Shown here piece by piece: positions 1 to 29,903 of a DNA stretch of 29,903 bases. The notes beneath the pieces were generated by a model. It worked only from the letters and a program-made list of their open reading frames with translations. It was not told the origin of the DNA and searched no databases. The DNA is taken from positions 1 through 29,903 of the IMG/VR virus record IMGVR_UViG_3300010373_000110; one strand, given 5' to 3'. This stretch comes from a virus. A program made the translations under genes and the position numbers. How positions within the stretch are numbered: the stretch's first letter is position 1; the number at the start of each line of letters is the position of its first letter.

Positions 1-251
1 GGCTCCCATTCCTTGATCCCAACGGACTCAGCAGACGCCCCGCGGTTATCCACGACTGGCTATACGGCAGTGTGGAGGGGCGTGCTAGGGGCAAGCAGTT
101 CGCGGATAGCTTTCTGAGAGATGCGCTATTGTCCGAGGGCGCGCGCCCATCCGTTGCTCAAACCTTTTACCTTGCGGTGCATTGGTTCGGGCAGTCCGGA
201 TGGGATCTCGATGGGCGCCAGCTAGCCGAGTTCGGGAAACACACCGGATAG
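1..251 (+). CDS. DUF1353-family phage protein, 3' part
   Basis: This gene is open from the left edge (frame starting at base 3) to a TAG at 249-251, leaving 82 residues. The fragment begins with a Pro-Asn-Gly-Leu-Ser-Arg-Arg-Pro segment followed by Ala-Val-Ile-His-Asp-Trp-Leu-Tyr. It continues with an Ala/Asp-rich helix and a closing segment containing Tyr-Leu-Ala-Val-His-Trp-Phe-Gly. This order matches the DUF1353 family, found in many tailed phages near the tail or lysis genes; the biochemical role is unknown. It ends 3 bp before the stop of the convergent gene at 255-575, so two transcription units meet head-on with no room for a separate terminator. Its strand matches the packaging and virion genes at the right end of the window, so it is probably the end of the late region of a circular or permuted genome. 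The family call is from motif recognition only. Confidence 0.75.
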   Translation, partial: LPFLDPNGLSRRPAVIHDWLYGSVEGRARGKQFADSFLRDALLSEGARPSVAQTFYLAVHWFGQSGWDLDGRQLAEFGKHTG

Positions 252-254
252 CGG

Positions 255-575
255 TCAACGTTCGAAAATTCGTTCGTTTCGAACATCGCTCGCGGTGCGG
301 AATTCTTCGCCATCTTGGAGTACGAACGGTTTTGCAGTGCACCGCTGGCCCGCGGCGCCGCTGATTCGATAATCTATGCCGTCTACGGATACAACGGACT
401 CCGTACGAGTCATCCGCCAGTTGTCAGGTTGTGTTCCGTTTCCGTTCCAATTCTTGAGGCGCCACACGAACCCGCGAGGGGCAGGTAACGCAACCCGCCG
501 CCCATCCTCCAGAACGCGCACAATGCGCTCGTGATATCCGCCCTGCTTCATCGTTACGCTTTTTGCGAGTTTCAT
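255..575 (-). CDS. Small hypothetical protein under operator-controlled promoter
   Basis: This 106-aa protein has no family I recognise. It has a basic N-terminus, a hydrophilic beta-rich middle with several Trp and Asn residues, and a charged Arg/Glu-rich C-terminus. The ATG at 575 is supported by a GGAG Shine-Dalgarno sequence 8 bases upstream. A near-consensus promoter with an embedded dyad (602-630) lies about 20 bases further up, so the gene has its own start of transcription although it lies downstream of the polymerase operon. That dyad links it to the proposed TetR-type repressor. The gene is the last of the left minus-strand cluster and ends 3 bp from the convergent DUF1353 gene. I see no membrane segment or signal peptide. 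Confidence 0.65.
   Translation of the reverse strand: MKLAKSVTMKQGGYHERIVRVLEDGRRVALPAPRGFVWRLKNWNGNGTQPDNWRMTRTESVVSVDGIDYRISGAAGQRCTAKPFVLQDGEEFRTASDVRNERIFER
260..284. repeat. 8-bp perfect inverted repeat at convergent gene ends
   Basis: GTTCGAAA (260-267) and TTTCGAAC (277-284) are exact inverted repeats around a 9-base loop. They overlap the last codons of the minus-strand gene and lie just beyond the end of the DUF1353 gene. The position between convergent genes suggests a transcription-end or mRNA-protecting hairpin, but no T-run follows on either strand, so it is not a standard intrinsic terminator. Confidence 0.45.
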
Positions 576-601
576 GCGGCGATCTCCAGTCGATGGGGCA
601 G

Positions 602-630
602 ACTATACTGACCGTTCCGTCAGTTGTCAA
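602..630 (-). promoter_or_regulatory. Sigma70-type promoter with dyad operator in spacer
   Basis: Read on the minus strand, TTGACA (630-625) is separated by 17 bp from TATAGT (607-602). The spacer holds CTGAC-N6-GTCAG (608-623), a dyad that a bound repressor could use to block RNA polymerase. Transcription should start near 595, about 20 bases before the ATG at 575. The sequence is almost identical over 27 bases to the promoter at 18421-18449. The -35 box overlaps the last codons of the upstream small gene (stop at 620-622). Confidence 0.8.
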
Positions 631-778
631 GCGTTGCCCGCCGCTCGCGTTTCGTCATCCCACCCAACCTGGCGCGGTACCGGGCGCGCTCTGCGGCTCG
701 TAAGCGTTCGGCGTGTCTAGCGTAGTACCGGTCTGCGGCCCGCTTACGCGCCTCGGGCGAGCCCCTGCCGCTACTCAT
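620..778 (-). CDS. Small basic protein coupled to DNA polymerase
   Basis: This 52-aa protein is very rich in Arg and Ala (about a third of residues basic) and is predicted to be a continuous helix. The centre repeats short Arg-Ala-Glu-Arg-like blocks, and a Gly-Gly-Met-Thr-Lys segment follows. I do not recognise a family. Short helical basic proteins like this occur in many phages and may bind nucleic acid, but that is inference. The ATG at 778 overlaps the polymerase stop as ATGA, so it is probably translated by coupling after the polymerase. A longer reading of the same frame exists but would run far into the polymerase gene. Its last codons lie inside the promoter at 602-630. Confidence 0.6.
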   Translation of the reverse strand: MSSGRGSPEARKRAADRYYARHAERLRAAERARYRARLGGMTKRERRATLDN

Positions 779-3129
779 TCCCATTTCCCATGACGGTAGG
801 TCTCCTCGGCCGCGGGGGCTCGTATGGGCCAGGGGCGGCCCCAATCATCAACAGCCCACGGCTTGCCGGCGTTCACGATCGAGAGATACTCTGCGGTACT
901 CCCGCGGCCCTCCTCGACTTCGCACACGATCTCGTCGTGCGTGTGCATCACGGGCAGGTAGATTCCCCCCTCGTCGAGCGTAACGAGCGAATCAGCTTGG
1001 AACTCGCGCGAGACTTTCGCTACAACATTCTGCGTCTCCACGCCGCCGTAGAGATACATTTTAATCCAACCTATGGGACCTTTTTGGGCGTTTGAATTCC
1101 ACCCGTAATATGATAACTCCAACTCCCAAGGGCTCGCGTACTCACGCGCAGACGGTCGTAGTTCAGGCTGATGGTATACAAGGGGATCACCGTCACCAGG
1201 CGGCATGCAATAGAGTACGTCACCGTGGCACATAAACCGAACCCCTCGGTAGCCGTAACACACGCCACGGTGAAGGACTGCGGAGATAGCGGCACCCTCC
1301 AAGCCAAATAGCTCAGGCCGCTCTTCGTGGGTGAATTTGCCGCGTGTTTGACCTCCCCAAAATTCGGTGATGGCTGGCTGTTTCGCGCGTACGGCCAAAA
1401 TGACGCGCTTAATATTTTCATCGCTACCTAATATGTCGTCTGCGCCAAAGCGCTTCCAACCGGATATCCACGCGCCGAAGTCAGCTGACAATACGGCCAG
1501 TTTGCCTAGCTGTCTATCGTCATGATGCTTCTTATGTTTCTCGCGGTACCCAATGTACTCCTCTACGGGCGTTCCTGTTATCTGGCTAGCCATCGCTTCG
1601 TAAATTTTCCCGTGCGTGTGGAAAACATCGAGACGCCATTTCTCGCCAGCTAACGCACTAGTGACAACCGCTTGTATAGCGTTGTAATCAGACGCAATGA
1701 GCCTAAAACCATTGCGTGCCACAACCAAGGACCTAAGACAATCCGCAATGCATTCGAGCGCATCACCATAGATAGACTCAACAAACTCAAGCGACCTACT
1801 CGCAATAACAGCCAGCGCATGTTCTATCTTCTCCGGTTTGTCTAACTTACCCTTCCACACGTTAGCCATCTGTACGCCCTGGCCATTCCACAGAAACGTA
1901 TGTGCTGCTGCGTATGCGTATTGATGGCGTAGCCGACCGTCCGCACACACCTCTGCGCGCATCTTATATAGTTTTTTGACGCTGGCGAATGCAAGCTTCT
2001 GGCGTATCTGCAGCACACGGCTAATAGCGGGTGGTAGGGGGCTGCGTAAGTTTGTTAAAATATTTTCAACATAATCTTCGTCTAGGTTGCGAAGTTCTAC
2101 TCCGTGCGCTTCATATGCCCATGCGAGTATCTTCGCTACTTCGTTGGCTGATGTGATGCGGTTGCCTGTGATGTTGCGTAGCTCACCCTCGTACTTGGCG
2201 AAAGCTTGCTCCATCACGCATATGCAGTCCTCCATCGCCTTGGTGTCTATCTGCATACCTCGCTCGTTGACACGATCCGAGGTTTGGGCAATGCGCAGCT
2301 CGCGCGGCGAGAGATCGGGTATGCGCGAGTTGAGCGCCATCTCAGACACAACGTCTTGTTTGTTGTATTTATAGAATTTGGCGAAATCTTCCGCGGCGGT
2401 CTGCGGCGTCCAACGTAGCGCGGGGTTAGGCTTCGTGGGGTTGCGAGGTGCAGTGAGCTTCCGTATCAACGTATCGCCTACGGCGTCCTTGTGTAAATGA
2501 TCTTCCTTGCCAGGAATGAAAATTACTTTGCCGGCGTTGGACAACTTGCGCGGATATGCGCTCACCGCAGCTTTAGCCTGCGTGTCGCGACACTGCTCCA
2601 TTTTCAGCTCTGGCCATCCCCACGTGGGTACGCAGTAACCGTTCCACACTTCCCACTCGAAGCCAATGACGTTCCAACCGCCGAGGAGCCCGCCATTCGC
2701 AACGTGTTCTAATAACGCCCATGGCTGGGCGTATAGCATCGTTTCGTAGCAACCGGCCCTAAGTTGTTCTGGCCATTTGCCTGTGTACCAACTGGGGGTC
2801 CAATGGCGCACTCCTAGCCCGTCTAACATGTCGTAAGCCAGCGAAAGTACTTCGAACGTCGGATGCCGCACGTAATTACGCACACCTACAACTGGCAAAC
2901 CGCGGTTGGAATTTGCTATGCCTGGTAGACTAGCGAGTTTTACTGTTGGTGGTACCCACACTGGCTCGGGCGGAAGCGACACGAGCGGTAGTTTACGCTT
3001 ACGTTGTTTCCATTCGAGATACCCTGGCACTTGCTCCCACACGTAGCCCGCCTCGCTAAATGTCTCGAAGTCGCACGAAGGCAGAATTGTGCTCCATCCA
3101 TGGAGCGCCGGTACGCGTTGGTATTGCAT
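775..3129 (-). CDS. DNA polymerase, family A, with 3'-5' exonuclease
   Basis: This is the replicative polymerase of the phage, 784 aa from the chosen start. The exonuclease domain shows Asp-Phe-Glu-Thr-Phe-Ser near residues 20-25 (Exo I), an Asn...Phe-Glu segment near 150-160 (Exo II) and Tyr-Asn-Lys-Gln-Asp near 255-259 (Exo III), so proofreading looks intact. The polymerase domain has motif A (Asp481-Tyr-Asn-Ala-Ile-Gln486), motif B (Arg539 to Gly552 with the Arg-x3-Lys spacing and Phe-Gly at its end) and motif C (His731-Asp-Glu). Gln486 stands where family A enzymes have the conserved steric-gate Glu; see findings. The ATG at 3129 follows a GGACGGAG stretch. An in-frame ATG at 3156 has no Shine-Dalgarno and lies inside an inverted repeat, so I prefer 3129. 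The gene follows the ssDNA-binding-like gene and precedes a coupled small gene. Confidence 0.95.
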   Translation of the reverse strand: MQYQRVPALHGWSTILPSCDFETFSEAGYVWEQVPGYLEWKQRKRKLPLVSLPPEPVWVPPTVKLASLPGIANSNRGLPVVGVRNYVRHPTFEVLSLAYDMLDGLGVRHWTPSWYTGKWPEQLRAGCYETMLYAQPWALLEHVANGGLLGGWNVIGFEWEVWNGYCVPTWGWPELKMEQCRDTQAKAAVSAYPRKLSNAGKVIFIPGKEDHLHKDAVGDTLIRKLTAPRNPTKPNPALRWTPQTAAEDFAKFYKYNKQDVVSEMALNSRIPDLSPRELRIAQTSDRVNERGMQIDTKAMEDCICVMEQAFAKYEGELRNITGNRITSANEVAKILAWAYEAHGVELRNLDEDYVENILTNLRSPLPPAISRVLQIRQKLAFASVKKLYKMRAEVCADGRLRHQYAYAAAHTFLWNGQGVQMANVWKGKLDKPEKIEHALAVIASRSLEFVESIYGDALECIADCLRSLVVARNGFRLIASDYNAIQAVVTSALAGEKWRLDVFHTHGKIYEAMASQITGTPVEEYIGYREKHKKHHDDRQLGKLAVLSADFGAWISGWKRFGADDILGSDENIKRVILAVRAKQPAITEFWGGQTRGKFTHEERPELFGLEGAAISAVLHRGVCYGYRGVRFMCHGDVLYCMPPGDGDPLVYHQPELRPSAREYASPWELELSYYGWNSNAQKGPIGWIKMYLYGGVETQNVVAKVSREFQADSLVTLDEGGIYLPVMHTHDEIVCEVEEGRGSTAEYLSIVNAGKPWAVDDWGRPWPIRAPAAEETYRHGKWE

Positions 3130-3148
3130 CAACTCCGTCCGCCCATCG

Positions 3149-3210
3149 CCCCGCATGCCAATTCTGCCGCGTCCGTTAACCTAGATCAGAGAAGCAGACG
3201 GCATGCGGGG
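3149..3210. repeat. 11-bp perfect inverted repeat before the polymerase gene
   Basis: CCCCGCATGCC (3149-3159) and GGCATGCGGGG (3200-3210) are exact inverted repeats 40 bases apart, in the gap between the ssDNA-binding-like gene and the polymerase start. The arm contains the alternative start codon at 3156. In the minus-strand mRNA this would form a GC-rich stem about 20 bases before the chosen polymerase start. No T-run follows, so attenuation of translation or mRNA processing is more likely than termination. Confidence 0.5.
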
Positions 3211-3221
3211 CGGGGACTCTG

Positions 3222-4325
3222 CTAGGCCATGTAGCCTTGTTGCTTCATCTGATCGTCTGTCCAACCCTGAGCCCGGAACTGCTCGTAACTCGCACCCGCG
3301 GCCTTGGCCGTCATATTATGCGCTGGGGGCGCGGCAGGCGGCGGTGCCGCAGGCGGAGGGGGCTGCAGGAATGACGGCGCGGGCGCCACGTACGTTGGCG
3401 TGGCGGCTTGAGCATTGGCGGAGGGCGGGACGCCGGGGCTAGAAGGGAATGGTGTCGGCGCACTCACCCCTGGCATTGGGGCCATCACACCAGCTGGGGG
3501 AGCATACCCCGCCGAGGGGGCAGTTGCGGCCTGGGGCGGGAGGGGGCCAGGGAATCCACCCGGAGCCGCCCCAGGCGTAGGGAACGACGGAGTCGGCCCA
3601 GTGTTGAGCGGCGGCGGAAACGATCCGAACGGTGCGGGAGCTGCGGCAGGCGCACCGCCACCCACGGCTGTGAGTCCAGCAGGTACGGCAGACGAGCCAA
3701 ACCCTTGGATCGAGCGCGGATCAACGGCACCGCTGATCTCCTTGTCGATCGCCTTGAACATCACAAACTCGCCGTTGATGTAGATGCCTGGGTTGCCCGC
3801 AGATTCGTTTGTGTCGACGGTCGCGACAGTCTCCACGTGGAAGCCGCGTTTTACCGCGTTGGGTTCCGTGATAGGCCCGAAGCTCGTGTCGATGATCTTG
3901 GGCGGGTAAACGGACGAGCACGAGACGATCCAACAGCCCGCGAAACCTTCGGAACGCGCGTTGATACGACCCGCCTTGTTCGGGATGACCGAATCACCAT
4001 CCTCAATTTTCCACGCGAAGTCAGGACGCTGCGCAGCGCTCATGCCCTGCGGGTACTGCGGGGATGCCATCTTGGGATCCATCGGCCATGCGGCGAAACC
4101 GAATTCCCATATCGATTTGCCCCACGGGGTTTGACTCCAGTGTTGCTCGCCTTGCTTCTTGATCGCGAGTGCGAAGAAGTAGGTAATTTTGGGTTGGCCA
4201 GCGAGCCTATGGCCCGCGGGGTAAACCCGCTTCTGCTTCGTTACGAAGTCAGTGTCTTGCGCTTTGTACAGATCGCCTTGAACGATCCGTGCCAGCGGGA
4301 AGTTAACTCGAATTCTCTCAACCAT
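3222..4325 (-). CDS. Putative ssDNA-binding protein (DUF2815-like) with Pro-rich tail
   Basis: This 367-aa protein has two parts. The first 205 residues form a beta-rich domain. Its late segment (Pro-Gly-Ile-Tyr-Ile-Asn-Gly-Glu followed by Val-Met-Phe-Lys-Ala) resembles the end of DUF2815-type phage ssDNA-binding OB-fold proteins. From about residue 215 to 335 it is low-complexity Pro/Ala/Gly. It ends in a short conserved-looking motif with Gln-Gly-Trp-Thr-Asp-Asp-Gln-Met and Gln-Gly-Tyr-Met. A flexible tail with a conserved tip is typical of proteins that recruit replication partners, here perhaps the polymerase encoded next. The ATG at 4325 has an AGGAG sequence about 11 bases upstream. The gene lies 14 bp after the DUF2800 nuclease gene. 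The family call is from motif memory; another phage replication accessory role is possible. Confidence 0.65.
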   Translation of the reverse strand: MVERIRVNFPLARIVQGDLYKAQDTDFVTKQKRVYPAGHRLAGQPKITYFFALAIKKQGEQHWSQTPWGKSIWEFGFAAWPMDPKMASPQYPQGMSAAQRPDFAWKIEDGDSVIPNKAGRINARSEGFAGCWIVSCSSVYPPKIIDTSFGPITEPNAVKRGFHVETVATVDTNESAGNPGIYINGEFVMFKAIDKEISGAVDPRSIQGFGSSAVPAGLTAVGGGAPAAAPAPFGSFPPPLNTGPTPSFPTPGAAPGGFPGPLPPQAATAPSAGYAPPAGVMAPMPGVSAPTPFPSSPGVPPSANAQAATPTYVAPAPSFLQPPPPAAPPPAAPPAHNMTAKAAGASYEQFRAQGWTDDQMKQQGYMA

Positions 4326-4339
4326 GTGTGCGGTTGCTC

Positions 4340-5545
4340 CTACTTGGAATGTCCAAAGACCTTGCGGAATTGGGTAGTGTCGTCGGGAATCAGTTTCGGT
4401 ACACCGGGCGGCCGATGAGCATACAACTCAACGATACGCTTATCAATCCCTTTCTCGCGAATTGTGTTTGATGGTGTGATCAACTGTTGCGGCTTACGGA
4501 TATCGGCTCCTATGAGATCGAATGTTGTTGCGAGTTGCTCCGCCGAGTAGCCATCTCGCCATTTCAACCGCCCCATCGTGGCGCCCATGCGCCAATAGGG
4601 GATCTGCAGCCCAGCGTTGATGCACGCCTGTGCGTGTGCCTGTAATCCAGCTTCCCGCCCCTCGAGCATTTTGATAGCCCATTTCACCAAGCGCAGTTCG
4701 ACGCCGACAGCCTCGGGCGACATGATGTCAGGTTGAGCGGTGCCAACGTACCGCAGCACGTTTGCTGTAGTCTTACGGTATGCCGGGCACTGATGGCGCG
4801 CTTTACAGTCCACGCAGTGAGGGCCTGAGATCGTGCGCGGTGAATCGGAGAGCGCTTCATTGACTGCAGGAACAATCGTCTGTTGGGCAAACTGATACAA
4901 ATCTCTCAATGTCAATGGACGCCCATTGCTTTCTCGCCATTCACGCACCGGCCCTTCGTGATGGTACGAGCGCGGCTGTACGATCGTGAGACACGCGGGA
5001 GTATCCCATGGGAGTTGTAACCGTGCCTGCACACCTAGTGTGTACGCGATGAGCTGCGGATTCTCAAACACCTCCACATGCCGGAAGCCGTATTTGTAGT
5101 CTACGGATTTTACCATACCTGTGATTTGGTAGCCCTCCGCAGCGATTCGTAAATCGTCTGTATTTGGACCAATCAACCGCCAGTAATCCGGTGTTCCCCA
5201 GCACTCGGGAATCACATGGCGCACGTCAACAGCATCCTCGTACCGGGCGTCACTGTGGAATTGTGCCTCTTCGGCGTACAACCTCGCACCATCGATCATA
5301 TCGTCGTCTATCTCGAATACGCGGCCCGCGTGGGGAAGGTTATCCCCCACCTTGGGCTCCCACGAATGCGACGCAACGCCCAGCGCGATACGGTGCGCTA
5401 CCTGACCCTCCAACTCCTCGTCAGTGTCAGGAGTGGGAGGTACTTGCTCTTGCATCCGCACCGATCCGGGGCAGGCTACCGTTAGGTGTAGGCTACTTGG
5501 AGCGATGCGTGCGTGTGTCTCAGCGGAGTGTGTCGCGGTATTCAA
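4340..5545 (-). CDS. DUF2800 / Cas4-like RecB-family nuclease
   Basis: This 401-aa protein is a PD-(D/E)XK enzyme of the DUF2800 type, expected to cut or process DNA ends during phage replication or recombination. Catalytic-site candidates are Asp120 (Gly-Thr-Pro-Asp), Asp149 and Lys151 (Asp-Tyr-Lys-Tyr-Gly), and Gln164 in the following Glu-Asn-Pro-Gln-Leu. Four Cys residues, Cys25 in an Ala-Cys-Pro-Gly-Ser motif and Cys244, Cys247 and Cys253, have the one-plus-three layout of the iron-sulfur cluster in Cas4/AddB-like nucleases. The start is TTG at 5545, preceded by a strong GGAGG 6 bases upstream. The next Met is residue 31, too late to include the N-terminal Cys, which supports TTG. The gene overlaps the 46-aa gene upstream by 26 bp and lies in the replication operon. 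Confidence 0.85.
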   Translation of the reverse strand: MNTATHSAETHARIAPSSLHLTVACPGSVRMQEQVPPTPDTDEELEGQVAHRIALGVASHSWEPKVGDNLPHAGRVFEIDDDMIDGARLYAEEAQFHSDARYEDAVDVRHVIPECWGTPDYWRLIGPNTDDLRIAAEGYQITGMVKSVDYKYGFRHVEVFENPQLIAYTLGVQARLQLPWDTPACLTIVQPRSYHHEGPVREWRESNGRPLTLRDLYQFAQQTIVPAVNEALSDSPRTISGPHCVDCKARHQCPAYRKTTANVLRYVGTAQPDIMSPEAVGVELRLVKWAIKMLEGREAGLQAHAQACINAGLQIPYWRMGATMGRLKWRDGYSAEQLATTFDLIGADIRKPQQLITPSNTIREKGIDKRIVELYAHRPPGVPKLIPDDTTQFRKVFGHSK

Positions 5546-5660
5546 TGCGCTCCTCCGTTATATACATTATGTGGTGGCCAGAGATGTCGCGCAGGGACCA
5601 ACGTTGTTCTCCCACGCGTATTATTGATCGACCGTCCGCGAAGACGTACCATTCGATCAC
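5520..5660 (-). CDS. 46-aa protein with GTG start, coupled on both sides
   Basis: This short gene runs from GTG (5660-5658) to TGA (5522-5520). The GTG overlaps the stop of the Pro-rich gene as GTGA, the typical translational coupling arrangement, and its 3' end overlaps the start of the DUF2800 gene by 26 bp. The product begins Val/Met-Ile-Glu-Trp-Tyr-Val-Phe-Ala-Asp-Gly and has alternating hydrophobic and charged residues ending in Tyr-Arg-Asp-Thr-Leu-Arg. It looks like a compact beta-strand protein and has no membrane segment. I recognise no family. The strong Shine-Dalgarno for the TTG of DUF2800 lies inside it, so its translation may tune nuclease output. A 46-codon frame that exactly fills the gap between two real genes is unlikely by chance. 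Confidence 0.65.
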   Translation of the reverse strand: MIEWYVFADGRSIIRVGEQRWSLRDISGHHIMYITEERIEYRDTLR

Positions 5661-6682
5661 GATATGCCATCCAATGGGAGTCCGGCGATAAGCGTCTCGA
5701 AATCGCGATCGATGCCCGGCAACAGACCGTGATACTTCGGATCGGCCAACTCTGAGAAGTTGGGAGCACCATGCCGTTGGACAACCGGCGCGATTCGTCG
5801 CGGATCTAGCTTTTTGTCCGTGACTGCCTGAGTGAGCTTATCCATTAGGGCTCGGTAGGGATTGGCGGGTGCGTCGCTAGTAACAGCCCCAGCGGGGGCA
5901 TTGACGGCGGACTGCCCAGGTATGGATGTAGAAACGAGCACAGGTGGGGGGCTGATCTGTGCAGACACCACGGATGCGGCGGAAATAGGCGGGACCGGGG
6001 GCAATGGCACGACACTGTTTCCTGCGGGGGGAAGCGGCACCATTGGCGGGGGCGGTGCTACGGGCAACGGGCCGGAACCAACCGGGAGCGGCGGAGGCAT
6101 CGTGCCATAACCCGCACCTAGCTCTGGTAGCATTCCTGTGACGCGTCGCTTCGATGCCAACTCCTGTACGACGGCTTGCGCAAGTGCTGGATCTAGTCCT
6201 TTCTGAAGCTTCCACGTTCCATCTTTTTTCTTGGCTTTGCCTTTTTGGTGGATGCGCGCATCCCACGGTAGTCCGGTCTCGTCGTACTCAACCGGCGCAA
6301 GTGCGGCCGATGCCAACCCAACCGTGGGGGGTATCGGGGCCACCGTATTCGTAGAAGTACTCACCGCAGCCGACGCAGCGGCAATGTTCGCAACCGGACC
6401 CGTCGCAGTGGGCACAGGAGCAACCGGAACGGGCGGCGCCGGGGGAAAAGGCAGAACGTTGCTCGGCGGCGGGGGTAGCGGTGTGGGCGCGGTAGTTCCC
6501 ACGGGAACTGGAGCCGGGGGCGCAAATTTCACATCGAGTGACGCACCCGTGGCGACGTGGCACGTGGTCTCACCATCGCTTACGGCTGGCACAGGAATAT
6601 CCCCTGCGAGCATCAGGCAAAATGCGGCAGCTGCGCGGAGCTGCACAGTACCATCACGTTCGGAATCAATTTCAATTCGCAT
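5657..6682 (-). CDS. Pro-rich phage protein, first gene of replication operon
   Basis: This 341-aa protein begins with a short beta segment that leads to Ala-Phe-Cys-Leu-Met-Leu-Ala-Gly. A Pro/Ala/Val-rich linker follows to about residue 135. Next comes a recognisable core with Gly-Leu-Pro-Trp-Asp-Ala-Arg-Ile-His and a Lys-rich run then Asp-Gly-Thr-Trp-Lys (about 140-190). After another Pro-rich linker there is a C-terminal helical domain of about 70 residues. The Trp-Asp-x-Arg-Ile-His core occurs in phage proteins of unknown function that sit beside replication genes. The ATG at 6682 has AGAGG 7 bases upstream; an upstream in-frame ATG at 6766 would place the coding start before the promoter. 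It is transcribed from the promoter at 6728-6756. The long Pro-rich linkers echo the tail of the ssDNA-binding-like protein, suggesting a tethering role (inference). Confidence 0.7.
   Translation of the reverse strand: MRIEIDSERDGTVQLRAAAAFCLMLAGDIPVPAVSDGETTCHVATGASLDVKFAPPAPVPVGTTAPTPLPPPPSNVLPFPPAPPVPVAPVPTATGPVANIAAASAAVSTSTNTVAPIPPTVGLASAALAPVEYDETGLPWDARIHQKGKAKKKDGTWKLQKGLDPALAQAVVQELASKRRVTGMLPELGAGYGTMPPPLPVGSGPLPVAPPPPMVPLPPAGNSVVPLPPVPPISAASVVSAQISPPPVLVSTSIPGQSAVNAPAGAVTSDAPANPYRALMDKLTQAVTDKKLDPRRIAPVVQRHGAPNFSELADPKYHGLLPGIDRDFETLIAGLPLDGIS
6494..6509. repeat. 16-bp palindrome, copy 1 of 3
   Basis: AGTTCCCACGGGAACT has 7-bp perfect arms around a 2-base centre. Near-identical copies occur at 19111-19126 and 27685-27700. 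Here it lies inside the Pro-rich gene and encodes Val-Pro-Val-Gly-Thr. Confidence 0.55.
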
Positions 6683-6714
6683 GGGTTTCCTCTTATGGGT
6701 TTGTGCGATAGGGG

Positions 6715-6742
6715 TTGACGGGAGCGGATGGTACGGTACACT
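6715..6742 (+). promoter_or_regulatory. Rightward promoter for helicase operon
   Basis: TTGACG (6715-6720) and TACACT (6737-6742) are separated by 16 bp. Transcription would start near 6749, about 20 bases before the helicase ATG at 6769, leaving room for the AGGGA Shine-Dalgarno sequence at about 6759-6763. The dyad at 6741-6756 covers the end of the -10 and the start point, so a bound repressor would block it. Confidence 0.65.
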
Positions 6743-6756
6743 GACCGCCACGTCAA
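6728..6756 (-). promoter_or_regulatory. Leftward promoter for replication operon
   Basis: On the minus strand TTGACG (6756-6751) is 17 bp from TACCAT (6733-6728). The start would be near 6721, about 39 bases before the ATG at 6682. It overlaps the rightward promoter, and the shared dyad covers its -35 box. Confidence 0.6.
6741..6756. promoter_or_regulatory. Operator dyad shared by divergent promoters
   Basis: CTGAC-CGCCAC-GTCAA fits the TGAC-N6-GTCA pattern found at four other promoters here; the outermost base pair is imperfect. One bound dimer could silence both the helicase operon and the polymerase operon at once. Confidence 0.65.
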
Positions 6757-6768
6757 TAAGGGACATGC

Positions 6769-8469
6769 ATGGGTTTATACGACTTCCAAGTAGCCGCTAA
6801 ACTTCGCACATACGAAGAGTGGCACAAGCCTAACGTGTTCAACGTCATACTGAATGTTCCCACGGGTGGGGGTAAAACTGTCCTATTTTGCGATATCGTG
6901 CGCGAGTTCAACGCGCCTGCGTGCGTCATTGCGCACCGCCAAGAGCTGATCTCTCAAGCTTCACTCGCGCTTAATCGCGAAGGATTACAACATGACATTT
7001 TGGCGCCGAAAGACGTTAAACAACAGATCATCCGAGCCCATCACGACATTCATGGGACTAGCTATTATCGTGGCGGCAGCAGCGTTCGTGTTGCTGGCGT
7101 TAACAGCCTGGCACGTGATGCGGCTGTTGATCGTTGGCATTCTCAAGTTGGCATCGTGGTTCAAGATGAGGGCCATCACGTTCTGCGCCAAAATATGTGG
7201 GGCCGTGCAATGGCCCGATTTCCGAACGCTCGCGGCTTGTTTCCTACTGCTCACGCTGTGCGCGCTGACGGTCGCGGTTTGGGCCGCAGTGCTGATGGCT
7301 TGGCGGATGCTATTGTTATGGGACCTAACGCTAGGCATCTCATCCAACGTGGCTTTCTTACTGATTATCGGCTTTTTTGGCCATCTAGCGACATTGACTT
7401 TAGCAACGTCCCTGTTACTGCATCGGGCGATTACTCGCTGCCTAAGCTACGTGCGATTACGCATGGATCGAATCGTATTGTCGGAGATGTTGTTAGAAAG
7501 TACCTCGAACACGGAGAAGGTAAATTAGGTGTCACGTTTGCCGTTGATATTGAAGCAGCGGAAGAATTGGCCGCGGCGTACAACAAGGCGGGCGTGCCTG
7601 CGGAAGTCATTACGGCGGATACGCCAATTGGGATCCGCGCCCAACTCATGCGCCAATTTCGGTCCCGTGTTCTGCTTCAGCTCGTATCCGTGGATTGCTT
7701 GGGTGAGGGTGTTGACGTGCCTGCAATCGAGATCGTTAGCATGGTCCGCAAGACAGCCTCATTTCAGCTGTACGCACAACAATTTGGCCGCGCGTTACGA
7801 GTTATGGTCTCGGCTGAGCACGCATCTGCATGGAGTAGTTACACGGATGAACAGAGACTTGCTGCAATTGCTTGTTCTACGAAACCCAAAGCGATAGTCA
7901 TAGACCACGTTGGAAATGCGAGTTTTCACGGATTGCCTGATATGCCTCGCGTTTATAGTTTGGATCGCGCGGAAACTCGCGCACGCGCAAAAGCGGGTCC
8001 TGAAGCTCTAAAAGCTTGTCCAGATTGTACCCGCCCATATGAGCGATTCCTATCTAATTGCCCATACTGCGGTTTTATGCCGGAACCACGAGCACGTTCA
8101 ACTCCTGAGCAAGTTGAAGGGGATGTTATCGAGCTATCACCAGAAATACTTGCACAAATCCGCGGAGATATCGCAACAGTTGACGACCCTCCAAATTCCC
8201 ACGGGTTAGGTGTTGTGGGGCGCTCCATACGCAAAAACCATCACGAGCGCCAGGCAGCGCAGCTCACCTTACGTAAGGCGATGGCGATATGGGGCGGCTG
8301 GCGTCTCCACGTGGGGGAATCAATCCGTGACGCGAACCGTAGATTTTGGTATCAATTCGGTGTAGATGTACTCACCGCGCAAACACTAGGCGTACGCGAA
8401 GCCAACGAGTTAGAAGCTCGTATCCGCGCCGATCTAACTACACACGATGTAAGGGTGCTAGCCGCATGA
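6769..8469 (+). CDS. SF2 DNA/RNA helicase with C-terminal zinc ribbon
   Basis: This 566-aa ATP-dependent SF2 helicase of the phage DEAD/DEAH-like type probably acts in replication or recombination. Motif I is Pro31-Thr-Gly-Gly-Gly-Lys-Thr37, motif II Asp133-Glu-Gly-His136, and motif VI Gln337-Gln-Phe-Gly-Arg-Ala-Leu-Arg344. The motif III region reads Thr-Ala-His-Ala (160-163), where such phage helicases usually have Thr-Ala-Thr-Pro. A Cys-x2-Cys...Cys-x2-Cys group (417, 420, 431, 434) forms a probable zinc ribbon, followed by a helical C-terminal region. The ATG at 6769 follows AGGGA at good distance; an ATG four bases earlier opens only a shadow frame. It heads an operon whose next genes overlap as ATGA. 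Residues 75-254 are also covered by a second long frame (6992-7528), which coincides with the degenerate motif III. Confidence 0.93.
   Translation: MGLYDFQVAAKLRTYEEWHKPNVFNVILNVPTGGGKTVLFCDIVREFNAPACVIAHRQELISQASLALNREGLQHDILAPKDVKQQIIRAHHDIHGTSYYRGGSSVRVAGVNSLARDAAVDRWHSQVGIVVQDEGHHVLRQNMWGRAMARFPNARGLFPTAHAVRADGRGLGRSADGLADAIVMGPNARHLIQRGFLTDYRLFWPSSDIDFSNVPVTASGDYSLPKLRAITHGSNRIVGDVVRKYLEHGEGKLGVTFAVDIEAAEELAAAYNKAGVPAEVITADTPIGIRAQLMRQFRSRVLLQLVSVDCLGEGVDVPAIEIVSMVRKTASFQLYAQQFGRALRVMVSAEHASAWSSYTDEQRLAAIACSTKPKAIVIDHVGNASFHGLPDMPRVYSLDRAETRARAKAGPEALKACPDCTRPYERFLSNCPYCGFMPEPRARSTPEQVEGDVIELSPEILAQIRGDIATVDDPPNSHGLGVVGRSIRKNHHERQAAQLTLRKAMAIWGGWRLHVGESIRDANRRFWYQFGVDVLTAQTLGVREANELEARIRADLTTHDVRVLAA
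6992..7528 (+). CDS. Possible overprinted membrane protein nested in helicase gene
   Basis: A 178-codon frame lies wholly inside the helicase gene in another frame of the same strand. Its ATG has AAGGA 7 bases upstream. The product has three or four strongly hydrophobic stretches: roughly residues 21-40 and 42-57, then two between about 80 and 145. Arg/Lys residues lie between them and a hydrophilic C-terminus follows, which would suit a holin-like or other inner-membrane protein. The helicase frame is certainly real here because its motifs are conserved, so this would be a genuine overprinted gene or a chance artefact. Long shadow frames are common in this window and some reading frames inside helicases are naturally hydrophobic, so confidence is low. 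The Shine-Dalgarno and membrane pattern are the only positive evidence. Confidence 0.25.
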   Translation: MTFWRRKTLNNRSSEPITTFMGLAIIVAAAAFVLLALTAWHVMRLLIVGILKLASWFKMRAITFCAKICGAVQWPDFRTLAACFLLLTLCALTVAVWAAVLMAWRMLLLWDLTLGISSNVAFLLIIGFFGHLATLTLATSLLLHRAITRCLSYVRLRMDRIVLSEMLLESTSNTEKVN

Positions 8470-8687
8470 CGACCGCAGATAAACCGTGTATGACTCTCGC
8501 AGCGTTGGCGAAAATCGCCGCACCAATCAACTCGGGTCCACGTCCGAATGCTGATGGATTAGTCAAGCTAATGGTGTTGATTGCGCAAGATGCCGCAACC
8601 ATGGCCAATACGGGTCGTACCCTGGAAATGTTAGAAACCGATGCACGCGCAGTCATGTATCACATATTAGACGGCCATAATATATGA
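8466..8687 (+). CDS. 73-aa hypothetical protein coupled to helicase
   Basis: The ATG overlaps the helicase stop as ATGA, and the stop overlaps the next ATG in the same way. The product is Ala-rich and helical, with a Gly-Pro-Arg-Pro-Asn-Ala turn near residue 24 and an amphipathic helix afterwards. It has no Cys pair, signal peptide or membrane segment. I do not recognise a family. The strict coupling suggests it is made in step with the helicase and the nuclease that follow, perhaps as an accessory subunit (inference). Confidence 0.7.
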   Translation: MTTADKPCMTLAALAKIAAPINSGPRPNADGLVKLMVLIAQDAATMANTGRTLEMLETDARAVMYHILDGHNI

Positions 8688-9169
8688 CTATCGTCGAATG
8701 GGCACAACGTTGGAAACTCCCACCCGAGGCGCTCAAGGAGCTATGCGAAACGTGTCTCCACGTAGGGCCGCACCAGAACGGCGATTCTGAGAGTATTGTG
8801 CAAGCGGAGATCCGATTAGCAGCAGCCCGCACGGCGAAGTCGCGGTTGCAAACATTCCTGTGGAGAAATAACCGCGGAGCTGGCAAGCTCGCGAACGGCA
8901 ATTTCTTGCGTTGGGGCCTGGCGAACGATTCGAAGGGGCTAGGTGACAGCGTCAAATCGGGCGATCTCATCGGTGGCGAGCAGATACAGATAACTCCTGA
9001 CATGGTCGGAAGTGTTATCATGCGGTTTCTCAGCATAGAGGTTAAGCGTCGCGACTGGAAATTCGCCGCTACGGCCGAAGAGTTAGCCCAAGTCAAATGG
9101 GCAACAATTATCAATAGCCTCGGTGGCCGGGCTATCATAACGAACACAGACGGAAGTATCCAGAAATGA
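8684..9169 (+). CDS. PD-(D/E)XK nuclease, VRR-NUC-like
   Basis: This 161-aa protein fits phage VRR-NUC-type nucleases, which cut branched or damaged DNA. The likely active site is Glu42 in a helix before the core, Asp94 in Ser-Gly-Asp-Leu-Ile-Gly, and Glu119-Val-Lys121 at the end of a hydrophobic strand. The next helix carries Ala-Gln-Val-Lys-Trp, followed by Ile-Ile-Asn-Ser-Leu-Gly-Gly-Arg-Ala, the usual family ending. The first 80 residues are an extra helical region with Trp-Arg-Asn-Asn-Arg. It is coupled by ATGA overlaps on both sides in the helicase operon, which fits a joint role in resolving replication intermediates. VRR-NUC is my best family; another small PD-(D/E)XK group is possible. 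Confidence 0.75.
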   Translation: MTIVEWAQRWKLPPEALKELCETCLHVGPHQNGDSESIVQAEIRLAAARTAKSRLQTFLWRNNRGAGKLANGNFLRWGLANDSKGLGDSVKSGDLIGGEQIQITPDMVGSVIMRFLSIEVKRRDWKFAATAEELAQVKWATIINSLGGRAIITNTDGSIQK

Positions 9170-9945
9170 CACGCAACGAAGCACTCCGCACACTCGAATT
9201 CCACGCTCGCACGTTGCAATTGGGCTGGATGCGCGAAGCGGTTGAGGCGCTCAAATACCCGGAGCGTACAGAACGCTCGAGCGCGAAAACCTACACCACA
9301 TGGAAACTCGTGCTCGAATCGCTCGAGCTTCAAGACGGAGCGTCGTTCAACGTACGAGTGAAAGACGGTCTAACGGAAACATTTTGGCACGCATTGAGTG
9401 AATTGTTCCACACGACGCGCGAGCACGAAGAGCAGGCGAAGCGAATTGAGGAACGTAACGCTACGCTGTCCTCAAAGGATGAAAGCATTCAACACGCAGC
9501 GCTCGAAATGCTCCTGGGTGCTACTGCTGAGTACCGATCGACCTTCATGGCCGGCGTGAGGTTCGCACTAGCGAGAAACGCCGTCGAGACGACAGCAGTT
9601 GATCGCCTGTTAGACGAAATCGATGAGGTGGCCAATTTCCCTCCTGATGGGGCGGAAGTTGGGCGCAAGGTCCGCCTGCACAACATTCGCGACAAGATCG
9701 CCATATTTCGCAAACGCTCCGCAGTGGAACCGGCAGCGCCTCAGTGCCAACCGACGTTAACGGTCTGTCCAACATGCGGCAATGACATGAGGAAGTGCGT
9801 CGGGTTCATGCGGCAACCGGAGAAAGCCTCCGGTGTATCCATGGAGGCCTGCGGCTGCAGTAGGCGTGCAGATGGGTTCAAGATCTGGTGTGGCAAACAC
9901 TGGGCCGAGCGGGATTCGAAGAACGGGGGAGCGGAGCATGGCTAA
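9166..9945 (+). CDS. 259-aa hypothetical protein with Cys-rich C-terminus
   Basis: The ATG overlaps the preceding nuclease stop as ATGA. Residues 1-195 are mostly helical and charged, including a likely coiled-coil around 85-110 (Arg-Glu-His-Glu-Glu-Gln repeats). The last 60 residues hold a Cys-Pro-Thr-Cys-Gly pair, then Cys-Val, Cys-Gly-Cys and Trp-Cys-Gly-Lys-His, a probable zinc-binding module. I do not recognise a family. Phage proteins that join a coiled coil to a zinc ribbon often act as scaffolds for nucleic-acid complexes, which would suit this operon, but that is inference. Its end overlaps the next gene by 8 bp. Confidence 0.7.
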   Translation: MTRNEALRTLEFHARTLQLGWMREAVEALKYPERTERSSAKTYTTWKLVLESLELQDGASFNVRVKDGLTETFWHALSELFHTTREHEEQAKRIEERNATLSSKDESIQHAALEMLLGATAEYRSTFMAGVRFALARNAVETTAVDRLLDEIDEVANFPPDGAEVGRKVRLHNIRDKIAIFRKRSAVEPAAPQCQPTLTVCPTCGNDMRKCVGFMRQPEKASGVSMEACGCSRRADGFKIWCGKHWAERDSKNGGAEHG

Positions 9946-10303
9946 GAAATCGAAAGCACGACATCCAATCCAACCGCTGGAGCGCGACGCGCAAGGCGTG
10001 ATTCGCTTCAAGCGAAATACCATTGTGGATTTCCTAGCTCGAGACCGACTCAATGATCTTGCGCGGATGGATTTCCCAAAAGAAGACTGGGAGCAACTCT
10101 ACCAGCTTATCGGCTATAGCCATTCCGGAATCCCGAACGTCAGCGAAGAAATCTGGCAGTCGGCCGACGCAATGTACAAATCTGGCATCTCGGAACTAGA
10201 GGCTCGCTGCAATCACCTCCGCGATGAGTTAGATGCGCTCAAGGCCGGAATGCGCGAGCCCATAGCGCGCCTCTACGGCAAACATCCTGATGACCTGCTG
10301 TGA
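9938..10303 (+). CDS. 121-aa hypothetical basic-to-acidic protein
   Basis: The ATG at 9938 follows a GGGGGAGCGGAG stretch, a strong ribosome site, and overlaps the previous stop by 8 bp. The N-terminus is basic (Met-Ala-Lys-Lys-Ser-Lys-Ala-Arg). The middle contains Lys-Glu-Asp-Trp-Glu-Gln-Leu-Tyr-Gln-Leu-Ile-Gly-Tyr-Ser, typical of several phage hypothetical proteins. The C-terminus forms a coiled-coil-like helix ending in Gly-Lys-His-Pro-Asp-Asp. No function can be given. It is the last gene of the helicase operon before the change in codon use at about 10305. Confidence 0.7.
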   Translation: MAKKSKARHPIQPLERDAQGVIRFKRNTIVDFLARDRLNDLARMDFPKEDWEQLYQLIGYSHSGIPNVSEEIWQSADAMYKSGISELEARCNHLRDELDALKAGMREPIARLYGKHPDDLL

Positions 10304-10310
10304 GCGAGAC

Positions 10311-10598
10311 ATGAAAGTTATCTACAAATACGCATTACCCGTGCTGGAGAAGTTCACTATCGACCTTCCGACCGAGGCCGACATCATCCGAGTCGATGAC
10401 GTGGACGGCAAGTTCTGGCTGTGGGCGATCGTGGACAACGAGGCGCCCACCGAGCAGCGGTTCATCGAGTGCTACAAGACCGGCCAGCCGATCGAGACGG
10501 ATCTCTCGGAATTGCGTTACCTCGGCTGCTGCAAGCTGTTCATCATGCAGGAGCTTTGCCTCTACATGTTTGAGAACGTGGCGAGGCGGCCGGCGTGA
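10311..10598 (+). CDS. DUF7352-type small phage protein
   Basis: The product has 95 residues and begins Met-Lys-Val-Ile-Tyr-Lys-Tyr-Ala-Leu-Pro. It has a central Val-Asp-Gly-Lys-Phe-Trp-Leu-Trp-Ala-Ile-Val-Asp segment, which is the pattern of the DUF7352 phage family (function unknown, a small beta-rich protein). I start it at 10311 because family members begin with this Lys-x-Ile-Tyr-Lys-Tyr motif; an ATG at 10290 would add seven atypical residues and overlap the previous gene. The gene uses mostly G/C-ending codons (GAG, ATC, AAG, GAC), unlike its upstream neighbours. Its stop overlaps the next gene as GTGA, so the two look like a transferred pair. Confidence 0.75.
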   Translation: MKVIYKYALPVLEKFTIDLPTEADIIRVDDVDGKFWLWAIVDNEAPTEQRFIECYKTGQPIETDLSELRYLGCCKLFIMQELCLYMFENVARRPA

Positions 10599-11236
10599 GG
10601 ACCTACGGCGCCCTGCCCGCCGAGCTCGGCCACTACGACATCGACTGCCGCGAGTTCATGTTCTATCAGTACCTACCCGTGAAGCTCGCAGGCGTCACAG
10701 AGGTCGTGATGGAGCGCCGCCTGGATTGCTTCAGGCTGATCTTGGGCGCCATATGCTGCGACTACGTTGGATTCCGCGGGCTTAACGCCTTCGTCGATTC
10801 CTACGTTTACCTGACCGCCAAGCACATGGTGACAGCCCCGGGCGCGCCGATGAACCGGCCTGGCTGGCACTCGGATGGTTTCCTGACTAGCGACATCAAC
10901 TATATCTGGTCAGACTGCTTTCCCACCGTGTTCAACTGTTCGAGCTTCTCGCTGACACTGGATGATGAAATCTCGCTCGATGAGATGAGCGCCCAGGCTG
11001 CTCCCTATGCGGACTGCTGTTATGGCGACGGCACGTTGTTGCGCCTGGATCAATTCTGCGTTCACCGAGTAGCTGACATTCCAGCGCCGCTGGTGCGCAC
11101 CTTCCTGAAGGTATCCTTCAGCCTCGATCGCTATGACCTGATCGGTAACTCGCACAACTTCGAACTCAACTATGACTGGCCGATGCGGGAGAGAAAGCTC
11201 ACCCGTAATGTGCCGCAACCCGTGGGCAAGTCATGA
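10595..11236 (+). CDS. Putative 2OG-Fe(II) dioxygenase
   Basis: This 213-aa protein has the pattern of a 2-oxoglutarate/Fe(II) oxygenase: His92-x-Asp94 (Trp-His-Ser-Asp-Gly), a distal His157 (Cys-Val-His-Arg) after a short strand, and Arg168 in Leu-Val-Arg-Thr-Phe-Leu-Lys-Val-Ser-Phe. These would be the iron triad and the 2OG-binding Arg. A closing Gly-Asn-Ser-His-Asn motif follows. In phages such enzymes can hydroxylate bases, proteins or small molecules; the substrate here cannot be told. The GTG start at 10595 overlaps the stop of the DUF7352 gene. Codon use is strongly G/C-ending as in that gene, which differs from the flanking genes and suggests the pair arrived together. Neighbouring replication genes make DNA modification worth testing. 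Confidence 0.6.
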   Translation: MRTYGALPAELGHYDIDCREFMFYQYLPVKLAGVTEVVMERRLDCFRLILGAICCDYVGFRGLNAFVDSYVYLTAKHMVTAPGAPMNRPGWHSDGFLTSDINYIWSDCFPTVFNCSSFSLTLDDEISLDEMSAQAAPYADCCYGDGTLLRLDQFCVHRVADIPAPLVRTFLKVSFSLDRYDLIGNSHNFELNYDWPMRERKLTRNVPQPVGKS

Positions 11237-11571
11237 CGCATACATGTCACTGGCTTGGATGCGGCAAAGCCGTTCCACCCGCAATGTGGGGTTGCAAGGC
11301 GCATTGGTTCGCGCTGCCGAAACATCTCCGCGATCGCATCTGGGCAACGTATCGACGTGGGCAGGAGATTACTAAGACACCGAGCCGCGAGTATCTCGAT
11401 GCCGCACAAGCGGTTCGGCAGTGGATCCGCGATCGACAACAGGTGCAGCACACCCGTGATCTTCAAGCTAGCGAGGCTGTATCACTCGACAAGACTCTGG
11501 CTCGATCGCCGCGACGAGTTAGTGAGCCCCCTCCTGAGCCAACCTCACCCATAGATTTTGAGCGTACTTGA
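11233..11571 (+). CDS. Small zinc-binding phage protein
   Basis: This 112-aa protein starts with Cys-His-Trp-Leu-Gly-Cys-Gly and Met-Trp-Gly-Cys-Lys-Ala-His-Trp-Phe, a compact set of Cys and His residues that should bind one zinc ion. It is followed by Leu-Pro-Lys-His-Leu-Arg-Asp and a Tyr-Leu-Asp-Ala-Ala-Gln-Ala-Val-Arg-Gln-Trp-Ile helix. This layout is very common among phage hypothetical proteins; their role is unknown. The final 40 residues are low-complexity and Pro/Ser/Glu-rich. The ATG overlaps the oxygenase stop as ATGA. Codon use returns toward that of the phage backbone. Its stop codon lies inside the operator of the TetR-type gene. Confidence 0.75.
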   Translation: MTHTCHWLGCGKAVPPAMWGCKAHWFALPKHLRDRIWATYRRGQEITKTPSREYLDAAQAVRQWIRDRQQVQHTRDLQASEAVSLDKTLARSPRRVSEPPPEPTSPIDFERT

Positions 11572-11596
11572 CGCTCCCGTCATTTAACCGTAATCT
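11568..11596 (+). promoter_or_regulatory. Autoregulated promoter of TetR-type gene with operator
   Basis: TTGACG (11568-11573) is 17 bp from TAATCT (11591-11596). TGAC-GCTCCC-GTCA (11569-11582) overlaps the -35 box and matches the dyad at the other four sites. The predicted start, about 11603, is only a few bases before the ATG at 11607, so the mRNA would be almost leaderless. The -10 match is only fair. Confidence 0.55.
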
Positions 11597-11606
11597 CCGG
11601 AACATC

Positions 11607-11900
11607 ATGCTCAAAGAAACAATACTTGGGGCCGCGGTAAATCTTGCACGCGAGTCAAGTTACCGCGATATCTCCCGGCGAGATGTAGCGCTCGCCGCGG
11701 AGTGTGCCAGTGGCACGGTGAACTATCATTTCGAGTCCATGGACCTATTACGCACTGCTGTCGTAGAGTATGCAGTCCAGCACGAGATTGTGGAAATCGT
11801 CGCGGACGCACTCGCTAATAAACACCCAACAGCGATTGCCGCCCCCGAAGCGTTACGTAGACGCGCAGCCCGTCAGTTGAGTGGCGTAGACCGTCTCTAA
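11607..11900 (+). CDS. Short TetR-type transcriptional regulator
   Basis: The 97-aa product is almost only a TetR-family DNA-binding domain. Helix 1 begins Ile-Leu-Gly-Ala-Ala, the helix-turn-helix spans about residues 24-42, and it ends with Tyr40-His-Phe42, the family signature. Leu-Leu-Arg-Thr-Ala-Val then leads into helix 4. Normal TetR proteins have about 200 residues with a C-terminal ligand and dimer domain; here only about 50 residues remain after the HTH. It may dimerise differently or respond to no ligand. I start it at the ATG at 11607; an upstream TTG at 11568 would add 13 non-family residues inside the promoter. A TGAC-N6-GTCA site lies 25 bp upstream, and four more lie at other promoters of the window. 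This makes it the leading candidate for the phage's repressor and suggests autoregulation (inference). Confidence 0.8.
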   Translation: MLKETILGAAVNLARESSYRDISRRDVALAAECASGTVNYHFESMDLLRTAVVEYAVQHEIVEIVADALANKHPTAIAAPEALRRRAARQLSGVDRL

Positions 11901-11907
11901 TCGTTCG

Positions 11908-11929
11908 GGTCCGCTCGCACGCACGGACC
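11908..11929. repeat. Small inverted repeat between regulator and primase
   Basis: GGTCCG (11908-11913) and CGGACC (11924-11929) form a 6-bp stem with a 10-base loop just after the TetR-type stop. There is no T-run, so it is at most a weak hairpin in the message before the primase gene. Confidence 0.35.
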
Positions 11930-11952
11930 GCTACAGCTTCGCGTAGATCACA

Positions 11953-14421
11953 ATGCAGGATACCAGACTACTGGCCGCGCTCTCTACCTATCGCGGTTTC
12001 ATTGTTTGGCGATTTGTCCAAAAACCTGACACGCCTAAGCCTGCCAAAGTCCCTATCTGGCCGCACACTGGTCAGCTCTGCAATTGGATGGATCCGGCCG
12101 CGTGGATGTTACCCAACGATGCGCTAGCCTGGGCTCGCCATCTCGGCCCGGAATTCGGCGTAGGGCTCGTGCTCACCCCTGACTGCGGGCTCATCGCCAT
12201 AGACCTTGACAGTGCGCGTGACCCCTCGGGCGGATGGTATCCCCACGTGGCGGCATTCGAGTCGCAGTTCCGTGGGGCTTACCTCGAGACATCCATTAGC
12301 GGCCAAGGTAGGCATATCATCGCCCGCGTAACGTCAGCGCTCCTGCCGCAGCATGGCACGCGCAATGCTGACTTCCGCGCTGAGGCGTACTCTCGTGACC
12401 GGTTCATCGCGCTCACGGGTGCGGATGCCTCGGGCTCGCTTGAGGTGGACCATACGGCGACCGCTCAGCGGTTCCTAGCGATGTATTTTCCGCCCTCGGA
12501 CTCGAGCCATGATGGCGAGTGGCGGGAGGGGCCTGTAGATGCCTGGCACGGCCCTGGCGACGATGAGGCGCTAATCCGACTCGCACGTCGGTCTGCGAGC
12601 CCGCGGGCGATTTGGGGCGGCCGGGCGGCGTTTGCCGACCTATGGGACCGCAACGACGATATCCTGAGTCGCGTATTCCCCCCGCAGACACCTGGCCAGC
12701 CGTACGACGGGTCGGCTGCGGACCAGGCTCTAGCCAATCATCTAGCGTTCTGGACTGGCAATGACTGCCCCCGGATGGAGCGGCTCATCAAAGCATCGGG
12801 ACTGCAGCGCCCGAAGCACGATCGGCCGGACTATATGCGCCGCACGATTCTCGCAGCTTGCGCGAGTCAGCGAGAATGGTACAGTGGTGGCGCGGCGAAG
12901 GTAGGGTGTGAACCTGGCATGAGCCAGGCGGGCGGTACTGACTCACAAGAACCCCAACGCGTAGTGGCGGAGCGAAACGAGTCGGCCCCTACCTTAGCCG
13001 CAAGCATCGAATTGGTTGGAGCACCGCAGCCTTCACAAAATAGGCCGGTGCCAGTCGTAGCTGGAGCGGTGCTCCAACCTGGCGAACTTCCCGAGCCTGG
13101 TACCTATCTCAACATTCTTCTGGCAAAACAACATTTCGCAAGCTGCGTGTATGTGCAGGATGTGGATCGCATACAGGATGAGCGCGGCTATCTCTTGAGC
13201 AAGGAGCAATTCGACAACACACGCAAGAGCTGCATATGGCCTATGGAGCCTGATGGCTCGAAACCCTCCGCCTCCGCGTGGGAATCGTTCGTGGGTAACA
13301 AAATCCATCGGTTCCCTTCTGTGCGAGCCCAATATTTCGGGCCATGCGATCCGCGCGGGCACATACGTATCAACGAGGATGGCTCGCAGGAAATCAACTC
13401 GTACATCCCGCTTAACATCCGTAAGGTAGATGGCGATCCCACGCCATTCATACAGCACGTGCAACGATTGCTACCGTACGATTGGGAGCTGATGATTCAT
13501 ACACTCGCCGCACGCGTGCAATTCCAAGGCACCAAATTCATGTGGGCGCCGTTCCTGCAAGGTACGAAAGGCAATGGTAAAACGCTCCTCGCTAAAATTA
13601 TCGAATATGCGGTAGGTAAACGATACGTGCACTGGCCCAAGGCGGACCAGCTCGATGAGAAATACAACTCGATGTTCGTCAACATCGTTCTAGCCATCAT
13701 CGATGAGATGGAAAAATTTCCGCTCGAGATCGAGCCCGTGCTAAACGCTATAGTCACCGCTACACGCATGGAGATTCGTGCGATGCGCACTGATAAAGTC
13801 ATGCGTGATGTATGTTTCAATACTATCTTCATAGGCAACGAGCAAACCTCACTGCGATGCGATCCGGACCAACGTCGCTATGCGCCGTTTTTCTGCGCTC
13901 AGCAACACAAAGCTGACTTGAAACGTGATGGTCTAACGCCTGAGTACTTCCGTTGGTTCCGCAATTGGTTGGAGAAAGAAGATGGCTTTGCAATATGCGC
14001 CAATTATCTGTCCTGCTTGCCGCTACCAGATTCCGCGAAACCTGATTTCTGTATACGTGCACCGGATACTACATCTACACTCGCCGCATATGGGGCGAGC
14101 CGAACCGCTGCAGAGCAAGAGATTGTCCACGCTATAGAGCAACACCGCGAAGGGTTCCGTAACGGTTGGATCTCCTCTCACGCGGTTGATATGGAATTCG
14201 CTCGCTCAGGCCGCTCGCGCTCTATGTCGTTGAACGCACGGCGTGGAGTTATAGAGGGGTTGGGCTACCGCACGCACCCGTCGTTACAGGATGGGCTGTG
14301 CACAGTGGCGATGCCCGATGGCAACAAACCACGCTTATATATTCACGAGTCACACCCATGGTGTGTACCAGGACTCAGTGTTGAGCAAGTTAGAATGGGT
14401 TACTTAGAGGCGCAGAAATGA
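11953..14421 (+). CDS. Primase-helicase: prim-pol-like domain plus SF3 helicase
   Basis: This 822-aa replication protein primes DNA synthesis and unwinds the fork. The N-terminal 180 residues look like a bifunctional primase-polymerase domain: a Gly-Leu-Val-Leu-Thr strand, Ile-Asp-Leu-Asp at about 82-85 as metal ligands, and Gly-Gln-Gly-Arg-His-Ile-Ile near 116-122. A linker follows, including a low-complexity part around 310-380. The C-terminal domain is an SF3-type (DUF5906/D5-like) ATPase with Walker A Gly-Thr-Lys-Gly-Asn-Gly-Lys-Thr at about 537-544 and Walker B Ile-Ile-Asp-Glu-Met near 582-586. Ile-Gly-Asn-Glu-Gln (about 630) and Arg-Arg-Tyr probably form the sensor and Arg finger. The ATG at 11953 has only a weak ribosome site. 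Together with the polymerase and the SF2 helicase it makes a self-sufficient replisome core. Confidence 0.9.
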   Translation: MQDTRLLAALSTYRGFIVWRFVQKPDTPKPAKVPIWPHTGQLCNWMDPAAWMLPNDALAWARHLGPEFGVGLVLTPDCGLIAIDLDSARDPSGGWYPHVAAFESQFRGAYLETSISGQGRHIIARVTSALLPQHGTRNADFRAEAYSRDRFIALTGADASGSLEVDHTATAQRFLAMYFPPSDSSHDGEWREGPVDAWHGPGDDEALIRLARRSASPRAIWGGRAAFADLWDRNDDILSRVFPPQTPGQPYDGSAADQALANHLAFWTGNDCPRMERLIKASGLQRPKHDRPDYMRRTILAACASQREWYSGGAAKVGCEPGMSQAGGTDSQEPQRVVAERNESAPTLAASIELVGAPQPSQNRPVPVVAGAVLQPGELPEPGTYLNILLAKQHFASCVYVQDVDRIQDERGYLLSKEQFDNTRKSCIWPMEPDGSKPSASAWESFVGNKIHRFPSVRAQYFGPCDPRGHIRINEDGSQEINSYIPLNIRKVDGDPTPFIQHVQRLLPYDWELMIHTLAARVQFQGTKFMWAPFLQGTKGNGKTLLAKIIEYAVGKRYVHWPKADQLDEKYNSMFVNIVLAIIDEMEKFPLEIEPVLNAIVTATRMEIRAMRTDKVMRDVCFNTIFIGNEQTSLRCDPDQRRYAPFFCAQQHKADLKRDGLTPEYFRWFRNWLEKEDGFAICANYLSCLPLPDSAKPDFCIRAPDTTSTLAAYGASRTAAEQEIVHAIEQHREGFRNGWISSHAVDMEFARSGRSRSMSLNARRGVIEGLGYRTHPSLQDGLCTVAMPDGNKPRLYIHESHPWCVPGLSVEQVRMGYLEAQK

Positions 14422-14558
14422 TCTATAGACTCATGCCCACGCGTCGGGGGAAACGTAAACCAACGCTCCGCCCTCCGCAGGTACCGCGATTAGAGCGGCA
14501 GCTACGGCGGCTTAAGGTACCTGCAGAGCTTAACCCTGTTCGACAAACAAAACCGTAG
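14418..14558 (+). CDS. 46-aa basic protein coupled to primase
   Basis: The ATG overlaps the primase stop as ATGA and the frame runs to a TAG at 14556-14558. The product is highly basic, with Arg-Arg-Gly-Lys-Arg-Lys near the start and Arg-Gln-Leu-Arg-Arg-Leu-Lys in the middle, and Pro-rich. It is a likely nucleic-acid-binding peptide, but no family is recognised. Its last 29 bp overlap the end of the convergent HNH-like gene, so the plus and minus operons meet inside coding sequence. Confidence 0.55.
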   Translation: MIYRLMPTRRGKRKPTLRPPQVPRLERQLRRLKVPAELNPVRQTKP

Positions 14559-14889
14559 TGGCTCGAGCTGTGTGACGTTTGCGCATGCCTGCAGCAACGA
14601 GTTTGTTGCGTTCGCGGATGTTATCTGAGTGCATCCCGATCGAGACGTTACCCACTGCGTACGGTCCTCGGTCTCGGTGGCGCATCATGACAGCTCCACC
14701 AGCCCATGCCCCTCTAACATCCCATAGGCCGGATTCCTGCCAGATGCTCCACCACTGATCGAACGTCAGCAGGAACGAAACCCCCCGTCTGCGGGCATTC
14801 TGCCTATGCCGTTGGTATTGTCCCTTCGGCGTCTTTTCGTAACGCTTCTGATATTCCAACTGAAGCTCAACATTGCGGTTTCTTGCCAT
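14530..14889 (-). CDS. HNH-like phage protein (possible homing-type nuclease)
   Basis: This 119-aa protein has a basic N-terminal helix (Gln-Tyr-Gln-Arg-His-Arg-Gln-Asn-Ala-Arg-Arg-Arg-Gly-Val). It is followed by Phe-Leu-Leu-Thr-Phe-Asp-Gln-Trp-Trp-Ser-Ile-Trp and later Gly-Pro-Tyr-Ala-Val-Gly-Asn-Val-Ser-Ile with an Asn-Ile-Arg-Glu-Arg-Asn end. This order is seen in small phage HNH-type endonucleases. The Asp-Arg-Gly-Pro-Tyr...Asn-Val part is the usual last section of the HNH fold, but the first His pair is not clear here, so activity is uncertain. The ATG at 14889 lies 4 bp after a small membrane-protein gene. Free-standing genes of this type often behave as selfish elements; I see no intron or split gene beside it. 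Confidence 0.55.
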   Translation of the reverse strand: MARNRNVELQLEYQKRYEKTPKGQYQRHRQNARRRGVSFLLTFDQWWSIWQESGLWDVRGAWAGGAVMMRHRDRGPYAVGNVSIGMHSDNIRERNKLVAAGMRKRHTARATTVLFVEQG

Positions 14890-14893
14890 TGCT

Positions 14894-15034
14894 CTACACG
14901 AGAAATGTCGCTAGGAACATACCCACGGAAAGGATAAGCCCAACCCACAGCCCCACGCACTTCCAATCGATGGCATCCTCTTTGCGGCGTTTTGGCGGGT
15001 TTATCATCAGTTCCCATACGATATCATCATCCAA
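14894..15034 (-). CDS. Small single-span membrane protein
   Basis: The reading starts at TTG (15034-15032), with GGAG 8 bases upstream, and gives 46 aa. An acidic head is followed by a basic Pro-Pro-Lys-Arg-Arg-Lys-Glu-Asp turn. A strongly hydrophobic segment of about 20 residues rich in Val, Leu, Gly and Phe runs to the stop at 14896-14894. An ATG at 15007 would give 37 aa and keep the basic turn and membrane segment. The positive charges before the span predict the N-terminus inside the cell. The role is unknown: small phage membrane proteins include lysis factors, Rz-like proteins and superinfection-exclusion peptides. The HNH-like gene begins 4 bp after its stop. Confidence 0.5.
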   Translation of the reverse strand: MDDDIVWELMINPPKRRKEDAIDWKCVGLWVGLILSVGMFLATFLV

Positions 15035-15118
15035 TTGAGTAACTCCAGCTTCATTTACTGAGATGCAGCTTACAGTCTGGATCGGGCCGCATCCTTGCAG
15101 CCCGTCACAGATCTGTAT

Positions 15119-15373
15119 TCATTTGTACGTTAAGTACGTCTCCCACAGTTTGCGTAACAGATTGTCTATTATGACAATCTCAGTATCCAACGAACGGTGA
15201 GCGTCCTTGAGCGTACCGTCATTGCCGGCGCGTATCTGCTCCTCCATCAGCATCAGATCCCTGTACATTTTATCTCGCACCGGCCGCAGATGCCGCAACG
15301 CGCAGTTGGTCTCGATCATCGTCACTGAGACGGTTTTAACCTCTTGCGGGTCCGGGCCGCCCCCGGCGCTCAC
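15119..15373 (-). CDS. 84-aa helical hypothetical protein
   Basis: GTG at 15373 overlaps the stop of the preceding gene as GTGA. An internal ATG 18 codons later is possible but lacks a good ribosome site. The protein is almost all helix with heptad-like Leu/Ile/Met spacing (Met-Tyr-Arg-Asp-Leu-Met-Leu-Met-Glu-Glu-Gln-Ile and Ile-Ile-Asp-Asn-Leu-Leu-Arg-Lys-Leu), so a coiled-coil dimer is likely. No family is recognised. It lies second in the operon that begins with the 243-aa gene under the operator at 16177-16192. About 85 bases with no clear gene separate it from the small membrane protein. Confidence 0.65.
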   Translation of the reverse strand: MSAGGGPDPQEVKTVSVTMIETNCALRHLRPVRDKMYRDLMLMEEQIRAGNDGTLKDAHRSLDTEIVIIDNLLRKLWETYLTYK

Positions 15374-16101
15374 GTAGCACCGCGATGCAGCTGGGGCACA
15401 CCCACACGCGTGCGCTGTGGTCCTCGGTCAGCGATCGATCTCCTCGTCACCATCGTTGCTGCGGGCTCCTCCTCGACTTCGGGCTCGAGATCGTCGAGGG
15501 CCTTTTGGAATTCCGCCAGTAGCCTTTCGAGCGTGTGCCTGGCGTTATCGGGATTATCCCGCACTTGGCGCCTCACGGCCCGGAGCAATGCCCCTTCGGC
15601 TCGTGTGATTTGTCGTTGTACCTTGTCCGTGGGCTCCGGGGGCGCCACAGCGGCCCGCAGCGCCGTTTTCGTGGTATTGGCCGCCTCCAGGGTTCGCAGA
15701 TCGCCGCCCGCCTCCACGTACCGCACAAGCGCATGCATGGCCGTTCGGGCGAATGCCGACCGGGCATTACGTTCGAGACTACGACGTCGTTGTTCATCGG
15801 CGGGCAGGTCCGGCTCGATCGCCACGTCTGGCGTTACGATGCCCCGGAGCACCGCGGCGTAGAACCGCTCATGGGCGCGGCCTAGCACGGCCAACTGTGC
15901 CTCGGTGTTGACACGAGCTGCAGCCCGACCGCGGGGGCGGCCTAGCTCTGCTTGGGCTGCAACGAGGAGCACGCGCAAATACGTTCCGTCTGCGCCTGAT
16001 ACGGCAACAGCGTTCGCATATCGGTCGTGGGCCAATGTCTCAACATCGGACTCGGTCGCAACCCAATGGCCCTTTTCTAGCTTAGCGTTTATAGTAGTCA
16101 T
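15370..16101 (-). CDS. 243-aa hypothetical helical protein, first gene after operator
   Basis: This Ala/Arg-rich protein has long helices. The segment from about 80 to 110 includes Ile-Val-Thr-Pro-Asp-Val-Ala-Ile-Glu-Pro, and a charged stretch around 200-215 (Leu-Glu-Pro-Glu-Val-Glu-Glu-Glu) precedes a basic tail. I recognise no family and see no Cys motif, signal or membrane segment. Composition and helix content would suit a nucleic-acid-associated or structural accessory protein, but this is not evidence of function. The ATG at 16101 has GAGA about 7 bases upstream. The operator dyad at 16177-16192 lies about 75 bases above it, tying this operon to the proposed repressor. Confidence 0.7.
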   Translation of the reverse strand: MTTINAKLEKGHWVATESDVETLAHDRYANAVAVSGADGTYLRVLLVAAQAELGRPRGRAAARVNTEAQLAVLGRAHERFYAAVLRGIVTPDVAIEPDLPADEQRRRSLERNARSAFARTAMHALVRYVEAGGDLRTLEAANTTKTALRAAVAPPEPTDKVQRQITRAEGALLRAVRRQVRDNPDNARHTLERLLAEFQKALDDLEPEVEEEPAATMVTRRSIADRGPQRTRVGVPQLHRGAT

Positions 16102-16176
16102 GTTATGTCTCTAGCATGTTAAGCAACACAACGTTGCGAGTTGTATATTGCAAGGCCCATGCCAGCCCCTAAAATA

Positions 16177-16192
16177 CTGACTAATACGTCAG
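16177..16192 (-). promoter_or_regulatory. Operator dyad with weak promoter
   Basis: CTGAC-TAATAC-GTCAG has perfect outer arms. Read on the minus strand a TATTTT -10 follows directly (16176-16171), as at the other sites, but the -35 position has no TTGACA. The promoter is therefore weaker or needs help. It precedes the 243-aa gene. Confidence 0.6.
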
Positions 16193-16249
16193 TTCTACGC
16201 TGCTAAGGTGTGCTTAAGCTGGAAAAATTACAATCAAACTTACAACACA

Positions 16250-16284
16250 AATAAAAACCCCCAGCCACAAGCGCCAGGGGTTAA
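16250..16284 (-). terminator. Intrinsic terminator of small-gene operon
   Basis: On the minus strand AACCCC (16282-16277) pairs with GGGGTT (16261-16256) around a loop of about 15 bases, followed by a TTTTTATTT run. It lies 23 bp after the last gene of the 16307-18413 operon and separates it from the next operator-promoter. Confidence 0.75.
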
Positions 16285-16306
16285 CATAACGAACAGGTCT
16301 GTCAGC

Positions 16307-16528
16307 TTATATTTGCAAGGCGTATCCACGAGCGCGTTGGTTAAGCCAATCACACACTGCTTGCGCATCCTCAATCGTGTAGTTTTCACGATGTTTCCAT
16401 TCTGTGCGTACCGTGTTGCGAAAATTCGGTCCGTAACCATGAAGCTTCACCCAACCCACATCGCGGGATTCCTGCATGTATGGGATCGGGCAATTACTCG
16501 GGGTGCGGATTACGCTAAACTTATCCAT
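16307..16528 (-). CDS. 73-aa hypothetical protein, paralogue A
   Basis: This is the last gene of the eleven-gene minus-strand operon. The product starts with Met-Asp-Lys-Phe-Ser-Val-Ile and ends with Glu-Asp-Ala-Gln-Ala-Val-Cys-Asp-Trp-Leu-Asn-Gln-Arg-Ala-Arg-Gly-Tyr. That ending is nearly identical to the neighbouring gene at 16533-16757, so the two are a tandem duplication. The middle has Gly-Tyr-Gly-Pro-Asn-Phe...His-Arg, suggesting a small alpha/beta fold. The function is unknown. The ATG at 16528 lies 4 bp after the previous stop, and the terminator follows. Confidence 0.7.
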   Translation of the reverse strand: MDKFSVIRTPSNCPIPYMQESRDVGWVKLHGYGPNFRNTVRTEWKHRENYTIEDAQAVCDWLNQRARGYALQI

Positions 16529-16532
16529 GCCA

Positions 16533-16757
16533 TTAGCTCATATTCGCGAGGTTATACCCGCGAGCACGTTGGTTCAGCCAATCGCACACAATTTGTGCAT
16601 CTTCGAACGTGTAGCTCGCGCGGTGTGCAGCCTCAGTGTGCAGTTCCGCGTAATCGAAACCGGGGCCGAACACGTGGTAACGGAGGTTTTTCTTGGCACG
16701 TACCGCGATTACGTTCCGCCCTGTAGCCGTACGTTTTTCAACAGCGTATATAATCAT
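16533..16757 (-). CDS. 74-aa hypothetical protein, paralogue B
   Basis: The ATG at 16757 overlaps the previous stop as ATGA. The product begins with Ile-Ile-Tyr-Ala-Val and has a basic Lys-Arg-Thr-Ala-Thr-Gly-Arg segment. It ends with a Tyr-Thr-Phe-Glu-Asp-Ala-Gln-Ile-Val-Cys-Asp-Trp-Leu-Asn-Gln-Arg block shared with paralogue A. The conserved C-terminal helix and the divergent N-terminus suggest the helix carries the common function. No family is recognised. Confidence 0.7.
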   Translation of the reverse strand: MIIYAVEKRTATGRNVIAVRAKKNLRYHVFGPGFDYAELHTEAAHRASYTFEDAQIVCDWLNQRARGYNLANMS

Positions 16758-16972
16758 TGTATCAACTCCAAATCGTCCTTGGCCCACCAAAACGTCCAAC
16801 CAGTTTCGAAACTGATGCGCATCAACCCCAGCTCCTCCTCGTCCCACCCGTGTGCTTCTTGCTCTGCGTTAGTCGGTGAGGGTTCTACGACAGCCTGCAT
16901 TCCAACACATATGCCTTTTTCCTCGGCAATTTGCGGAACTCGGGTAATCACCACTCGATCGCCTGGCTTCAT
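16754..16972 (-). CDS. 72-aa small beta-barrel-like protein
   Basis: The product begins Met-Lys-Pro-Gly-Asp-Arg-Val-Val-Ile-Thr-Arg-Val, then Gly-Ile-Cys-Val-Gly-Met-Gln-Ala-Val-Val. It ends with Thr-Gly-Trp-Thr-Phe-Trp-Trp-Ala-Lys-Asp-Asp-Leu-Glu-Leu. The Pro-Gly-Asp-x-Val start and alternating strands look like a small SH3-like or KOW-like barrel, as in many small phage proteins. The acidic middle loop is rich in Glu. Both ends are coupled by ATGA overlaps in the small-gene operon. The function is unknown. Confidence 0.7.
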   Translation of the reverse strand: MKPGDRVVITRVPQIAEEKGICVGMQAVVEPSPTNAEQEAHGWDEEELGLMRISFETGWTFWWAKDDLELIQ

Positions 16973-17280
16973 AGTGTCAGCTCCAGCTCAGCGTCAGTGG
17001 TTATGTGGACTCCGTCGAAGTCGGTCACATCGCCAGCCTTATGCGCAATGAATCGGAGATGACGCGCATACATGCGCAGCTCTGTGCCGCTATCCTCTAC
17101 GATAACGCCAGGCAACATCGCGTTGAGACGACCGCGATCTACAAACACCTTGCGGATTCGTCCATAGGGTAGCGTGGCCATTGTGGGCCGTACCCATGGC
17201 ACACTCACGGCTTGCGGGGGCATTTCGCAACCTGGCGCTCCGCAGAACGGAGTCCTTTTATCGGGTGTACATTTGCACAT
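16969..17280 (-). CDS. 103-aa phage protein with N-terminal Cys knuckle
   Basis: The N-terminus Met-Cys-Lys-Cys-Thr-Pro-Asp-Lys-Arg-Thr-Pro-Phe-Cys-Gly-Ala-Pro-Gly-Cys is a motif seen at the start of many small phage proteins and probably binds zinc. The rest is beta-rich, ending in an acidic Asp-Ala-Glu-Leu-Glu-Leu segment. The ATG at 17280 follows a GGA element and lies inside the preceding gene by 76 bp. The end overlaps the next ATG as ATGA. The function is unknown. Confidence 0.75.
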   Translation of the reverse strand: MCKCTPDKRTPFCGAPGCEMPPQAVSVPWVRPTMATLPYGRIRKVFVDRGRLNAMLPGVIVEDSGTELRMYARHLRFIAHKAGDVTDFDGVHITTDAELELTL

Positions 17281-17393
17281 GTCTGATCCTGTGATGCTTT
17301 CTGAGCGCGCTCGAGCTTCCGCAGGAACGCAGATTTTGGAGTGAGCCGCGGTTGCGGGTCGCGGGTGAGGTAGCCATAGCGAAATCGTTTCAT
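17205..17393 (-). CDS. 62-aa basic protein overlapping its neighbour
   Basis: The ATG at 17393 overlaps the preceding membrane-protein stop as ATGA. The product is basic throughout (Met-Lys-Arg-Phe-Arg-Tyr-Gly-Tyr and Phe-Leu-Arg-Lys-Leu-Glu-Arg-Ala-Gln-Lys). Its last 25 codons overlap the start of the 103-aa gene in another frame. This overlap is larger than elsewhere in the operon. The gene is supported by coupling and by the otherwise empty gap, but the C-terminal part may be poorly conserved. Confidence 0.5.
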   Translation of the reverse strand: MKRFRYGYLTRDPQPRLTPKSAFLRKLERAQKASQDQTCANVHPIKGLRSAERQVAKCPRKP

Positions 17394-17518
17394 GGTGAGA
17401 AGAATACTAACACCCACACCGCGGCCAACGCCAACGAGTAGCGCGGCCGGATGTACGGATCCACCAAGAGCCCAATAACCGCGACGACTGCCAGCACGAT
17501 TATTTTGGCGGGGCTCAC
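17390..17518 (-). CDS. 42-aa two-span membrane peptide
   Basis: The GTG at 17518 overlaps the preceding stop as GTGA, and its own stop overlaps the next ATG as ATGA. The product is two hydrophobic stretches (about residues 6-19, Val/Ile/Leu/Ala, and 28-40, Leu/Ala/Val/Trp/Phe). They are joined by Asp-Pro-Tyr-Ile-Arg-Pro-Arg-Tyr, a membrane hairpin with a positively charged turn. Such tiny membrane proteins in phage operons may act in lysis timing or exclusion, but no family is recognised. Confidence 0.6.
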   Translation of the reverse strand: MSPAKIIVLAVVAVIGLLVDPYIRPRYSLALAAVWVLVFFSP

Positions 17519-17739
17519 GAGCGTATGCCCAGCTTCTCCGCCACTCTCGCCACGAGTGAGGCGCCATGAATCGCCTCGGCAACCTCCTGTGCGAAGTAAA
17601 TCTGCGTGGCGGCGTGCAACCGCTGGTAGAACACCGCGTTGCGCATCTCCACGGGCCACATCTTCGCTACCTCGGGCATGGTCGCGGCGGTGTGGGTTTC
17701 GAGATCTGCGAGCGCGGCGAAAATCTTCTCTGTGTTCAT
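17515..17739 (-). CDS. 74-aa helical hypothetical protein
   Basis: The ATG at 17739 overlaps the stop of a 34-aa gene, and the stop overlaps the next GTG. The product is Ala-rich and helical: Glu-Lys-Ile-Phe-Ala-Ala-Leu-Ala-Asp-Leu-Glu-Thr-His, then Met-Trp-Pro-Val-Glu-Met-Arg, then a helix ending in Leu-Gly-Ile-Arg-Ser. There is no Cys, signal or membrane segment. I recognise no family. It lies between two predicted membrane peptides in a strictly coupled chain. Confidence 0.7.
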   Translation of the reverse strand: MNTEKIFAALADLETHTAATMPEVAKMWPVEMRNAVFYQRLHAATQIYFAQEVAEAIHGASLVARVAEKLGIRS

Positions 17740-17840
17740 AGCGTACTCCAGCGGCTACGGCGCAACGTGGCGCGGTGAGCCAAGACAGTGATGAGACCGG
17801 CCAACAGCCAGTTGGATTGGATCTGAGAGAGCTTCGTCAC
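17736..17840 (-). CDS. 34-aa membrane-type peptide with basic tail
   Basis: This is one of the shortest genes here. GTG at 17840 overlaps the preceding stop as GTGA, and TGA at 17738-17736 overlaps the next ATG. The product has a hydrophobic run (Trp-Leu-Leu-Ala-Gly-Leu-Ile-Thr-Val-Leu-Ala) and then a strongly basic tail (His-Arg-Ala-Thr-Leu-Arg-Arg-Ser-Arg). This would be a short membrane anchor with the tail in the cytoplasm. The exact filling of the gap between coupled genes argues for reality. Confidence 0.55.
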   Translation of the reverse strand: MTKLSQIQSNWLLAGLITVLAHRATLRRSRWSTL

Positions 17841-18037
17841 GTGCGTGATTCCTCGGCTAGCGCTGTGGGTTTCATAGGATGACCGTTGATGCTAACTACG
17901 CAGCCATTGGCGTACTCGCCATCTACACACATCCATGTGCCATCCGTAAATTCTACCGTCAATTCGCGGCACTGCGGTCCGCGCTCAGGGTACGAAACAC
18001 GCGCGACGGTCTTCCCCAAGAGATCAGCGGCGTTCAT
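17837..18037 (-). CDS. 66-aa hypothetical beta-rich protein
   Basis: The ATG at 18037 overlaps the previous stop as ATGA. The product has Asp-Leu-Leu-Gly-Lys-Thr-Val-Ala-Arg-Val, then Glu-Leu-Thr-Val-Glu-Phe-Thr-Asp-Gly-Thr-Trp and Gly-Cys-Val-Val-Ser-Ile-Asn-Gly. Alternating strands suggest a small barrel. It contains three Cys residues without a clear zinc pattern. No family or function is recognised. Confidence 0.7.
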   Translation of the reverse strand: MNAADLLGKTVARVSYPERGPQCRELTVEFTDGTWMCVDGEYANGCVVSINGHPMKPTALAEESRT

Positions 18038-18228
18038 CCGTTATACCCCGCAGTTTCCAGAAATTTCGCCCGATCGAAGTTACGATCCCAACGGGCGAAA
18101 TGATCGGCCAGCATCCTGATGGATGTGTATACGCCGCAGTTGTACATATGAGCGTTGGGGTTGCCCGGCTCCTCCCGCAGCGCCAATTTAAGGTTGGCTG
18201 CGATGCTGACGTAGTCGCCTGTGGTCAT
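18034..18228 (-). CDS. 64-aa hypothetical protein
   Basis: The ATG at 18228 lies 2 bp after the previous stop, and the end overlaps the next gene as ATGA. A longer frame upstream overlaps the previous gene and lacks support. The product is mixed helix: Asp-Tyr-Val-Ser-Ile-Ala-Ala-Asn-Leu-Lys-Leu-Ala-Leu-Arg, then Asn-Cys-Gly-Val-Tyr, then Phe-Ala-Arg-Trp-Asp-Arg-Asn-Phe-Asp. It resembles short phage proteins of unknown role. There is no membrane or signal segment. Confidence 0.7.
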   Translation of the reverse strand: MTTGDYVSIAANLKLALREEPGNPNAHMYNCGVYTSIRMLADHFARWDRNFDRAKFLETAGYNG

Positions 18229-18230
18229 GC

Positions 18231-18413
18231 TCACGTGCGTATCTCCTGCGTGGTTATTCGTATTACTTCGGCGCGGGCTGTCGTGGGGATGCCCAGGCCC
18301 GTCGCCACGCCTGGAACTGGCCTGCGAAACCAATCGCGCTCGTATCGCTCCGCCCCCACCATCAGACGGTGCGTGCGGGGAACGTTCTTCAGCGATGGCA
18401 TTTTTGCTCTCAT
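18231..18413 (-). CDS. 60-aa hypothetical protein, first gene of small-gene operon
   Basis: The product is basic, starting Met-Arg-Ala-Lys-Met-Pro-Ser-Leu and containing Glu-Arg-Tyr-Glu-Arg-Asp-Trp-Phe-Arg-Arg-Pro. The promoter at 18421-18449 puts the predicted transcript start almost exactly at this ATG, so translation may be leaderless. Alternatively it begins at the second ATG (18401), which would leave about 12 bases of leader with a weak GAGAG. It leads eleven short genes expressed together. No family is recognised. Confidence 0.6.
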   Translation of the reverse strand: MRAKMPSLKNVPRTHRLMVGAERYERDWFRRPVPGVATGLGIPTTARAEVIRITTQEIRT

Positions 18414-18420
18414 GGACGCG

Positions 18421-18449
18421 AATATACTGACCGCTCCGTCAGTTGTCAA
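18421..18449 (-). promoter_or_regulatory. Sigma70-type promoter with dyad operator in spacer
   Basis: On the minus strand TTGACA (18449-18444), 17 bp, then TATATT (18426-18421). CTGAC-N6-GTCAG (18427-18442) fills the spacer. It differs from the promoter at 602-630 by a single base over 27. It drives the eleven-gene operon at 16307-18413. Confidence 0.8.
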
Positions 18450-18454
18450 CGATT

Positions 18455-18811
18455 TTAATCGTCATCGCTAGGCTTCGGTAAATACGCCATCTCGATGAGC
18501 CATTTGCGCGCAGCGTTCTCTAGCGCTACGTCGAACATTTTTAGCTCGTGCAAGGCAGGCATTGCACCTAGCCGTAGCTTGGGCCGGTAAACGAACCTTG
18601 CGTTTACGCTATCGCCAAGATAGCTAGATACGGGGGCTGGCGGGCGTAGGCACTCTAAGCACGCACCCGTAGACACGTAGCGGTAAGAAATATGGCCATT
18701 AGCGCAAGGCTTGCCATCAAAATAGTGTTTACGGCCAGCAATCGATGCGTCATTGCGCGTACACACTACAGCCGTTGCAACGTCCAAAATTACGGTTCGT
18801 CTGCGCCCCAT
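18455..18811 (-). CDS. Zinc-binding phage protein
   Basis: The 118-aa product has Gly-Arg-Lys-His-Tyr-Phe-Asp-Gly-Lys-Pro-Cys-Ala-Asn-Gly-His followed by Arg-Tyr...Thr-Gly-Ala-Cys-Leu-Glu-Cys. This is a Cys-x3-His...Cys-x2-Cys zinc site often found at the start of phage HNH-associated and other DNA-binding proteins. After the zinc site the protein is helical, with no nuclease motif that I can see. The ATG at 18811 has AAGGTGAT 6-7 bases upstream, much better than the ATG at 18829. It is the first gene leftward from the AT-rich control region and ends just before the operator-promoter at 18421-18449. Confidence 0.75.
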   Translation of the reverse strand: MGRRRTVILDVATAVVCTRNDASIAGRKHYFDGKPCANGHISYRYVSTGACLECLRPPAPVSSYLGDSVNARFVYRPKLRLGAMPALHELKMFDVALENAARKWLIEMAYLPKPSDDD

Positions 18812-18848
18812 GTCGGTATCACCTTTCATTACGATATTTACAAGAGTA

Positions 18849-18877
18849 AGTAAACATTGTTACTAGCTAGTAGTCAA
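18849..18877 (-). promoter_or_regulatory. Promoter with 12-bp palindrome in spacer
   Basis: On the minus strand TTGACT (18877-18872), 17 bp, then TTTACT (18854-18849). The spacer contains TACTAGCTAGTA, a perfect 12-bp palindrome at 18861-18872. The layout copies that of the TGAC-N6-GTCA promoters but with a different dyad, so a second regulator may act here. Transcription would begin near 18842, about 31 bases before the ATG at 18811. Confidence 0.5.
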
Positions 18878-19093
18878 TATATTAATATACTTATATATGT
18901 TTTCACCGAATTATAAAATGATATAGGGTCATACCCATCCCATTCTTGCACCTTGCAACGTGCGTTCTTGCAAGCTGTGGAAGCTGCTTCGTGGTAATCC
19001 GCGACTTACCGTAAGCGGTGAGTTACCGACCACGTCACTCAAGGGTTTGCTTAAGCATTGATTTATCACAGCCAAGATGGGTACTCTCTACGC
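18878..19093. other. AT-rich divergent control region before packaging genes
   Basis: No gene is seen here. The left part (to about 18920) is strikingly AT-rich for this genome, with TATA-like runs. The middle has three CTTGCA repeats (about 18943-18974). A hairpin, CTTACCG-TAAG-CGGTGAG, occupies 19005-19022 with only a wobble pair. A weak rightward promoter could be TTGTTA (18857-18862) to TATTAA (18880-18885). The region separates the minus-strand operons from the late packaging genes and could hold a late promoter, a packaging start or an origin. Confidence 0.45.
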
Positions 19094-20017
19094 ATGAACG
19101 AACTCGCAACAGTTCCTGTGGGAACTTCCGTCGTCGCGCCCGACCAACCGTCGCGCGCGTTGGTCCGTGTGGAGAAAGCGCGCAATGCGTGCAACGCTGC
19201 AGAAGCTGCGTTTGCTGAGCACTGGGCAACATGTAACAACAAAGCGAAAGCCTACAGGCTAGCGATGGGCTACGGCATGAAGCCTAGCCAGGATGTGCGC
19301 GGCCATAAACCAAGCTCGATGCATTATGAGCGTGCGGCCGATTATTCCAATAGGCCCGTTGTGTTGGAGTATTTCAACGCGCTCAAGTCGCTCGCTGCTG
19401 AACGTGCGGTGATAGACGTCCAACGTATCCTCGAGCATGACCAGGCGATCGTGCTCGCGTGGGAACAAGGCGCCGCTAACGATCTAACACGTTATGTTTG
19501 GCTAAATTGCCGCTATTGCTGGGGCGCGGGTGGCGCGTATCAGTGGATAGATGACATAGAGTACGCGGCGGCAATGGCGAAATGGTTCGATGATATCGGA
19601 CGCCTGAAACCGGAGGATACTCCGCCGCCGCAACCTGATGCATCGGGCGGCTATGGGTTCCAGGCTTGGAACGAGCCCAATGCAGACTGTCGTCATTGCA
19701 AAGGGCTTGGGGATCAGCGCTCGCTCGTTGCAGACACTACGCGGCTCGAGGGGCCGGCCGCGGTGCTATACCGCGGGATTAAGCAAACGCAGCATGGTAT
19801 CGAAGTGCTCACCCACGACGCCGAGAAAGCCAAGGACCGGCTGCTTAAGGCGGCCGGCGTGTTTGGCGATTCAGCTAGCGACGTGGCGCGCGGCGCCGCA
19901 GCTGGGGCTGCTGCGGGGGCTGCAGCTGGGGCGGCAGTGGCGAGTCGATCCGCGGTAGCTGCGGAAACGATGAGTGACGATCAAGCTGCGCGGTTGTATT
20001 TGGAATTGGCTGGATAG
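19094..20017 (+). CDS. terS: Terminase small subunit with zinc finger
   Basis: This 307-aa protein recognises phage DNA for packaging. It has an N-terminal helical DNA-binding part with Tyr-Arg-Leu-Ala-Met-Gly-Tyr. A central zinc module has Cys139-x2-Cys142 (Cys-Arg-Tyr-Cys-Trp-Gly-Ala-Gly-Gly) and Cys199-x2-Cys202 (Cys-Arg-His-Cys-Lys-Gly-Leu-Gly). Gly-Ile-Lys-Gln-Thr-Gln-His-Gly-Ile-Glu-Val follows, and finally an Ala-Gly-rich linker. This module is typical of the small terminase of several proteobacterial phages. The Ala-Gly stretch (around 19882-19942) is low-complexity. I choose the ATG at 19094; a TTG at 19058 is in frame but has no good ribosome site. The large subunit is 5.7 kb further on, after five genes for exported-looking proteins, an unusual separation. 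Confidence 0.85.
   Translation: MNELATVPVGTSVVAPDQPSRALVRVEKARNACNAAEAAFAEHWATCNNKAKAYRLAMGYGMKPSQDVRGHKPSSMHYERAADYSNRPVVLEYFNALKSLAAERAVIDVQRILEHDQAIVLAWEQGAANDLTRYVWLNCRYCWGAGGAYQWIDDIEYAAAMAKWFDDIGRLKPEDTPPPQPDASGGYGFQAWNEPNADCRHCKGLGDQRSLVADTTRLEGPAAVLYRGIKQTQHGIEVLTHDAEKAKDRLLKAAGVFGDSASDVARGAAAGAAAGAAAGAAVASRSAVAAETMSDDQAARLYLELAG
19111..19126. repeat. 16-bp palindrome, copy 2 of 3
   Basis: AGTTCCTGTGGGAACT has 6-bp perfect arms. It lies in the first codons of the small terminase gene and again encodes Val-Pro-Val-Gly-Thr. Confidence 0.55.
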
Positions 20018-20099
20018 CGTCGCGCCGTCAGTACAAGCCCTCTCGCCGTAAAATTCTCATTATGTTAAGCTCGCGCCCGTTCCCCTACCATGGTGGCCT

Positions 20100-20450
20100 A
20101 TGTTTCGCAAGATATTGATTTCCGTTGCGCTACTGATCTCGGCGGCCCCCACGTGGGCAGCTACGCTTTACATCGAAGAATTCTCGCAGCCTCGAGTGGT
20201 TTACTACCAGGCCGCCAGCACTCCTGGCGTAGCCAAGCAGACCGTGGCGATCAGCGGCAGCTCTACGCAGTCCGCAGCGTTCAGCGGGTATACGGTACTC
20301 ATTCGTGTGCACGCAGATTCGATCTGCAGCGTGGAGATTGGCGGCGCGAGCCCGACCGCTACGACCACGAGCATGCGCATGACGGCAGGACAGACTGAGT
20401 ATTTCATTGTGAATCCCGGCGACAAGCTCGCCGTGATCTCGAACACGTAG
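20100..20450 (+). CDS. 116-aa exported protein
   Basis: The protein has a clear Sec signal peptide: Met-Phe-Arg-Lys, a hydrophobic core of about 12 residues, and Pro-Thr-Trp-Ala before the predicted cleavage. The mature part is beta-rich with Tyr-Ile-Glu-Glu-Phe, many Ser/Thr residues and one Cys. It resembles small secreted or virion-associated phage proteins near tail fibre genes; no exact family is recognised. The ATG at 20100 follows GGTGG. It is the first of five adjacent genes with signal-like starts. Another frame of similar length overlaps here but lacks these features. Confidence 0.75.
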   Translation: MFRKILISVALLISAAPTWAATLYIEEFSQPRVVYYQAASTPGVAKQTVAISGSSTQSAAFSGYTVLIRVHADSICSVEIGGASPTATTTSMRMTAGQTEYFIVNPGDKLAVISNT

Positions 20451-20454
20451 CGTT

Positions 20455-20616
20455 ATGTTGCAATTTTTGCTCGCGCTGGGGTTTCTCGCATCTCCAGGCA
20501 CGCTAATCAATCCTCCAGTCGTTGCTGCGGCTGGCCCTCCACCCACGCATTACCTTATCACCAACGCCAGTAATCCCATCGTAACTGGCGCGGGCAACAT
20601 CTTGGTGTATCAATGA
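20455..20616 (+). CDS. 53-aa small exported or membrane protein
   Basis: The ATG at 20455 lies 4 bp after the previous stop, and the stop overlaps the next ATG as ATGA. The product starts with a hydrophobic run (Met-Leu-Gln-Phe-Leu-Leu-Ala-Leu-Gly-Phe-Leu-Ala) without early Lys/Arg, then a Pro/Val/Ala-rich part and a short Thr/Asn tail ending Ile-Leu-Val-Tyr-Gln. It could be a weak signal peptide or a membrane anchor. The coupling to the 1071-aa gene suggests joint expression. No family is recognised. Confidence 0.6.
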   Translation: MLQFLLALGFLASPGTLINPPVVAAAGPPPTHYLITNASNPIVTGAGNILVYQ

Positions 20617-23600
20617 AACATTTGTTGCGTTTGATTATGTTGTTGCCCGCATTGGCTTTCGGGCAGAACGTCACTATTCCGGCATTGCCGGGTGTGCCAT
20701 CAGTTACGGACACTGATACGTTGCCATTGTATCAGTCGGGTTCGTGCGCTACACAGAATGGCACTTGTAATGTCACGCCCGTACAGATGACAACCTATTT
20801 CAATGGTCATCTGACTATCCCCATTTCCTCGGGGGTGAGTGGTCTTGGGACAGGAATGGCAACATTCCTCGCTACCCCTTCGAGCGCCAATCTCGCGGCG
20901 ACTGTAACCAACGAGACCGGCTCAGGATTACTGGTATTTAGCACGTCCCCAACGTTGATTACTCCAGCATTGGGAACACCATCCGCCGCGGTGCTGACCA
21001 ACGCTACAGGCTTGCCGATCTCTTCGGGTGTGAGCGGTCTTGGGACGGGAATGGCCACGTTTTTGGCTACCCCTACGAGCGCGAACCTCATTGCGACCGT
21101 TACTGATGAGACTGGCACGGGAGCGTTGGTATTTGGTACATCGCCAACGTTAGTAACGCCGGCCCTTGGCACGCCCTCGGCAGTTGTGCTTACCAACGCT
21201 ACCGGCTTGCCTATCGCCACGGGAGTGAGTGGTCTTGGCACTGGAGTAGCGACGTTCCTGGGCACGCCCTCGAGCGCCAATCTTGCCGCTGCTATCACCG
21301 ACGAGACTGGTACGGGTTTGGCGGTATTTGGTACTTCGCCTACGATTACCACCCCCACTATCAGCGGTAATCTAACGACCAACATTACCGGCATCACGTC
21401 TCAGTGTGTACACGCTAATACTGCAGGCGTGCTCAGCGGCACGGGAAGCGATTGCGGCAGTGGCGGATCCACAGCATTCAGCGCTTTGACTGGTAGCACA
21501 AACACTTCAGCGGCTATGGTTGTGGGAACAGGCGCAAGTCTTGCCACGTCGGGTAGCGGCACGATTGCCGCCACAAGTGCGCCCTTGTCCGGTGTCTCAG
21601 GACTAGGTACTGGTGTAGCGACGTTCCTGGGCACGCCCTCGAGCGCCAACCTCGCAGCAGCATTGACTGATGAAACGGGCACAGGAGCTGCGGTATTTGC
21701 TACGTCACCCACTCTAGTAACGCCCGTGCTGGGTACGCCTACGTCCGTGACGCTTACCAACGCCACGGGTTTGCCGATTTCTTCGGGGGTGAGTGGTCTT
21801 GGGGCTGGCGTAGCGACATTCCTGGGCACACCCTCGAGCGCCAATCTTGCTGCTGCGTTGACCGATGAGACCGGATCGGGTGCGGCTGTGTTTGGAACAT
21901 CACCCTCGCTCACGAGCCCCACCATCGCAACGGGTGTAACGCTGTCATTTATCACGGGCTCTACGCAATGTTTGCACGTCAGCACATTGGGCGTAGTGAG
22001 TGGCACCGGTAGTGATTGCGGTTCGGGCGGCTCTACTGCGTTTAGTGCATTGACTGGTAGTACGAATACGACCGCAGCAATGGTCGTGGGAACGGGCGCA
22101 AGTCTTGCGGTTAGCGGTAGCGGAACGATTACGGCTACTGCGGCGCCAATATCGGGTGTTACCGGCATGGGCACAGGCGTTGGAACGTTTCTCGCAACGC
22201 CCTCGAGCGCAAATTTAGCTGCTGCGTTAACTGATGAGACGGGCACAGGCGCTGCAGTGTTTGCCACATCACCAACGTTGGTAACGCCCGTGTTGGGCAC
22301 CCCAACATCAGCAACACTCACGAATGCCACTGGATTACCTATTTCCACGGGGGTGAGTGGTTTGGCCACTGGAGTGGCGACGTTCTTGGGTACGCCTACG
22401 TCCGCCAACTTAGCTGCTGCGCTGACAAACGAAACTGGCTCAGGCGCCGCAGTATTTGCTACGTCTCCGACGTTGGTTACACCTGTGCTGGGTACGCCAG
22501 CATCAGTGACGCTCACCAATGCTACGGGTTTGCCATTAGCTGGGCTCACATCGCAAGCAGCTAACACAGTGGTGTGTAATGCTACGGCCGGAAGCGCGTC
22601 ACCTACCGCATGTAGTGCTGCGGCCACCATAGGCGTACTCAACTCAACAACAGCTAACGCGCAGACTGGCAGTACATATACGCCCGTATTAGGCGACGCC
22701 AACCTGTTCATTACCATGAACAACGCTTCGGCCAATACGTTCTGTATCCCGCCAAATTCATCTGTTGCGTATACCGTGGGAACTACGCTAACCGTTGAAC
22801 AGATAGGCGCGGGGATAACTACGGTTGCTCCCGCTGGCGCCTCGGGTTGCGCTGGCACAGGCGTTACGGTTACATCGCTGCAGTTTGGTAGCTCCACGTC
22901 GCAGACATATGCATTGGCGGGTGCGTTTGACATTTTACAGATCCGTCAAACTGCCACTGATACGTGGCTTGTTACTGGCGTAGGGGCGGGGCGCACAACG
23001 CAAGCGGGTACGACTAATCTGGCTTCTACATCATTTGGTGGCGTTACCGGAAGCTTGCCAATTGGTAGCGTGAGCGGGTTGGGTACTGGCGTTGGAACAT
23101 TCCTTGCGACACCCTCGAGCGCCAATCTTGCGGCTGCGTTGACCGATGAGACGGGTACAGGCGCGGCTGTGTTCGCTACATCACCAACGCTGGTAACGCC
23201 TGTTCTCGGCACGCCAACATCAGTGACGCTAACCAACGCTACGGGATTGCCGATTTCTACCGGCGTGAGTGGTCTTGGTTCCGGAGTGGCCACGTTCCTT
23301 GCGACACCCTCGAGTGCGAACCTGGCTGCTGCAATAACCAACGAAACCGGATCGGGTGCCGCAGTGTTTGCCACATCGCCAACGCTAGTGACGCCTGTTC
23401 TCGGCACGCCAACATCAGTGACACTCACCAACGCCACGGGTTTGCCGCTGAGCACTGGGATAACGGGAACACTGCCGTACGGAAACGGGGGTACGGGCAC
23501 GACGGGCCTTACGAGCGTGTCCACCGCTACTAGCATTACTCCGAATTGTACGTTTGGTATGGCAAAAATCACGGCGAGCGCTACTGGTACGTTTACGGTG

Positions 23601-23828
23601 AATGCGCCTGGTACATGTACGCCGTTCGATGGGCAGAAGCTAACGTTGAAAGTAACTAGCCCATCCGGAGGCACTATCACGTATTCATGGAATGCAGCCT
23701 ACCTTGCGAGCGCCACATTGGCCCTACCAACAACTTCGAACGCGGCAAGCAAAGAGGATTATTTCGCATTTCAGTGGGATGCGGATAAATCAGGCTGGGT
23801 ATTTCTGGCGGCTAACCAAGGATTCTAG
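20613..23828 (+). CDS. Tail-fibre-like repeat protein with signal peptide
   Basis: This 1071-aa protein starts with an N-terminal signal-like segment: Met-Lys-His-Leu-Leu-Arg, a hydrophobic core, and Leu-Ala-Phe-Gly. Most of the rest is nine copies of a 65-residue Ser/Thr/Gly/Ala-rich unit (Ala-Thr-Phe-Leu-x-Thr-Pro-x-Ser-Ala-Asn-Leu to Leu-Thr-Asn-Ala-Thr-Gly-Leu-Pro). Copies 3 and 5 are each followed by a second type of domain (Gly-Ser-Asp-Cys-Gly-Ser-Gly-Gly-Ser), and after copy 7 there is a larger insert with Asn-Thr-Phe-Cys-Ile-Pro-Pro-Asn. The last 100 residues are a separate beta-rich domain ending Gly-Trp-Val-Phe-Leu-Ala-Ala-Asn. The repeats match phage tail-fibre or appendage proteins. 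The signal peptide and position between the terminase genes are unusual. It is coupled to the 53-aa gene before it. Confidence 0.8.
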   Translation: MKHLLRLIMLLPALAFGQNVTIPALPGVPSVTDTDTLPLYQSGSCATQNGTCNVTPVQMTTYFNGHLTIPISSGVSGLGTGMATFLATPSSANLAATVTNETGSGLLVFSTSPTLITPALGTPSAAVLTNATGLPISSGVSGLGTGMATFLATPTSANLIATVTDETGTGALVFGTSPTLVTPALGTPSAVVLTNATGLPIATGVSGLGTGVATFLGTPSSANLAAAITDETGTGLAVFGTSPTITTPTISGNLTTNITGITSQCVHANTAGVLSGTGSDCGSGGSTAFSALTGSTNTSAAMVVGTGASLATSGSGTIAATSAPLSGVSGLGTGVATFLGTPSSANLAAALTDETGTGAAVFATSPTLVTPVLGTPTSVTLTNATGLPISSGVSGLGAGVATFLGTPSSANLAAALTDETGSGAAVFGTSPSLTSPTIATGVTLSFITGSTQCLHVSTLGVVSGTGSDCGSGGSTAFSALTGSTNTTAAMVVGTGASLAVSGSGTITATAAPISGVTGMGTGVGTFLATPSSANLAAALTDETGTGAAVFATSPTLVTPVLGTPTSATLTNATGLPISTGVSGLATGVATFLGTPTSANLAAALTNETGSGAAVFATSPTLVTPVLGTPASVTLTNATGLPLAGLTSQAANTVVCNATAGSASPTACSAAATIGVLNSTTANAQTGSTYTPVLGDANLFITMNNASANTFCIPPNSSVAYTVGTTLTVEQIGAGITTVAPAGASGCAGTGVTVTSLQFGSSTSQTYALAGAFDILQIRQTATDTWLVTGVGAGRTTQAGTTNLASTSFGGVTGSLPIGSVSGLGTGVGTFLATPSSANLAAALTDETGTGAAVFATSPTLVTPVLGTPTSVTLTNATGLPISTGVSGLGSGVATFLATPSSANLAAAITNETGSGAAVFATSPTLVTPVLGTPTSVTLTNATGLPLSTGITGTLPYGNGGTGTTGLTSVSTATSITPNCTFGMAKITASATGTFTVNAPGTCTPFDGQKLTLKVTSPSGGTITYSWNAAYLASATLALPTTSNAASKEDYFAFQWDADKSGWVFLAANQGF
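20832..23470 (+). repeat. Nine-copy 195-bp repeat array in the fibre-like gene
   Basis: The coding unit recurs nine times, spaced 195 bp where adjacent and further apart where other domains are inserted. Copies share long near-identical stretches, for example the codons for Thr-Pro-Ser-Ser-Ala-Asn-Leu, and differ mainly at third positions. Such DNA can recombine to change copy number. Confidence 0.9.
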
Positions 23829-23830
23829 CC

Positions 23831-24982
23831 ATGCTCAGGTTTAAGGAAACTTTATTGGGCTGCTTCGTCGCAGCCCTAACAATGTGCGCGACGCTGGCTA
23901 TCGGGCCAGTTCACGCGCTAACGTTGGGGGCCTACGGGGGCGTAACCCCACAGACAGATGGTGTGACGATCTCGGGCGGCGTGGCCACCATCAACAAAGC
24001 CGCAGGAGGGTTCGGTACTAAGGCAACAGCGGCTCCGCTTTATTACAATAATTTCGATGGGTTGTCTGTTGGCGCGTTGCCATCCGCTACGGGACTAACC
24101 AACAGCATCGATGCCACTGTCGTTAACGTCCAAAACGACAGAGCGTTTACGGGCACGAAGTCGCTTAAAGGTGTATATCCAGCGAATACGGAGAGCTTCC
24201 CGGAAGTCTCCTATTTGCCGGCCGCTGGCACGACTTCAGAGATATACGTCAGCGGAATGATGTATTGGGCTGTTGCAAGCCCTCCGCAAACTGGCTCGCC
24301 TATTTTCAAATTAACCCGTATGGGCGTTGGCACGCTCTATCACGGTACGCCTCAACAATATCAAACAGTGCGACCATCCGCGGGGGTGTCTAACGGCGGC
24401 GATTGGGGGTACAACGACGGCGGCGGCGTTGTCGCGTGGCCGAGTTCGCTGTTTTACGGCTCGCCTAATAATCTACCGGGACCGCACAGCGATCAGTGGA
24501 ATTTTATGGAGTGGGCACACGGGTTTTCCAATCCGTCTGGTGGCTCTACTGGCTATAGCGAGATGCGTAATGGTGGGGCAGACGAGATGCCCCCCACTAC
24601 CATTGGCGGCCATTCTGCGTTCGTAAATCAGAATACTGGCGCTAACTTAACTACCGGTAACACCAATAACAGCGGCTCAAACGCGTTTTATAGTTGGGTT
24701 ATACCGTTTTTTGATGGTATGTCCGCTCCTGGGGCGAACGCTACCTCTATGTGGATTGATGAACTCTACATAGATAACACTCGCAGTCGTGTAGTTCTCA
24801 CAGATAACGCGGGCTACACCACATCCACCAAATTCATGATGCAACCGCCTACCGCATGGTCGGATATTCAGATTACGGCTACACTAAACTCCTCGGTGTT
24901 CAGTACCGGCTCTACGGGATACTTTCACGTGTTCAATAGCGCCGGTACCGAGGTTGCTGTTTATTCGGCTACGTTACCCTAG
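23831..24982 (+). CDS. Exported beta-sandwich protein, lectin-like
   Basis: This 383-aa protein has a signal peptide: Met-Leu-Arg-Phe-Lys, a long hydrophobic core and Pro-Val-His-Ala before the likely cleavage. The mature part is beta-rich with many Gly, Asn, Ser and Tyr residues. It contains an Asn-Asn-Phe-Asp-Gly start, a Trp-Asn-Phe-Met-Glu-Trp segment and Met-Trp-Ile-Asp-Glu-Leu-Tyr-Ile-Asp-Asn near residue 310. These suit a concanavalin/LamG-like carbohydrate-binding sandwich, but I have no certain family. The ATG at 23831 lies 2 bp after the fibre-like gene stop. It may bind the host surface or work with the fibre-like protein. Confidence 0.7.
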   Translation: MLRFKETLLGCFVAALTMCATLAIGPVHALTLGAYGGVTPQTDGVTISGGVATINKAAGGFGTKATAAPLYYNNFDGLSVGALPSATGLTNSIDATVVNVQNDRAFTGTKSLKGVYPANTESFPEVSYLPAAGTTSEIYVSGMMYWAVASPPQTGSPIFKLTRMGVGTLYHGTPQQYQTVRPSAGVSNGGDWGYNDGGGVVAWPSSLFYGSPNNLPGPHSDQWNFMEWAHGFSNPSGGSTGYSEMRNGGADEMPPTTIGGHSAFVNQNTGANLTTGNTNNSGSNAFYSWVIPFFDGMSAPGANATSMWIDELYIDNTRSRVVLTDNAGYTTSTKFMMQPPTAWSDIQITATLNSSVFSTGSTGYFHVFNSAGTEVAVYSATLP

Positions 24983-24990
24983 TGGAATTT

Positions 24991-25752
24991 ATGACCATGA
25001 AGCTAATTTCATCCCTGATTGTCGGTCTGTTTCTCTGCGCCAATGCGTTTGCTGCTAACGTTTTTTCTAACAAGACGCTCGTAACCACTGCAGCTCACTC
25101 CGGTACTTCGGTTGCGGTAGATACCACGGGCACGAACTTCCTAGCCGTGGAAGTCGTGGTATTTGTTCCTCGCGTACCAACGTTGACCGATTCGCGAAGC
25201 AACACATGGACGGCTCACGCGCAGTCTCCAAAGACTGTCAATTCGGATGTTACGAGCTACGTGTTTTATGTGCTTAATCCACTAACCAACGCTTCGCACA
25301 CATTCACTGTAACGTTGGATGGGGCGGCGACCGATACGTTCTCGTTTTACGTTGCGGGTAACAGTGGGCGCGCTACCTCATCGGCCATAGAGGGGGCTAA
25401 CTACGCCGCAGATGCTAGCGCGGTCACGTCGCACGTAGGAGGCGCTACGGGCGCCATAACCGCGGGCGATGATGTGTTAGTATTTGCGTACGATGACAAC
25501 GCTGCGGTCTCAGGATCGAGCATGACATGGACCGCGGGAAGCGGGCTCACTATGGCCGCGGGTGCGGTCAATGGTGATGGTCGATTTACGACTACGGGCG
25601 GCATAGAGCATGCAGACAATGTTGCGGGTACTAGCATATTAGGTAACTGGACAACGAGTGCGGCGACTATAGGCGGCTCGTATACTCTCGCCATCAAAGC
25701 GGCTGCGGCGCCATCATTCCCCGCTTCGCAGGGATTCTTCATCGGTAATTGA
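24991..25752 (+). CDS. 253-aa exported beta-rich protein
   Basis: The signal peptide is clear: Met-Thr-Met-Lys-Leu, a hydrophobic core and Ala-Asn-Ala-Phe-Ala. The mature protein is beta-rich and Thr/Ser/Ala-rich. It has Ser-Arg-Ser-Asn-Thr-Trp-Thr-Ala and Ser-Tyr-Val-Phe-Tyr-Val-Leu-Asn-Pro segments typical of Ig-like or adhesin-type domains in phage proteins, and ends Gly-Phe-Phe-Ile-Gly-Asn. Starts at GTG 24982, ATG 24991 and ATG 24997 are all in frame; GGAA lies just before the ATGs. Its stop is directly followed by the large terminase gene. Confidence 0.7.
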   Translation: MTMKLISSLIVGLFLCANAFAANVFSNKTLVTTAAHSGTSVAVDTTGTNFLAVEVVVFVPRVPTLTDSRSNTWTAHAQSPKTVNSDVTSYVFYVLNPLTNASHTFTVTLDGAATDTFSFYVAGNSGRATSSAIEGANYAADASAVTSHVGGATGAITAGDDVLVFAYDDNAAVSGSSMTWTAGSGLTMAAGAVNGDGRFTTTGGIEHADNVAGTSILGNWTTSAATIGGSYTLAIKAAAAPSFPASQGFFIGN

Positions 25753-25757
25753 CTTTT

Positions 25758-27443
25758 ATGAATGCGGTGCTACAGGAGGCGGCCCCGTCCGAGACCGTCG
25801 TAGCGTTTGATTGGCGTAATCCACGCTATGCCCCGATATGGGCGCGGCGTATGCGCATGCTGGCCAAGCTGCGCGACCCGGAGCGCGGCCAACAATATTT
25901 CCACGCGATGATGCAATTCTATCGTGCGGGTAATATCGACTGCATGATTGACGATTGGGGCGTTACTGTGGACCCGCGTAATGCAGGCACCGTACGGCCT
26001 ATCATGATGCCGTTTATTCTATTTCCACGGCAGCGCGACAATATCCGTTGGTTGTGGGGTAAGTTCAAGTCCCAAACTGACGGCATCGAAGTCAAATCGC
26101 GCGATTGCGGCGCTTCCTGGCTAGCCATGGCGTTTGCTATGTGTATGTGTCGTCTGTTCCATGATGTTAGCTTCGGCTTTGGTTCGCGCAAGGAGGATCT
26201 CGTTGATCGTAGCGGCGATCCCGATTGTTTGTTTTGGAAGGGGCGCACGTTCGTCAAGTATCTACCGCGCGAGATCCGCGGACCGTGGGATTGGAAGCGT
26301 AACAACGCTCACAAGCGCACATGGTTTGATGATACCAACAGCAATGCTACTGGTGAGGCAGGCGACGATATTGGCCGCGGCGGACGTAAGACAATGTACT
26401 TTGTGGATGAATTCGCGTTTGTTGAGCGGCCCAAGCTTGTAGATGCTGCGCTATCGGCAAACACCAATTGCCGCATAGAGATATCCTCAGTTAACGGCTT
26501 GGGCAACACGTTCGCGGAGCGCGCGCGTGGCGGCAAGATCGATAGGTTTGATTTCGATTATCACGACGATCCGCGCAAGTGCTACGTGGATACGGCTACG
26601 GGTGTAAAGACTCCGTACCCCGATTTTTCGGAGCGGCTCGCGAAGCTCGATCCCGTGGTGAAAGCTTCGGAGTACGACCGCGATTTCATGGCGTCCATTG
26701 AGGGCGTATTGATACCGCAGGAATGGGTGCAGGCTGCGATCGGTGCTGCGCAAAAACTTGGCATTACTTCTACGGGCGTGCGCCGGGTATCGTGGGATAT
26801 CGCAGACGCGGGCAAGGATAAGAACACCAACATATTCCGCCACGGCATTGAGTTGGTCGATTGCGAGGAATGGCAAGGACAGGAAGCTCGCATGATGGAT
26901 TCGGTACACCGAACTTTCGAGTTCATTGATCTCCACAAGGCTAGCGAGTTGTATTACGACAAGGATGGTATGGGCGCGCCCGCCTCGTCTATGCTCGCAG
27001 GGGTGCTAATGGATCGCGTTAAGCAAAACCCCAAGTATCGGCTGAGCGTGACGGGTTTCCGTGGTAGCGGCCCTGTGTTAGATCCCGAAAAGAAGACGCC
27101 TGGCACGGATCGAAAGAACGAAGACTATCTGGAGAATCAGAAAGCGCAAAGTTGGATGGCGTTACGCTGGCGATTCTGGATTACCTACAACGCTGTTACT
27201 GTGCCAGGTTACAAGTACGATCCTAGTGAAATTATCTCGTTGAATCCTAGAATGAAGTTCTTGACCAAGCTTACGGGCGAACTCTCGCAACCTACGCGCA
27301 CGTGGTCTAAGACGGGTAAGCTTATGATCGATAAGACTCCTGATGATGTTGCTAGCCCTAACTTGGCTGATGGTTGCATGATGGCGTTTGCATACCAGCG
27401 GCCCGCTATGGTATTCAGTGACGAATTGTTAGAGTCACTGTGA
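25758..27443 (+). CDS. terL: Terminase large subunit
   Basis: This 561-aa ATPase-nuclease pumps DNA into the head. The ATPase domain has a non-standard Walker A, Lys-Ser-Arg-Asp-Cys-Gly-Ala-Ser-Trp at about 113-121, as in several phage terminases. Walker B is Met-Tyr-Phe-Val-Asp-Glu-Phe at about 213-219. The nuclease domain has Ser-Trp-Asp347-Ile-Ala-Asp and later Tyr-Tyr-Asp-Lys-Asp-Gly-Met-Gly for metal binding. A late Pro-Asn-Leu-Ala-Asp-Gly-Cys-Met-Met-Ala-Phe-Ala is the usual C-terminal motif. The ATG at 25758 gives the product; a TTG at 25749 would overlap the previous stop and add three residues. The next gene starts on its stop as GTGA. Confidence 0.93.
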   Translation: MNAVLQEAAPSETVVAFDWRNPRYAPIWARRMRMLAKLRDPERGQQYFHAMMQFYRAGNIDCMIDDWGVTVDPRNAGTVRPIMMPFILFPRQRDNIRWLWGKFKSQTDGIEVKSRDCGASWLAMAFAMCMCRLFHDVSFGFGSRKEDLVDRSGDPDCLFWKGRTFVKYLPREIRGPWDWKRNNAHKRTWFDDTNSNATGEAGDDIGRGGRKTMYFVDEFAFVERPKLVDAALSANTNCRIEISSVNGLGNTFAERARGGKIDRFDFDYHDDPRKCYVDTATGVKTPYPDFSERLAKLDPVVKASEYDRDFMASIEGVLIPQEWVQAAIGAAQKLGITSTGVRRVSWDIADAGKDKNTNIFRHGIELVDCEEWQGQEARMMDSVHRTFEFIDLHKASELYYDKDGMGAPASSMLAGVLMDRVKQNPKYRLSVTGFRGSGPVLDPEKKTPGTDRKNEDYLENQKAQSWMALRWRFWITYNAVTVPGYKYDPSEIISLNPRMKFLTKLTGELSQPTRTWSKTGKLMIDKTPDDVASPNLADGCMMAFAYQRPAMVFSDELLESL

Positions 27444-27610
27444 GCCGGCGAGGGTATAATGTTGGTGGTACTGATGAAAACGGCCCGTTGTCATTTCTCA
27501 CGCGCGAGCAGGATCGAGCGTTGCGTGCAAAAGCTTGGCGCCACGTGAGGCGTATAAACGCTGGGGTTGCCCGCCGCATTTGGCGCGCTCGTCGGGAGCG
27601 TTCGCCGTGA
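27440..27610 (+). CDS. 56-aa basic protein coupled to terminase
   Basis: GTG at 27440 overlaps the terminase stop as GTGA, and the end overlaps the next GTG in the same way. The second half is very basic (Trp-Arg-His-Val-Arg-Arg-Ile-Asn and Arg-Arg-Ile-Trp-Arg-Ala-Arg-Arg-Glu-Arg), likely a helix that binds nucleic acid. The first half has Gly-Gly-Thr-Asp-Glu-Asn-Gly-Pro-Leu-Ser-Phe-Leu-Thr, like the start of several small phage proteins between terminase and portal genes. No family is certain. Confidence 0.6.
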   Translation: MSRRGYNVGGTDENGPLSFLTREQDRALRAKAWRHVRRINAGVARRIWRARRERSP

Positions 27611-27816
27611 TTTGCCCGCGGTGCTCCTATCTGAACAATAACGGGCCGCCCGTTCGCAAGGTGTGTATCGCTTGCAAAAATCGTCTAGTTCCCGTGGGAA
27701 CTTCCCTGCAAACTCAGCTTGACATTAGAGCCAAGTATATGAGATTTTTGCACGATCCACTCGCGGCAACACGCAGTAGGATGGGGGCAAAAATACATGA
27801 GCCGCAGAAAACCTAG
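27607..27816 (+). CDS. 69-aa zinc-ribbon protein
   Basis: GTG at 27607 overlaps the previous stop. The product has Cys-Pro-Arg-Cys and Cys-Ile-Ala-Cys, an evident zinc ribbon in the first 24 residues, then Leu-Val-Pro-Val-Gly-Thr-Ser, and a helical tail. Reading further up in this frame is open but would overlap the coupled gene before it. The Val-Pro-Val-Gly-Thr codons form the third copy of the palindrome. The function is unknown; similar ribbons occur near packaging genes. Confidence 0.6.
   Translation: MICPRCSYLNNNGPPVRKVCIACKNRLVPVGTSLQTQLDIRAKYMRFLHDPLAATRSRMGAKIHEPQKT
27685..27700. repeat. 16-bp palindrome, copy 3 of 3
   Basis: AGTTCCCGTGGGAACT has 7-bp arms and a 2-base centre, inside the zinc-ribbon gene. 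Confidence 0.55.
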
Positions 27817-27979
27817 TTTGATTCACCGTGGTTATCTGTACGCTCAAGGACGCGAGCGTTATCCGCCCGCTACCAGTGGCCCCGATCCAGACTCACCGTC
27901 TGGTAGGCGCATGCGAGACGCCAAGATATGGCGGGATGGATATTTGGCATGTCAACGTGATGGCAAGCGCAAGACGTAA
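27797..27979 (+). CDS. 60-aa basic hypothetical protein
   Basis: The product begins Met-Ser-Arg-Arg-Lys-Pro-Ser-Leu-Ile-His-Arg-Gly-Tyr. It has a Pro/Gly/Asp turn-rich middle and ends with Trp-Arg-Asp-Gly-Tyr-Leu-Ala-Cys-Gln-Arg-Asp-Gly. The ATG overlaps the zinc-ribbon gene by 20 bp with a G-rich stretch upstream. Its end overlaps the head morphogenesis start. No family is recognised; the basic composition suggests nucleic-acid contact. Confidence 0.6.
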   Translation: MSRRKPSLIHRGYLYAQGRERYPPATSGPDPDSPSGRRMRDAKIWRDGYLACQRDGKRKT

Positions 27980-28889
27980 ACCCAGGCGGATTCAGACCAT
28001 ACGAGCCATTGAGCCCAATCGTGGCGTGTCTGCCTGGTATTGGGAGCGGTTGTATGGTTTGATCCGAGATGCCCACACGGATCTAATACGCGAGTTGGAG
28101 CGACCCGCGGAGGTTGCGTTAGCTCAAGATGCTTCGTTAGCCAAACGCGAAGTGCGATACATAGAGCCTCGTTTGGTTCATCTAGCGTACGATTCTTACG
28201 GGCAAGCTACGAAATCGCGAGTTGATCCTGAGCAATGGGTTATAGCCGCAGACGCCGCCAGCCCAAACACGCGGTTGAATGCCGCACTCAAACGGTGGGG
28301 TGACAAATGGACGAAGAAGATAGACAAGGCGGCCAACAGCTTAGCGAAATCCTTCACCACAAAAAGTTTCCAGGCGACACAAGACGCATTCCGCGCAGCT
28401 TTGTCGCAAGCGAACTTCACGGTTCGGTTCAAACCGACCAAGGCGTCGCTGGAAGCGTTCCGGGCGACAGTGGCGGAGAACGTGGGGCTGATCAAATCGA
28501 TACAGCAACAGTACCACACCAAGATCCAGGGTGACGTATGGCGCGCCGTTACGCGTGGCAGCGACTTGTCCACACTCTCGAAGAATCTGCGTCAGACTTA
28601 CGGCGTCACTACACGCCGCGCAGCTTTGATCTCGCGCGATCAAAACGCGAAAGCCAAAGCGACGATAGAGAACACTCGCCGTCAAGAGCTGGGAATTTCC
28701 CAGGCAATATGGCAACATTCGAGCGCTGGGAGGGAACCCCGCCCCTCGCACATAGCTATGAATGGTAAAGTGTTCGATCTCGCCAAAGGCATGTGGGATC
28801 CAGATGAGGGGGAATGGATTCTGCCGGGGCAGCTGATCAATTGCCGGTGCACGAGTCGGGCTATCATTCCGGGGCTAGACAGGTCCTGA
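27960..28889 (+). CDS. Phage head morphogenesis protein (SPP1 gp7 / Mu F-like)
   Basis: This 309-aa protein is of the minor head protein family that helps capsid assembly near the portal. The helical middle is rich in Lys, Ala and Gln. The C-terminus has the family ending: Trp-Gln-His-Ser-Ser-Ala-Gly-Arg-Glu-Pro-Arg-Pro-Ser-His, then Met-Asn-Gly-Lys-Val-Phe, then Pro-Gly-Gln-Leu-Ile-Asn-Cys-Arg-Cys. The Pro-Gly...Asn-Cys-Arg-Cys block is diagnostic. The start is uncertain: ATG 27960 gives Met-Ala-Ser-Ala-Arg-Arg; ATG 27939 or earlier would overlap the 60-aa gene more. It directly precedes the portal gene, though the portal usually comes first in phages. Confidence 0.85.
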   Translation: MASARRKPRRIQTIRAIEPNRGVSAWYWERLYGLIRDAHTDLIRELERPAEVALAQDASLAKREVRYIEPRLVHLAYDSYGQATKSRVDPEQWVIAADAASPNTRLNAALKRWGDKWTKKIDKAANSLAKSFTTKSFQATQDAFRAALSQANFTVRFKPTKASLEAFRATVAENVGLIKSIQQQYHTKIQGDVWRAVTRGSDLSTLSKNLRQTYGVTTRRAALISRDQNAKAKATIENTRRQELGISQAIWQHSSAGREPRPSHIAMNGKVFDLAKGMWDPDEGEWILPGQLINCRCTSRAIIPGLDRS

Positions 28890-28907
28890 TTTGCCATAAT
28901 ATGGCCC

Positions 28908-28925
28908 CGCCCGTATTATCGGGCG
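28908..28925 (+). promoter_or_regulatory. Perfect hairpin touching the portal start codon
   Basis: CGCCCG (28908-28913), loop TATTAT, then CGGGCG (28920-28925) is a perfect 6-bp GC stem ending at the base before the portal ATG (28926). There is no Shine-Dalgarno in this gap. It may hold back ribosome access and limit portal synthesis relative to other head proteins (inference). Confidence 0.5.
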
Positions 28926-29903
28926 ATGCGTATCCTAGCCAAGCTCCGCGCTCTGGTAGCGCGATTCCGGCATAAGCCGACCCGTAGTACTGCTGCAGAC
29001 GGTTCAAAGCCGGGGGATGCTGTAGCAGGCTCAACCCCCGCGATAGCATGGTCTCAGATTCTAGCTCGTCTCAACGAGCCCGTGGAACCCCCTCCGCGAC
29101 CGCTCCAATTGCCGGATATCCTGCCTGGCGTGCGACCGGCCAAGATGCCCACGAAGGAAACTGGGCTTGCTCTGGCCATGGACAGCGGCTATGAGGAACC
29201 CATGGCGATGGATAATGCCATGCCGCCCGCCGCGTGGGGGTTCGCGGGTAACGGCGCACTCGGGCCGGGCTTGGCATTCCTGGGTTTTCCCTACTTGGCC
29301 GAACTCGCGCAGATCACAGAATATCGCACCCCTGCGGAGTCGCTCTCTACCGAGATGACGCGCACGTGGGTGAAGCTCGTCAGCAAGGACAAGAAAAAGG
29401 ATCTTAGTGAGAAGATCAAAGCGATAGAGGATCGGCTCGAGGCGCTCAAGATACGTGATCTATTTCGCGAAGCTGCGTTAAAAACGGAGCAGTTTGGCCG
29501 GGCACATATCTACGTGTCTGTACAGGGCCAGGACGATGACCGCACTCGACAGCTGCCTCTGACTACTATCGAAAAGGGATCGCTGTTGGGGTTTACGTGT
29601 ATCGAGCCCTACTGGCTAACACCCTACTCTTGGAACGCCACACACCCCGAACGGCCCGATTTCTACCAACCTCAATCATGGTTTGTGTTAGGGCGCAAGA
29701 CTCACACTACGCGTTTGCTTACTTTCATTTTCCGCGAAGTGCCGGATTTGTTGAAACCGGCATATGACTTCGCCGGTATCAGCATTACTCAGCTGATGAT
29801 GCCATATGTTAACCGTTGGCTACGTACGGCCAAGAGCGTCAATGATCTCATCAACATATTCTCGATCGTCACGCTCGCTACGGACATGCAAGCGTTGTTG
29901 CAA
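28926..29903 (+). CDS. Portal protein, DUF1073 type, 5' part
   Basis: The first 326 codons are present and the gene runs off the right edge. The sequence has a charged Pro-rich N-terminus to about residue 90. The family segment follows: Ala-Glu-Leu-Ala-Gln-Ile-Thr-Glu-Tyr-Arg-Thr, then Met-Thr-Arg-Thr-Trp-Val-Lys-Leu. Further features are Phe-Gly-Arg-Ala-His-Ile-Tyr-Val, Glu-Pro-Tyr-Trp-Leu-Thr-Pro-Tyr-Ser-Trp and Val-Asn-Asp-Leu-Ile. These fit DUF1073 portal proteins, the ring through which DNA enters the head. The ATG at 28926 has no clear ribosome site and stands against a hairpin. Position after terminase and head morphogenesis genes supports the call. Confidence 0.88.
   Translation, partial: MRILAKLRALVARFRHKPTRSTAADGSKPGDAVAGSTPAIAWSQILARLNEPVEPPPRPLQLPDILPGVRPAKMPTKETGLALAMDSGYEEPMAMDNAMPPAAWGFAGNGALGPGLAFLGFPYLAELAQITEYRTPAESLSTEMTRTWVKLVSKDKKKDLSEKIKAIEDRLEALKIRDLFREAALKTEQFGRAHIYVSVQGQDDDRTRQLPLTTIEKGSLLGFTCIEPYWLTPYSWNATHPERPDFYQPQSWFVLGRKTHTTRLLTFIFREVPDLLKPAYDFAGISITQLMMPYVNRWLRTAKSVNDLINIFSIVTLATDMQALLQ

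Follow-up and report, generated by a model that had tools for sequence, protein, structure and literature searches.

We asked whether a short palindrome repeated ahead of several operons of a phage is the operator of a small TetR-type protein encoded next to one of its copies. The stretch of DNA studied (the window) is an entire IMG/VR record, a fragment of 29,903 bp, and the dyad counts given here cover this fragment and not the complete phage genome. The initial annotation had located five copies of TGAC-N6-GTCA by eye, and an exact scan returned five matches with the same coordinates (609-622, 6742-6755, 11569-11582, 16178-16191 and 18428-18441), versus 0.41 expected. In 2000 dinucleotide shuffles of the window the mean was 0.42 and the maximum 4, and no shuffle reached five. 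Among dyads with 4-mer half-sites and gaps of 0-12, TGAC-N6 was the single most enriched in the window (p = 1.6e-5, uncorrected); since about 3000 dyads were compared, this enrichment is only marginal after correction and would not settle the matter by itself. All five copies were centred outside the drawn genes, which leave about 14% of the window as intergenic DNA (p = 5e-5), the copy at 11569 sharing 3 bases with the end of the upstream ORF. A -10-like hexamer stood in a fixed register at all five, as compared with 3.6% of random window positions; for 11569 the hexamer counted is on the minus strand, the promoter facing the tetR gene having TAATCT (3/6). The description of the dyads as lying at promoter-like sequences, none of them before packaging genes, thus agreed with our scans, in which none preceded the terminase genes within the window, and the outcome named beforehand as fatal to the proposal, a motif no commoner than chance or located within genes, did not occur. 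Dyads with one mismatch showed no enrichment in the window (12 matches, the 5 exact ones included, versus 10.2 expected) and were rejected as weak operators.

The five putative operators bear a close relation to predicted promoters. The one at 11569..11582 (TGACGCTCCCGTCA) has its first half-site inside the -35 of a plus-strand promoter, TTGACG-17-TAATCT (-35 at 11568-11573, -10 at 11591-11596), which faces the gene of the 97-aa protein (see below) and would be that gene's own promoter. The operator at 6742..6755 (TGACCGCCACGTCA) occupies a divergent promoter region: with its first base it meets the plus-strand -10 of a helicase operon (-35 TTGACG at 6715-6720, -10 TACACT at 6737-6742), and its second half falls within the minus-strand -35 (TTGACG at 6751-6756, with -10 TACCAT at 6728-6733). 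The first gene of this operon, on the plus strand at 6769..8469, encodes a DEAD/DEAH-type helicase according to profile matches. Two other operators fill the spacers of near-consensus minus-strand promoters: 609-622 (TGACCGTTCCGTCA) in TTGACA-17-TATAGT (602..630), which would drive the minus-strand gene 255-575, and 18428-18441 (TGACCGCTCCGTCA) in TTGACA-17-TATATT (18421..18449), which would drive small minus-strand genes. The fifth, at 16178..16191 (TGACTAATACGTCA), lies upstream of the minus-strand gene 15370-16101, with a minus-strand -10 in register (TATTTT, 16171-16176) and a weak -35. The promoter scans bore out the claim that the dyads lie at early promoters, one of them at the regulator's own gene, although "early" is deduced here from gene content and not from expression data.

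The gene at 11607..11900 on the plus strand starts 25 bp after the 11569 dyad, and both its coordinates and its description as a 97-aa TetR-type ORF were correct. The protein passed the Pfam cut-off for TetR_N narrowly (25.7 bits versus a cut-off of 24, residues 6-50); no other Pfam family scored above its cut-off, and the criterion for a CI/Cro-type helix-turn-helix was not met. It matched phrog_8723 (E = 2e-24), a family whose function is given as unknown in PHROGs, and membership was supported both by this profile match and by the next gene, a primase/helicase (11953..14421, plus strand; phrog_1829, 8e-91) that directly follows and is the conserved neighbour marking the locus. An AlphaFold2 model (monomer models only, from nine aligned sequences) had a pLDDT of 92.9 and a pTM of 0.83, with predicted helices at residues 2-16, 24-30, 35-42, 45-58, 62-70, 74-77 and 81-92. 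The PDB matches listed in a structure search with this model were TetR-type, the first being EilR bound to DNA, though they were weak (E of 0.016 and up) with large rmsd except in the DNA-binding part; a PDB profile search also led to TetR proteins, and three viral models matched across most of the length. The protein is thus, by profile and predicted structure, a TetR-fold DNA-binding domain, which we call mini-TetR. The C-terminal ligand-binding and dimerisation domain of the family is absent, only three short helices following helix 4, and release by a ligand is not expected because no ligand domain was seen. The lack of the usual dimer domain leaves the pairing of subunits unexplained, and we count it against the explanation favoured below.

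The closest relative of the window phage was a 51.6-kb contig (L076) with a primase 59% and a mini-TetR 55% identical to those of the window. It carries 11 dyads, four of which correspond by gene order to those at 6742, 11569, 16178 and 18428 (the first at 4291 in L076, with matching operators at 38171/38228 in Klebsiella phage KpV52; the third at 12822; the fourth at 13741). A tblastn search with mini-TetR found homologues in the jedunaviruses and in Pantoea, Pectobacterium, Edwardsiella, Vibrio, Shewanella, Acinetobacter and other phages, often encoded directly before the primase. Exact copies of TGAC-N6-GTCA numbered 14 in KpV52, 13 in AAM22, 17 in Geezett, 14 in JD001, 14 in KsaM-C1, 16 in LAPP1, 17 in PEAT2, 13 in PEi21, 8 in VchM-138 and 5 in Scuro. 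When dyads were ranked by script in eight of these ten relatives, all with the mini-TetR gene (KpV52, AAM22, Geezett, KsaM-C1, PEAT2, PEi21, VchM-138 and Scuro), TGAC-N6 was first or second among the 4-mer dyads, and the 5-mer forms TGACG-N4-CGTCA, TTGAC-N6-GTCAA and TGACA-N4-TGTCA reached p values of about 1e-7 to 1e-20 in relatives. Twelve of the 14 dyads of KpV52 were centred in the 6% of its genome that lies between annotated genes (p = 2e-13). One less symmetric site lies before its terminase (174) and another before a baseplate gene (23500), and the regulon may thus extend to some late promoters.

The dyads of the relatives usually contain the -35 of a TTGACG-17-TAnnnT promoter, which mostly starts one base before TGAC. 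The comparison of promoters in related phages, proposed as a check on the regulon, placed the dyad at promoters of many mini-TetR genomes: over eleven of them a -10 in register accompanied 73 of 116 exact sites, versus 18 of the 255 sites with one mismatch and 6.2% of positions drawn at random (Fisher 8e-30, whose true weight is less since the genomes are related). An operator upstream of the tetR gene was present in the window, L076, two contigs described below (G006 and G007), jedunaviruses (KpV52), AAM22, PEi21 and Scuro; VchM-138 had no dyad upstream of its own tetR. SppYZU01 had only two dyads, both at promoters. Phages 9NA, Carvaje and 2207-N35, with related primases and without phrog_8723, had no TGAC-N6-GTCA at all. 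The 11 exact dyads of Rhizobium phage RHph_Y21, which has no mini-TetR, were discarded as background in a large phage, none being at a promoter. Psp6 was dropped as a gene-free control because it encodes mini-TetR; its three dyads are not at promoters. The gene also occurs in phiPLPE, PD0307, R9Y3, CKB-S1 and L005/G001, and a dyad search of each of these and of Psp6 gave no convincing promoter operator. Such phages may have few or degenerate sites, use other promoters, or give the protein another role.

The reverse search started from the operator. A scan of IMG/VR by operator and promoter context alone (TTGNNAACTGAC-N6-GTCAGTAT) matched the contig of L076 itself and five other contigs. Two of these, previously unseen (G006 with 11 sites and G007 with 12), encode phrog_8723 beside the primase, and in both a site lies about 20-35 bp upstream of the mini-TetR gene. 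The family was not found in the fragments G003 (9.7 kb) and G004 (21.8 kb), nor in the 84-kb G005, which has two sites.

Relatives with another recognition helix had another dyad. In Pseudoalteromonas phage PY6 (helix PPAVQHH) we found five copies of GTAGCGC-N4-GCGCTAC, always within the spacer of a promoter of the form TTGACN-17-TACNCT, and a related palindrome overlapping the -10 ahead of its own tetR operon. Agrobacterium phage OLIVR4, initially intended as a gene-free control, was dropped as such since its gp28 (78 aa) is a divergent member of phrog_8723 (E = 1e-4 and 4e-6); its genome has eight copies of TACAA-N5-TTGTA (p = 2e-20), mostly in promoter spacers and all far from the phrog_8723 gene, and a scan with gp28 as query found no relatives. 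These two cases support, at the level of sequence, a change of dyad going with a change of helix while the position at promoters is kept, but they provide no code. A fixed residue code, with a Gly before the helix as predictor of the operator, was abandoned, as TGAC is retained in L076 without the Gly.

The reading that we consider probable, in the absence of binding or expression data, is that mini-TetR is an autoregulated repressor of early promoters used by the host sigma70 polymerase, most likely acting as a timer of the lytic cycle. The regulon is strongly supported by the co-occurrence of gene and dyad, the conserved promoter register, the operator upstream of most tetR genes, the differing dyad in two relatives and the recovery of the gene from the operator; these features, like the sites, their conservation and the predicted fold, were established from sequence. 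Two subunits would bind TGAC-N6-GTCA through the TetR-type recognition helix, although dimeric binding is an inference. With the -35 (TTGACG) inside the dyad, or the dyad occupying the 17-bp spacer, the bound protein would block the host polymerase, and that it represses rather than activates is deduced from this position only. By negative feedback it would act on the promoter of its own gene; the other targets would be small early genes and the divergent helicase/recombination promoters. We infer that the early promoters would fire on entry, that mini-TetR would then accumulate, and that early transcription would be shut down together.

Other explanations were weighed against this one. Chance clustering of a short dyad could be invoked for the window, where the enrichment alone is marginal, but it is contradicted by the comparative data: the same dyad came to the top independently in eight other genomes, the promoter register is fixed and the operator-first search succeeded. 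It was rejected on the shuffles and the relatives, and we give it practically no credence. The dyads might instead belong to a regulator of the host. RutR of E. coli, a TetR-family protein, binds TTGACCANNTGGTCAA, a sequence of the form TGAC-N6-GTCA; an equivalent dyad may be recognised by a TetR protein of the host, and the sites are at host-type promoters. Nevertheless, in phages of several host genera the dyads go together with the phage gene, they are missing from Klebsiella phage Carvaje and Salmonella phage 9NA, whose primases are related but which lack phrog_8723, the relatives whose helix differs have a different dyad, and the operator alone led to the gene, all of which makes a host owner very improbable. 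Hardly more plausible is an activator, or a replication or partition protein, that uses the same dyads. The gene does adjoin the primase and no expression data exist, but near-consensus promoters have a dyad across the -35 or throughout the spacer, and any protein bound there would keep the polymerase off. The dyads are also spread among promoters in different parts of the genome and do not gather at one origin.

The alternative that keeps some weight, though we regard it as unlikely, is a cI-like immunity repressor that would maintain lysogenic or pseudolysogenic dormancy and block superinfection. Immunity repressors likewise regulate themselves and have several operators at early promoters, an anti-repressor gene is annotated in KpV52 and phiPLPE, and the authors of a paper on phiPLPE, CP-T1 and 138 speculated that these phages might have an attachment site (PMC3391216). 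The same authors, however, described 138 and phiPLPE as lytic (PMC3391216), and a search that left aside serine integrases and plasmid-type maintenance found no tyrosine integrase (PF00589) in 17 related records or in the window, which is itself a fragment. A single scan of 84,980 bacterial and archaeal genomes yielded no relative, a weak test as it reached close relatives only. The missing integrase in the 18 records and the lytic description led us to favour a timed early shut-off over lysogeny. The initial annotation had envisaged a phage regulon built on a TetR-type in place of a cI-type protein: the comparisons sustain the regulon, but on the same two grounds the implied parallel with cI and lysogeny lacks support.

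Parts of this system have been noticed before. Klebsiella jedunaviruses encode a homologous small protein by the primase (KpV52 gp67, JD001 gp45), annotated "TetR family transcriptional regulator" and known by annotation only, to which the window's protein is 36-38% identical, and have 14-17 of the same dyads at promoters; the KpV52 record marks some of its promoters and no operators. The window phage also uses the spacer-filling layout, unlike the jedunaviruses. Bacterial TetR-family proteins such as EilR, EbrR, AmvR and RutR have in common with mini-TetR the DNA-binding fold, the recognition helix and a palindrome at the promoter, and autoregulation is common among bacterial repressors of this family. 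A complete TetR protein is about 170-210 residues long and includes a ligand and dimer domain; mini-TetR has 97 residues and no such domain, and unlike bacterial repressors such as EilR it would have many targets across the phage genome. CI/Cro-type phage repressors resemble it in being one small repressor with several early-promoter operators and negative feedback, but its predicted fold is that of TetR and no lysogeny genes were found (tyrosine integrase searched). A tetR-like gene in phiPLPE, CP-T1 and 138 was noticed in 2012 and suggested to be a co-opted cellular regulator of osmotic stress (PMC3391216); the words operator, promoter and palindrome are absent from that text, and we counted eight of the same dyads in phage 138, which has the homologous gene. 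The GC-rich repeats reported for these three phages (PMC3391216, Table 3) were rejected as dyads, being tandem repeats. No description of the operators or regulon was found in the literature searched, which covered few subscription papers and no preprints, and we consider their novelty provisional; the TetR annotation of the gene is already in many phage records.

The position beside the primase is occupied by other proteins in some phages: 9NA has there an unrelated small protein of 57 aa, and TAACA-N5-TGTTA in its genome, and Psp6 has a ribbon-helix-helix-like protein.

These results give a testable function to phrog_8723, a family of unknown function common in Klebsiella jedunaviruses, and may make the early regulon of mini-TetR phages readable from sequence alone. 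A further question is what purpose a global early repressor serves in phages that lack integration genes. A single small repressor fold that occurs naturally with several different operators could be used to work out a recognition code and to build small repressors for synthetic biology. In a broader reading, for which we see the chances as even, widespread lytic phages use a TetR domain free of a ligand domain as a genome-wide off-switch of host-sigma70 early promoters, and the slot adjacent to the primase is a hotspot of regulator replacement (at least three TetR-type dyads, 9NA and Psp6). If the hotspot is real, operator and regulator would have been re-coded together during phage evolution.

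In the Salmonella phage 9NA (L025), the position corresponding to that of the mini-TetR (the 97-aa TetR-type protein proposed as repressor) upstream of the primase gene is occupied by gp73 (L025:1027-1200), a 57-aa protein for which no family was matched in Pfam or PHROG. The 9NA genome presented eight TAACA-N5-TGTTA dyads (0.2 expected), several of them close to the genome ends, and gp73 and these dyads are possibly a regulator pair analogous to the mini-TetR and its putative operator, TGAC-N6-GTCA. In Pseudomonas phage Psp6 (L026), gene 35 (L026:893-1153), weakly matching ribbon-helix-helix/Arc-like repressor families, lies immediately upstream of the primase gene, and a mini-TetR is encoded away from this locus, at 16084-16335.

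Versions of the mini-TetR with 166 aa, each with two phrog_8723 stretches, were found in Shewanella phage SppYZU01 (L014:982-1482) and Acinetobacter phage Scuro (L022:2280-2780). Judged from sequence, the stretch N-terminal to the TetR domain resembles another TetR-type helix-turn-helix in degenerate form; these versions are perhaps a fused pair. TGAC/GTCA was strongly depleted throughout the SppYZU01 genome, as if avoided, and the expected number of TGAC-N6-GTCA was just 0.03.

Less symmetric dyads, TGACGGTACAGTCA, TGACGTGAGTGTCA and TGACGTGACTGTCA, were located in Klebsiella phage KpV52 (L006, 174-187 and 23500-23513) and phage AAM22 (L008, 24860-24873), upstream of genes for terminase or baseplate proteins, at positions that correspond between the two phages; they could be weaker operators at late promoters.

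In the window, a 1071-aa ORF (20613-23828) with repeated units of GLPISSGVSGLGTG type probably encodes a surface protein, such as a tail fibre. The terminase large subunit (25749-27443) was closest to that of Burkholderia phage Magia (46%), whereas the primase and mini-TetR resembled those of jedunaviruses; on these sequence likenesses, the phage looks mosaic.
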